From Nocardia bhagyanarayanae (GTDB taxonomy: Bacteria; Actinomycetota; Actinomycetes; Mycobacteriales; Mycobacteriaceae), in contig NZ_VFPG01000001.1 in the NCBI RefSeq assembly GCF_006716565.1, positions 434,001-498,000 of the forward strand: a stretch of DNA of 64,000 nt, in the 5' to 3' direction. The notes beneath the pieces are model-generated. The model saw only the letters and a program-made list of their open reading frames with translations. It was not told the DNA's origin and searched no databases. This document shows positions 1 to 64,000 of this stretch, piece by piece. The translations under genes and the position numbers were made by a program. How positions within the stretch are numbered: position 1 is the stretch's first letter; each line of letters begins with the position of its first letter.

Positions 1-3000
1 CGCTGTTCGCCGGTCTGCCCTGTGGATTCGCCGCCGTTGGAGCCGTTCGAGGGCGAGTCGTACTGCGGCGCGGGCGGATCCTGACGAACCGGTGCGGGCG
101 CGTCGTAGTGTCCGGCGCCGGGCGCATCCGGAAGACCGAATCCATTGCCGCCTTGCCCGTTACGAGTTCCGTCACCTGACGGATACGGCACGTCGACCGC
201 GGATCCCGGCGGTTGCGGCGAACCACCGGGAGACCCGAATCCGTTGCCCGAACCCGGCTGCCCCAGGTTTGGCGGCGATTCCGGGCGCTCCGGCAGTGGA
301 GCCTGTGGCGAAGGCGGAACCGACTGCGGTGGGACCTCCGGAACCCCCGGGATCGGTGACACCGGCGGGACCGACCATTGCGGCGGCGTCACCGGCGCAA
401 CCTGTTGCCCAGGCGGGAACGGCTGCGCGGAGGAAGATTCGCGCGCAGACGAAACCGGGAACTCCGGCGGCACCGATGGTTCCGACGACGGCAGCCACGG
501 CGAGGCCGTCTGCCCGGGCGGAACCGGCTGCGGGGGCGCGGACGGCTGCGGCAACGGAGGTTCCGGCGCTGACGGAACCGAAAACTCCGGCAGCGTAGGC
601 GGCACCGAAGGCAGCGGCGTCTCCGGCAACGACGGCGCAGGCCACGATGGGACGAGCTGCCCGGACGGAACCGGCTCCGGCGTCCGCAATTCCGACGCAG
701 GCGGAACCTGGAACTCCGGCAGCGCAGGCGTCGAAGGCACAGGCGGTTCCGACAACGACGGCGCATGCCACGGTGAGACCGGCGACAGGGGCGGCACCTC
801 TTGCCCAGGCGCGACCGGCTGCGGTGACGGAGATTCCGGAGCAGACGGAACCGAAAATGCCGGCGGCACAGGCGTCGAAGGCAACGACGGTTCAGGCGAC
901 GACGGAGCTGGCCACGATGGGACCGGCTGCCCAGGCGGGAACGGCTGAGCGCTCTGCGATTCCGGCGCAGATGGGACCGGGGACTCCGGCAGCGCGGGCG
1001 GCACCGAAGGCACAGATGGTTCCGGCCACGACGGCGCAGGCGACGATGGGACCGGCTGCCCAGGCGGGTACGGCTGCGACGACGGAGGCTCCGGCGCGGG
1101 CGCGACCGGGAACTCCGGCGGCACCGAAGGCACAGATGGTTCCGGCCACGACGGCGCAGGCCACGATGGGACCGGCTGTCCCGGCGAGTACGGCTGCCCG
1201 GGCAGGTACGGCTGCGACGACGGAGGCTCCGGCGCGGGCGCGACCGGGAACTCCGGCGACACCGGCGGCACCGAAGGCACAGATGGTTCCGGCCACGACG
1301 GCGCAGGCCACGATGGGACCGGCTGTCCCGGCGAGTACGGCTGCCCCGGCGGGTACGACTGCCCAGGCGGGAGCGGCTGCGACGACGGAGGCTCCGGCGC
1401 GGGCGCGACCGGGAACTCCGGCGTCACCGGCGGAACCGAAGGCACAGGCAGCGACGGATCCTCGAAGGCCGGAGTGCCCGGAGGCTTCGGCGCCGTAGGA
1501 ATCTCCGGGAGCGGCGGAACCGGCTGCCCAGGCGGGAACGGCTGCGGGAGCGGCTGTTCCGGCGACGGCGGCGCAGGCCACGGTGGGACCGGTGGTGCCG
1601 GCCACCCAGGCGGCAAGGGCTGCGGCAGCTCGGGTTCGGGCAGCGGCGGTCGCGGAGGTACCGGGAACGGAGGCCTCGGCGGCACCGGCCCGCCAGGCGG
1701 GAACGGTTGCGGCGGCCGAGGTTCCGGCATCGGGGGACGCGGCGGGGCCGGGAACGGAGGTTTCGGTGGCACCGGCCCGCCAGGCGGGAACGGCTGCGGC
1801 GGCCGAGGTTCCGGCATCGGCGGACGCGGCGGGGTCGGTCGCTCCGGTGGCACGGGCAGAACAGGAGGCACAGGCGGCGACGGGTTCTCCGGGATCGGAG
1901 GCTGCGGTGCCGGAGGGATCTCCGGGCGCGGCGGGACCGGCGGTCGCGGTTCCGGAGGAGCCTCCGGGAGCGGCCGCACCGGCGGTTGCGGAGGCTTCGG
2001 AGACACCGGCGGTTGCGGAGGCACGGGAGGTTGCGGCATCGGCGGCACAGGCGGGTTCGGCGGTACCGGCGGTGGCATCCGCAGCTCGCGCTCTTCCTCC
2101 GCGCCACTTCCGGCCGCGAGACCAGCCCGCGCACCACCGTCGAGCCGCGGACGCCTGTCGTCTCCCGCCGAAGGCCGCTCCCCCTCGACTCGCCGCCGAC
2201 CTTCGCCGCTCTCCGACCGCTCGCCACCTCCGGTCTGCGCCCCACTCTCCGAGCGCGACTGCCCGCCTTCGCTATCCGGCCGAGCCGAACCCTCCAACCG
2301 AGGCTCGCCTTCGCCGACCTGCGAGCCGGCCCCACGCTCAGGCTGTGGCTGCCCCTGGCCGACTTCCGGCCGCTCGCCACCTTCGACCTGCGCCGCACCC
2401 TCGGGCCGCGACTGCCCACCCTCGCTATCCGGCTCAGCCGAACCCTCCGACCGAGACTGACCATCGCCGACATCTGCCTGCGCCCCGCCCTGAGGCCGCG
2501 ACTGTCCGCCTTCGCTATCCGGCCGAGCCGAACCCTCCGACCGCGACTCGCCTTCGCCGACCTCCGAGCCGGCCCCACGCTCCGGCTGCGGCTGCCCCCC
2601 GCCGACTTCCGACCACTCGCCACCTTCGACCTGCGCCCCACCCTCAGGCCGCGACTGCCCACCCTCGCTATCCGGCTCAGCCGAACCCTCCGAGCGCGAC
2701 TCGCTTTCGCCGACCTCCGAGCCGGCCCCATGCTCAGGCTGCGGCTGCCCCCCGCCGACTTCCGACCGCTCGCCACCTTCGACCTGCGCCCCACCCTCGG
2801 ACCGCGACTGCCCACCCTCGCTATCCGGCTCAGCCGAACCCTCCGAGCGCGACTCGCTTTCGCCGACCTCCGAGCCGGCCCCATGCTCAGGCTGCGGCTG
2901 CCCCCCGCCGACTTCCGACCGCTCGCCACCTTCGACCTGCGCCCCACCCTCAGGCCGCGACTGTCCGCCCTCGCTATCCGGTCGAGTCGCACCCTCCGGC

Positions 3001-6000
3001 CGCGACTGCCGCTCGCCACCCGTCGGCCCTTCGCCACCTTCAGCCTGCGCTGCCCCCTGCGGGCGTGACTGCCCATCCTGGCGAACCGGTCGAGTCGCCC
3101 TTTCAGGCCGCGACAGGCCTTCGTCAGCTTCCGAGTCGGCCTGACGCTCCGACCGCGACTGGCTGTCGCGGACTTCCGAATTGGTCCAGCCCTCAGGCCG
3201 CGACTGCCCCTCGCTATCCGCCGGCCGCTCGCCAACTTCGACCTGCGCCCCGCCTTCGGGCCGCGACTGACCGCTCTCAGGATCCGGCCGAGCCGAACCC
3301 TCCGACCGCGACCGGCCTTTGCCGACCTCAGAATCGGACCCACCCTCAGGAAGCGACTGGCCCTCGCCAACATTCGCCTGCGCCCCGTCCTCCGGCTGCG
3401 GCTGTCCACCCTCGGCATTCGGCCGAGTCGAATCCTCCGACCGCGACTCGCTTTCGCCGCCCTCGGCGTCGGCCTCGTTCTCAGGCTGTGGCTGTCCGTC
3501 GCCGACCTCCGGCCGCTCGCTACCTTCGGCCTGCACTCCACTCTCGGGCCGAGACTGTCCACCCTCGCTATCCGGCCGAGCCGAACCCTCCGATAGTGAC
3601 TGGTCGTCGCCGGCCACCGAATCGGCTCCACCCTCGGGTCGCGGCTGACCGCCCTCAGCATCCGGCCAAGCCGAACCCTCGGGCTGGGACACGCTTTCGC
3701 CGACCTCCGAGTCGGACCCACTCTCAGGCTGTGGCTGCCCCTCGCCGACCTCCGGTTGCGCCAGGCCATCTGCGCCGTCGGGCCGAGCGGTCCGCTCATC
3801 ATCCACAGATCGCGGCGCGGCCGCGTCCGCCGAACCACTATCAGGCGCTGTAGGCGGCTGTCCGCCAACGTTATCCGGGCGGGCCAGCTTCTCCGGCCGT
3901 GGCCGGCGCTCGCCGCTTTCCGAGTCGGATTCACCTGTGGGCGGCGACTGCGCCGGTGGATCGACCGGCCCGGCATCCGACGACGCAACGCCTCCCGGCG
4001 TCCACTCGCCGCCAGACTGATCGGACTCCGCCGCTCGACCGCCAGGCCAATGCACCGTGCGCGGATCAACCGGCCCAACGCCGTACGGCGCAGCCTCGCT
4101 CTCCTCGGGCTCGACCGCTCGACCACCCGGCCAGTGCACCTTCCGGGGATCGACCGGCTCAGCTGCCGAGGACGCGGCACCTTCCGAAGCTCGCCCGTCG
4201 ACGCCTGGGTCCGGCTCCGGCCCGGGTTCCGAGCCGACTCCGCCAGGCCAATGCATCGTCCGCGGATCAACCGGCCCAACACCGGGCGAACCAGCACCTT
4301 CCGTCGATTGCGCGTCTGCGTCCGTCTCGGACCCACCCGGCCAATGGACCGTCCTGGGATCCACCGGGGATTCCGGTGCCTGCTCGGGCGGCAGTGCGGT
4401 CGGCTCGCTCTGGTCGGTCGCCTCGTCCGCGGGAGTCGCCTCGTCCGCGGGGGTCGCCGGGCGCGGCGGGAGGGCGTACCGGGAGTACTCCGGTTCACGT
4501 GATGGCGGAGCGAATTTGGCGCCTTTCGCCCAGTCGGTGAACGGAGGACGGTTCGAGTTCCAGTCGAAGCCGATGCGGACGGCGTGCTCGTTGGCCAGGT
4601 TCCAGAACGCGGTCGGGTTCCGGATCAGGAAGTTCGATTCCGCCAGCGCGTCCTGCAACATCAGGATGTCGGCGTCGTTCGGGTCGCCGTCGATCAGGCG
4701 CTGCCACGCCAGCGCCACGTCGACGACCGCGTCGAGCCGCTGTCGCACGACCACGCCGGTGCGCCAATCGGTGCGCAGGTACTCGGCGTTCATCAGATGG
4801 TGCTTGATCTGCGCGATCTCCGCCCTCGTGAACGCGTGCGCCGAATTGTCCAAGCGGTCGGCGACTTCGCCCGCCAGCTCCTTCCTGTCCACATCGGTGC
4901 CGCGCGTGAGCTGATCGTGAATGAAGTTCACCAGTCGCTCTGCGTCACCGGGCTTTTCGTCGCGTACGTGCCCGGTGATCTCATCGACCGCCGCGCTGAG
5001 GTCCGGTCCAGGATCACCCGGACGACGCGTGGTCGGCAGACCCTCGATGTGGTCCTCGATCAGTCCGTCCACCAACGCGACGAGTTCGGCCGCCCGCACC
5101 GCGCGCCCGGCACCTTCGGCGGCAGGGTTGCGTGCGAGCCGGTCGGTGATCCTGTCGATATCGCTGTCGTCGCCGCGGAACCGCTCGTATTCCAGTTCCG
5201 CACGACGCTGCACCCGCGCCCACGCCCGCTGCTCGGCGACCTGGCTCGCCTGATACCAGCGCTCGTTCTCCGGAAGGGCGAACCGGTCCTGGACGTTCCA
5301 CTCCCGGGCCATCGGTTGCACTTCGGCGCTCTTCTTCCGGAACAACGGGTGTCCCTTGAAGCCGGGCCGGATCCGACCGGGGTTGTTCTTGTCGCTGTAC
5401 CAGGTGAATCCGGACAGCTTCGCCGTCTCCAGGATCAACCGCATCGTGTGATAGAAGAGGCCGGAGAACGGAACCTCGTACGTCGGACCGGTTTCGATCG
5501 GCGCCCCGCCGGGGATAGCGGGCAGCAGATCCTTGTTGACACCGGGCCCGTTGTCGGTGAACGGATCTTCCAGCGCCGCCTGGAACGGATTCACCGCCCA
5601 ACCGCTGACCCCCTCGGGGAGGTCGCGCGGATGGAAGGTCTTGGGCACGGTGCCACCGTCACGGTTGGTCCGCCAGCTCGGACGGTCGGGGCGCACCTCG
5701 TGCGGCCTGCCCGCGGCGTCGAACCACCGGACGAGTAGCACACCGGAGTCGAGCGGCCGGGGCCCGGTGATCTCGAGGAACTCACGCCGAGGTCCGTCCA
5801 TGCGCCGATACCGGACCGGTTCGCCGCGTTCGGCGATGATCTCGTGGAACTCGACCGTCGCGTCGTGGCGCGTCATCACATGCGCGACCGACGCGTCCTC
5901 CCGCAGCGCGCGGGCCAGCGCCGCGTCGTGCAGGGCGCGCGGATTGTCGAGTCCGCCGCGCGGGGCGACGACGATGATCCGCGGTTGGTCACCCTCGACG

Positions 6001-9000
6001 AGACCGACGCGGGGCGCGATCGGCCTGGCATCGGCCGCGTCGAGGAATTCGCGGCCCGCGCCTGCCAATTCGGCGATCCTGGCCTGGATGCGCTCGATCG
6101 CGTCCTCTGCGACATTGACCCGCTCCGCCGCCTCCCGCAGCAGATTCAGATTGCGCGCCTGTTCGGCGACCCGGCTCGCCTCGATCGTCCGGCCCGCGAC
6201 TTCCGCGAGGGTCTCGTCGAGTTGCCCGTGGCCGAGTTCGTTCTCGTTCACGCGCAGCCTGCGCGCCAGATCTTCGCGCATTCCCCGCCACGGTTCGACC
6301 GCGAGCACTTGGCGCGCGCGTTCGCGTGCCAGCCGGTCGATTTCGGTGCGCGCCTCGTGCGACAGCGTCGGCTCGACATCGGCCCTCGACCTGCCGAGTT
6401 CGCCGAGGCGACGATCGATCTCGGCGACCCGCGCTGCCGCGCGTTCGTATTCCTCGGCCGCCCGCTGCAACTTGAACACCTGTCTGCGGCGGCGGGAAAG
6501 CTCGGCGTCGCCGACCAATTCCGGTGTCTGCGTAGCCAAGTCCTCGCCGACGCCCGGGATCGTGCGCTCGCCGACCAGGGCGTTGCGCAGGTGCTCCAAG
6601 GTCGGTGCCAGATCCGCGCCCAGCGAATCGTCCGCGCCGCGCAGGGTCGGCAGGATATCCGTGAACCGCGAGGCGCGGTCATTGCGCTTGGCGCGCCAGA
6701 ACTCTCGCTCGGCGACGGCGGCGGCGCGGTCACGCACCAGGGCCTCGTATTCGTCCTGCGATGTCCCGTCACGCAGGGCGGCGATCGCGTCGTCGAGCCG
6801 GGCGATGTCGTGTTCGGCGTCGTTGACGTGTTCGGCGGCCCGTTCCAGCGCGTCGATGGCGGCGAGCCGGGCCGGCATCTCGTCGACGCGCATGGTCTTG
6901 CCGCGCAATTCGTCCATCGTCGAGACCAGCGCGTCCCGCGTGAGATCGACGTCGACGTCCACCGGCAGGTTCCGCGCCCGCATCCGCCGGATGTCGCGCC
7001 ACTCCTCGCGGCGCGAGACCGCCTCGGCGCGCTCGGCCAGTAGTCGATCGAGCTCGGTCCGTTCCCTGGCGGTCAACGACCGCCGCGGCGCCTGCGCTTG
7101 GGCTTTGGAACCGGAATCCGGCTGCGAGGCAGGGTTTTCCGCGTCGCTCGGTTCGTCCGGATCGGGCGAGGTGGCGGGCGGTTCCTGCGGCGGCTTCGTT
7201 CCGCCACCACCGCCCGCGGCGGCCTCCGGCTCGCGCGCCTCGCCGGAATCCGGCTCACCCTCGGGCGCGACCCTGGCGCTGTTGGACTCGGCCGTCGCCT
7301 CGGAGGGCCCTTCGCTGTTCGCCCCGGATGCGGACTGCCGCGATTCCCGCGGCACCGGACGCGCCGAACCCGCGGGGTCCGTGCCGGGCCGAGGACCCGG
7401 CCGCGACGGCGCACCCGCCGCACCGGAGTCGTCTCCGTCATCGGAATCCGTTGTCCGGCTGTCGGACTCCGCGACGCCACCGGGCCAATGCGCGGTCCGC
7501 GGGTCGACCACCCCGGTCGCCGACGTCCCGACACCTTCGGTCGATCGCCCGTCGCCACCCTGGTCGTCATCCGGTCGCGACTCCGGCGCGGGTCCGCCCG
7601 GCCAGTGGACCGTTCGCGGGTCGGTGCGGGTTGTCTGCTGCGGCTCGGCGGTCGGGTCGTAGCGGACCTCGTGCAGACCGGCGCGGGCCAGTTCCAGTCG
7701 GCGCTTGGCCGCGGCGAATTCCGTCTGAGCTGCGGCGAGTTCCGCGCGACGTTGCTCGACGATGTTCGCGGCGGCGTGCAGACGGTCGACGCTCTGCTGG
7801 GGCACGCCCTCGGCGAGCAGTCGGCGCATCGTCGCCTGCAGCGTCTGGCTGGTCAGCTCACCAGGGACGATCGGCAGCCGCGCGACCTCGTTCCTGAGGT
7901 TCATCACGGCGTCGAAGTGCGCGTCTCCGGCCACGTCGCGGCGGGTCCTCGCACGATCGAACTCCGCGCGAGCACGGTTCGCCGAGGTGTCGCCGTCGGC
8001 CGCCGAGCTGAGCGGACCGGTGCCGGCCGCCACCGGCCCTTCGGTACGGAAGTCGTTGCGGTGCAGCGTGATTTCACCGTCGGGGCCGTCCGCGATCCGG
8101 ATGTGACGGACGACCACATCCGCCCGGCTGAGCGGCAATCGCAGGTGCGGATACTCGGTCGCGAGCCGGGCACGAACATCGGTCGGCGCGTCCCTGCCGA
8201 CGACCACGATCACCGGCGGATCCGAGGGGATGATGCCGACGTGGTCGTCGAGGCGGCGCGCGCCCTCCTCGGCAAGCACCCGGCGTTGCACGGCGCGGGC
8301 GAGCGCCCGATCCACCGCGGTCAACCGCTGCTCGGCCGCGTGGAAGCGCACCGCCGCGTCCCGCAGTGCCCAGGTCCGCGCCGACTGTTCCGCGAGTTCG
8401 GAGACCGGCAGGGTCCGGCTTTCCAGCCGTTCGACCATGGCGTCCAGTGCGGCGTCATCGATCAGATCCGACTCGGCCACCGGCAACCCGCGCATGGCTT
8501 CGGTCCGCCGCGACCGGGCGTCGTCCAACTCGCGCCGCGCGGTCTCCCGTTGCGCCTCGATCCGAGTCACCACCCGGCGTGACCGCTCGGTCTGCGACAA
8601 GGCGGGCCGGGCGCGCCGCCGCGCCGCAGCGAGCTGTGCGTCGATGCGCGCCAATTCGGCGCGCGCCGCCTCGTACCGGTGGGCGGCCGCCTGCGATTCG
8701 GTCGGATCCGCTTCACTGGGGCCGTGCCTGCCGTTGACGACATTCAGCACCGAGCGGGCCGCGCCGACCCGGACAAGGGCGGCCGCCCGCCGCGCCGTCA
8801 GCTCGGCGATCTCGTCGCGCCGAGCCGGGCGCGCAGCGGGCGCGCCCTCGTCGCCGAAGGCGGTGTTGCGCGCGGCGGTCAATTGCGCTGTCAGGCGCGC
8901 CAATTCGGCGCGGGCTGCGAGGTACCTGCGTGCCGCCGATTCCAGTTCGTTGAGCTGGGCTTCCCGGCGCTGTGCGTCCGCATCGGAGGGCACCGTCCGG

Positions 9001-12000
9001 TCCCGCTGCTCGCGTAGGGTCTCGTCCAGGTTCTCGGTGAGGTCCGCCTCGCCGAACCCGTGTGGCCGATTCGCTTCGGCGCGCTCGGCACGCGCCGCCT
9101 CCAACTCCTGGACCGCGGCCGCGTAATCGGATTCCAATCGCGCGATCACCTCGGCCCGGCGCAGTGGCCGGCCCGCCGCTTCGGCCTGCGCGCTGAGCTC
9201 GCGGTGCGCGGCGCTCGTGCGCGTCAGCTCCCCATCGATGCGGGCCAATTCGGCTCGGGCGTTCCCGAGCCTGGTCGCGGCCGCCGCGCGGTCCGGGTGA
9301 CCATCGACGAGCGCGTCGTGCGCGGCCTCGGCTTCCGCCAGCTCCTGCGCCGCGGCGGTGCGCTCCGCGGTCAACCGGTCGATCAGCGCGGGTCGCCGCT
9401 CGGCTTCCGCGAGTTCGAGCAGCCGGTCGTTCAACGCTCTCAGCTTCGCGATATCACGCGCGCGGGCAACCACTTCCGCACGCAGCGAGGCCTGCACCTC
9501 GGCGAGTTCAGCCGGAGTGAGCCGTTCCTCCTGGTCGAGCTTGCCGTCGCGGAAGACCTCGTACACCGTCGCCCACCGCTCGGCGTCGGCATCGGTCAGG
9601 TTTACGCCGACGGTCAGCGCCCAATCGCGGCTGGGTGCCGCATGCCCGCTCGCGGAGATCTCGTCCGGCCCGAAGTCGCCGACCCGGTCGAGCACGTCGA
9701 TGAGTGTGCCGACATCGTCGACGACATCGAGCAGGTGCTGTACCGCACGCTCGTGGACGGGGAATTCGGTGTCACCGACACGGGGATCGACAGCGTCCTC
9801 GCCACGGGTGACCGGGTCGTACCGGTCGAGGCCGTTGATGGTCCGGTAGAACTCGGCGAGCGCGTCGACGAGATTCTCCCGTTCGGCGGGTCGGCGCATC
9901 AGATGCCGGATCGCGCGATTCAGCCGTTTCGCGTCCAGGCTGGACGTGTCCGGCCGGTATTTCTTGTCGTCGTTCTTGTAATTGCGCGAGTACAGATCCT
10001 TGGGGAACCTGCCCTTGCGCCTGCCGACGCCCAGACGCTCGGCCAGCCGATCCCGCGCCGCATCGGCCGCGGCTTTGTCGTCGGCCCTGGCCACCTTCCA
10101 GTACGCGATCAGATCCTGCACGGCCTGATACCTGCGCGCCGAGCCCAGATCCGGATCGATGAGCGCCTGCGCCATGGCTTCCGGCGTCATCTCGTCGACA
10201 TCGATATCGATCCGGGTCGCCAGCTGCCAGCGTGCGTCGGTGTGGTTGTTGAAGTCGTCGATATCCCATGCCGTGCGCGCGTAGTCGATGACCGCCTCGA
10301 TCTGGCTCGCGCGCACCGCGTTGTCCAGTCCCAGCCCGCGCAGCCTCTCGGCGAGCTCCGCCGCGGAACCGCGCTCGGATTCCGGGATGTCGAGGGCGGC
10401 GGCGAGATCGTCACGGGCGGCGACGATCTCACCGCGGCTCGGTGCGGTGCTCGGCTGCGACGCCGCGTCGGGCTCGGCGGGTTCCAGCAGCACCGGACGC
10501 CACCCGTTGTGGCCGTCGTCGATCAAGGTCAGGTCGAGCAGGCGGCCGTCGATCTCCCGACGGAGGTGCACGATCCGTCCCGGATCGGCGTCGGTGAGAT
10601 GGAAGGTGCCGTCGGGTTCCAGCGTGGCCGTCCGGAAGACCGGTTCGACCAGGCCGGTATCGACCGCCTCGGCGAGATCCGGGTAGTCCCGCAGCGCCCG
10701 GCCGAGCACGGCCTCGTGGTCACCGAAGCCGTCGACGACGACCATCCGTGGCGGGTTGCCGGGATCACCGGGCAGCAGCGCGACGCCATCGATGTCCGGG
10801 AGCAGGAAACCAAGGTCATCGATGATCGACGAGCGCAGAGCCAGATCCGATATCAGCCCGGTCAGTTCCTGGACCTCGGCGTCGGCGCGCAGGAATTGGC
10901 GCACCCGAGACTGGAAGTCGGCGACATCGGTGCCGTAGGCGCGGATCCGGTTCGCCGCGTCGATCATGGTGAGCCGGGGAAGCGCACCGAGGTCGACGAT
11001 GTCGACGTCGAGCAGCTGAGCCCAGACCGCCCGTTCGTCGCGGACCTGATCGCGGTTCAGCGCCTCCGCGAAGTAGCGGGCGATGCCCTCGTTGCGACCA
11101 GGCTCGTCGGCGTCGTAGAGCTCACCCCACAGTGGGAACGCGTCACCGTTGGCGATGCGAACCACACGCAGCCAGCTGGCGTCCCCGCCGTTGGCCTCCA
11201 TGACCTCGACCAACAGGCGGGTCATCGGGTCGGTGTCGAAGAAGCTGACCTCGCGACCGAACGGGATGCGCCGGTTCTCCACCTGGTAGTTCGCCTCGGC
11301 GATGGAGAGGCCGACGAACGCGCCGATGCGCCTGGCCTGCTGATACCGCAGCACCCGCAGCGCGTCCTGCACGGCGTCCGGGTTGTCGTCGGTCAGGTCG
11401 ACCTCGAGCCGGTCGGCCGAGTCGACCAGCCAGTCGAAGGCCGCGCTCCGGCGGCGGGCGGCGTCGATCAGCTCACCGAAGAGATCACCGAACACGCCGT
11501 CGACGCGCGGCGGCACGCCGTCGGGGAACGGTTCGGGACGCGCGGTGGCCGAGGCGTTCCCGGCCCGCCGATCCGCCCGCTGCTGTTCGCGCTCGCGTCG
11601 CTGGCGCGCGACCTCCTCGGCGAATTCGCGCCCGAATTCTCGATGCAGCAGGGAGGGCAGCGCCTCGTCGATCGAGGGCAGATAGTCCTCGCCGGTGCGC
11701 CTGCGCACGGGCGGCACGTCTCCGGTCTGGTCCGGGGTACGGCTGGTCAGACGCCGAAGGAAAGGCAGCAGTTCGCGGTTGCGCCGCAACTCTTCGAAGA
11801 CCAGACCCAAACGCATCGGGTTGAACTTCATGCCGAGCTGTTCGCCGTGCGCGCCGTGACTGGTCAGCGGCAGCCCGGCGAAATGCCCGAGCAGCGCTTG
11901 CCCCGCGGTGTCCTGGGACGACAGCGAAGGATGCTTCGGAATGACGGCGTGACCTTGGACCAACGCCGAGGTGCTGATCCGCGGCCAAGCCGATCCCGGC

Positions 12001-15000
12001 TCGGCGGTCGCGGGCGGTTCCGAGCTCTCCTGCGTCGCGGGCAGGTCGCCGGAGTCCGGATCCGATTGCGGCCGTGCGAGTTCCGGTCGCCACGCGTTGT
12101 GTCCCTCGGCCACCGGATGCAGTGGGATCCGCTGACCGTCCACCTCGATGACGATCGCGCGCGATTCGTCGCGCGCGCCCGGCGATTCCGGCACGCCACT
12201 CGCGGGGCGCGACTGCACTGTCTGTTCAGGGCGAGCCGAACCGGACTGTTCCCCAACGACTCTCGAACTTTGCGCACTGTCCGGCGTGCCCTGCTGGACA
12301 GGCGGAGCAGCGGGCTCGGTTGGCACACGGCGGGCGCCGCCCGAGGAATCGGAATCCGGCGTCGGCTCCGGCCGCGCCGACCTGCCCGCGCCAGCACCGT
12401 CCTCGTCCGGACCGGATTCGTCGTCGGTGTTCGAATCAGGCTGCGGCGCTGCCCCTTCCGCACCGTCACCGGTCGGCTCACCGGGATCCGGCATCCCGGT
12501 CCGCGGCCGCTCCGGCGGCTTCTTCCCGCCGCCACCCGCGTCGGGCCCGGGCGAGAGCTGGGAGGGCGGCTGTGGAACGGTCCCCTCGGCGAGGGCACGT
12601 CGCGCGTTCGCCACCAGGGTCTCGTGGATGACGCGCGCCGGTTCGCTCGCGGCCTCCCCGATGAGTTCGACCTCGGCGAAGCCCTCGGGAATCGCCTCGC
12701 CCGGGTTCAGTTCGCCGTTGTCGTGGAAGCTGTAGCCGCTGAGCTGACGAATCCAGGTGTGGTACCCCGCACCGCCCGCGGCGAGGTGCGCCGCCGCGAA
12801 CTCCTCCTCGTACCGACGGCGCAGGATGCCCTCGATCGTCGCGCGGGTCTCCTCGGACGACAGATAGTCGAGTACGTGCCCGACCTCGTGGACCACGGCG
12901 CCGTACGCCGGTCGCCGCTCCATGGCCGGGTGCTTGTGCCCGGAACTGACGTCCATGCTCATCGTCGCCCAGAACAGCTCGGCACTGGTGGCCAGCTGGT
13001 AGTCGAGAACGACTCGGGCGCCGCCGTTCTCGGGCTCCCACTGCGTCGCGGCGAACGCACCGCGGTGGTTCTGCACCGTGAGGATGTCGAGGATCGCCAC
13101 CGGCGCGCCCGGGTACTTCGTGAGCATGTCGTCGATCGCCCTGGCGTACTCCCGGAGCACCTCGACATCGAGGTGGGGCAGATCGAACCGGAGCACCTGC
13201 AGCGGGCGCCGCTCACCCAGCAGCTCGACGCCGTGTCGTTCGCTCAGCACGCGGACGATCTCCGGGATGTCGCGCTGGGACCACTCGTCCTGGCGTGGCC
13301 GGTCCATCGGCTGGATCTCGGAAGGCGGCGCCTCGTCGAACGGCTCGGGGGGAGCCAGCCGCAGGGGCGGCGTGCCGGCATCGTCCACCTGCTCTGGCGG
13401 CTCCAACCGCAGTACGGAATCCGGCGCGTCGGTGGCGTCGTCCGGCCCCGAGGAGGTCACCGGCGGCTTGCGCTGCTCGGGCTGTGCGGGCGTATCTCCC
13501 GGCGCGGGTTCACCGGCGATCTGGGCAGGCGAACCCGTGTCGGGGACCACGGTGGCGCGGATCAACCAGTGACCGTCGTTGCCGAGGCTCCGCACCGAGT
13601 CGACGCGCCAGTTCAGGCCGCGGCCGAGCATGACGACCGGCACCGGCATGCCGGACGGCAGGAAACGGTTCATGAACAGGGCGGGCGTGCCCGCGGGGAC
13701 GGTCAGCTCGAGGTGGAAGCGGCCGCCGTCGATCGGCGGTACCTCGCCCAGCGCGACCTGCGGGAACTCCGCGATCTGGTGCAGCGAGCCAACCACGTCG
13801 CCGGTCATGTCCAGCGGGTTCTCGGGCCGGACGTAGGTCATCACCGCGGTGTCGGGAAGGCGGAGGCGGGTGAGGACGTCGTCGAGAATGCGCACGGCCG
13901 CGGCGAGTTCGGGGGTGAGTTCCGCGTCACCGCGCAAGGCGGCGTCGATCTCGGCGCGGAACCGGCTGCCGTCGGCGCTCAACGAAGCGATGCGTTCCAG
14001 CACCGCGCGCTCGTGCGGGGCGAGCGCGTCGACCACCGCGTCCCAGTTCTCGTATCCGTACCGCAGGCGCGCACCGAACCGCGGGTTGTCGAGCTCGTGG
14101 CGGTCCCCGGAGGTTTCGGCGTTGCCGTCCTGTTCGGGGTCGTCCGCCTCGTCCCGCTGCTCGTCGCGGTGGATCGGCCGCGTGGTTTCGTCCTGCTGTG
14201 CGGGTGGTTCACCCTGCGGATCCACCGGTCGCCCGTGTGCGTCGCGCTCGACGTTCGTGGCGCCGCGGCGCAGGTCGATGGTCGGGTTGTCACCGATGGC
14301 ACCGGCCGAACCTTGGTCCGTATCACCATCGTTCGGCGGCACCCCGTTGTCCGGCAGGTCGCCGCCCGGATCACCGGGCGCGGTGTCCTGCGAGCGAACC
14401 GGCTGTGTCCGTGCGGCATTCGGACCACCCGGCCAATTCGACACCCGCGGATCGGCAGGATCCTGTGGAGCAGCCGAGGGAGACCCATCGATCTCTGGAC
14501 CTGGGCGACGACCCAGGTCGACGGTCGGATCGTCGGCGTCGACGGGACGTGGGAGCGGCACGGTCGGGTCGTCCGCACCGACCGGACCTGGAAGCTGCAC
14601 CGTCGGATCATCGGCATCGACCGAACGTGGGAGCGGCACGGTCGGGTCGTCCGCACCGACCGGACCTGGAAGCTGCACGGTCGGGTCGTCCGCACCGACC
14701 GACCCTGGGAGCTGCACCGTCGGATCATCCGCACCGACCGGACGCCCGAGCGACACCGTCGCGACATCGTCCGGTGACGGCGTCGGCGGCAGCTGGCCGG
14801 GGGTGTGGGATGGCAGCGCTGGACGGTTCGGTCCGGAATCGGGTCCGGGGCCGGGTGGCAACGGAGCGGGACCATCGTCGTCGGAATCCGGGCCCGGTTG
14901 CCGAGTAACGTCCTCGGGCAGCGGAGCGGGCGCGTATTTCGTGCCCTTGCGCCAGCCGGTCAGTGGTGGCCGCACCGAGTCCCAGTCGAAGCCGATGCGG

Positions 15001-18000
15001 ATGGCGTACTGGTTGGCATCGCGCCAGGCCGCCCAGTCGTTGGCGCGCAGGAAGTTCGACTCCGCCAAGGCGTCCTGCAACATCAGCACGTCTTCGGGTT
15101 TCGCATCGTCGGCGATCAGCCGGAGCCACGCCTCGGCCACATCGGCGACCTCGTCCAGGCGCATCCGCGCGGGCGACCCGTCGATGGGCAGCGCCCGCCG
15201 GTACTCGGCCTCCATGTAGTGGTGCTTGATCTGCGCGATCTGTTCGCGGCTGAACGCCGGAACGGAATTGTCCAAGCGCACAGCGACCTCGGCGGCGATC
15301 GCGGCTCGGTCGGGCTTGAGGCCGAGCAGCGCCTCGCGGATGTCGTCGACCAATCTGGCTGCGTCGCCGGGCTGTTCGCTGCGCAGCGTTCCTGCCAGGT
15401 CCGCGACGATGGCGCCGAGGTCAGGGCCGGGGTCGTCGGAGTTGCGCGTCGTCACCTCGATGCGCGCCGACATGTAGTCTTCGACGACGCTCGCGATCCG
15501 GTCCACGATCTCCGCCGCGCGAACCTCGCGCGCCGCGCCCTCGAACTCGGGGCGGGCGGCGAGATTGGCTGTGATGCGGTCGATGTCACCATCGGACGAA
15601 CGGAACAGCCGGTACTGCTCGGTGGCCCAGTTCTGCACCCGCTGCCACGCGCGCTGCTCGTCGACCTGTTTCCTGTCGTAGCCGTCCAATTCGCCTGGGG
15701 CGTGTGCCTGCTCGGCGCGCTCGGGTTCGCGGGCCATCGGCTGGACGTCGGCGCGCTTCTTCCGGAACCAGGGGTGGCCCTTGAAGCCGGGCGAGATCCG
15801 GCCGGGATGCGCGGAGTCGTTGTACCAGGTGAAACCGAACAACTTCGCCGGTTCCAAGGTCAACCGCATGAAGTGGTAGAAGACGTCCGCGAAGGGCAGC
15901 TCGTAGGTCGGGCCGGGGTAGGTCGGCTGCCCACCGGGGATCGTGGGCAGCAGGCCCTTGTTGATGCCGGAGCCGTTGTCCACGAACGGATCCACCACCG
16001 CCGCCTGGAACGGATTCGTCGCCCAGCCGCTGACGCCCTCGGGCAGATCGCGCTCCTTGAACTCCTTCGGCGTCGTCGGGCCCTTACGGTTGGTCCGCCA
16101 TTCCGGCCGCTCCGGATTCACCTCGTACCACGTCGTCGAATCGCGCTCACCGGACTGCCAGCGCACCCGGCGCAGGATGGGAGCGTCGTCGGGACCGAGC
16201 GTCATGAATTCCCGCGAGGGCGGACGCAGTCGCCTGGTCGTCACCGGCTGATCGAGTTCGGCCACGAGTTCGCGGTACTCGATCGTCGTGTCCCGCGACA
16301 GCATCGCGCGCGCCACCCGCGAATCGCGATGAGTGGCATCGAGCAGGGCGGCGTCGTGTTCGGCCCGTGGCGCGGCGAGCGTGCCGCGCGGTGCGATCAC
16401 GATGATCCGCTGCGGGTCGCCATCGACGAACCCGACCCGGTCGCTGACCTGACGCGCGCCCTCCGCGGCGAGGAAATCGCGTCCCGCTCCTGCCAATTCG
16501 GCGATCCTGCCTTGGATGCGGGCGATGCGATTGTCGGCCTCGTTCACGCGCGTCGCGGCCTCGCGCAGCAAGTCGATGTTGCGGACGTGTTCGGCCAGCT
16601 GGTCCACCCTGATGGTCCGACCGGCCGCCTCAGCCAGCGCCGCTTCCAGCGCCTGCTCGGGCGACTCCAGCCGCGCCACGGCATTCGGGCCCAGATCGGC
16701 CTCGTTCACCCGCAAGCGCGCGGCGATATCGGCGCGCATCTGCCGCCACGGCTTGGACTCGAGCACCTCGCGGGCGCGCTCCCGTGCCAGGCGGTCGACT
16801 TCGGCGCTGACCTGCCGCGACAGCGGTTGCGGCTCCCCGATGCCGACCCGGCCGAGCGCCGCGATCCGGCGATCCACTTCGGCCAGCGCCGTCTGCACGC
16901 GGTTGTACCGCAACGCGGCATCGTGCAACTTGAAGATCTGCTCGCGGCGACGCGCGATCTCGCCGAGATCGAGCTCCTCGCGTGCCACATACCCGGCTTC
17001 TTCGCCGGTGCCCGCGACGTTCCTGGTGCCGGCGACACTCGCTTCCAGGTGTTCCAGGGTGCGCGCCAGATTGGACTGGTTCAGCGCTTGCGCGGCATCG
17101 CCGAACGGCAGCGGAAGATCGCTGAACCGCGAGTACCTGTCATCGCGCTTGGCGCGCCAGAATTCGCGTTCCCTGGCCAGCACGGCGCGTTCGCGCATCA
17201 GCTGCCGGTACACGCCCTCCGGTGTGTTCGCGAGTTCGAGTTCGGCGATCTCCGCGTCGAGTTCGGCCACCGCAGCATTCGCTTCGTCGAACACGCGCGC
17301 GGCCCGTGCCAAAGCGTCGACGGTCGACGCGTCCGATGCGTCGAGGGCCTCCGCACGCATCCGCCGGATGTCGTCCCATTCCGCGCGCCGCGCCACGGCC
17401 TCGGCGCGCTCCGCACGGAGCCGATCCAGGGCCTCCTGTGCCTCCGGCGGCAACGTCGCGGCCTCGGGCTGCCCGACGTGCGGTTGATCGCCCGGTTCCG
17501 CAGGCTGCGGCTGTCCGCCCGGTTGCGCGGGTTGCGGCTGTTCGCCGGACTGCTGTGATTCGGGCGCCGATGCGCCGCGGTGCGCCTGATCCCCCTCGGC
17601 CTGCACCCCTTCGGCAAGATCCCTGCGATGCTTCGCCTGGTAGTCGGGCTCCACACCCGACTCGTCCGCAGGCTCACCCCGATGCCGCCCCGCACCATCG
17701 CTCGATTCCGACGTCCGAGACTGCGCGCCCTCGGATTCCGCCACCTCGGACTGCGACGCACCATGCTTCGGCTCGTAATCCCGCTCCCGCGAACCCGACT
17801 CATCCGCAGGATCACCCCGATGCCGCCCTGGACCTGCGCTCGGCTCCGGCGTCCGAGACTTCGCGCCCTCAGGCTGCGCGCTCTCAGGCTGCGCGCCTTC
17901 GGGCTCCGCTACTTCGGACTGCGGCGCGCGATGCTTCGGCTCGTAATCCGGTTCCTGCGAATCCGACTCGTCCGCAGGCTCACCCCGATGCCGCCCCGTG

Positions 18001-21000
18001 CCCGCACTCGGATCCGGCGTCCGAGACTGCGCGCCCTCGGGCTCCGCTACATCGGACTGCGACGCACCATGCTTGGGCTCGTAATCCCGCTCCCGCGAAT
18101 CCGACTCGTCCGCAGGCTCACCCCGATGCCGCCCCGTGCCCGCACTCGGATCCGGCGTCCGAGACTGCGCGCCGTCGGGTTGCGCGCCCTCGGGCTCCGC
18201 TACATCGGACTGCGGCGCGCGATGCTTCGGCTCGTAATCCGTTTCCTGCGAACTGGACTCGTCCGCAGGCTGACCACGATGCCGCCCTGTGCCCGCGCTC
18301 GGCTCCGGCGGCGGAGCCTGCGCGCCCTCGGATTCCGCCACATCGGACTGCGACGCACGATGCTTCGGCTCGTATGGCCGCGCCTGCGCCTGCGACTCGT
18401 CCGCGGGCAGGCCGCGATGCTTCGGCTGGTGCGCGTCGGGTTCGGCTTCGGACTCGTCCTCCGGGCGGCCACGGTGCTTCGGTTCGGCCGTTTCCGGCTG
18501 CGAAACTTCCTGCTGCGGAGCAGCGTGCTTCGGCTCGTAGGTTTTCGCCTCGGGCTGGGATTCATCCGCTGGGCGGCCGCGGTGCTTCGGCTGGTAGGGC
18601 TCGGGCTGCGACCCGGCGGCGTCGGAACCGCCGGAGGGGTCGTGGCCCGGGGGCACGGACGCGGCGGGGTCGGCGCTGCCGGTGTCCGGTGGACGGATGG
18701 GGGTCGTTGTGACCGTGCCGGATTCGTCGACCTCGACGTGGACGTAGTCGACGCGCACTCCGGCGTCGGCCAGCTGCTGCCGTTCCCGGGGCGAGAGCAG
18801 GTCGTCCGGCGACGGAGAGGGCGAGGCGACCAGCACTCGCCTGCCGCCGGGCAGGTGGCCGACACCCTCGGAGTCGACTCGCGCGTCCACGCCGGCGAGT
18901 ACATCGCGGGCCGCGTGCTCTCCCGCACGCTGCACAGCGGCGCGTTCGTCGGCGAGCGCGGTCCGCAGACGATCCAGCTCGGTCCGGATTTCCGCGGCGG
19001 CCGAACGCGATTCGGCGGCATCCCGCAGAGCGGCGGCCAGTTCGTCGCGCTGGGGCAGGATTCGGGCCGGATCGTCCGGACGACCGATCAGCTCGGCCAC
19101 CGCGGCATCGGCGGCCCGTACCCGCGCGTCGACGGCTTCGGCGATCTCACGCGGGCCGAGACCATCGGGGTCGACGCCGATCGTCCGAGCGAGATCCGCC
19201 AGCGCCGACTCGATTCGAGCGCGCTCGGACGCGGTGCTTGCGATATCGGCCGCGAGTCGCGGTAGCCGACCGCGGAACTCCGGTGTCACCGGATCGTGCA
19301 CGCGCGGTATGCCGATGCGCGGCCACGCGGGCGCCTGCGGCGCAGGCGCGGCGGCAACGACCGGGCCGACCGGCACATCGGCGAGGTGAACCGCGGCCTC
19401 GGCGGGCAGGAAAGCCACTGCGACATCGATGAATTCACGCATGCGAGCGACATCGTCACCGACCATCGCCAGCTGACTCACCTCGCGGAGAGTCGCCATG
19501 ACGTTCTCCGGCAGCAGGGAATCCGGGCCGAGCCGGTCGGCGACCGCCGGAATGCTGTCGGCCAGCTCCCGCATCCGGGCCGCCAGTGCATCGCGCCGCG
19601 CAACGGCGTCGGTGACCGCCCGATCACCCTCCGGCTGCGGGCCGCCCGGCCACACCCTGGTCCGCGGATCCTCCTGCCCCGGCTGCCCGAGCTGACGGTG
19701 CGCATCACGCAGCGCCCGCTGGTAGCGCTCCTCGGCGCGCTGGCGTGGTGACCGGCCGCCCGTTCCGTGCTGCTCCGGTGTCGCGCCGGTCGGCCGGTCC
19801 GGGCCGAAGTCGGTGCGGCGGTGGACGATTCGACCGTTGTCGAGGGTGGCGATCTCGATGTGGGTGACCACCACTCCCGGCCGGGCGAGCAGCGGGCGCA
19901 GCAGCGGATACTCGGCGTCGAGCTGGGCGCGCGCATTCCCGGGCGAATGCCAGCCGACCACGACGATGCGCGGCGGCTCACCGGCCACGACGCCGACGGT
20001 GTCGTCGATGCGACCCGCGCCCTCCTCGGCCAGCGCTTCGCGCTGCATGGCGCGGGCCAGTGCCTCGTCGAGCACCTCCACCTCGGACTCGGCGGCGAGG
20101 TAGCGCAGGGCGGCTTCGCGCAGTTCCGCGATGCGCGCCGCCTGCTCGGGATGCGCCCTCCCCAACCGCTCGATGGTGTTCGCCACCTGATCCGGGTACG
20201 GGCCCAGCTCCTCGCGGGTGACCGGCAGGCCCGCCATCGCCGCGTTCCTGGCCGCGTCCGCCGCGTTGAATTCCCGGACGGCAGTGGCGTTCTCCGCCGC
20301 GAGCCGCTGAGTCACGCGGCGGGCGATCTCGACATCGGTCCTGGGCCCGGGTTCCTCGGGATCCGGGGTCGGCGGCGCGGGCGGCCGCTGCGGTGGTTTC
20401 CGGCCGCCACCGTCGGCGGAGGGTTCCGGCCGGGTGTGCGCACTCGAGCCCTCGTCCTGGCTCGCGACCACACCCTGGGCGGCGGGCGGCAGCGCGGGCG
20501 GTTCGGTGGGACGGGTCGCGGCCAGCGCCGCGTCCACCCGCGCCAGCTCGGCGTCGGCGGCCTGCTGCCTGCGCGCGGCCCCAGCCAGATCGTCGAGCGC
20601 GGCGGCGCGGTCCTGCGGTTCGGCGGTGCGGTAGCGAGCGGTGGCCGCCTCGACCTCTGCACGGGCGGCGTCGAGCTGGGCGAGCGCGGCGCCGCGCTCG
20701 CCGAGCAGCCGCGCGATCTCCAGTGGTCGTCGCGCCTGCCGATCCAGTTCCGCGGCCCGCTCGTTGAGCGCGGCGAGCATGTCGAGATCTTCGGCCCGCC
20801 CGTGCACCTCGGCGCGCAGTTCGGCCTGCACCTTCGCCAGTTGCCGCGGCGTGAGCCGTTCCTTCTGGTCGATCTTTCCGTCGCGATAGATCTCGTAGAC
20901 CTTCTCGAAACGCTTGGCCTTGGCCGCCTTTTCCTCGTCGGTGTCGGTCGGCTGAATCGGTTCGGGCAGATCGACGCCGACGGTCCTGGTGAAATCCTGG

Positions 21001-24000
21001 TTCGGCGTCGGCTGCGGATCGGGCGCGGAGTTGTTCGCGCCGAGCATGCCGAATCCGTCGAGCACCCGGGCGCCGCGCAGCGCCTCGGCCAGCGACTCGA
21101 GATCGCCGACCATGTCGAGCAGATGCGCGACGGCCTTGTCGTGTACCGGGAATTCGACATCGGCCAGGCGGGGGTCCACCGCGTCCGCGCCGCGCGACAC
21201 CGGATCGAACGGGTCGAGCCGATTGATGGTGCGGTAGTACTCGGTGAGCGCATCGATCAGGTTCTCGCGCTCGGCCGGTCTGCGCGCGAGCTTGGCGATC
21301 GCCTTGTTCAGCCGCTTCGGATCGGTGCCGGTCCGGTCGGGGCGGTACTTCTTCTCGTCGTTGCGGTAGTTGCGCGGGAAGAGGTCCTTGGGGAAACGGC
21401 CGCGCCGCCTGCCCACCCCGAGCCGATCGGCGAGCCGATCCCGCGCGGCGTCGACCACATCGGCATCGATGCCGCGCATGAGCGTCGCGTAGGCGACGAG
21501 GTCCTCGACGGCCTGATGCCTGCGGGCCGAGCCGATCTTGTCCAGCACGAAGGCCTTGGCGAGCCGCTCCGGCGTCAGCTCGCCGGGCTCGAGCTTCAGC
21601 CGGTCGGCCAGCTGCGCGCGGGCGTCGCCGATGGTGTGGAAGTCATCGATATCCCAGGCGGTGCGGCCGTAGTCGATGAGCGCTTCGATCTGGCTGGCCC
21701 TGATCTTGTTCTCCGCGCGGATCTGTTCCATCCGGTCGGACAAGCGCTGCGGGTCGTCGAGCTCGGACTCGGGCACACCCAGCCGCCGCGCGAGTTCCTG
21801 GCGCGCGGCCTCGATCTCGGTGCGGGACAGCCCTTCCAGATCGGGCTTCGGCCGCGGGCTCTCTCCTTCGGTCGTTGGCGCGCTCTCGACAACTGGGCGC
21901 CACCGTCCGTCCTCGTCGAGCAGGAAGGTCAGGTCCAGCCTGCGGCCGTCCACTACCTCATCGACGTGCCGCACCCGCACGGGCTCGCTGTCACTGACCC
22001 GAATGGTGCCGTCGGGCGCGATCTCGGCCACCCGGAACACCACGTCGACCTGACCGTCGCCGACGACCTCGGCGATATTCGGGTGTGCGCGCAGCGCCGC
22101 GGCGAGCACATGGGCGTGGTCGAGGTGACCGTCGACCACCATGAGCCGCATCGGTCCGCCGTCCACACCGGGCAGCAGCCCGAGCCCGTCGGCATCCGGA
22201 ATCAGGAATCCACCGTCGGAGACGATCGAGGAGCGCAGCGCCAGCTCGGTCACCAGCCGCGTGAGCTCGTCGGCGTTGCCGTCGGCACGCACGAATTCGT
22301 CTGCCAGTTCGGCGAATCGGGCGATGTCGTCGGTCCGCGCGTACACATTGGCGAGGGCGTCGGCCAGCGCACCGCGCGGATGCGCGTCGAGATAGTGCAG
22401 GTCGACCTGCAGCAGCTGGGCCCAGACGGCGCGCTCGTCCTTGATCTGATCGCGGCGCAGCGCGTTCACGAAGTAGCCCGGCTTGCCCTGGTCGATGCCG
22501 GGCTGATCGGTGTAGCTGAGGTCGCCCCAGTCGCGACCGGGCTCACCGCCGTTGTTGACCCCCTGCCAGTCCAGCAGCGTCGTCGGCCGGTCGTCGGCGT
22601 GCACGATCTCGCGCAGGAAGCGCGTCATCGGGTCGTTGTCGAAGAAGCTGACCTCTTGGCTGAACGGGATGCGCCGGTTCTCCGCGTCGTAGCGCACGGC
22701 GGCCTCGGCGAGCCCGGCGAGCGCACCGATCCGCCTGGCCTGCTGATACTGCAGGACCCGCACCGCGCGCAGGGCCGCCTCGCCGTCCAGGCCGGGATCG
22801 AGGGCAAGACCCATGTCACGCGCGGCTGCCACGAGCCGGTCCGCCAGCTCCCGGCGACGGTCGGCGGCGTCCGCCAGCTCGTTCAGCAGATCGGCGAAGG
22901 CGCCGGTGGCTCCGGTATTCGCCGCCGGGATCGGGGGGTCGGCCTGTGGAAGCTCGTTGGCCGGAACTTGCTGGGCCTCCGGCGTATTCGCCTGCTGCGC
23001 CGCGTCGTCGCGCCGCCGCATCTCGTCGATGTCGACGCCGTGTTCCTTGCGCACCGCTTCGGGGTCGGTGTCATCGATCCAGGGCCGGTATTCGGTGCCG
23101 TCCATATCGCGGATCGGCTGGAATTCGGCGGCGCGGTCGGGAACGCGGCTGGTCAGGCGGTTCAGGATCGGGATGTACTCGCGGCTCTTCCACATCGTCA
23201 CGCCCTCTTTGAGGACGCGCGCCGGGTTGAACTTGATCTGGAGTACCTCGCCCTGCCCGCTGTCCTTGGTGAGCGGCAGACCCGCCGAGTATCCGAGCAC
23301 CGATTGCCCGGCGCCGTCCACGCTGGAGCCGGAGGGATACTTCGGGTTGTAGCCCTTGAAGCCGTCGCGGTAGGCGGTGTTCGCGAGGAACTTCGACTTG
23401 GGTTTGTCGAGGGCGCCGGGCGGCTTCTGCGCCGCGTGCGGAGTCTCGACCTCCTTCGGGTTCGTAGCCTTGGGCGCGGTCTCCGATTCCTGCGCGGGCG
23501 AATTCTCCTGGCGCAGCACGGGATTCCAGGCACCCGCGCCATCGTCGGTCAGATCGAGATGGAAGGTCAGTCCCTCGAACTCGAACAGATGCTCGCGCTG
23601 CTCCGCCGGACGCGGAGCCGGACGTCCCTCGCCTTCGTCGGGTTCATCGGGCAACGGCGCGGGGGTTGGCGGCCGGTTCGGCGGCTTCCCTTGTCCCCCA
23701 TCGGCATTCGGTTCCATCGGGAACTCGGGCGCCTCGTAGCCGCCGGGTCCACGGCGGTCGGGCCTGCCGTCGGGTCCGAGCCGGAGGTCGTCGGGGTCGG
23801 CGCGGTCCGGTTCGGCCCGGTTCATGACCGATTCGACTTCGGCGCTCGCCTTGCGACCGAAGGGCAGTCGGGCCTTTATGCGGCCGAATATGCTCTTGGG
23901 CGGTGAGGTTTCGCCGAGATCGGCGGTTCCGTCGGTGAGCTTCTTCCCGGTCCTTTCCGCCAACCCGCTCGGGTCCGTATCCACCCGGGCGTCCACGGCG

Positions 24001-27000
24001 GACTGGGCGACCGAACTCGGATCCGCATCCGGCTGGACATCGGCGCCGGACTCGGCGACCGAACTCGGATCCACATCCGGCTGGACATCGGCGCCGGACT
24101 CGGCGACCGAACTCTGACCCGTATCCGCCCGAGCATCGGCCGCGATGTCCGACCTGAAAACGGGCGATCCCCAATGGAGTCTGCCTCGTTCACTCGGATC
24201 GGCCGAGCGAACCATGTCGAAGACGACCTCGGCGTGCTCCGCGCCCACCTGGTCGACATATTTGCGGACGGCGGCGAGCCCGGCCTCCTCGGCGACCCGC
24301 GCGGGCGGGCGGGCCTCGGGATTGCGCGACCGCCTGCGCTCGGCTTTGCGATACGCCTTGTCGTAGGCGTCGGTGTAGGCGGCTTCGGCCGCGTCACGCG
24401 GAATGAACCGGCCGTCGGCTCGCAGTTCGGGGAACCGCCGGATCTCGTCGGCGAGGGTTCGGCTGAGCCGGTCCCGCGCCTCCCGGCTTTCTCGATCGGG
24501 CGTAGGCACACCGTCTTCGTCCGAGGCGACGCCGGCGTCCAGACCGTGGGCGCGATCCCATTCCGCCCCGGCGTACCGGCTCGGCGACAGCCCGTCGATG
24601 CGGCCGCCCAGCGCATCGATATTCGCGCGGACCGCCCGCAACCCGGCACGGTACGAGGCCGCCCAGAGCATGTCGTAGGTGATCGCGTCGTTCTTGTAGA
24701 GGATCGGCGCGACGATCTTCGCCGCGGCCGAATACGCCTCGTCGAAGGCCCATTCGAGCGCGTCTTCGATCGACCGCCCGCCCTCGCGCGCTTGCTTCGT
24801 ACCCGCACGGACAGGTCTCGTGCCATCGTTGAGATCTTCGAAGCGGCGATAGTTGTATTCCATCGCGTACGCTTCGGCCAGTCGATCCAAGCTCGCGGCG
24901 ACGTACTCGTCGCGATTCGTCGTCAGCCGTTCCTGTCGCGCGTCGACACCGAGCGCGCGCTGTTCGGCCGCGACCGCCGCGCGGATCAGAGCACCGATCT
25001 GCGTGTGCTGGGCATCGCCGACCTGGATCACCGCGGTGTTGGTGAGCGGCTCGTAACCGAGTGACCGCGCGTCGTCGGCGGCGTCCGGGCGACGAACCGA
25101 CAGAGCCGGATCGTCGGTGAATCGAATGCCCACGCCGTGGCGCGCCAGTGTTCGGTGCACCCAAGGTCCGATTCGTTCTACCTGGCGGACAAGCTTTTCG
25201 ACGAGCGAATCGTGCCGGCTGCGCGTCAACTGATCGAGATCGGATCCGGCCGAGTCGTCGGGATCGGTCGAGGCGCCGAGTCGGCGCGCGTCGACCGCCG
25301 CCTCGGGCGAGTCCACGACGAACACCGAACCCGAGTCGTCGAGCTGAACGTTCGGGCGGTGCGCCGTCGTGCCGTCGGTGGTCTCCGGCCGCGCTGGATC
25401 GCGGCCGACCGCATCGGCGATCTCGCCCTCGATCCGTGCCAGCTCGCCGTCCAACCGCGCATGCCACCGCGACAGGTCGACGAGCACGGCTTCGGCGATA
25501 TCGCCGTCGCCGAGACCGGGCCGTCGGCTCGCGACACGGCGCAACTCGGCGATGATCGCGTCCTGATCGGAGCCGAGATCGACGGTGTCGGGAATCTGCA
25601 GACTCTGCCGAAGACGCCCGGCGGCACGATCGAAATCGAACCGAATCCGCGCCTGTTCCCGCCGGATGTCCGCGTGCTCGCGGAGCAAGCCCTCGACCTG
25701 ACGCGCCGCCTCCGGAGTGGACGGCACGTACTCGTCCATTCCGTCGGGAACGACGTTGCGCTGCAAATCATCCCATTCACGACCGGCGCTGTCCCGGATA
25801 CTCGTGCCGTCGGGGGCGAAGTCCGGCGAGTCGAAGAGATCGGTCGCGAGCAGTTTCGCGATGCCCGCCTCGCGGCCGATCTCGCGCAGCCGCGTCTCGG
25901 TCAGGCTGTCGTCGCCGCGCCTGGCCGAGTCGATGGCGGCATCGTGCGCGGCGAGGTACTGCTGCTCGAGCGCCATCCGGTAGTCGCGGGCAGGCAACGA
26001 CTCGGACGGATCTGCTTCTGGCGTACCCAAATCCTGGTGGAACAGGGCCTGCCTGCCGAGCGCGTCCGCCTCGGCGCGCAACCGAGCCTGGACATACGCC
26101 TCGCGGTCCATCGCCCGGATACGCGACGGCATCACCTCGAGCTGCCCGTTGCGCACCGCCTCCGCCAACGCCGCCGCCCGCACCACCGCAGCCGCCTGCG
26201 CCTGCTGGCCGCGATCACGCGCACCGACGACGACATCCATCGTCAGCCCATCGAAGGCATCGACACCGCCCGACTCGCTAGCGTCGAAACGCACGCCCGC
26301 ACGCATCTCCGAAAGCAGTTCGATAGCGGCACGGCCGGTTTCGCTCGCACCGAGCACATCCAAGACCTCGGCGAACCCACGATCCGGCGACCCGACGAGC
26401 CACCGGCTCAGCCCGTCGGGGGCGGGGCGCGTGGCGACCGGAACCGAGGGCGGGGCATCCGCGGAGCTCGCGCCGCCGGGCGCGGATGTGTTGTCGTCCA
26501 GCTCGTGCGACAGCGGGTTGTCCGTGTCGCGCGTGTCCTCGGGCAGCGTGCCGTCGCCGATTTCGGCGGTTCCGTCGGTGAGTTTCCGAGCGATCCGCTC
26601 CACCAACCGATCCGGATCGGTGTCGGTCATGGTGGGGAAGTACCTGGCCAGCACGTCGGTGCCGCCGTCGCGACCGGTCAGCGGCACCCGCCAGTTACCC
26701 TTGCCGTCGTTTTCCAGGTAGATGTCCACCCGGACCGGGCCGACCCGCACCTGCCTGTTGAGGAACTGCGGGCTCGGCAACGGTTCGCGCACCCGGACGA
26801 GCGGCTGCGGAATCCGGCGCGTGTGCATGCGGTAGGCCACCGCGGCCGGATCGGTCTCCGGCAACTGCGGATTGTTCTGCGCCGCAAGGAATCCCACCTC
26901 GACCACGTCGGGTTGCAGGAGGACCGGGGTCGATACCCACCGGTTCTCCATCCGGAACGCGAGCCGGGGCTCGTTCCGGTGGAAGAACGCCTCCTCACCC

Positions 27001-30000
27001 AGCCGGGTGATCCAGTCGGCGAATCCCTCCCTGATCCTGCCCTCGGCCCGGAACCGCAGGTACTCCGAGAGGAATGTGGCGACGGCGTCGGGCAGCGAGG
27101 GGTACCGGCGCGCTCCCTCGGCCACGTCGCGGGACAGCTCGACCGTGGACGGGTTGCCGTCGGGTCCCGGCTCGACCGCCAGGTAACGGATGCGATGCCC
27201 GTCCCACAGGGCGTCGCGCAGCGCGGGATCGTCGCGGCTCACCTGGTCCAGCGCGTCGAGGTGCTCACCCTTCGGTGCGATGACCAGCAACTCCGGCGTG
27301 CTCGACTCCGGCTTGAACCGCAGCACATTCGGGCTCGACCGCGCACCGTCGGGACGCGCTCGCAGCTGGTCCTCGACGACGCGGCGCACCAGCTCGTCGC
27401 TCGTCGATTCGGTCGGCGGCGCCGAATCCGCCTCGGGCACAGCGGCGATGCGTGGCGAACCCCAGTGCAGACCGTCCTGTTCTGTCAGGTCGGCCGAACG
27501 GATGACGTCGAAGGCGATCCAGGCGCGCTGGGCGCCCACCTTCTCCACATATTTGCGAACCGCGGCGAGCCCCGCCTCCTCGGCGGCCTTGTGCGGCGAC
27601 GGCGCCTGGGGATCGCGGGCGAGCGCACCCTCGGCCTTGCGGTACGCCTGGTCGTAGGCCGCCGTGTACGCCGCCTCGGCCGGACCGAACGGAATGTAGC
27701 GACCCTCGGCCCGCTTCTCGGCGAATCGCCGGATCTCGTCGGTGAAGGTGCGGGCCTGCCGGTCGAGCGCCTGCGGGCTGTCGTCGGCGACCGGCGCGCG
27801 CTCCGCTTCCCCCTCGGGCGCGAGATCGGGACGAAGTCCGTGGGCCCGGTCCCATTCCGCCCCGGCGTACTGGGCCGGTGTCAGCCCGTCGATGCGCGTT
27901 TCCGAGGTGTCGAGGGCCGCGCGGACGGCCCGCAGACCCGCACGGTAGGCGGCGGCGTTCAGCATGTCCCTGCCCACCGCGCTGTTCTTGCCGTACACCT
28001 GCTCGGCGATCTTCCTCGCCTCGGTGAACGCGTCGAGGAAGGCCTGTTCCAGCGGATCGTCTATGCGCCTGCTGCCCTTGGTGCGCCCCGCTCCGACGTG
28101 GTACCGGTCGATTCCGGCCGTGGCCGCCTGGAGGCGACGGTGCTGGAAGTCCAGCGCGTACGCCTCGGCCCGGCGGTTCAGCTGGGCCGCGATGTAAGCG
28201 TCTCGCTGTAGCGACAACCTGTCCGAAGCCCGACCCGCGCCACGGGCATCCAATTCGGCCGCGACCGCGGCGCGTACCAGCGCCGCCATCTGCGTCTGCG
28301 CGCCCTCGTAGAACGGGAGGACGACGGTATTCGTCGCGCGATCGTAGCCCGGCGTCCGCCCGGCGCCCTCCTGCTGCTCGACTACGACGGCCGGATCATC
28401 GGCGTAGCGGATCCGCACGCCGTGGCGCGCCAGGGTGTGCGCCACCCAGTCACCGATCTGCCTGCCCCCCTTCGTCAGATCCGCGAGCAGCTTTTCGTTT
28501 CGGGAGGCGGCGAGGCTTTCCAGCCTGCTCGTCGGGGCAGCGTCGGGGTCGGCCGGTTCGGCCCGCTGTCCGGACTCGGGAGTTTCCGGCGTGCTCGCGT
28601 CCGGTCGGCGCACGAACACCGCACCCGATTCGCCGAGATGGACGCGGGGACGTCGCATCCCCGTGCCGCCGTCCCGGGTCGGTTGCGGCAGGTCTCGACC
28701 GACGGCGTCGGCGATCTCGCCCTCGAGCCGTGCCAGCTCGTCGTCCAATCGGGCGTGCCATTGCGACAGCTCGGTGAGCAACGCGTCGGCGAGGGAGCCG
28801 TCATCGACGACCGCTCGCTTGCGGGCGATCTTCCGCAGTTCGGCGATGATCGATGCCCGATCGGATCCGAGATCGACGTCGTCGGGAATCCGCATCCGCC
28901 CCCTGCGCTGCTCGACCGTCTGATCGAAGGAGAACTGGACGAGCGCCTGCGCCCGCCGGACGTCCGCGTGCTCGCGGATCAGGCCCTCGACCCGACGCGC
29001 CGCCTCAGGGGTGGACGGCACGTACTCGTCCGTCCCCTCGGGAACGACGGTGTGCTGCGCGGCATCCCACTCACCAGCGACGATGTCACGGAGACTCGCG
29101 CCGCTGTCGGTAAGATGCGGCGAGTCGAACAGGTCGGTCGCCAACAGCGCCGCGATACCCGCCTCGCGGGCGATCGCCCGGAGCCGCTCCGCGTCCGGAT
29201 CTCCGCCGGGCCGCCGAGCGGCGGCGAGTGCGGATTCGTACGCGGCCAGATACCGCTGCTCCAGCTCGCTCCGGAAGTTGCGATCCACCAGTGATTCGGA
29301 CGGGCCGACTTCGGGAGTGCCGAACTCCCGGTGGAACAGGGCCTGCCTGCCGAATGCGTCGGCCTCGGCGCGCAACCGGGCCGCGATATAGGCGTCCCGG
29401 TCCATCGCCCGGATACGCGACGGCATCACCTCGAGCTGCCCGGTGCGCACCGCCTCCGCCAACGCCGCCGCCCGCACCACCGCGGCCGCCTGCATCTGCT
29501 GGCCACGATCACGCGCACCGACGACGGCATCCATCGTCAGCCCATCGAAGGCATCGACACCGCCCGACTCGCTAGCGTCGAAACGCACGCCCGCACGCAT
29601 CTCGGCGAGCAGTTCGACTGCCGCACGGCCGGTTTCGCTGCCGCGGAGCACCTCCAAGACCTCGGCGTACCGACGATCCGCCGCGGCGGCGCGCCAGGAA
29701 CTCAGACCATCCGGCTCGGCGTGCGCGGCCACGGGGACCGAGGGAGAAGCGTCGGCAGCCTCGGCTGCGGCGTCCTCCACCTCGGGGTCGGCGGGGCTCG
29801 TGCTGTCCTGGACGGACCCGTCGCCGAGCGGCTCGGGTGTCCTGCTCGCGCGCGGGTTACCCCAGTACGCGCCGTCGGACTCGTCCGCGCGAGCGGCCCG
29901 CACGACGTCGACGATCAGTTCGGCGTTCTCGATCCCCACCTTGTCGACGTGGCGGCGGATCGCGAGCTCTGCGGCCTCCCTTGCGGCCAACGCCGGTGGC

Positions 30001-33000
30001 CGCGAGGACTTCTCGCGTGCCAGTGCCCGCTCCGCCTTGCGATACGCGCGGTCGTAGGCATCGGAGTACGTCTCTTCGATCGGGCTGCGCGGTATGCCCG
30101 AGCCCTTGCCGTCGGCACGCAGTTCACGCACCTGCTCGAGCTCGGCCACCAGGTCGTGGATGCGCCGCCGCAGCGGAGCGGGCGCGTCCGTGTCGCCGAG
30201 CGGCGCGGCCGCGCCCGGGGTGATGCCGTGCGCCCGATACCACTGGTCGGAGAACCGCTGGGTGAAGTTCCGGCCGTCGACTTCGGGCACCAGCTCGTCG
30301 AGGTTGTCGCGCACCGCGCGGACGGCGGCTCGATGGGAGGCGGCGTCGAGCAGCTGCCCGGTGATCGCCGAGTCGTTGCGGTAGGCCCGGGCGAGGACGT
30401 CACCGGCCTGAGCGAACGCCCGGAGGTAGGCCTTCGCCAACGAGCCCGCCATGGACCCGATCATGTTGTCGTCGGTGAACTGGTTGTTCGCCGCGAATCC
30501 CAGCGCCGCGGCATCGGCCTGGTGATCGAGCATCAGGTCGATGTACTCCGCGCGCGACATGCCGAGTCGCGGTATCGGCCCGTGGGGCGAGGAAGCGTGC
30601 AGCTCGGCGAGTCGAGCGGCGCGGATCAGCGCGATGGCCCGCTGGCGCGGATTGTCGCCTTCGCGCAGCACCACCGTGTTCGTCGACGGGTCGTAGGACT
30701 CCTCCAGTCCCACCTCCACGTGGTCCCGGCTGGCGTGGTACGAGCGCGGTTCGGAGGTGTAGAGCACCCGCACACCGTGGCGCCGCAACGTCTGGGCCGC
30801 CCATCGACCGATGTCGTGGCGGTGATCCCCGAGCAGCTCGGCGACCCGATCCGATGCCTTCGCCACCAGTTCCGCCAAATCCGTTCGCGCTGCGTCGTCT
30901 TCGGGACCAACCGCGGGCGCGGCGGAATCGGAAGGCCGCGGCGACAGGTCCACATCCGTGTGGTCACCGCCGATGAACACGACGCCGTCCTGGGCCACAT
31001 GGATCGCGATCGGTTCCTCGACACCGAGATCTCGCCGCACCGCCGCCGCGAGATCGACGCCGAGCGCGCGGCGCCGCTCGGTCAGTTCGCCGTGGCGGGC
31101 GGTCAGTTCGGCGAGCACGGCCAAATCGGTCTGGGCACCGTACCTGCGCGGACCGTCCGGGCCGTGCAGCCGCGCCACCACGTCCTGCCGGTCGAGCCTG
31201 TCCGCGTCCCCGCGCAGCAGCGAGACATCGCCAAGTCGCGCCGCGACGCGATCCCAATCCGCCTCGACCCGGGCGAGTTCGCGTTCGACGGCGGCGCGCT
31301 TCCTGCCGATGTCCTCCAGTGCCCGCGCCGCGTCCCGAGTGGTCGGCGCGTATTCGCGCAACCCGTCCGGTGCGGTGATGCGGTGCTGGGCGTCCCAGAA
31401 CTCGGCCGCGGCGTCCCGGTGGGCGCGTGCGGGTCCGGAACCGTCCGGTGCGTCGAATTCGCCGCCCGTGAGCAGTGCGTCGACGCCCGCCTGCCGCGCC
31501 CGTTCGAGCAGAGCCGGATCGATTTCCGAATCCGGCTCTCGCACGCCGATTTCGGCATCGAAGGCGGCCAGGTAGGTCGCCTCGAGCCGCTGCCGTGCGG
31601 TGGGATCGGTGACCGGATTCGCGGCGGTGTCGTATCCGGCCAGTTCGAGTTCGCGATGGAACTCGGCCTGCCTGCCCAGTGCCAGCGCCTCGGCGCGCAC
31701 ACGCGCGGCGATGAAGTCGGCGCGATCCTGGGCACGAACACGCGCGGGTGTCACCTCCAGCAGACCGGTCCGCACGGCGTCGGCGAGCGTCGCGGCGCGG
31801 ACGATAGCGGCGGCCTGGGCGGGATGGCTGCGATCCCGTGTCCCGACCGACACCTCCATCGTTCTGCCGTCGAACACATCGACGGACCCGTTCGCGTCGA
31901 AACGCACGTCGGCGCCGAGGTCGCGCAGCGTCGCCATCGCATCGCGACCGAAGGCACCGAACCCGAGCACCCCTTGTACGTCGTTCGCACCGGGCAGGCT
32001 GGGACGCACCGTCCACGACTCCCCCAGCGGCCCGGTGGATTCGGTCCGCGCATCGGCGTCATGGCGGAATTCCGGGCTGCCCGAGGGCGGCGTGAGACGC
32101 TGATCGGCCGGCGCGGTGGCGGGCTCGCCGTGCGCTTCCCGCCACGCCCGCTCGTAGAACTCGGCGTTGGTCGGACCGGAGCCCGAGGGGCGGTCCGCCG
32201 CGACGTGCGGGCGCAGCGCGTCGAAACCGGCCTGGTTCGCGATGCGGTCCAATTCGTCTGCCGGACCGCCGATCTCGTTCGCCGCGTCCGCGCGCGCCTT
32301 CCGGTAGGCGTCGAGGTAGACGTGATCGGCCGCGGTGAGCTCTACCGCGCCACGCAACTGCACGGCCGCGACGATCTCCCAGACGCGAGCCGAGGTCTCC
32401 TCGTCGATCTTGCGATCGACGTAATCCCGTCGCTCCGAACGGATCCGGTCACGGGCGTCGACCGCGGCATCCTGCCTGCCCGCGAACTCGGCGTGTATCG
32501 CGCCGCTCACGATGGCGCGCATGTGCTCGCCGTCGGTGGCGCCCGCATCGATGACAAGCACCCGCCGCGCGGGGAAGAACTGCGTCGCCCCGCCGGAACT
32601 GTGCTCGATCGTGACGCCATGCCGCCGCAGAGTCTCCAGCGCCCACGTGCCGACCGCGCTGTCCGACAATGCCGTCGTGATCGGCTCTATGCGCTGTCTG
32701 GTCGCGTCGCCCGCCAGATCCGACTCGGCGACCGCGCGGCCGGAGGACTCGAACACCCGCGGATCGATAGAGTCGACCCGGCGCGCTCGGACCTGGCCGA
32801 AGTCGTCGATGCCCAGCGACAGGTGCTCGAACTCGACGGGACCGTCGCGCAGGAGCGTGCGCACGCGCGGATCGGCCGTCGCCGCATTGCGCAGGGCCTG
32901 GTGCTGGAAAGGCATCCCCGCGACGACGATCCGGTTCGGTGTGCCCGGAACGTAGACGTAGTGGTCGCCGAGCGGACGCGCGTCCGGAGCGTAGGTGGCC

Positions 33001-36000
33001 AGCACCTCGCGGGCGGCCAAGGCGGCAAGCGTGTCGACCTCCCGGTCGTAGGCCACCTGCGCGTTCTCGCGCCGCGCGATCAGATCGGTCAGGGACAGCA
33101 GATCGTGCTCGGTGCGGCGCAGGTCCGCCAGCCGCTCGGGTGTGGTCGCGGGATCGGCCATCTCGGCACGGACCGGACCGAGACGATCGGCGATCTCCCG
33201 GGACAACGAGTCCGCCGGCAGATGCGGACGGATGCCGTACCTTGCTGTGCCGCTGTTGATTTCGTCGGACACCTCGACCAGATCGCGGTGCGCGCGGACA
33301 CGATCGGCCGCGCTGGTCCGCAATGCCGCGGCCGCGGGCTGTGCCGGTTCGGGTGCGATCTCAGCGTCGTAGAACTGGCCGTGATCGGTGCGGGAACGAT
33401 CCCACTCGGCTCCGTAGTAGTCGGAGTAGTTCCTGCCGTTCGGCCAGACGTGGGTCTCGATTTCCGCGATGAGCGCTTCGGTCGCCCGTTCGTGTGCCCG
33501 ACGCGCGATCTCGGCCTCGCTCAGCGGCGTTCCGTCTTCCCCGTGCTCCGGCTGTGCGGCGTACGCGGCGTCGTAGGCGTCCTCGAGGTAGTGCCGATCG
33601 CCGAAATAGTCGCCGAGCTGCGGGTCGGCACGGAATTGTCCGGCAAGCCTGATCCACTGTGCCACCGCCGCCGCCTCCTCGGCGACCATGGTGCGGATGA
33701 ACGTCGCACGGTCCATACCGAGATGGCCCGATTCGCCGCGGATGTACCGCTCGGCGTGGACGGACTCGTGCGCCAGCGACAATGCTTGGCGCACATGGTC
33801 GTTGCGGCCGGTGTAGACGGTGGCCGTCAACGACTCGGCGGCGAACCCACCGCTGCGCCGGTCCGCGGCCGCCCGTTCGTATCGCACCCGTACCGACGCG
33901 TCGTCCAGCACCCGCAGCACATCCGCGCCGGTCTCGGTACCCCGCAGCAGCGCGCGCACCTGATCGGAATGCGAATCGAGTGAACGACCGACGCGGACAT
34001 CGATGTCGGCGACAGGGTTCGAATCGGGGTCGGCTCCCAGGGGGTGCACCGCGTTTCCCTGCGGATCGAGCAGGATCGCATAGGTGCCGAGCACTTCCCG
34101 CGGCACGATGGGCGGGAACCGCTTCGTGTAGTCCGCACCCGGGTCCCGGGCCACGACGATGCTCGCGCCGTCCTCGTCCCTCTCGTGTCTCAGGACGTAC
34201 GCGTGCGCGCCGACGCCGTACTCGTCGACCGGACCCGCGTACTCGTCGACCACCAGTGCTGTCGAGCCCTCCGGCATGTCGAGGAGCTGCCGTTGGATCG
34301 CCTCGTGATCGGCGAACCGGCGCAGCTGCCCGCCCGCCGCCTCCTGCACTTGGGCGACCGACATGCCATCGAGTCCGACCGGGCCGTCCGGCGGCTCGAT
34401 CGTCGTGCTGCCGGTCAGGCGCTTGATCAGGCGCAGCGCGAGTTCGGCGCAACGGCCGCGGTTCGCCTCGGCGGTGTGCGAAGCGACAGCGTCGGAAGGC
34501 TCGGCGAGCGGCGCGTCCTCGGCGTCCTGAGGCCCGTCGAGGGCATCCGGCGAGTCGTCGTCGGAATGCTCGACGAACTCCGCGTCGTCGACATGCTGAT
34601 GAATATCGGCATCGGGAAGGGCGGCGACGTCGACCGTGCCGTCGGCCGCCACGCCGTTCGCGTCGTTCCAGTCCCTGGTGTAGACGCCGACGTAGTCGGC
34701 GACGCCTCCGTCGGAGGTCCCCAGGTACGCCCGGATGCCCGCCGCACCGAAGTCGAGCGCCGGGTCCCGCATGGGATCACGGAGGTGCCGCGGCCGCAAC
34801 AACTCGGCCATCCGATTCAGCGCACGGCGCGACATCCCGAGACGTGCGGCATCGCTCGCGCCTTCCAGATCGCCGACCGGAACCACGTGTCCACGGGCCC
34901 GCAACTGTTTGACGAACTCGGCCTCGAGCGCGTGCGCACGGCTCTCCTGCCGGACCATCGCGTCGACGTAGTCGCCACGCTCCGTCGTCAGCGGATGCGG
35001 TGACAATCCCTCCGCGGCATCACGCAAGTGGGCGGCGGCATGCACCATATCGATGGCCTGCCGCACCTCCGAGGTGCCGTAGCCGAGAACGAGCGTCCTG
35101 CGCTCCGGGTAGTAGCGCGGCTCGACGTCCAGTTCGTGCACCACGCGAAGGTTGTTGCGCCGCAGCATGTCATCGGCCCATCGGCCGATCTCGCTGCTCT
35201 CCAGCAGACGCTGGACCCGCGCGATCCGATCCGCCGACGTCTCGCCCGCGGAATCACCCGGCATCCCCACCGGTACGGCAGGCTCGTCCTCGGCAGTCCA
35301 ATTCAACGCATCGTCGACGACGTCCGTGGCGGCGTCGGGACCGAGCGACGTCACCTCGACATTCGCGTCCGGCCCCGGTTCCTCGACCTCGATCAACCGC
35401 AGATCCAGATCGGGACGACGCAGCACCGACGCGAGTTCCGGGCGGCGCGCCAAGGCCTCGGCGAGCGCGGCGGCGTGCTCACGTTCGAGCGCGACGACGA
35501 CCACCCGAGGCGGCGTTCCGTCGAGCAGCGCGACGTGCGGGGTGATCGCCTCGGCCCCGTCGAGTCCGGTCTCCTCGAGTTCGGACGCGAGCACATCCCT
35601 TGCCACGGCGGCATTCGCTGCTGTGTCGGCACGGTTGATCAACTCACCCTGGAGGTGGTACTGATCGCCGAGATCGGACAACAACCGAATCTTCAGTTCA
35701 CGCCCGAGCAACTCGGCGCGCTGTGTCTCCATCGCCGCGTCGGGCAGCATGTCCCGGCCGACATCGGCCCGATCCACACCGAGCCGTTCGGCGAGCTCGG
35801 CCAATTCCTGCTCGTTCGCCTCGCGCAGCCTCGGCAGCGTCTCCGCGCGCAGTTCCGGGTCGATGGCATCGATGGTGTCGATGCCGAGACTGCCGGCGAG
35901 ATCGTTGATCTGGCCGGCCAGCTCCCTCCGACGCCGTTGGGCGACGACCCGCCGCGTCGCGTTCTCGGCGACCTCCGCCTCCGCCTCGGGCGAACTCCAC

Positions 36001-39000
36001 CCGTGCACATCGGAACCGCCGATCATGACGGCGTCCCATGCGTCGCCGTAGTACTCGAGGTAGTTGTTGCCATCCGCCCACCGATAGGTGGCGATGTGGT
36101 CCGCGATGGCGGCCGCGCCCGCTTCGCGTGCGCGGGTCAGGATCTCCTCGTCGGTGAGGCCGAGGTCGTCGCGCGACGCCTGCGCGGCCCTCGCGTCGAA
36201 GGCCGCGAGGTAACGCTCGGCAGGCCGGCTGTCGTCGTCGACCGCGTAACCGAGCCTGCGTAGCTCCCGGGCGAACTCGAACTCCCGTCCGGCCGCGAGG
36301 GCTTCCTCGCGGACCATCGTCGCGACGTACTCGTCCCGGCCCAGCATGCGAATCCGGTTCAGCCGGTTGCTGGTTTCGCCGCCCCAGGCCATCTGCGCGT
36401 GCACGCCTTCGTGCACCAGCGTCAGCGCCTGGCTGATGAGATGCCGTTCGGTGACCCGGATTTCGGCAACGACCGATTCCGAGTCGTACGTGCCGTCGGC
36501 GAATTCGCTCGTCATCTGGTGCGTGAAGTCGATCGAGACATCGCCGTCCCCGAGAACAGCGAGAATCTCCCTACCCACGCTGGTCAGCTCCAGCAGAGCA
36601 GTGACCTGATCGGAGTGTTCGCCGAGCGAAAGGCCGATGCGCATCGGCAGATCGACGGTCGGGTGGCCGGATCCGTCTCTCGCGATGGGGTGCACCGGAA
36701 CGCCGCGGTCGTCGAACAGGATCATGTGCGTCGAGCCGATATCGGAAGGCAGTCGCGGCGGGAAGCCCCGCACGGTGCCCGCGCCCGCGTCGTACACCAC
36801 GACGCCGTTCTCCTCGCGCCGGAGCACATAGGCATGAGCACCGACACCGTGCTCGTCCACCGGGCGGGAATAGGCGTCGACGACCAACGCCGAAGACCCC
36901 TCCGGCATGTCGAGCAGCGCCCGATCGATCTCCTCGTGACCGGACACCGGACGCAACCGCCCGCCCGCCGCGTCCTGGAGTTCGGCCGCGGTCATTCCGT
37001 CCAGCCCGGCAGCCTCCGACGGCAGCCTGATCACCGAACTGCCGGTCAACGCCTTGATCAACCGCAACGACAGTTCCGCGCAACGGCCACGATTGCGCGC
37101 GGCCACCGAACGCGACGTGGATTCCGGCGACCGCCCACCGGCCGGACCCGCGTCCGCTCGCTGCGGCGGCGCATCGGAAAGCTGGGCGATGGTGGCGGCG
37201 AAATCGCGGGTTTCCGCGCGCAACCTGGCCAGCGTATCGGCGACGCCGCGATCGGTGGCGAGATCGACGGCGGACACCTCGAGCGCACCGGCCCAGTGGG
37301 CGAGTTCCGCTGCGCTCAGGTCGAGGTCGGCGGAATCGATCGGCGACCGGACCGCGAGGGCGAGCGCCTCGATCGCGCCCGCGCGCAGCAGTGTTCGAAC
37401 CCGCTGCTCGGCGATCGCCTCGGTGAGACGCGCGTCGAGCCCTGCGTCGAGGGGCACATTCATCTGGCGAAGCAGCCATGCCCGCGTCAACTCCGGCGAC
37501 AAGGGTTGCGGGACGAAGGTGTCCGGCGACGGGGGCGCGGGATCGGGTCGTGATCCCGGATCCGAAGCCATTTGCGGAGACGGCGCGACTCGCCGCGCCA
37601 GATCGGCCAGCGCCCGCAACGGATCCGGATTGCCGGACAGCGAATCATCCAGCCCGAGAGCGGCGGACAGATCGTCGACGTAATCGGGCTCGGGGTCGGT
37701 CAGCGGATCTTGGTCCTGCCGCTCGGGTATCCGCGATTCGTCGAGGAGGCGCCGCAGCGCGGCCATCGGGTCGGCCGGATCGCTCGTGCCCGCTCGCGGC
37801 GGCATCCGCCGGTCGAGATCGTCGTTCCGCGCGCCGCTTCCGGCCGCGAGCCCGTGCCCGCGCTCGTCGCCGAGCGGACGTGTGGCGATGCCGTTCTTGT
37901 CGTAGAAAATGCCCCAGGTCGCCTTCGCGTCCGGAACCTTGGTGGGATCGAATTCGAACGGATCCGGCTGCCGCAGTGGGTCGTAGACCATGACCTTGTC
38001 GGTCGCGGCGTCGTAGTACATGGTGAACGCGTGCGCACCCGGTTCACCGTCGGGAACGCTACCCCGCTGCTGGTTGATGACGATCACGGCGGACTTGCCG
38101 CGCATGTACCGCAGCGCATCGGCGATCGCGTGCTGTCCCGTCCGCCTGCGTCCCGGCCCCAGCAGGTTCAACGCGGCGAGGCGTCCTCGCCGCCACAACG
38201 GAGTCAGCTGAGCATCGGCGTGGCGCTCGATGACGCGCCAGTCCATGCCGTCCGGGCCGACACTGTCCGGCGCCGGAACAGTGATCGCGGGGTTGCCGGT
38301 CACCTCGGCCGCCTTCCACAGCGCCTGCACACCGCAGCCGCCCTCGGTCAGCTCGGGACGCGGCGAAACCGGTTGCGGCGGATCCGATTGCTGCGAATCC
38401 GGCTGTGCCGGATCGGCATCCGGCTGGTGCACCGCGGTTCCGGCACGGTCGGCCTCGATATCGGACACCCGGTACATGGCATCGACGGGCACCCCACTCG
38501 GCGGCTTCGCCCCCTCGGTCTCCGGCGCGTTCCACTGGTGGTAGAGACCGTTGGTTTCATGGGGCACGAACACCCGGACGCCGTCACCGAAGTGCTTCGA
38601 CGGCAGAATCGGATCGCCCGGCATGCCGACCAGCGCGATATCGTCGACCAGGTTCGACAACCGGCCCTTACGGCCCGCGGCCGCCGCGACGTCGACACCG
38701 TAGCCGCCCGCGATGATCCGGACGGACGGCTTGTTCCCCGCCACCGCCCTGGTCGCGTCGAAGATCGCGATATCGCGCCGCAGCAGCTCCGCCGCCTTCT
38801 TCGCGCGCCAGTTCACCATCGCCGATCCCCGACCCGGTGTGTCGTAGCCAAGCCAGGCGATGGATGCCAGCGACTCGCCCGCGCGCAGGCGGCCCGCGGC
38901 GGCGGCGTGCCTGGCGGCGGTCGCCTCGAGGACTGCGCCGAGATCCGCCACGGTCGCGTCCCGGCCCGGCACGTGCAACGACACCAGCGTCGCCGTGTTC

Positions 39001-42000
39001 GGATTGCCGAACGCGACGAGCGCCCTGCCCTTTCCACCGAAGGCGCTCGGATCGTAGGCGAGCAGGCGCACCGGCAGGTTCGGATCGATCCGCGCGGCCC
39101 GCAGCTGCGCCCGCCGCAAGTCCGCGACCGTGCGCCGCAAGTCGCGCAGCCGCTGACGTTCCTGGCGGTTCAGGCTGTCGCGTGCGCTGAGATCCGCGAT
39201 GTCCCGGGCGATCCGCAACCGGTTGGCGGTGTCGGCGGAATGCGAGTCGATGCCGGGCGCTCGGCCGATCACGTCCGGATACGCGCGAATCAGGGTGGCT
39301 CGTTCGGCGTCGGTCAGCGCGTTCCACCGCCGGGCGTTCTCGTCCGCCTTCGCCGCGGCCTCGTCGTCGGTGGCGGGATTGGCGTCGGTGTCTCCGAGCA
39401 GCAGATCCTGGGCACGCAGGCCCGGTTCCATCCGGTTCAGGATGGCGTCGGCCTCGTCGATCTCCGCCCTGGTCGCCTCGCTGCTGTCGTCCGGTAGGAC
39501 ACGGCGCGGGTCACGAGTGCCGGTGTTGTCGGAGTCCGCGTCGGAGTCCGGGTTGGCGGCGGGGTCCGCGGCAGGTGCGGCGTCCGGATCCAGATCCGGG
39601 TCGCGGGCGGGGTTCGGCCGCGTATCGGGGGCGGCGCTCGAACTAGTGTCGGGCTCGGCGTCCGCCCGGTCGCCGTCGGTGGTCGGGCGTGCGCCGCTCG
39701 GTGCGGCTTCCGGTCGGCCGGGCGGTGCGGGCGGCAGCAAGAGGGCGGCAGCGGCCGGGTCCACCGCGAGAGCCCCGTCCGGATCGGCCGCATCGTCCGT
39801 ATCCGGCTGGCGGGAAGTCGAATCCGCCGTGCCGTCCGGCGGTGTCGGCGCCGGGTCGGGCGAAACCAGATCGGCAGGGCCCACCTGCACCTGCTGCTGA
39901 TCGGCGCTTGCCGCGGCGTCGCCCTCCGCGTCCGCGTGCGATCGGGCTTGCGGCGCTTCGGAATCCGTGACTCGCGCCTGAACCGGTCCGGCCTGGTCCG
40001 GCGACGCGCCGGGAACACCGGCCGCCCGGGCCGGGCCCGCGCCGACCTCCGTCCGATCCACGCCCGTCGGCGCGGCGCCGACCGTATCGGGCGGGACGGC
40101 GCGGGTGCTGCCGTCCAGCGCGGCGGAACTTCCCCGTGCGTCGGCGGTCCGGGAAGCGTTCGACGCGGGGGCGGACTGCTGCGCCGGAGCAGCGGACGAG
40201 GTCGGCGACGAGGACGCCGGCGACGACGCACCGGGGGCGACGTTCGATGCGGTCGGCCCGGCGACCGCGGACGTCGAACCGGGCACGGCCGCACCGGGGG
40301 CGCCGACAGCCGTCGGCGCGCCGGGCATCCCGGCCGCGACCGGTCCGGCGTTCACGGGAGCGGCGCCGGGCGCCTGCGCCGCGGGCGACGCTCCGCCGAC
40401 AGCCGCCCCGGTCGTACCGGTACCGGTCCCCGAATCGGGGACGCCGACGGCTGAAGTCCCCGGCGTCGAGCCGTCGGCTATCGGCCGACCATCCGCAGCT
40501 GAATCGCCCTCTGGCACAGCAGAATCCGAAGCAACCGATGCGGGTGAATCCGTGTGTGCCGCGGAATCCGCGCCGCCCGTGGAAACCGAGCCCCCGCCCG
40601 CTTGCGCTGAATCGGCGCCCATTTGCGCGGAATCTCCGCTCGGCGCAACCGAATGCGCGCCCGCTGCGGGGGCGCTGCCGTTCTGGGCAGCGGAACCACC
40701 GTTCGAGGTGTCCGTATTGCCCTCGTTGGCACCGGAATTCGCATTGCCTTGACCGCCAGGGGCCGCGCTCTGCTGGCCTGCCGCCGAGTCGCCACCGGTC
40801 TGACTCGTGGCCGCCGCACCGGAATCGGAAGTGCCTGTGTCTCCGGCATATTGGCCGGCGTCGGCCGACGTGGACGGCCCCGCGGACGCGGATGTGGTGC
40901 TCGGAGAACCGGCATCACTACCGCCGTTGGCATTCGCTCCGGCGCCATTCGTTCCAGCGCCGGTGGTCCCGGCTCCATTCGTCCCGCCGCCGTTCGCTCC
41001 ACCACCGTCGGCGGCGCCGGTGGTACCCGTGCCATCGGCGGTATTCGGTGCGGGAACCGGGGACGTTCCGTCAGCGGCCGGTCCGGATCCGGGCAGAGTG
41101 CCGACCCGGACGGGGTCTTGATTGAAGTTCACCGGGCCGTTGTGCTGAGTTGTCCCCCGCGCACCGTAAACACCGCTCGGCCCGGCGCCGGAGACCGCGC
41201 CACCCACGAATGAACGCGGATCCCAGTTCCCTGTGGCCCATGCCGCGACGAAAGCGCCGGCCAGACCGGCACCCGCGCCGACGATCGACCCGCCCATGAA
41301 TCCACGGACGCCGCGGTTGTTCATCAGACTGGGCGCGATCCGGTTCATCGCGCGGTTCAATCCGAAACCCGCGCCACCACCGGCGCCACCGGCCAGCGCG
41401 GAGACCCAGGCGTTCTCCCAGATCGCGCCGGTATCCCAACCCTGGCTGTTCAGACCCTCGGCGATGACGATGCCCTGCACCGCCACCTCTTGCGCGGTGC
41501 CCTGGAAGACCTCGACGATCGCTTCCTGGACGATCTCGTAGACGAGCTTCGACACCACCTGCTTCGCCGCATCCGACAGGAATGTCCTGGCGAGCATGGC
41601 GGCGATCCGGCCCTCCAACCACCTTGCCATCGCGCGAAACACGGCTCGCGTCGCCGCGATGGCCCCGGCCTGCACGGCCCCCGCCCCGGGACCGGCGAAG
41701 AAGGACAGGGCCAGCTCCGCCGCCAACCAACCCAGCGAGAAGATCGCGTTCAGGTGATTCGCGTGAACCGCACCCGCGAAATCGTCGACCGAGACCGCAA
41801 GGTCGTTGAACGAGTTGCCCATCAACTCGATCGAACCGTGTTGCGGCGTCCCGCCTTTGGGCGTGTCGTCGTGAATCACCGCACGCAGCGAATCGACGAT
41901 CTGCTGCCCGCCCTCGCCCTGCGGATACGCGTTGACCACCGCCGCGGCGGCGACATCAGCCTCCGCTATCGCCTCATTGAGAATCTCGTCGGCGATCTCC

Positions 42001-42110: not shown

Positions 42111-42129
42111 CGAGAGGCCGATTCAGACG

Positions 42130-42633
42130 TCACCAGGCTTGGCCGGCGACAGTCTCCGTTGGCCCCCTGCCACCACCGTGGTCGTAGCTCTCGACATCGG
42201 TGAACGTCATCACCCCGTCGCGTTCCGACGAACCGGGGGGCGCCAGCGAAACCGGCGGCTCCACCGGGATTTCGGCCTCGATATCCGGCATTCCCTCGAT
42301 CACATCGGACAACTTCGGCAGCCGTGCCTGCTCGTCGAACAGGGGCGCCGCGAGCGCCTTGCTCTTGGCGAACACCTCCTCGGCCGCTTGCTGCGCCATC
42401 CGGGTGACCGCCTTGGCGATCTGGTCGTAGCTCAGTTCGTCGACGCGGTCGGAGAAGCGCGTCTCGATGACGACGCCGTTGGCGTTCACCGTCACAGACA
42501 CCGTCTTGTCGCGCGTGGTCGCGGTCGCCGTCAGCTTGACGCGCTCACGCTGCGCTTCCGCGATATCCCGCATACGGCTGCGGAAGTCCTCCAACAGCCC
42601 GGCGATCTCCCCCTCCATACGCCCAGACGTCAT
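42130..42633 (-). CDS. YbaB/EbfC-family-like protein of the T7SS toxin cassette
   Basis: The 167-residue protein has an N-terminal helix (MEGEIAGLLEDFRSRMRDIA) followed by a strand-rich core 'VKLTATATTRDKTVSVTVNANGVVIETRF' and a helix 'YDQIAKAVTRMAQQAAEEVF'. This helix-beta-helix layout is that of YbaB/EbfC proteins; the ESX-1 protein EspL is often given the same family label. The acidic C-terminal ~60 residues are probably flexible. The start chosen is ATG 42631-42633, with GGAG about ten bases upstream; a TTG 21 bases earlier is possible. It ends 20 bases before the giant gene and begins about 60 bases after the WXG100-like gene, so co-transcription is likely. A chaperone or adaptor role in T7SS is inferred from context. 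Confidence 0.75.
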   Translation of the reverse strand: MTSGRMEGEIAGLLEDFRSRMRDIAEAQRERVKLTATATTRDKTVSVTVNANGVVIETRFSDRVDELSYDQIAKAVTRMAQQAAEEVFAKSKALAAPLFDEQARLPKLSDVIEGMPDIEAEIPVEPPVSLAPPGSSERDGVMTFTDVESYDHGGGRGPTETVAGQAW

Positions 42634-42693
42634 GTCACCCACTCCGAACTCCAAGGCGGCGCCCGGAAAGCCCGCCGGCCACCACTGCCGCTG

Positions 42694-43014
42694 CTAGACC
42701 TGCTCGATCAACTGCCGAGCGGCGTCCTCGTTCCGCTCGGCGGCAACCGCCGCCTCGTACTGCCCTTTCGACAGGTTCGCCCAGGACTCGGCCATGGTGC
42801 TGGTGCCGTCCACCGCGCCCTGCAGCCGCTCCGTCAGTCCCGGACTCCCGTTGCCCTGAACGTATTTGCTGCCGAAGTTGTCGCTGCCGATCACGGCGAG
42901 CAAGGTGCTCAGCTGGTCCTGGACCCGACCTGAGATGCTCTCCAACCGAGCCCGGACCTTGTCGGTCTCGTACCCCGCGGTCCTCAGCTTCTCGGAGTAA
43001 TTCTCAGTCGTCAT
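42694..43014 (-). CDS. Small WXG100/ESAT-6-like T7SS protein
   Basis: This 106-residue, all-helical, unprocessed-looking protein (MTTENYSEKLRTAGYETDKV...) has the size and helix-turn-helix hairpin pattern of the WXG100/EspC-like superfamily. The central turn includes 'GSDNFGSKYVQGNGSPG' instead of a canonical W-x-G, and a Trp follows in 'AESWANLSKG'. The tail lacks a clear Y-x-x-x-D/E signal ('QYEAAVAAERNED' is closest). The start ATG 43012-43014 follows an AGAGG-type site. It is the first gene of the cassette with the YbaB-like gene and the giant gene, and is probably the secretion partner of the giant protein's N-terminal domain. No ESX core genes (EccC, EccB and so on) are in the window. 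Confidence 0.7.
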   Translation of the reverse strand: MTTENYSEKLRTAGYETDKVRARLESISGRVQDQLSTLLAVIGSDNFGSKYVQGNGSPGLTERLQGAVDGTSTMAESWANLSKGQYEAAVAAERNEDAARQLIEQV

Positions 43015-43368
43015 CTCGCACCTCTACCCCCGGGTGGTGGACCCACCGCTCGACTACGGTTCGAACTCGTCCGACGATGACAGTCCAGTGCAACTCGTCA
43101 GTAACCTTTACATGAACTTGAGACAGCGTGGGAGTGACGCACAGATGCGCAACCACGGACAAGTCGATAGCTTCTGGAACACCTGATGACCTGTCGCACA
43201 AAAGCATTGGCACACGCCTCGATTTCCCGGCATCACCGTTCACACCCGGTTCATCGAGGCGTGGGAACACCTTGGCAACCACCGTCGGCGCCTAGCGACC
43301 GCCGCCCAGCCGCCACCCGGTCCGTGGCACACCGGTCTGCCCGCGATCGCGAGTGCGATGATCAGCCG
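43015..43368. other. Divergent intergenic region between toxin cassette and dtd
   Basis: These 354 bases separate the minus-strand WXG100-like gene from dtd and must carry promoters for both. No convincing -35/-10 pair was found in either direction. An AT-richer patch at about 43110-43135 is the only candidate. A short minus-strand frame here shows no family resemblance. Confidence 0.5.
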
Positions 43369-43800
43369 ATGCGAGTTCTTGTACAACGAGTGACCGCCGC
43401 GCAGGTGACCGTCGACGGCGAACTCGTCGGGCGGATCGATCCCGACCCGCAGGGCTTGGTCGCGCTCGTCGGCGTCACTCACGACGACACCGAAGCGACC
43501 GCGAAAGCCTTGGCGGACAAGCTGTGGCGACTGCGCATCCTGGACGGCGAGCGTTCCGCCGCGGACCTGAACGCGCCCGTCCTCGTCGTCAGCCAATTCA
43601 CCCTCTACGCCGACACCGCGAAGGGCCGCCGCCCCTCTTGGTCGGCGGCCGCGCCGGGCCCGGTCGCCGAACCGCTCGTCGACACCTTCGCCGAGGCGCT
43701 ACGCGCCCTCGGGGCGACCGTCGCGACAGGTCGTTTCGGCGCGCACATGCACATCGATCTCACCAACGACGGCCCCGTCACGCTCCTGCTGGAGGCCTGA
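43369..43800 (+). CDS. dtd: D-aminoacyl-tRNA deacylase
   Basis: The 143-residue protein matches DTD in length and motifs: '[17 protein letters not shown]' (SQFTL at 75-79, catalytic Thr) and '[18 protein letters not shown]' with the N-x-G-P-x-T motif at 133-138 that carries the cross-subunit Gly-cisPro selectivity loop. It hydrolyses D-amino acids (and glycine) from mischarged tRNAs in the cytoplasm and protects translation. The start ATG 43369 (MRVLVQRV) gives the standard N-terminus; upstream in-frame sequence does not look like protein. It appears to be a single-gene unit, followed by a GC hairpin near 43840-43860. Confidence 0.95.
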
Positions 43801-43837
43801 GCACGCGGTTCGCACCGAGTTAGCTGACAGCTAGCAG

Positions 43838-43861
43838 CGAGCCCGATCGTTCTCGGGCGAC
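43838..43861 (+). terminator. Possible terminator hairpin after dtd
   Basis: A short GC-rich inverted repeat (GCCCGA / TCGGGC around a six-base loop) lies about 40 bases after the dtd stop. It has no clear T-run, so assignment as a terminator is tentative. Confidence 0.35.
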
Positions 43862-43951
43862 CGCATCCGATTTGTGGCAGACTTTTCGCGAGAACAGATG
43901 CGGCCGAGAGAACGACCGTCTGTGGAAGGTGATGCGGGAGTTGGGTTCGCG

Positions 43952-45457
43952 ATGGATCTGAGTGCTGTCGAACGACAGGTTGCGGTCGATCGCAGTGCGG
44001 CCCGAGACCGAACGGTCGAATCCGAACTCCGCCTGGCCACTTCGCTCGTCGAGCTGGCCAAGGCGCTGGTCGCCACGAAGAACGATCCCACCGCGCGCCG
44101 GGACCGAACCCTGGAGGCGCCCGCCCCGGCGCAGGAAGCGGTCGGCATCCGGTTGAACTGGCTGGCCGCAGGCATGGTGGAAGCGCGGTTCGCCGGTGAA
44201 TTGCAAGAGGCGCTGCGGGTCTTCGAACAGGTGACCAGGGCGGCCGGTCGACGCGACCTGGCGACGACGACCATCCGTGGCGCCTGCGCCACGTACCGCC
44301 AAGTCGCGCAGACGCATCCGCACGTGGCGGGTATGTGCGCCGACGGACTCGGCAAGTGCGGCGTGTGGCTGGGCAGGTTGGACCAGGACGCGGCCGTCGC
44401 CGCCGTCGAGGACGCCGCCCGCATCCGCGCCGAGCTGGCGGCCGCCAACCCCGATCTGGCGGGCAAGTACCTGGCCAGCCTGAGCACGCTGCTGCGCACC
44501 CTCATGGTCGGCCGCTCCCGCAAGCAGGCGCTGGCGATGTACCGCGAACGGTATGCCGCGTTCACCTCGACGACCATGTCTATTCGTCTGCGCGCCTGCG
44601 GTATTCGCGATCTGGACCTCACACCGAAGTCCTACAACGCGCTCGTCGAACTGGAGTGCCGCACCCTGGAGCAGGCCGGGCGGCTGACCCAGCAGCAGAT
44701 CGTGCGCAAGTCCTCCGGCGACCTGTCCACGGTTGAGGAGATCAACTGGCGGCTGGCGCTGGTCGGCCTGCGGCCGCTCGCGCCGGGCGAGGATCCGGAG
44801 CCGCCGTCGACGCCGGTCGAGATCGGCCCCACCTTCGGCGCACTCGGCGTGCGCTGCCCGGATCGCGACGCGATGACCCAATTGCGCGCCGCCATCATCG
44901 AGGCCTACGCCCAAGACGACATCCAGCCTGTCGACAGCGCCACCTATCACAACTCCGACGACGAGGACTGGGAGATCGGCGAGGCCGAGCTCAACACGGC
45001 GAGCACGCTCGGCGACGACGTGGTGCTGATCGAGATGTCCTACGGCGGCTGGGTGACCGTGATGAGCCTGAACTGGGAGCTCGCTCCCGTCGGCAAACAC
45101 CCGCTGGCCCTGCGGCTTTCCCAGCAGTGGCCGGTGGTCAGCGTGACGGCCACCGCGAACATGTCCTACGAGCTGTGCCGCTACGAGCACGGCAAGGCGA
45201 CCCAGTACGCGGCGCTCGGCCGCCCGGCCGGACCCGCCACGCTCGACGAGCCGCTGGCGCCCTTGGACTTCGGCGTGCTCGCCGCCTACGGCGCCAGCCA
45301 CGCCACCGAGAACAAACTGCGGTCGGCGTTCGGCAACACGCAATCCTTCGCGAACCTGACCTACCTGCCCGGCGCGGGCATCCGGCAGCTGCGCAAGTCG
45401 ATGACGCTGATCGACCATGATCACGTGCTGTTTTTCCGCAAAACCGGTCAGAGCTGA
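43952..45457 (+). CDS. TPR-like helical protein of unknown function
   Basis: About 501 residues from ATG 43952 (MDLSAVERQV), which has GGGAG about 11 bases upstream. An in-frame GTG at 43874 would add 26 residues but has no ribosome-binding site. The first ~250 residues are helical repeats of TPR type ('ELQEALRVFEQVTRAAGRR', 'GACATYRQVAQTHPHVAGM', 'AAAVEDAARIRAELAAANPD'). A middle region 'LTQQQIVRKSSGDLSTVEE' may be an HTH or linker. The C-terminal ~170 residues are a mixed alpha/beta domain ('DDVVLIEMSYGGWVTVMSL') not recognised. No signal peptide or membrane segment is seen. It lies alone between dtd and a convergent oxidoreductase gene, and its role cannot be inferred. Confidence 0.75.
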   Translation: MDLSAVERQVAVDRSAARDRTVESELRLATSLVELAKALVATKNDPTARRDRTLEAPAPAQEAVGIRLNWLAAGMVEARFAGELQEALRVFEQVTRAAGRRDLATTTIRGACATYRQVAQTHPHVAGMCADGLGKCGVWLGRLDQDAAVAAVEDAARIRAELAAANPDLAGKYLASLSTLLRTLMVGRSRKQALAMYRERYAAFTSTTMSIRLRACGIRDLDLTPKSYNALVELECRTLEQAGRLTQQQIVRKSSGDLSTVEEINWRLALVGLRPLAPGEDPEPPSTPVEIGPTFGALGVRCPDRDAMTQLRAAIIEAYAQDDIQPVDSATYHNSDDEDWEIGEAELNTASTLGDDVVLIEMSYGGWVTVMSLNWELAPVGKHPLALRLSQQWPVVSVTATANMSYELCRYEHGKATQYAALGRPAGPATLDEPLAPLDFGVLAAYGASHATENKLRSAFGNTQSFANLTYLPGAGIRQLRKSMTLIDHDHVLFFRKTGQS

Positions 45458-45544
45458 AACCCTCTCGGCTGCAATTCATTCCGGGTAGCGTGCCGCGCCT
45501 CGCGCGTGGCTCGGATGCCAACTGCGGTTCGCTCCAGCGCGATT

Positions 45545-45562
45545 CGAGTAGTTCGCTACTCG
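45545..45562 (+). terminator. Hairpin with TTCG loop after the TPR-like gene
   Basis: A perfect 7-bp stem CGAGTAG / CTACTCG closes a TTCG tetraloop, which is exceptionally stable in RNA. It lies about 90 bases after the stop codon. No T-run follows, so it may act as a 3' stabiliser or a weak terminator. Confidence 0.45.
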
Positions 45563-45607
45563 CGAGTCACCCCTCGCGTGGAACCTAATCTGACTGCATC
45601 GTCAGAG

Positions 45608-45674
45608 TCCACCGCGGAACAGGGTTCACCGCGGAGCGAGATCAACCGCGGTGCGAGGTTCACCGCGGAGCGAG
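45608..45674. repeat. Short direct repeats (CACCGCGGAGCGAG) in intergenic DNA
   Basis: The 16-mer TTCACCGCGGAGCGAG occurs at 45625-45640 and 45659-45674 (34-bp spacing). Shorter versions (CCACCGCGG, CAACCGCGG) occur at 45608 and 45643. They lie between two converging genes, so a promoter role is unlikely. Confidence 0.7.
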
Positions 45675-45726
45675 GGAGGTGCGGAACGCGGAACCGCCGA
45701 ATCCGCAGCACGGCCGAAGGTTTCGG

Positions 45727-46617
45727 TCAGGCGTGCAGGGCGCGGGTGCAAGGAACGACGTCACCGATCCAGCGGCGGAGCTGGGTATCGTCGGGCGACT
45801 CCGGCCAGTACACGAACGTGTCGAAGCCGGTCTCCACGGCGAGATCGACCAGGATGCGGGCCCAGCCCGCGGCGTCGGTGCGAATCGGGTCCTCGCCGCG
45901 CAAGCGTACGGCCGAACCGGGAGTGTCGGTGATCGTTCCGACCAGTTGTGCCATGCGGGTGATGTCCGCCGGGGAACGTCCGGCGTCGACGGCGGCCGCG
46001 GAGATAGTGTCCTGCGCCCCTTGCCATTTCTCGTACGGCAGATAGTGCGGGATCGGCGCCGCCCAACCGTCGGCGAGCCGTCCGGTCAGCGCGTTGGCCT
46101 TCGGTCCGACGCTGCCGAACCAGATCCCGACGGGATGCGCCGGTACGGGCCCGGACTGTACGCCGTGCACAGCGTAGTACGTACCGGCGACGGTGGCCTT
46201 GGCGTCCGGCCGCCACATGGCGCGGATGATCTCGGTGGCCTCCTCTAGCGCGCGGAGCGCTTCGGGATTCGTGCGCTCCGGGCCGCCCATCGCCTTGATG
46301 GCGGGCCAGAACGCGCCGGCGCCGAGGGCGAGTTCGAACCGTCCGCCGCTGAGCAGATCCAACGTCGCGGCCTGCTTGCCCAGCATCGCGGGTCCGCGCA
46401 GCGGCAGGCTCGCCACATCCGGAAACACCCGCAGCCGTTCGGTTTCCGCCAGCACCGTCGCGATCAACGCGAACGTGTCGACGAGCGCGCCGGAGTAGGG
46501 GTGATCCTGGATGCCGAGCAGATCGAGACCTTCGGCATCGGCGATTTTGGCCAGCTCCCGAATGCGTTGCAGGTCAGTGGCCTTCGGTGCCAGTTGGATC
46601 CCGAAACGCAACGTCAC
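45727..46617 (-). CDS. LLM-class (luciferase-like) F420/flavin-dependent oxidoreductase
   Basis: The 296-residue single-domain TIM-barrel protein shows family landmarks: 'MTLRFGIQLAPKATDLQRI' at the N-terminus, 'GLDLLGIQDHPY' (F420/FMN-proximal His), 'TERLRVFPDVASLPLRGPAM', 'LDLLSGGRFELALGAGAFW', and 'GIWFGSVGPKANALTGRLADGW'. Such enzymes transfer hydride from F420H2 or FMNH2 to unknown substrates in the cytoplasm; F420 use is common in this clade. The start is GTG 46615-46617 with AAGGAG upstream. It follows the map terminator on the same strand and is probably a separate unit. The substrate cannot be inferred. Confidence 0.88.
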   Translation of the reverse strand: MTLRFGIQLAPKATDLQRIRELAKIADAEGLDLLGIQDHPYSGALVDTFALIATVLAETERLRVFPDVASLPLRGPAMLGKQAATLDLLSGGRFELALGAGAFWPAIKAMGGPERTNPEALRALEEATEIIRAMWRPDAKATVAGTYYAVHGVQSGPVPAHPVGIWFGSVGPKANALTGRLADGWAAPIPHYLPYEKWQGAQDTISAAAVDAGRSPADITRMAQLVGTITDTPGSAVRLRGEDPIRTDAAGWARILVDLAVETGFDTFVYWPESPDDTQLRRWIGDVVPCTRALHA

Positions 46618-46664
46618 GGCGTGCTCCTTGTCTGCGCGAAGGGTGCGGTCGCCGAGAAAGCGAA

Positions 46665-46697
46665 ACGGCGGCCCCCGATCCTATCGGGAGCCGCCGT
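46665..46697 (-). terminator. Terminator after map
   Basis: The stem ACGGCGGC / GCCGCCGT with an inner CCGAT/ATCGG stem lies 14 bases after the map stop. On the minus strand it is followed by TTTCGCTTTC. It fits an intrinsic terminator for secY-adk-map. Confidence 0.75.
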
Positions 46698-46710
46698 GCG
46701 AAACTTCGCC

Positions 46711-47514
46711 CTACTCCGGGCGCGGGGTGAGGATGCGCGGTCCGTCCTCGGTGACCGCGACCGTGTGCTCCCAGTGGGCGGCGCGGCTGCCGTCGAGGGT
46801 GACCACGGTCCAGTCGTCGTCGAGCACCTTGGTCTGGGTGGTGCCGAGGGTGAGCATGGGTTCGATGGCCAGCACCGAGCCGACCACGAGCTTCGGGCCC
46901 TTGCCCGGCGCGCCCTCGTTGGCGAGGAACGGGTCCATGTGCATCTCGCGGCCGATCGCGTGTCCGCCGTAACCGTCGACGATGCCGTAGGCGCGGCCGT
47001 GCAGTTCCTCGACGGCGCGGGTGCCCATCTCGATGGCGTGCGACACATCGGTCAGCCGGTTGTCCGGCAGCATGGCGGCGATGCCCGCCTCCATGGACAG
47101 GCGGGTCGCCTCGCTCAACAGCCGATCGGCCTCGATGATCTCGCCGACGCCGAAAGTCCACGCGGAATCGCCGTGCCAGCCGTCCAGGATGGCGCCGCAG
47201 TCGATCGAGATCAGGTCGCCCTCGACCAGGATCTCCTCCGCGGTCGGAATCCCGTGCACCACCCGGTCGTTCACCGACGCGCAGATCGAGGCGGGGAAGC
47301 CGTGGTAGCCCTTGAAGGAGGGCACGGCGCCCGCGTCGCGGATGGTCTGCTCGGCGACCTCGTCCAGTTCCAGGGTGGAGACCCCGGGCTTGGCGGCCGC
47401 ACGCACGGCCACCAGGGTGCGGCCGACCACCGCGCCCGCCGCCGCCATGGCGTCCAGCTCACCGGCGGTGCGGAACGGCACCACCTTCTTGCTCTTCTTG
47501 CGGCCGAAGACCAT
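46711..47514 (-). CDS. map: Type I methionine aminopeptidase
   Basis: The 267-residue enzyme removes the initiator Met from nascent proteins in the cytoplasm. All five metal ligands are visible: Asp105 (LISIDCG), Asp116 (WHGDSAW), His185 (GYGGHAIG), Glu218 (LAIEPML) and Glu256 (VAVTEDGP), plus the substrate-binding His87 (VVHGIP). The N-terminus has a short basic lead ([10 protein letters not shown]), with no zinc-finger extension. It is the last gene of secY-adk-map, 29 bases after adk, a standard arrangement at the end of the spc cluster. A hairpin terminator follows. Confidence 0.96.
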
Positions 47515-47543
47515 GACGGCTCAGCGCTCCCGAGACAGGGACA

Positions 47544-48089
47544 TCAGTGTCCCAGTGCGCGCAGCGCGCGGGCGTTGACCTCGTCCACCTCGCCGACGCC
47601 GTCGACCGTGACGACGAGACCGTCGTAGTGCTGTAGCAGCGGCTCGGTCTCCTCGCGGTACACCCGTAGCCGGTTGCGGATCACGTCCTCGTTGTCGTCG
47701 GCGCGACCCCGCGCGAGCATCCGCTCGACCACGGTGTCCTCCGCCACGACGAAGCACAGGACGGCGTCCAGCTTCTTGTCCATGTCGCCGAGGATCTTCT
47801 CCAGGGCCTCGGCCTGGTCGATGGTGCGCGGGTAGCCGTCGAGCACGAAGCCGTTCGCGGCGTCGGGCTCGTTGACCCGCTGCTCGACCATGCGGTTGGT
47901 CACGTCGCTCGGCACCAGATCGCCGGCATCCATGTACTTCTGCGCCTCGCGACCCAGCGGCGTCTGCTGGCCGATGTTCGCGCGGAAGAGATCCCCGGTG
48001 GAGATGTGCGGGACGCCCAGCTTCTCCGACAGCAGGACGGCCTGGGTGCCTTTGCCGGCACCCGGCGGACCGAGCAGTACAACTCTCAC
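47544..48089 (-). CDS. adk: Adenylate kinase (short-lid type)
   Basis: The 181-residue enzyme interconverts AMP + ATP and 2 ADP. The P-loop '[10 protein letters not shown]' is at residues 7-16, '[12 protein letters not shown]' is the AMP-binding helix, 'GYPRT' is the NMP lid and '[15 protein letters not shown]' the short LID. The length is that of the mycobacterial enzyme, which also lacks the zinc-finger lid. The start ATG overlaps the secY stop by four bases (ATGA), so the two are translationally coupled. Confidence 0.97.
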
Positions 48090-49408
48090 TTGAGGAACCC
48101 TTCGTAATTTCGATTCATCAGCTGGCTTTCGATCTGCTTCACGGTGTCCAGGCCGACGCTCACCATGATCAGCACCGCGGTACCGCCGAACGGGAGGTTC
48201 TGGACGCCACCGGTGTTGCCGATATCGAGGAAGAGGTTCGGCAGGACTGCCACCAGACCGAGGTAGATGGAGCCGGGCAGGGTGATGCGGCTCAGGACGA
48301 AGTTCAGATAGTCGGCCGTCGGCTTACCGGGACGGTACCCCGGGATGAAGCCACCGAACTTCTTCATCTCGTCGGCGCGTTCCTCCGGGTTGAAGGTGAT
48401 CGCGACATAGAAGTAGGTGAAGAACACGATCAAGCCGAAGTAGATGGCGATGTACACCGGGTTGCTCGGGTTCACCAGGTACTTCTGAATGATCTCCTGC
48501 CACCAACTGGGGTCAGGGTTGTTCTGCGAGGAGGTCAGCTGCGCGATCAGGTTGGGCAGATACAGCAGCGACGAAGCGAAGATCACCGGGATGACACCGG
48601 CCTGGTTGACCTTCAGCGGCAGGTAGGTCGAGGAGCCACCGTACATCTTGCGGCCGACCACGCGCTTGGCGTACTGCACCGGAATGCGGCGCTGGCCCTG
48701 CTCGACGAAGATCACCGCGACGATGATGGCGAAGGCGGCGGCGCACACCAGGCCGAAGACCAGACCGCCGCGGCTGTCCAGGATGGCCTTGCCCTCGGTG
48801 GGGATGCGCGCGGCGATGCCCGCGAAGATCAGCAGGGACATGCCGTTGCCGATGCCGCGCTCGGTGATCTGCTCACCGAACCACATGACGAGCGCCGCGC
48901 CGGCGGTCATCACGAGCACGATGATGATCATGCCGAAGATGCTGGTGTCGGCGAGAATGTCCTGCTGGCAGCCCTGGAGCAGCTGGCCACGCGCCGCGAG
49001 CGCGACCAGACCGGTCGCCTGCAGCACGGCCAACGCGATCGACAGGTACCGCGTGTACTGCGTCATCTTCGTCTGGCCCGCTTGGCCTTCCTTGCGCAGT
49101 TCTTCGAACCGCGGGATGACGACGGTGAGCAGCTGAATGATGATGCTGGCGGTGATGTACGGCATGATGCCGATCGCGAAGACCGACAACTGCAGCAGCG
49201 CACCACCGGAGAACAGATTGATGAGCTGGTAGATGCCTGCGTTCTCACCGCCGGAGACCAGGTCGACACATTCCTGGACGGCCTTGTAGTCCACGCCGGG
49301 CGACGGCAACGCGGCACCGGCACGGTACAGCGCGACCAACCCCAGCGTGAAGAGAATCTTCCGCCGTAAGTCCGGAGTCCGGAAGGCCGATACGAAGGCG
49401 GAAAGCAC
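48086..49408 (-). CDS. secY: Preprotein translocase subunit SecY
   Basis: The 440-residue, ten-helix channel subunit of SecYEG starts '[20 protein letters not shown]' and contains '[16 protein letters not shown]', the plug/TM2 '[20 protein letters not shown]', '[20 protein letters not shown]', '[12 protein letters not shown]' (C4 loop) and the C-terminal '[17 protein letters not shown]'. The chosen start is GTG 49406-49408 because a perfect AGGAGG lies four bases upstream. An ATG ten codons earlier is less likely, and this start gives the mycobacterial length. secY begins its own transcription unit after the rplO terminator and overlaps adk. Confidence 0.97.
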
Positions 49409-49412
49409 AGAT

Positions 49413-49418
49413 CCTCCT
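49413..49418 (-). promoter_or_regulatory. Strong Shine-Dalgarno site deciding the secY start
   Basis: AGGAGG (minus strand) lies four bases before the GTG at 49406-49408 and rules in that start over the upstream ATG 49436-49438. Confidence 0.85.
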
Positions 49419-49532
49419 GGCGCGAACGACATGGTCATGACATGGCTGTTTCAGCTTTGCCCGATTCCCTGGCGGACAGGGGGACGCCGAAAACCATGAC
49501 GTGGCTTGGCAGACAACAATTGAACTCTAACA

Positions 49533-49569
49533 GTGGCACCGGACGAGCTCGTCACTCGTCCGGTGCCAC
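49533..49569 (-). terminator. Terminator after rplO
   Basis: A perfect 15-bp stem (GTGGCACCGGACGAG and its complement) with a short loop lies 17 bases after the rplO stop. On the minus strand it is followed by TGTTAGAGTT. It separates the ribosomal genes from secY-adk-map. Confidence 0.85.
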
Positions 49570-49586
49570 CGCTTGTCAGAGTACCG

Positions 49587-50030
49587 TCAGCCCAGCTCGG
49601 TGACAGTGCCACCGGCGGCGGTGATCTTCTCCTTGGCGGCGCCGGTCACCTTGTCGACGGTCACCTGGACCGCGACACCGATCTCGCCGTCGCCGAGAAC
49701 CTTGACCAGCTGGTTCTTGCGGACCGCGCCCGCGGCGACCAGCTCGGCCTTGCCGATCTCCCCGCCCTGCGGGAACAGCTCGGCGATCTTGCCGACGTTC
49801 ACGACCTGGTACTCGGTACGGAACCGGTTCGTGAAGCCCTTCAGCTTGGGCAGCCGCATGTGCAGCGGCATCTGCCCGCCCTCGAAGGCGGCGGGGACGT
49901 TCTTGCGCGCCTTGGTGCCCTTGGTACCGCGGCCCGCCGTCTTGCCCTTGGAGCCCTCACCGCGACCCACGCGGGTCTTCTCGGTCTTGGCGCCGGGAGC
50001 CGGACGCAGGTGGTGCAACTTGATGGTCAT
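49587..50030 (-). CDS. rplO: Ribosomal protein L15
   Basis: 147 residues from ATG 50028-50030 ([20 protein letters not shown]). The Gly-rich N-terminal arm '[17 protein letters not shown]' and '[16 protein letters not shown]' are diagnostic of L15, which binds 23S rRNA late in 50S assembly. GAGG precedes the start, and the gene follows rpmD by one base. Confidence 0.97.
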
Positions 50031-50031
50031 G

Positions 50032-50211
50032 TCAGACCTCCTCAACTGTCACGAGGTGGCGCACGACGTTGATCAGCCCGCGGTTCTGGGCGTTGTCCTC
50101 ACGCACGACGGACTTGCGGATGCCACGCAGACCGAGGGTCCGCAGGCTGTCGCGCTGATTCTGCTTGGCGCCGATCGAACTCTTGATCTGGGTCACCTTG
50201 AGATCTGCCAT
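50032..50211 (-). CDS. rpmD: Ribosomal protein L30
   Basis: The 59-residue protein [20 protein letters not shown]... continues '[16 protein letters not shown]' and ends '[12 protein letters not shown]'. It has the L30 ferredoxin-like signature 'QIKS.IG....QR.TLRALGL'. It sits between rpsE and rplO as in all spc operons, two bases after the rpsE stop, and its stop is one base before the rplO start. Confidence 0.97.
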
Positions 50212-50213
50212 TG

Positions 50214-50864
50214 TCAGGCTCCCTGTCCCGCACGCGCACGCAGCATGCCCGCCGGAGCGACGTCCTCGAGGGGCAGGCCACGACGGGCCGCGACCTCTTC
50301 CGGACGCTGCAGCTGCTTGAGCGCGGCCACCGTCGCGTGCACGACGTTGATCGCGTTGTCGCTACCGAGCGACTTGGCCAGAATGTCGTGAATGCCAGCG
50401 CATTCCAGCACGGCACGAGCCGCGCCACCGGCGATCACACCGGTACCCGGGGAAGCCGGGCGCAGCATGACCACGCCGGCCGCCGCCTCACCCTGAACCG
50501 GGTGGGTGATGGTCGAGCCGATCATCGGGACGCGGAAGAAGCCCTTGCGAGCCTCCTCGACACCCTTCTGGATGGCCGCGGGAACTTCCTTGGCCTTGCC
50601 GTAGCCGACGCCGACCAGACCGTTGCCGTCACCGACGATCACGAGGGCGGTGAAGCTGAAGCGACGACCACCCTTCACGACCTTGGAGACGCGGTTGATC
50701 GCGACGACGCGCTCGAGCTGGTTCTTCTCGGCCGCGTTGTCCCGACGGTCGCCGCCACCGCGACGATCGCCACCGCCGCGACGATCGCCGCGGCCGCCCT
50801 CGGGGTTGCTGCCATTCTGTCCGGCGGGTCCGTTTCCGCCGTCACGCCGCTGACGTCCCGGCAT
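50214..50864 (-). CDS. rpsE: Ribosomal protein S5
   Basis: 216 residues. The core has '[21 protein letters not shown]' (the dsRBD-like domain of S5, a fidelity-linked small-subunit protein) and '[19 protein letters not shown]'. The N-terminal ~45 residues are a Gly/Arg/Asp/Asn-rich extension with the repeat [13 protein letters not shown], as in other high-GC actinobacteria. GGAACG precedes the ATG. Confidence 0.96.
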
Positions 50865-50895
50865 CAGACGTTCCTTCCGTTCGCAATCTTCATCA

Positions 50896-51303
50896 TCAGA
50901 ACTTCAACCCGCCTTCGCGAGCGGCATCGGCCAGTGCGGCGATGCGGCCGTGGTAGTCGTGGCCACCACGGTCGAACACGACGGCCTCGACACCGGCAGC
51001 CTTGGCGCGGGCGGCGATCAGCTCGCCGACCTTCTTGCCCTTGGCGGTCTTGTCGCCCTCCACCGCGCGCACGTCGGCCTCGATCGAGGAGGCGGCGGCG
51101 ATGGTCTTGCCGAGCGAGTCGTCGACCAACTGCGCGTGCAGATGGCGCGAGGAGCGGTTGACCACCAGGCGCGGACGCTCGGTGGTGCCGGCGACCTTCT
51201 TGCGCAGGCGGAAGTGACGACGCGTCTTCGACAGACGACGCTGGGTCGAGGAGTCCTTGCCCAGCGGGATGCGCTTGGCCTTCTGGTTTTCGGTTTGCGC
51301 CAT
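50896..51303 (-). CDS. rplR: Ribosomal protein L18
   Basis: 135 residues from ATG 51301-51303 ([12 protein letters not shown]); an upstream in-frame ATG two codons earlier overlaps the rplF stop. '[19 protein letters not shown]' and '[20 protein letters not shown]' are L18 signatures (5S rRNA binding). It follows rplF with near overlap. Confidence 0.95.
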
Positions 51304-51305
51304 GA

Positions 51306-51845
51306 TCACTTACCCGTCTTTCCGACCTTGCGGCGAACGACCTCGCCTGCGTAGCGGATGCCCTTGCCCTTGTACGGGTCGGGCTTGCGCAGGCCGTGGA
51401 TGACCGCCGAAATCTGGCCGACCTTCTGCTTGTCGATTCCGGACACGGAGAACTTGGTGGGCGATTCCACCGCGAAGGTGATGCCCTCGGGAGCCTCGAC
51501 GGGCACCGGGTGGCTGTAGCCGAGCGCGAACTCGAGGTTCGAGCCCTTGGCCTGCACGCGGTAACCGACGCCGAAGATTTCCATCTTCTTCTCGTAGCCC
51601 TTGGTCACGCCCTCGATCATGTTCGAGATCAGCGTGCGGGTCAGGCCGTGCAGCGAGCGGTTGCGGCGCTCGTCGTTCGGGCGGACGACCTCGAGCTGGC
51701 CGTCTTCGCCGCGGGCGACGGTGATCGGCTCGGCGACCACGTGCGACAGGGTGCCCTTGGGACCCTTCACCGACACGTTCTGGCCGTCGATGTTCACCTC
51801 GACACCGGACGGGATTGCGATGGGCTTCTTACCAATGCGCGACAT
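51306..51845 (-). CDS. rplF: Ribosomal protein L6
   Basis: 179 residues beginning [17 protein letters not shown] and ending '[20 protein letters not shown]', the standard L6 termini. It binds 23S rRNA near the factor-binding centre. GGGAGG lies upstream of the ATG, in the expected rpsH-rplF-rplR order. Confidence 0.97.
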
Positions 51846-51859
51846 TGTCCTGACCTCCC

Positions 51860-52258
51860 TTACCAGACGTAAGCGAGGACTTCGCCGCCCACGCCGCTCT
51901 GTGCCGCCTGCTTGTCGGTCAGCAGACCCTGCGACGTGGAGATGATGGCCACGCCGAGGCCGCCCAGGACCTTGGGCAGGTTGGTGGATTTCGCGTACAC
52001 ACGCAGACCGGGCTTGGAGACGCGGCGCACGCCGGCGAGGCTGCGCTCACGGCTCGGGCCGTACTTGAGGTCGACGATGAGCGTCTTGCCCACCTGCGCG
52101 TCCTCGGTCCGGTAATCGGCGATGTAACCCTCGCGCTTGAGGATCTCGGCGATGTTCGCCTTGAGCTTCGAGTGCGGAGCCTTCACCTGATCGTGGTACG
52201 CCGAGTTGGCGTTGCGCAGACGGGTCAGGAAGTCTGCGATCGGATCAGTCATGGTCAT
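51860..52258 (-). CDS. rpsH: Ribosomal protein S8
   Basis: 132 residues, [20 protein letters not shown] through '[20 protein letters not shown]', very close to mycobacterial S8 (16S rRNA central domain binder and classic spc autoregulator). In most actinobacteria rpsN directly precedes rpsH. Here two unrelated genes lie between them, and rpsH has its own promoter and a structured leader. Confidence 0.97.
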
Positions 52259-52303
52259 AGTTCGACCTCGACACCTTTCTCGCTGCGGTTCCCATACAGC
52301 ACC

Positions 52304-52322
52304 CGCGCGCCCGAGGGCGCGC
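52304..52322 (-). promoter_or_regulatory. GC-rich hairpin in the rpsH leader
   Basis: Inverted repeat GCGCGCCC / GGGCGCGC around a short loop, about 45 bases before the rpsH start. Confidence 0.5.
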
Positions 52323-52352
52323 CGATGGTGGGCCTACAACAATTCGGCTGGT

Positions 52353-52374
52353 CCGGTCGGCAACTGCCGACCGG
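52353..52374 (-). promoter_or_regulatory. Perfect 22-bp inverted repeat in the rpsH leader
   Basis: CCGGTCGGCA and its exact complement flank a two-base centre. It could be an RNA hairpin (ribosomal autoregulation) or a protein-binding site. It lies between the -10 element and the start codon. Confidence 0.6.
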
Positions 52375-52436
52375 CGGGGTACGTATCGCCCGGATCGGTA
52401 CACATGCGGACATGGGGGTGCCCAGGCAACCGCTCT

Positions 52437-52464
52437 AGTGTAGGCAATGGTCTGACCAGGACAA
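52437..52464 (-). promoter_or_regulatory. Promoter of the rpsH-rplO unit
   Basis: TTGTCC (52459-52464) and TACACT (52437-52442) are separated by 16 bases. The sequence from the -10 on (TACACTAGAGCGGTTGCCTG) is almost the same as at the rplN promoter. Confidence 0.75.
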
Positions 52465-52557
52465 AATCGGGGTCGGAGACCCGTCGCGGCACCGGCCATG
52501 GCGCAAGCGGGCCATCCGGCTCGCAATCACCTCTAGCCGCGCGATGGCATCGAACGC

Positions 52558-52592
52558 GCGAAAGCGCGGACTCCGGGAGTCCACGCTTTCGC
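52558..52592 (-). terminator. Terminator-like hairpin after the small exported protein gene
   Basis: GCGAAAGCG..GGACTCC / GGAGTCC.CGCTTTCGC forms a long interrupted stem 17 bases after the stop at 52609. No T-run follows. It separates the inserted genes from the rpsH promoter. Confidence 0.65.
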
Positions 52593-52608
52593 CTCACCTG
52601 GCTGACGC

Positions 52609-52848
52609 TCAGCGGCAAGCCGGGTTCGGGTGCTGCTGCGTGCTGCCCCACGGACCACACATCAGCAGCTTGAGCAGGCCCAGCGGGAAGTCGAGGGCCG
52701 CGGAGCCGGTGCCCGAGGAACCGGAATCGGCGACCGGTGCGGCCTGCGGCGCCACCGGAGCCGGGGCCGCCATCGCGGGCGCGGCACCCGCGCCCAGGAT
52801 GGCCACGGACGCGGCGGCGACAACGAATTTTGTTGCGAGATGGGTCAT
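52609..52848 (-). CDS. Small exported protein of unknown function
   Basis: 79 residues from ATG 52846-52848, which has GGAGG five bases upstream; an upstream in-frame ATG lacks one. 'MTHLATKFVVAAASVAILGA' then 'GAAPAMAAPAP' is a clear Sec signal peptide with an A-x-A cleavage site near residue 28. The mature part is about 50 residues, Ala/Pro/Ser-rich, then 'LDFPLGLLKLLMCGPWGSTQ', ending 'HPNPACR'. The two Cys could form a disulfide. The amphipathic 'LGLLKLL' segment near a Cys pair recalls small secreted peptides, but no family is recognised. It sits between the Fic gene and rpsH, with its own hairpin terminator and AT-rich upstream region. Confidence 0.75.
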   Translation of the reverse strand: MTHLATKFVVAAASVAILGAGAAPAMAAPAPVAPQAAPVADSGSSGTGSAALDFPLGLLKLLMCGPWGSTQQHPNPACR

Positions 52849-53020
52849 TTCATCCTCCATGTGATAGTCCACACGGAAGATCGGCAATCAGAAACGATTG
52901 TTACTACAAATTGAGATAACGCCCCGATCCGAAGCTGTTCTTAACATTGCCCGGGCGACAACACCGATCAGGGACCCGAGCCACCCCGCTCGGTTTCAGA
53001 GGCGGACATTGCCCTGCGAG
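52849..53020 (-). promoter_or_regulatory. AT-rich upstream region of the small exported gene
   Basis: The first ~80 bases upstream of the start are much richer in A/T than the surroundings (for example 52890-52925), so they probably hold the promoter. Elements are not certain; TTAAGA and TTATCT about 18 bases apart on the minus strand is one candidate pair. Confidence 0.4.
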
Positions 53021-54301
53021 TCAGCGGAAGGGGCGGCGGGGTACAGGGCGGTTTGGATCCGAAGTCCGCGTGTCACCGTCCGGACTGGCGAGGCGTCGTT
53101 CGAGAGCGGTGAACGCGGTGATCGCTTCGGTGGACTCGAAGGCTCGGTTGCGGCGGCCGATGGTCAGCTGGCGGAGGATTCCGGCTTCCGTCAAGCGCTC
53201 GACGGCGGCGTTCGCGGCGGGGAAGCTGCGTCCGGTCAGCGTTGCCGCGGTTGAGACGGTGAGGATCGGGGCGCCGACGAGCTTGCCGAGGAGCAGGTCG
53301 AGTGCGGAGTTCGCGCGCACTGGCGCCACTCGTTCCCGCCACGAGCGCTCGAGATCGGCGGCTTTGACTTCGAACGCCGTTGCGTCCTCGGCCGCGCGGG
53401 TGCATGCCGCAGCGAAGCGCCCCACCCAGGTGTTCAGATCGTCGATGGCTCGTGTTGATCCCGCAGAACCTATGTGCCGGAAGCGATTCAGGCCGTCGAC
53501 ATAACTGTCGCTCCAAGTGGCGAGCACCAGCGACACCGGCGCGACGACGCGTTCGGCGACACCGCGGCGGCGCAGCACGAGATGGATCAGCGCTCGCCCC
53601 GTGCGACCGTTGCCGTCGATGAACGGGTGAATCGTCTCGAACTGGGCGTGCGCGATCGCGGCTTGTGCGACGGCAGGCAAGTCGTCGCTGTTGCAGAAGT
53701 CGATCAGATCCTTCATCAGCTCGGGCACGTACTCCGGCGGCGGCGGAACGAATGCGGCCGAGCACGGGTTGAAGGAGCTGCCGCCGATCCAGTTCTGCAC
53801 GTCACGTAGGCATCCGCCGTGGTGAGCGAGTTTGGTTCCTGCCAGCAACCGACGATGGACCTCGAGCATGACGTCCTCGCCGATCGGCTCGCCGCGACCG
53901 ACGGCATTGGTGGCCACCGCCATCGCGTCGATATTCGCCAGCACCTCAGTGGCGGTCACATCCGAGGTCTCGCCCTCCAACTGCCGCGCCGCCTCCGCGC
54001 GCAAAAGCCGCCGAGCACCGATCTCCAGCCCCTCGATCCTCGACGATGCGACAGCTTCGGCGCGTAGCAGCAATCGAAACAGTGCTTCCGTCTCGACCAG
54101 TGCTTTCGCTTCGGTGTCGAGTCGGGCGATGGCGACCTCGGCATCGACGACGTCGGCTGCGGTCTCGCTGGTCAGCACGATGGGGCGGCCGGCCAACGGG
54201 TCGGGCAGGTACGCCTCGTACGTGCCCGAGCCGCGGTCTCTGCGAGACAGACCGCCACCGTCCAGGTTTCCGGTCCACTGCCGCCGCACAAGTTTTGCCA
54301 T
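53021..54301 (-). CDS. Fic-domain protein with C-terminal winged-helix-like domain
   Basis: 426 residues from ATG 54299-54301 (MAKLVRRQW), preceded by GGGAGG; a start nine codons earlier lies inside an operator-like repeat. The Fic active site 'HPFIDGNGRTGR' is at about 225-236 and matches HxFx(D/E)GNGRxxR, so AMP-transfer to a protein target is likely. The inhibitory motif 'SSRIEG' ([S/T]xxxE[G/N]) is at about 86-91, before the Fic core, as in class II Fic proteins that restrain themselves. The C-terminal ~100 residues 'ILTVSTAATLTGRSFPAANA' look like a winged helix. Targets are unknown. It sits inside the ribosomal spc cluster between rpsN and rpsH, apparently as its own unit. Confidence 0.93.
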   Translation of the reverse strand: MAKLVRRQWTGNLDGGGLSRRDRGSGTYEAYLPDPLAGRPIVLTSETAADVVDAEVAIARLDTEAKALVETEALFRLLLRAEAVASSRIEGLEIGARRLLRAEAARQLEGETSDVTATEVLANIDAMAVATNAVGRGEPIGEDVMLEVHRRLLAGTKLAHHGGCLRDVQNWIGGSSFNPCSAAFVPPPPEYVPELMKDLIDFCNSDDLPAVAQAAIAHAQFETIHPFIDGNGRTGRALIHLVLRRRGVAERVVAPVSLVLATWSDSYVDGLNRFRHIGSAGSTRAIDDLNTWVGRFAAACTRAAEDATAFEVKAADLERSWRERVAPVRANSALDLLLGKLVGAPILTVSTAATLTGRSFPAANAAVERLTEAGILRQLTIGRRNRAFESTEAITAFTALERRLASPDGDTRTSDPNRPVPRRPFR

Positions 54302-54310
54302 CACACCTCC

Positions 54311-54343
54311 CTTATTTAAGGTTAGCATTCAACCTTTAATAAG
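54311..54343 (-). promoter_or_regulatory. Near-perfect inverted repeat upstream of the Fic gene (operator candidate)
   Basis: Two 13-bp arms (CTTATTTAAGGTT and AACCTTTAATAAG) flank a 7-bp centre, with 12 of 13 arm positions complementary. It lies nine bases before the Fic ATG and overlaps its ribosome-binding/promoter region. The Fic protein's own winged-helix domain is a candidate binder. Confidence 0.6.
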
Positions 54344-54382
54344 GAGCGCGGTAACTATCGCTTTCTGGCAGTGCCGAACGCA

Positions 54383-54417
54383 CAAAGGCACGGACTCGTT
54401 CGGAGTCCGTGCCTTTG
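54383..54417 (-). terminator. Strong hairpin ending the rplN-rpsN unit
   Basis: A perfect 15-bp stem (CAAAGGCACGGACTC and complement) closes a five-base loop, about 35 bases after the rpsN stop. It may act in both directions. It shows that the spc cluster is transcribed in two parts here. Confidence 0.8.
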
Positions 54418-54453
54418 TTGCGTTGTGCGGGCGCGCTCACGAGGAGCGCGAGC

Positions 54454-54639
54454 TCACCAGGAGCTCTTGTGCACGCCCGGCAGCTCGCCGCGGTGCGCCA
54501 TTTCGCGCAGGCACACGCGGCACAGGCCGAACTTGCGGTAGACAGCGTGCGGGCGGCCGCAGCGCTGGCAGCGGGTGTAGGCGCGCACCGCGAACTTCGG
54601 CTTGGCGTTGGCCTTGTTGACCAGTGCTTTCTTAGCCAT
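54454..54639 (-). CDS. rpsN: Ribosomal protein S14, zinc-binding type
   Basis: 61 residues, [20 protein letters not shown]..., with 'CQRCG' and 'CRVC' pairs forming the Zn(Cys)4 site of type Z S14. It starts four bases after rplE. It is normally followed at once by rpsH; here it is followed by a terminator and two unrelated genes. Confidence 0.97.
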
Positions 54640-54643
54640 GTGC

Positions 54644-55207
54644 TCAGTTCTCCTTGAACGGGAAGCCGAGGTGCTTCAGCAGGGCACGGCCTTCTTCGTT
54701 GTTGGTCGCGGTGGTCACCACGGTGATGTCCATACCGCGCGGGCGGTCGATCTTGTCCACGTCGATCTCGTGGAACATCGACTGCTCGCTCAGGCCGAAC
54801 GTGTAGTTGCCGTTGCCGTCGAACTGCTTCGGCGACAGGCCGCGGAAGTCGCGGATACGGGGCAGCGCGATGGAGACCAGGCGGTCCAGGAACTCCCACA
54901 TGCGGTCGCCGCGCAGGGTGACCTTCGCGCCGATCGGCATGCCCTCACGCAGCTTGAACTGCGCGATGGACTTGGTCGCCTTGCGGATCTGCGGCTTCTG
55001 ACCGGTGATGAGGGCCAGGTCCTCGACGGCGCCGTTGATCAGCTTGGCGTCGCGGGCGGCGTCGCCGACACCCATGTTCACGACGACCTTCACCACGCCC
55101 GGGATCTGCATCACGTTGGCGTAGTTGAACTCGCTGTTCAGCGCGTCCTTGATCTCGGCGCGGTAGCGCTCCTTGAGGCGCGGCTGGGTCTTCTCAGAGG
55201 TGGTCAT
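54644..55207 (-). CDS. rplE: Ribosomal protein L5
   Basis: 187 residues. '[20 protein letters not shown]', '[20 protein letters not shown]', '[20 protein letters not shown]' and '[19 protein letters not shown]' are diagnostic for L5, a 5S rRNA-binding protein. It is one base after rplX. Confidence 0.97.
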
Positions 55208-55208
55208 G

Positions 55209-55523
55209 TCAGATGTCCTTCCCGTTCTTACGGGAGATCCGGACCCGCTTGCCGTTCTCGTCGGTCCGGTAGCCGATGCGGGTCGGCTTGCCGTCGGAGT
55301 CGACGACCATCACGTTCGACACGTGGATGGGGGCTTCCTGGGTCACGATGCCGCCCGAGGAGGCGCCGCGCTGGGTGGCGGAGTTCGCGACGTGCTTCTT
55401 GATCCGGTTCACGCCCTCGACGAGGACCTTGTTGGTCGCCGGGTAGGCCTGGATGACCTTGCCCTTGGCGCCCTTGTCCTTACCCGAGACGACGAGCACG
55501 GTGTCGCCCTTGTGCACCTTCAT
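55209..55523 (-). CDS. rplX: Ribosomal protein L24
   Basis: 104 residues starting [20 protein letters not shown] (KOW motif) with '[11 protein letters not shown]'. L24 initiates 50S assembly. It lies between rplN and rplE with one-base gaps. Confidence 0.97.
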
Positions 55524-55524
55524 G

Positions 55525-55893
55525 TCAGAGCACCTCCGGAGCCAGCGAGACGATCTTCATGAACTTCTTGTCGCGCAGCTCGCGGCCGACCGGGCCGAAG
55601 ATACGGGTGCCGCGCGGATCGTTGTCCGCCTTGATGAGAACGGCGGCGTTCTCGTCGAACTTGATGTAGGAACCGTCCGGACGACGACGCTCCTTGACGG
55701 TGCGCACGACGACGGCCTTCACCACGTCACCACGCTTGACGTTGCCGCCGGGGATGGCGTCCTTCACGGTGGCGACGATGATGTCGCCGATACCGGCATA
55801 GCGACGCGACGAACCACCGAGAACGCGGATGCAGAGGATTTCCTTCGCACCCGTGTTGTCGGCGACGCGCAGTCGCGACTCCTGCTGAATCAC
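55525..55893 (-). CDS. rplN: Ribosomal protein L14
   Basis: 122 residues starting [20 protein letters not shown] and containing '[17 protein letters not shown]' and '[20 protein letters not shown]', typical L14. It is the first gene of the cluster in this window and has its own promoter about 180 bases upstream. The S10-operon genes are not adjacent, because the next gene upstream is a divergent peptidase. Confidence 0.97.
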
Positions 55894-56223
55894 TTCAGCC
55901 TCCTTGACCTGGACGTATACGCACGCCGGATTGCCGACCCGACGGACATGGTCGTGTCACCACCCGAACGCGCGCCTACCAGCGGTTTCGTACGGTCTGA
56001 GCAAGAACTCGAGAGCCGACCACTGGGGGTTCGCGGCCAGGATGCGGGCACAGCTCCCGCAGGCAACCGGTCTAGTGTATGGGAATCCCCAGGTCGTTCC
56101 CAAATCGGGGCCGCCCGGTGAGGAATCCGTGCCGCCGACCCGCCGCGCCGGTAGCCTCGGCCGAACGAACGTCGCCATCGATCACAACGTGCGGGCGTGG
56201 ACCGCATCGGGGAGAGGATTCAC
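55894..56223. other. Divergent region between rplN and the M13 peptidase gene
   Basis: 330 bases hold the rplN promoter (56074-56103) and a leader of roughly 170 bases. No gene is seen. The promoter of the divergent peptidase must also lie here but was not identified. Confidence 0.6.
56074..56103 (-). promoter_or_regulatory. Promoter of the rplN-rpsN unit
   Basis: TACACT (56074-56079) and TTGGGA (56098-56103) are 18 bases apart. The stretch TACACTAGACCGGTTGCCTG matches that of the rpsH promoter at 19 of 20 bases. Confidence 0.75.
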
Positions 56224-58269
56224 GTGACATCAACCGGTCGTCGCGCCCAGCTGGACCGTCGCGCCTTCCTGGTCGCGCTCGGGGTCGCCGCTCCCGCCGC
56301 GGCGCTGCTCGCGTCCTGCTCGAACGACGGCAACGCGAACACCGTACAGCTGACCGGTGTCGACATGGGCGGCGCCGACCCGCTGATCCGGCCGCAGGAC
56401 GACCTGTACCGGCACGTCAACGGCGCGTGGCTGCGCGACTACCAGCTACCGCCGGACAAGTCCGAGGTCGGTGCGATCAGCGAGGCGGTCGACCGCACCA
56501 CCGAACAGCTGCGCGCCATCATCGAGCGCATCCAGAACCCGGAGCCGGGTTCCGAGGCGCAGCAGATCCGGGATCTGTACGACGCCCGGCTCGACCTGGA
56601 GGAGATCGAGCGACTCGGCATGAGCCCGCTGGCGGATCTCTTCGCGAAGATCGACGGCGCGGCGACCAAGGCCGAGCTGGCCAAGGTGATGGCCGAGCTG
56701 CCGATCGGCGGCCTGATCGGCCTCGGCATCAACATCGACCGCAAGAACTCCAGCGCCTACATTCCCACGATCGGGCAGTCCGGCCTGGTCCTCGGCGAGC
56801 AGTACTACCGCAAGCCCGAGTTCGCCACCCAGCTCGCGGGCTACAAGGTCTACCTGGAGAAGATGGCCGCGGGCGCGGGCTTCGCCGATCCGGCGGGGCT
56901 GGCGCAGCGGGTGCTCGATCTGGAGACCAGGATCGCCGCCGCGCACTGGGACAACGTGCGCGTGCGCGACACCGACGCCACCTACAACCTGATGAGCTGG
57001 ACCGAGATGACAGCTCTCGCACCGCAATTCGACTGGGACCAGTGGATGGCGGGTAACACGGACCGGCCGAGGTCGCTGTTCGAGCAGATCGTGGTCAGGC
57101 AGCCGTCGTTCGTCACCGCGGCCGGCCAGCTGTGGGCCGAGGTGGACATCGCGCAGTGGCGGGAGTACCTGCGCGTGCACGTCACCAACGCCTACGCGCG
57201 TTTCCTGCCCAAGGCCATCGCCGACGCGCGGTTCGAGTTCGTCGGCAAGGTGCTCGGCGGTCTGGAGGAGCGGCCCGAGCTGTGGAAGTCGGCGGTGGGC
57301 GTGGTGGACGACAACCTCGGCGAGCAGCTCGGCAAGCTGTACGTGGACGAGCACTTCCCGCCGGAAGCGAAGAAGCGCGCTCAGGAGATGGTCGACGACC
57401 TGATGGCCGCCTACCGGGACGACTTCACGAAGTCGTCCTGGATGTCGCAGCCCACCCGGGAGGCCGCGCTGGCCAAGCTCGCCAAGATCACGGTCAAGAT
57501 CGGCTATCCGGACAAGTGGGTCGACTACTCGGAGCTGAAGATCACCAGGGGCAAGCTGATCGAGTCGCTGCGCGCGGTCAACGCCTTCGAGGTCAAGCGG
57601 GCGTTCGACCGGCTCGGCACCCCGGTCGACAAGGAGGAGTGGGCGATGTCGCCGCAGACGGTGAACGCCTACTACTCCCCCACCAACAACGAGATCGCTT
57701 TTCCCGCAGCGTATTTGCAGCCGCCGAACTTCGACAAGGACGCGACCACCGCGGTGAACTACGGCGCGGTCGGCGCGACCATCGGCCACGAGATCGGTCA
57801 CGGCTTCGACGACCAGGGCGCCAAGTACGACGGCGACGGCAACCGCCGCGACTGGTGGACCCCGGAGGATCTGGCCGCGTTCAAGACCAAGACCGATCAG
57901 ATCATCGCGCAGTACGACGGTCTGGTGCCCGAGGGTCTGGACCCCAAGTACAAGGTGGACGGCAAGCTGACGGTCGGCGAGAACCTGGCCGACCTGCGCG
58001 GCCTGCAGATCGCACTGGCCGCCTACCGGATCGCCGCGGAACGCGAGGGCGTCGCGCCCGACTACCGCGAGATGTTCTTCTCGCACGCGCGCACCTGGCG
58101 GGAGAAGCAAACCGAAGAGGCCGCCATCTCCCGTCTCCAGGACACGCACGCCCCCAACGAATTCCGCTGCAACCAGGTGGTGCGCAACATCGCGGAGTTC
58201 TACACCACCTTCGAGGTGAAGGAAGGCGACGAGCTGTTCCTGCCGCCGGACCAGCGGGTCAGTCTGTAG
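56224..58269 (+). CDS. M13-family (neprilysin-like) zinc metallopeptidase, predicted lipoprotein
   Basis: 681 residues from GTG 56224, chosen because GGAGAGG lies seven bases upstream; another GTG at 56197 is less likely. The N-terminus has a twin-arginine-like 'LDRRAFLVALGVAAP' and lipobox 'LLASC', so Tat export and lipid anchoring are likely. The M13_N helical domain follows ('ADPLIRPQDDLYRHVNGAWL'). Catalytic motifs are 'VNAYYSP' (substrate binding), 'HEIGHGFDD' at 522-530 and 'GENLADLRG' with zinc ligand Glu586 and Asp590. It resembles mycobacterial Zmp1-type oligopeptidases, but the signal sequence points to the cell envelope. It stands alone, divergent from rplN. Confidence 0.95.
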   Translation: MTSTGRRAQLDRRAFLVALGVAAPAAALLASCSNDGNANTVQLTGVDMGGADPLIRPQDDLYRHVNGAWLRDYQLPPDKSEVGAISEAVDRTTEQLRAIIERIQNPEPGSEAQQIRDLYDARLDLEEIERLGMSPLADLFAKIDGAATKAELAKVMAELPIGGLIGLGINIDRKNSSAYIPTIGQSGLVLGEQYYRKPEFATQLAGYKVYLEKMAAGAGFADPAGLAQRVLDLETRIAAAHWDNVRVRDTDATYNLMSWTEMTALAPQFDWDQWMAGNTDRPRSLFEQIVVRQPSFVTAAGQLWAEVDIAQWREYLRVHVTNAYARFLPKAIADARFEFVGKVLGGLEERPELWKSAVGVVDDNLGEQLGKLYVDEHFPPEAKKRAQEMVDDLMAAYRDDFTKSSWMSQPTREAALAKLAKITVKIGYPDKWVDYSELKITRGKLIESLRAVNAFEVKRAFDRLGTPVDKEEWAMSPQTVNAYYSPTNNEIAFPAAYLQPPNFDKDATTAVNYGAVGATIGHEIGHGFDDQGAKYDGDGNRRDWWTPEDLAAFKTKTDQIIAQYDGLVPEGLDPKYKVDGKLTVGENLADLRGLQIALAAYRIAAEREGVAPDYREMFFSHARTWREKQTEEAAISRLQDTHAPNEFRCNQVVRNIAEFYTTFEVKEGDELFLPPDQRVSL

Positions 58270-58297
58270 GACGGCCGGAAGTTTGCCGTCGACGGCG

Positions 58298-59170
58298 TCA
58301 GCGCGTGCCCGATCGCGGCGCGAGTAAGCCGTCGACGAGGGCGCGCAGGCCATCGGCGTAGGTGTCGGTGGCGCTGAGGGCGGCCCACCGCGGGCCGAGT
58401 TCGGCTAGGCGCGGCAGCGTTTCGGGGTCGAGGTCGGCGAAGACCTGATCGCGGTAGGTGGGCCGCTGGTCGGCGGCGCGCCGAACGGCGTTGCCGCGGA
58501 TCAGGATTTCGCCCGCGGTGTAGTGCCAGATGGCGCGGTAGGCGTGCGCCGCGCGGTCGAGGGTGAGGCCCGCGGCGACGGCGGCGTCGATGATGTTTTC
58601 GCTGACCCACAGCGCGGACAGGCCGAACAGATCGCCCTCGGTGAGCACCTCGACGATCCACGGCCGAGCGGCGAGCACGTCGTGCATCGCGGTGGCGGCG
58701 ACCAGGATTCGCTGTTTCGGGTCATCGGGGAGGTCCGGCCAGGTGACCTGGTCGGCGTAGTCGTTCAGCAACATGCGCAGCAGGTCGTCCTTGTCGCGCA
58801 CGTGGTGGTAGAGCGCCATCGGCGTGCAGCCGAGTTCGGTGGCGAGTCTGCGCATCGTCAGCTTCTCGACGCCTTCCGCGTCGAGCACCTTGTGCGCGGC
58901 CGCGACGATCTCCGCGCGGGAGATGCGGGCGGGTCGGCCGGTGCGGCGGTCCGACGGTGCGCGTCCGACGGATCGCGCACGCTCGCCCGACGACTCGATG
59001 TCGGCCGTCTCCCTCCGCTTGCCCGACTCGTCGCCGGTTGCCTGCGCAGGCTCGCCCGACGGCTCGTTGCGGGGCGCCTGCACACGCGCACCCGACGGCT
59101 TGCGTCGTCCTGCGGTGGCGCGCTCGCCGGACGGTTCGCGCTGCGAAGACGAAGGGGGCATGGGTTCCAT
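58298..59170 (-). CDS. TetR-family repressor with disordered N-terminal extension
   Basis: About 290 residues from ATG 59168-59170; ATG 59159-59161 and upstream starts are alternatives. The HTH domain 'ISRAEIVAAAHKVLDAEG', 'LTMRRLATELGCTPMALYHH' and 'VRDKDDLLRMLL' is followed by a TetR_C-type ligand domain ('LAARPWIVEVLTEGD'). The first ~70 residues are unusual: charged, Pro/Ser-rich, with repeated (E/K)PSG(E/A). It is divergent from the MFS exporter, with a 24-bp palindrome between them, so it probably represses the exporter and itself and responds to an exported compound. Confidence 0.9.
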   Translation of the reverse strand: MEPMPPSSSQREPSGERATAGRRKPSGARVQAPRNEPSGEPAQATGDESGKRRETADIESSGERARSVGRAPSDRRTGRPARISRAEIVAAAHKVLDAEGVEKLTMRRLATELGCTPMALYHHVRDKDDLLRMLLNDYADQVTWPDLPDDPKQRILVAATAMHDVLAARPWIVEVLTEGDLFGLSALWVSENIIDAAVAAGLTLDRAAHAYRAIWHYTAGEILIRGNAVRRAADQRPTYRDQVFADLDPETLPRLAELGPRWAALSATDTYADGLRALVDGLLAPRSGTR

Positions 59171-59287
59171 CTTCGCCCACGGCGGCAGAACGCGGGCCTG
59201 GGGTGCGCCGTGCGACAAAGGCGTCGGCGCGGTGCGCAGCTCGCCCACTACGCGACGAAGGTGTGGACAGAGATGCGCCGCGCGGTT

Positions 59288-59311
59288 AGTTTTTATACGT
59301 GTATAAAAACT
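59288..59311. promoter_or_regulatory. 24-bp palindromic operator between tetR-like and MFS genes
   Basis: AGTTTTTATAC and its exact complement GTATAAAAACT flank a 2-bp centre. It is strikingly AT-rich in a GC-rich region and contains -10-like TATAAA in both directions. It is the most likely binding site of the neighbouring TetR protein. Confidence 0.8.
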
Positions 59312-60747
59312 CGAATCAGCGACCGGGCGTGGCGTTGACGGCGGTCGCTGTCGCGCAGTTCATGGTCGCGTTGGACATGGCGGTGGTGAATGTGGCGCTG
59401 CCCGCGATCCGGGCCGAGCTCGGGTTCGCGCCGCTCGATCTGGCGTGGGTGGTCCACGTCTACGCCCTGACTTTCGGCGGTTTTCTGCTGCTCGGCGGCA
59501 AGTCCGCCGATGTGTTCGGGCGGCGCAGGCTCTTCCTCGGTGGTCTCGTCGTCTTCGGAATCGCTTCGTTGGCAGGCGGTTTCGCGCAGGCGCCGTGGGA
59601 ACTGGTCGCGGTGAGGGCGATTCAGGGCCTCGCCGCCGCGGCGGTCGCACCCGCCGCACTCGCGACGCTCACCACCACCTTCGCCGAAGGGCCCGCCAGG
59701 GTTCGGGCGCTCGGTGTGTGGGGTGCGGTGAACGCGGCGGGCGGTGCGATGGGCGTGCTGGTCGGCGGGCTGCTCACCGAATATCTGAGCTGGCGCTGGG
59801 TGATGTTGATCAACGTGCCGATCGTGGTCGTCGCGGTGGGCGCGGTGCTGGCGGGCGTCGCGCCCGGCGCGGCGGGCGGTGCGGCGAAACGGCTGGACAT
59901 GGTCGGCGCGGTGCTGGCCACCGGCGGTGTCGGTCTGCTGGTGCTCGGCGTGATCGGCACCGAGCGCCACGGCTGGCTCTCGGCGACCACCGGCGCGACG
60001 TTGGCGGTCGCGGCGGTGGCGCTCGCCGCGTTCGTCGGCTGGGAAGCGCGGGCGGCGGATCCGCTGCTGCGCATCGGGTTGTTCGCCAATCGCTGGGTGA
60101 GCGGCGCGAATCTGTTCGTATTCCTAGCCAGCGCAGGGCAATTCGCGGCCTTCTACCTGATGTCGCTGTACCTCCAGCAGGTGCTCGGGATGAGGGCGGG
60201 AGTGGCGGGCGCGGCGTTCGTGCCGTTCTCGCTCGCGGTGATCGCGGGCACCGTGGCGGCCGCCAAGCTCGGCGCGCGTCGGTCGCCGCGCGGCGCGCTG
60301 GTCGCGGGCGGTGCGATCACGGCCGTCGGCATCGGATGGTTCGCGCTGATCAGTCCGGACGGCAACTTCCTCGCCGATGTGCTCGGTCCGTCGCTGATCG
60401 GCGGGTTCGGACTCGGATTGTGCCTCGCGCCGGTCGCGACCGCGGCGACGATGGGCGTCGCGCGCACCGAAGCCGGAATGGCCTCGGGAGTCTTCAACAG
60501 CGCGCGGCAGCTGGGCGGCAGCATCGGCGTCGCCGCGCTGGCCACGCTTGCCGCCACCCGCACCGGCAACCGGATGGACCCGGTCGGCCTCAACGAGGGC
60601 TACGCGCTCGGTCTGACCGTGGCCGCCCTGCTCTTCGTGACGGCGGCGATGGTAGCGGCCTTCGCGCTACCCCGGAACGACCGAGCGACGAGCCCGCGGG
60701 ACTTCGAAAACCCACTCTCGGAAGAGCTTTCCGAGTCGAACCGATGA
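59299..60747 (+). CDS. MFS drug exporter, DHA2 (EmrB/QacA) type
   Basis: 482 residues, 14 predicted membrane helices. 'FMVALDMAVVNVALPAI' (helix 1 motif of DHA2 proteins) and motif A 'GGKSADVFGRRRLFLGG' are present, followed by 'LTTTFAEGPARVRALGVWG' and 'GGLLTEYLSWRWVMLINVP' (motif C region). It uses the proton gradient to export drugs or hydrophobic compounds across the plasma membrane. The GTG at 59299 lies inside the palindromic operator, so either the mRNA is almost leaderless or translation begins at GTG 59329. The neighbouring TetR gene is its likely regulator. Confidence 0.93.
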   Translation: MYKNSNQRPGVALTAVAVAQFMVALDMAVVNVALPAIRAELGFAPLDLAWVVHVYALTFGGFLLLGGKSADVFGRRRLFLGGLVVFGIASLAGGFAQAPWELVAVRAIQGLAAAAVAPAALATLTTTFAEGPARVRALGVWGAVNAAGGAMGVLVGGLLTEYLSWRWVMLINVPIVVVAVGAVLAGVAPGAAGGAAKRLDMVGAVLATGGVGLLVLGVIGTERHGWLSATTGATLAVAAVALAAFVGWEARAADPLLRIGLFANRWVSGANLFVFLASAGQFAAFYLMSLYLQQVLGMRAGVAGAAFVPFSLAVIAGTVAAAKLGARRSPRGALVAGGAITAVGIGWFALISPDGNFLADVLGPSLIGGFGLGLCLAPVATAATMGVARTEAGMASGVFNSARQLGGSIGVAALATLAATRTGNRMDPVGLNEGYALGLTVAALLFVTAAMVAAFALPRNDRATSPRDFENPLSEELSESNR

Positions 60748-60758
60748 AAGGAAAATCC

Positions 60759-61138
60759 ATGACACCGATCGACCTGTTCGCCCGCGCCCTCCGATTCCAC
60801 CCCGACGGCAACGTCGAGGTCGGCCCCCGCCGCATGGCCGACGACTCCGGCGGCTGGCAGCTGGCCGCCTTCCAGGTGGAAACCGACGCCGACGTGCACG
60901 CCGACCACTGGGAGATCCACCCGTCCAGCGCGGAAGCCGTCTGCTGCCTCTCCGGTGGTTCCGTCTCTACCTGCGCCCGGAGCACCCTGGCGATCCCGAA
61001 ACCGTGGTTCCCCTGCGCGCGGGCGCCGCCTTCGTCGTTCCGCGAAACCGTTGGCACCGCATCGAACTCGATCGACCCTCGACCGTCATGTCCATCGGTC
61101 TGCGTGGCGGAACCCGTCAGGAGCGCGTCACCCCGTGA
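60759..61138 (+). pseudogene. Cupin-domain gene broken by a one-base frameshift
   Basis: It starts at ATG 60759 (MTPIDLFARALRFHPDGNVE) with AAAGGA upstream, 11 bases after the MFS stop. The first ~67 codons read as a cupin ('DVHADHWEIHPSSAEAVCCL', then 'SGG'). Near 60955-60965 the frame is lost. In another frame the homologous remainder continues as 'RLYLRPEHPGDPETVVPLRA', 'AFVVPRNRWHRIELDRPSTV' and 'LRGGTRQERVTP', and stops at 61136-61138. The total length of 380 bases is one short of a multiple of three, as expected for a single deletion or a sequencing error. The intact protein would be about 126 residues. Its last 11 bases overlap the convergent membrane-protein gene. Confidence 0.8.
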
Positions 61139-62216
61139 CGCCGACGCCCTGCTTCGACCACTCCTTGGCGAGCCGGAGCAGATCGCGCAGGCCCGTAGTG
61201 CGGTCGTCGGCTCTGATCAATTCCGGGGCAGCGGTGTGGATGCCGTCGCGTGCGCGCGGCGGCATACCGGAAGTTTTCGCCCGTACGGCGTGCGCGATTC
61301 GCCTCGCGTAGGCATCCATGCCCGGCTCGTCCGACGACGCGGGCTCGTACGGGCGCAGGTGCATCAGCGCGTCCTGGATCTCGACCGTCATCCGGTACAG
61401 CCGCGACATCGGCTCGCCGCGATGCGAATCGTCGGGCAGCAACACGATTTCCGGGACGGCAGCGGTGAGATCGCGCCACAGCGGACGCAACCGCCTGCAC
61501 GCACGGCCGTCGCGATCGAACCCGCTGCGCACCAGCACCGCACTCAGCAGCGGGATCGCGATCAACGCCGTCACCACCGCAAGCATCACGAAAGTAGTTA
61601 CGGCCCATGGTAAGCCGGGCTCGATGGTCCGCATGCCCGCGATGATGCGGAGCGCCCCGACGCCCGAGGCGAAGCAGCAGTACAGCCCGAAGGCGAGCAG
61701 AGCGAAGTATGCCCAACGCTCCCGCGGCGTCGGATCAGGTGTGCGCAGTTCCCTCACGCACGCCCTGGCGATCAGCGCTCCGCAACTGATGGCGACGAAA
61801 CTGCCCGCCGTCCAGATCACCCTGTTCTGGGCGGCGGGGGTGCCGAGCGGCCAGCCGAGCAGGTCGACCAGCGCGGGACCCAGCAGGATGACCGCGCCGG
61901 TCGCGGCACCGACCCTGTTGTACCTCCGCTGCCGGGATCGCAGCGTCTCGGCGTCCATACCGTCGAGCAGCCTGGCGAACCCGTACGCGTAGGCCAGCGT
62001 CATGGCGCCGACTCCGAGAAACAACCGCTCCCCCAGATCGCGCATGCCCAGCACGCTCGCGATCTCGTACAGCACTATCGCCGCCAGGTCCCAGCTCAAC
62101 GTCGCGTTGATCAGCCGATCGATCAGCAACTCGTTCACCAGGAACCAGCGCCCCCCGACGATCGCGGCGAGGAACACGGTCACCGCCGCCACGACAACGA
62201 GCGGCACAGTACTCAC
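61128..62216 (-). CDS. MAB_1171c-like membrane protein
   Basis: 362 residues. The N-terminal ~240 residues hold about seven hydrophobic helices ('VPLVVVAAVTVFLAAIVGG', 'FLGVGAMTLAYAYGFARL', 'AFGLYCCFASGVGALRII', 'VTTFVMLAVVTALIAIPLLS'). The cytoplasmic C-terminal domain has 'RRLRPLWRDLTAAVPEIVLL', then 'SRLYRMTVEIQDALMHLRPY', the signature of the actinobacterial MAB_1171c putative-transporter/DUF6545 family. The function is unknown; a regulatory or transport role has been suggested only by family name. It lies 47 bases after the Uma2-like gene on the same strand and may be co-transcribed with it. Confidence 0.8.
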   Translation of the reverse strand: MSTVPLVVVAAVTVFLAAIVGGRWFLVNELLIDRLINATLSWDLAAIVLYEIASVLGMRDLGERLFLGVGAMTLAYAYGFARLLDGMDAETLRSRQRRYNRVGAATGAVILLGPALVDLLGWPLGTPAAQNRVIWTAGSFVAISCGALIARACVRELRTPDPTPRERWAYFALLAFGLYCCFASGVGALRIIAGMRTIEPGLPWAVTTFVMLAVVTALIAIPLLSAVLVRSGFDRDGRACRRLRPLWRDLTAAVPEIVLLPDDSHRGEPMSRLYRMTVEIQDALMHLRPYEPASSDEPGMDAYARRIAHAVRAKTSGMPPRARDGIHTAAPELIRADDRTTGLRDLLRLAKEWSKQGVGVTG

Positions 62217-62263
62217 GCCAGCACTTTAATCCGCCAGCAGCCGGAAGCGATTCGCCTGGTCGA

Positions 62264-62845
62264 CTAGCGAACGAGGTCGGCGAAGCCGATTTCGCCGACG
62301 ACGACATGCTCGAGCTCGAGGAACCCTTCCCGGTGCAGCCGGTGCAGGCGGTACTCCCCCGCGTGCGCGTCGAGACGGAATTCGCGCACCTCTTCGATCT
62401 CGTACTTGGTGTCGAGTGAAATCACCAGGTACAGCGGGATTCCTACCCGGGCGTACTGCGCTTTCTTGTCGAGCAGGTCTTCGGCCGCCGTCGAAGGCGC
62501 CGACACCTCGACCACGATCAGGGCGTCGGCGGCCTCTGGTTTCGCGCCGCGTTCGGGTAGGCAGCGGTAGACGGTGACGTCCGGTCGACGGAAGGTGAAC
62601 TTCGGCACCCGCCACAGCACCACGTCGATATCGGTCTCGGCCCGAATGCACGGCTCGGTGCTCGGCAGTTGCTCCATGGCGCTCGCTAGCCTGCGCGCGA
62701 CCCGATTGTGTTCGGGCGCCGGTGACTCGCAAACGATCACGTGCCCGTGCACCACCTCGATCTCGCGGGCGATGTTCTCCGGCAGCCGACGGTACTGCTC
62801 TTCGGTCATCTCGTGCGGCAGCCGCTCCGGCAGCTCCGTGGTCAT
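62264..62845 (-). CDS. Uma2-like PD-(D/E)XK nuclease-fold protein
   Basis: 193 residues from ATG 62843-62845 (MTTELPERLPHEMTEEQYRR). The Uma2 pattern is clear: 'PENIAREIEVVHGHVIVCES', 'PAPEHNRVARRLASAMEQL', 'RRPDVTVY' and 'ALIVVEVSAPSTAAEDLLDK'. The 'RPDV' Asp and 'VVEVSAPST..ED...K' correspond to the conserved acidic/Lys positions of the nuclease fold. Members are widespread in actinobacteria and cyanobacteria, but activity and role are mostly untested. It is divergent from the siderophore-binding gene. Confidence 0.88.
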   Translation of the reverse strand: MTTELPERLPHEMTEEQYRRLPENIAREIEVVHGHVIVCESPAPEHNRVARRLASAMEQLPSTEPCIRAETDIDVVLWRVPKFTFRRPDVTVYRCLPERGAKPEAADALIVVEVSAPSTAAEDLLDKKAQYARVGIPLYLVISLDTKYEIEEVREFRLDAHAGEYRLHRLHREGFLELEHVVVGEIGFADLVR

Positions 62846-62910
62846 GGCAGCAACGTACCGAGCCGAAGCGGCGGCATATCTATCCGACCAGGGGCGGACG
62901 CGAGATATGG

Positions 62911-62929
62911 ATAGGTTAGGCTTGGCTGA
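62911..62929 (+). promoter_or_regulatory. IdeR/DtxR-like iron box
   Basis: ATAGGTTAGGCTTGGCTGA matches 14 of 19 positions of the IdeR consensus as recalled (TTAGGTTAGGCTAACCTAA). It lies about 60 bases before the iron-siderophore binding protein start. Repression when iron is plentiful is predicted. Confidence 0.65.
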
Positions 62930-62990
62930 CTTGTTCTGGTGGCTCGGTGAGGGCCGGTCGAGGAGTTCCTCGGTGAAGGAGGGTTCAACG

Positions 62991-63971
62991 ATGAGGTCTG
63001 TTCGAGCGTCCCGCGGGTGGGCGCGGGCGGCGGTGGCCGTGCTGGCCGGCGCCATGGCCCTCGGCGTCACCGCATGCGGCTCGTCGAGCGACGCGACGGG
63101 CGGGGACGGCGAGTCGATCACCGTCAGCCACGTCAGGGGCGAGACCACCATCACCGGGGTCCCGGAGAAGATCGTCGTGCTGGGCAACCAGTGGCTCGAC
63201 ACCAGCCTCGCGCTCGGCGTGACGCCCGCCGCCTACATCGACAACGTCGCCGTGCTCGGCAAGAGCGCGCCGCCGTGGCAGCCGAAGCTGGGCGAGTCCG
63301 CGAAGCCGCTGAACACCACGGGTAATTTGGCCGAGCAGGTCGCGGCGCTGGAACCGGACCTGATCCTGGCCGACTCCTTCATCGCCGACCAGAAGAACTA
63401 CGACGAGTTCTCCAAGGTCGCGCCGACCCTGCCCGGCTTGAGCAAGGAAATCATCACGCCCTGGCAGGATCTGGTGACCACGCTCGGCAAGGTGCTGCAC
63501 AAGCAGGACGAGGCCGCCAAGCTGGTCGCGGGAGTCAACGACAAGATCGCGGGCATCACCGCGGCCAACCCCGGCCTGCGGGGCAAGACCTTCGCGAGCA
63601 CCTGGCTGGCCAGCATGACCCAGCTGATGGTTCTCAACGACCCGAACGACGGCTCGGCCAAGGTGTTCGCCCAGCTCGGCCTCGGCATCCCGAAGAACCT
63701 CGTCGACCTGCCCGCCAACCAGGGCCGCGTCGCCCTGTCGCCGGAGCGTATCAACGAGCTGACCGCCGACCTGCTGCTCGCCGGTTACTCGACCGGTATG
63801 GACGAGAAGTGGCGCCAGCTGCCCGGTTACGCGGAATTGCCCGCGGTACGGAAGGACTCGGTCGTCTTCCTCACCACGCAGGAGATCACCGCGGTCAACC
63901 AGCCGACCGTACTGTCCACCCCGTACATCCTGGACAAGCTGTCGCCCGCGCTGGCCAACGCCGCGAAGTAA
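62991..63971 (+). CDS. Iron-siderophore ABC transporter substrate-binding lipoprotein
   Basis: 326 residues from ATG 62991, preceded by AAGGAGG. The signal peptide 'RAAVAVLAGAMALGVTACGS' carries the lipobox GVTAC, so the protein is membrane-anchored outside the cell. The mature part has class III binding-protein features: 'ITGVPEKIVVLGNQWLDTSL', 'NLAEQVAALEPDLILADSF' and a C-terminal 'LSTPYILDKLSPAL'. It binds ferric siderophore and delivers it to an ABC permease (not in the window; probably downstream of 64000). An IdeR-like box upstream suggests iron control. The 29 bases after the stop contain AGGAG, possibly the ribosome-binding site of a following gene. Confidence 0.92.
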   Translation: MRSVRASRGWARAAVAVLAGAMALGVTACGSSSDATGGDGESITVSHVRGETTITGVPEKIVVLGNQWLDTSLALGVTPAAYIDNVAVLGKSAPPWQPKLGESAKPLNTTGNLAEQVAALEPDLILADSFIADQKNYDEFSKVAPTLPGLSKEIITPWQDLVTTLGKVLHKQDEAAKLVAGVNDKIAGITAANPGLRGKTFASTWLASMTQLMVLNDPNDGSAKVFAQLGLGIPKNLVDLPANQGRVALSPERINELTADLLLAGYSTGMDEKWRQLPGYAELPAVRKDSVVFLTTQEITAVNQPTVLSTPYILDKLSPALANAAK

Positions 63972-64000
63972 GCGAAAACGCGAGAAGTAATAGGAGTTTC

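Follow-up and report, generated by a model that had tools for sequence, protein, structure and literature searches.

The stretch of the Nocardia bhagyanarayanae genome analysed here (64,000 nucleotides, hereafter the window; C1:434001-498000 of a 7.56 Mb genome in two contigs) carries on its minus strand a gene of exceptional length, A, whose product, judged from sequence and gene context, is probably a giant multi-effector polyprotein made for T7SS export; we assign this reading a probability of about 0.6. The features of A and of its upstream genes are given below with their positions in the window.

42694..43014, minus strand: 106-aa gene upstream of A, candidate Esx-like export partner
42130..42654, minus strand: YbaB/EbfC-family gene, 174 aa, just upstream of A (Pfam PF02575, 31.4 bits, cut-off 25.5)
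1..42110, minus strand: giant gene A, ATG at 42110, 14,240 codons, the frame running 612 bases past the left window edge
41331..42110, minus strand: conserved N-terminal region, aa 1-260, with a WXG100_2 match at aa 25-154 and a YPxGxG turn
39471..41153, minus strand: low-complexity Ala/Gly/Ser/Thr/Pro/Asp linker, about aa 320-880 (composition, sequence)
38610..39035, minus strand: alpha/beta hydrolase-like domain, aa 1026-1167 (Pfam PF06259, 65 bits, cut-off 20.5)
37818..38384, minus strand: papain-like domain 1, aa 1243-1431, predicted catalytic Cys1259 (PF15644, 17.6 bits, cut-off 24.1)
36633..37133, minus strand: papain-like domain 2, aa 1660-1826, predicted catalytic Cys1677
36399..36413, minus strand: HEGVH metallopeptidase-like motif, aa 1900-1904 (sequence)
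34860..35243, minus strand: DUF6782 putative metallopeptidase-like stretch, aa 2290-2417 (weak match, E 0.0053, 16.5 bits, cut-off 27)
33984..34496, minus strand: papain-like domain 3, aa 2539-2709, predicted catalytic Cys2554
33756..33770, minus strand: HESVH metallopeptidase-like motif, aa 2781-2785 (sequence)
24108..32015, minus strand: region aa 3366-6001, a module of about 730-770 residues in three diverged copies, absent from the related protein P0001
12876..12890, minus strand: HEVGH metallopeptidase-like motif, aa 9741-9745 (sequence)
4506..12167, minus strand: second copies of upstream modules, from two large duplications in A
21..2093, minus strand: proline-rich tail, about aa 13340-14030 (composition, sequence), followed outside the window by the C-terminal domain

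The initial annotation had reported a single minus-strand frame of at least 14,036 codons, and this frame proved to be real. No stop occurs in the 14,036 codons inside the window, and the leftward extension that had been proposed to find the stop and a terminal domain yielded both: combining the window with neighbouring genome stretches, the gene spans C1:433388-476110, with a single stop at C1:433388 and a C-terminal domain of about 150 residues beyond the window. Over the stretch occupied by A, the two other minus frames contain 190 and 158 stops, where base composition predicts 265, and GC3 is above 0.7 and higher than GC2 in all 28 blocks of 500 codons. A chance open frame is ruled out by these sister-frame stop counts and the GC3 bias, and the sequence anchors previously noted over 37 kb are covered by the confirmed frame. 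Frames of up to 1,905 codons also occur on the plus strand opposite A and are probably shadows of its GC-rich coding frame.

Comparison with other Nocardia species supports the coding nature of the frame. The ortholog of A in N. lijiangensis (G071) is open across 7,159 aligned codons, with dN/dS of 0.374 over 5,998 codons and 0.343 over 1,161 codons, and with values of 0.215-0.535 in all 18 blocks of about 400 codons, the highest of which (0.535) falls in the low-complexity linker. A is under purifying selection, at dN/dS of about 0.37, in the first half of the gene, which is the part covered by this comparison, as the G071 contig ends and codons 7,193-14,240 are without a DNA ortholog. A protein of 6,049 aa from N. 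amikacinitolerans (P0001, named 'alpha/beta hydrolase' in its source) starts as A does and has several modules in common with it in the same order, as well as the C-terminal domain (55%), and contains two papain-like cysteines compared with three in A. It is without A residues 3373-6061 and most of residues 9540-14090, and this presence or absence of whole modules suggests that A grew, or P0001 shrank, module-wise.

A second giant gene was found outside the window:

C1:381070-429489, same strand as A: giant gene B, 16,139 codons, 3.9 kb downstream of A

This gene, the true stop of A, the T7SS machinery and the larger relatives described below could not be seen in the initial annotation because they lie outside the window.

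The secretion-type N-terminus attributed to A was borne out by its match to Pfam PF25547 (WXG100_2) with 29.9 bits against a cut-off of 27; B reaches 30.9 bits, and the largest relative is likewise above the cut-off. Within the YPxGxG turn, the Y, P and both G residues are invariant in an alignment of 16 relatives. The N-terminus of A is 97% identical to that of N. amikacinitolerans, 97% to that of N. lijiangensis and 92% to that of N. xishanensis, while the first 232 residues of B are 58% identical to A. Such a delivery N-terminus conserved at 92-97%, joined to a variable body (6,049 vs 14,240 aa, with changes of modules), is a feature of polymorphic toxins. The AlphaFold2 model of the N-terminus was poor (pLDDT 46.5, pTM 0.38).

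The T7SS context suggested for A was substantiated by a nearby locus encoding EccC, mycosin, EccD, EccB, EccE and EccA, all above NCBIfam cut-offs, at C1:358854-371256, about 10-22 kb beyond B; one Esx-size protein in this locus matches WXG100 below the cut-off. The T7SS locus and both giants sit between map and rpsM of the ribosomal-protein operons (genes named by eye), the ribosomal-protein genes being located at 46.7-55.9 kb of the window (near map) and at C1:348201-351369 (near rpsM), about 129 kb apart. EccC scored above the cut-off in ten of ten further genomes. Its position relative to the giants varies among the 11 genomes compared: in five (G000, G012, G059, G108 and G088) a giant on the same strand is about 18-24 kb away, in G114, G115 and G117 the gene is distant from the giants, and in G054, G071 and G089 it is on contigs other than theirs.

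The genes upstream of the giants also recur. B is preceded by the same gene pair as A, comprising a YbaB gene (60% identical) and a 105-aa gene 44% identical to the 106-aa gene of A, and this pair is itself preceded at B by a 540-aa gene. Homologs of the 540-aa gene occur upstream of all five other giants inspected (G059, G108, G114, G115 and G117; 59-87% identical, that of G059 being seen in part, as the stretch ends inside the gene), as do YbaB homologs (45-80% identical); the 105/106-aa gene has a homolog beside four of the five, weak in G114 and G117. The 106-aa gene upstream of A has no Pfam match, and the 540-aa gene reaches only 14.7 bits in a YezG-like match with a cut-off of 21.7. Since the 540-aa gene is conserved beside unlike giants, an export factor fits better than an immunity gene, and no clear immunity gene was seen near the giants. 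The YbaB-family gene recalls, by its YbaB domain, the ESX-1 protein EspL, to which the available text of PMC6319747 ascribes such a domain and a stabilising effect on EspE, EspF and EspH. On the other side of B, a frame of 220 aa (C1:380408-381070) has its start overlapping the stop of B, and CxxC-type motifs in its tail resemble DnaJ zinc fingers by eye; it is possibly a coupled chaperone.

The multi-enzyme body proposed for A was recovered as predicted hydrolase-like, papain-like and metallopeptidase-like elements. A papain-like profile constructed in this study detected 125 domains across seven giants, from 3 to 34 per protein, and none in reversed sequences. A cysteine is present at the domain start in 109 of the 125, a count biased upward by seeding of the profile on segments picked for Cys and His. 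In 14 aligned domains Cys, Gly and His are invariant and Asp is nearly so. A structural model of the domain (pTM 0.78) gave papain-like effectors and proteases as its top VIA-align rows and a best E of 3.9e-3 in Foldseek; searched by sequence against the PDB, the profile found no papain-like chain, the sole match being a ribosomal protein (E 0.33). The Cys-His-Asp residues and the papain-like fold place these domains in the papain-like cysteine enzyme superfamily.

Among known families, the domains resemble Papain fold toxin 1, Tox-PL1 (PF15644), in the order of Cys, His and Asp, in a matching fold and in weak PF15644 matches. Of the 79 fragments of the largest relative, four match PF15644 at E <=0.01 (the best at 6.9e-6), and the relatives P0004, P0006 and P0008 carry PF15644. 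The domains differ from Tox-PL1 in that two single A domains, with 17.6 and 19.4 bits, stay under the curated cut-off of 24.1, and in forming trains of up to 34 in the giants. The available text of Zhang et al. 2012 (PMC3482391) lists 'NC, H, D' for Tox-PL1 and describes its domains as mostly toxins, some being likely releasing peptidases; both roles are possible for the papain-like domains of the giants.

In A, cysteine is nearly absent outside these domains. Relative to an expectation derived from 70 coding-like frames around the locus, picked by GC pattern and not representing the whole proteome, A has 4 cysteines in 14,240 residues instead of 91, three of the four being the predicted catalytic ones, and B has 22 instead of 103, nine of them at papain-like domain starts. 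This whole-protein depletion is independent of the papain-like profile.

The three HExxH motifs of A compare with a mean of 0.5 in ten shuffles, and Pfam gave no match for the 261 residues around HEVGH. DUF6782 was matched by 2 of 77 fragments of A and B together, with a best E of 1.4e-4. Some repeats of A resemble degenerate HExxH copies by eye, given which not all of its domains need be active. The copies of the triplicated module are located at about aa 3366-4093, 4133-4904 and 5232-6001; of the two large duplications, one placed a second copy of aa 6170-7466 within aa 9982-11387 and the other a second copy of aa 8242-9061 at aa 11788-12535. Short-repeat stretches occupy about aa 7800-8185 and 12600-13310. 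The possibility that A is one simple repeat drawn out was rejected, as a comparison of tiles shows a mosaic of modules. A domain of about 80 residues recurs in ten copies in A (for example aa 6640-6726, window 21933-22193), five in B and six each in G059 and G108, and no family was identified for it in these four proteins. The C-terminal pieces of A and B have no match in Pfam, and no toxin was recognised there.

The largest proteins of N. cyriacigeorgica are mainly NRPS and PKS in the available text of its 2013 genome paper. For A and B a megasynthase of this kind was rejected, condensation, adenylation, carrier and ketosynthase domains being absent among the 23 Pfam families found in the 77 fragments of both proteins.

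B and the larger relatives contain, in addition, DNA-binding units. In B, Pfam matches to sigma-70 region 4 and LuxR-type HTH are far above the cut-off, and those to 4'-phosphopantetheinyl transferase, sigma-70 region 2 and a histidine-kinase-type ATPase are just below or below it; the HExxH region of B has no Pfam match. A diguanylate-cyclase domain is not claimed for B, in which two stretches with GGDE motifs, seen by eye, are without a Pfam match. In the largest relative (G117), Pfam found LacI in 6 of 79 fragments, and the matches listed, to 25 of 44 families, also include sigma-4, PP2C, peptidase M3, LuxR, TetR and GntR; one 1,000-residue piece, among ten pieces scanned, reached 152.8 bits to LacI. 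Strict regular expressions for HTH units gave almost nothing, and profiles made for the purpose were used instead. These detected 27 LacI-type units in G117, 27 in G114 and 13 in G115, with none in A, B, G059, G108 or reversed sequences, and 19 of those in G117 start between residues 14,328 and 15,560. For sigma-4-type units the counts are 12 in B, 13 in G117, 9 in G114, 22 in G115, 9 in G059 and 9 in G108, with none in A; the LuxR and sigma-4 profiles match the same units, and their counts are not additive.

To trace the family, the N-terminal 260 residues of A were compared with genomes of the genus, and a match at E 1e-5 was found in 137 of 150. Frames of at least 10,000 codons with this N-terminus occur in at least 22 genomes: among the matches listed there are at least 23 such frames in 17 genomes, and at least six further ones in five more (G022, G054, G055, G122 and G143), these counts being lower bounds as many genomes are drafts. 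The largest giants, read in single-contig genomes, have 40,805 aa (G117), 36,587 aa (G114) and 33,511 aa (G115), and G117 has three giants in a row, of 15,942, 10,820 and 40,805 codons. At the family level 66 of 301 genomes match at E 1e-8, the longest frame outside the genus having at most 4,292 codons among the matches listed, and at the class level 11 of 394 genomes match at E 1e-15, one frame outside the genus reaching 9,927 codons. When residues 1-10,000 of A were searched against protein collections, with candidates restricted to about 5,500-17,500 aa and only the 449 with the most words in common scored, eight relatives of 6,049-7,559 aa were returned, all from Nocardia and two marked partial.

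The chromosome of G114 (C1) has five copies of about 9-10 kb around the same N-terminus, near 0.71, 2.07, 2.95, 6.94 and 7.97 Mb, which are 96-99% identical over long blocks and stand in frames of 17,118, 32,451, 648, 644 and 36,589 codons. From their sequences this appears to be a recent duplication, with two copies broken or mis-assembled.

The initial suggestion that A may be a previously undescribed class is not supported in that form, since giant multi-toxin actinobacterial proteins of up to 13,652 aa (SACTE_5178 of Streptomyces sp. SirexAA-E) are already described in the available text of Zhang et al. 2012 (PMC3482391). Like A and B, these are actinobacterial, of similar size and equipped with several toxin-type domains per chain. 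According to that text, they contain ADP-ribosyltransferase, caspase, lethal-factor-like and MCF1-SHE domains, none of which is among the 23 Pfam families of A and B, and the Nocardia giants are set apart from this description by their trains of papain-like domains, their HTH arrays (in B and the relatives) and a T7SS-type N-terminus and locus. A literature search over titles and openings of abstracts, with most subscription papers outside its range, found no account of Nocardia T7SS giants and no paper on LacI-, LuxR- or sigma-type units arrayed within a protein that also has an export domain. The size of the Nocardia giants alone is no record claim.

A and B also resemble the CpnT-like T7SS polymorphic toxins, which have a WXG100-like N-terminus (Pfam WXG100_2), in having the N-terminal domain above the Pfam cut-off and a T7SS locus nearby. 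Unlike these toxins, they are far longer and contain several enzyme-like domains instead of one C-terminal toxin.

If A is a polyprotein made for T7SS export, the upstream-encoded proteins would hold its N-terminus for the EccC motor and the chain would cross the envelope unfolded, a passage that the near-absence of cysteine would fit. Its domains might then act in or on a neighbouring cell, with the protein working either whole or after cleavage by its own papain-like or metallopeptidase domains. The bacterial-type DNA-binding arrays, present in B and the larger relatives and not in A, make a bacterial target likelier than a eukaryotic one, although this is not settled. More tentatively, and with the balance of probability against it, the same reading could be extended to the whole genus: the giants would be T7SS-exported polyproteins of 10,000 to more than 40,000 residues, having arisen through duplication and capture and lost their cysteines except at active sites, and they would be among the largest substrates of any secretion system. 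Besides trains of up to 34 papain-like enzymes, some have tandem arrays of bacterial DNA-binding headpieces, with 19 of LacI type over about 1,280 residues in the largest giant, by which they would tether a target bacterium's transcription machinery or jam it. To our knowledge, known T7SS substrates are far smaller than these giants, and ideas on T7SS cargo would need revising if one chain of 14,000 to 40,000 residues truly passes through it. With its defined loci, its recurrent upstream genes and its dozens of compact enzyme-like domains, the family lends itself to testing, in a genus that includes opportunistic pathogens.

Export may also end at the cell surface, where the giants would remain as an extremely long fibre or coat whose enzyme-like domains work on the envelope or on whatever comes into contact with it. 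The proline-rich and low-complexity stretches of A, its short-repeat stretches and its larger repeated modules are in keeping with this, and huge bacterial proteins described so far are mostly NRPS/PKS or surface proteins in the available text of PMC11573180. However, heterogeneous enzyme-type domains with conserved active-site residues, together with the DNA-binding ones of B and the relatives, would be odd in such a structure, and we regard it as rather unlikely. That the giants are not exported at all, being cytoplasmic scaffolds or regulators whose WXG100-like N-terminus would be either a relic or a module for interactions, appears unlikely in view of the cysteine depletion, the recurring upstream genes and the T7SS neighbourhood, even though the sigma-4-, LuxR- and, at borderline scores, phosphopantetheinyl-transferase-type domains of B are of cytoplasmic kinds.

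It is also quite improbable that only the N-terminal part matters and the remainder is a tolerated, unused product of runaway duplication and domain capture. The dN/dS ratio is at most 0.535 in all 18 blocks (7,159 aligned codons, first half of A), frames of up to 40,805 codons persist without a stop, and 109 of 125 papain-like domains start with the cysteine on which their profile was seeded; these observations speak against an unused body. In its favour are the great variation in ortholog length (6,049 vs 14,240 aa), the degenerate look, by eye, of HExxH copies and the frames of only 644 and 648 codons around two of the five near-identical G114 N-terminal copies. An assembly or annotation artefact, to which repeats are prone through mis-assembly, is hardly credible with frames of at least 10,000 codons and this N-terminus in at least 22 genomes, three of them read in single-contig genomes, and with coding periodicity and selection in A.

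Two minor observations concern the flanks of the region. A second EccC gene, with two Esx-size genes close by, is located at C1:320073-328005 and probably marks another T7SS. To the right of the window, at C1:501628-511331, large frames resemble nonribosomal peptide synthetase by eye.
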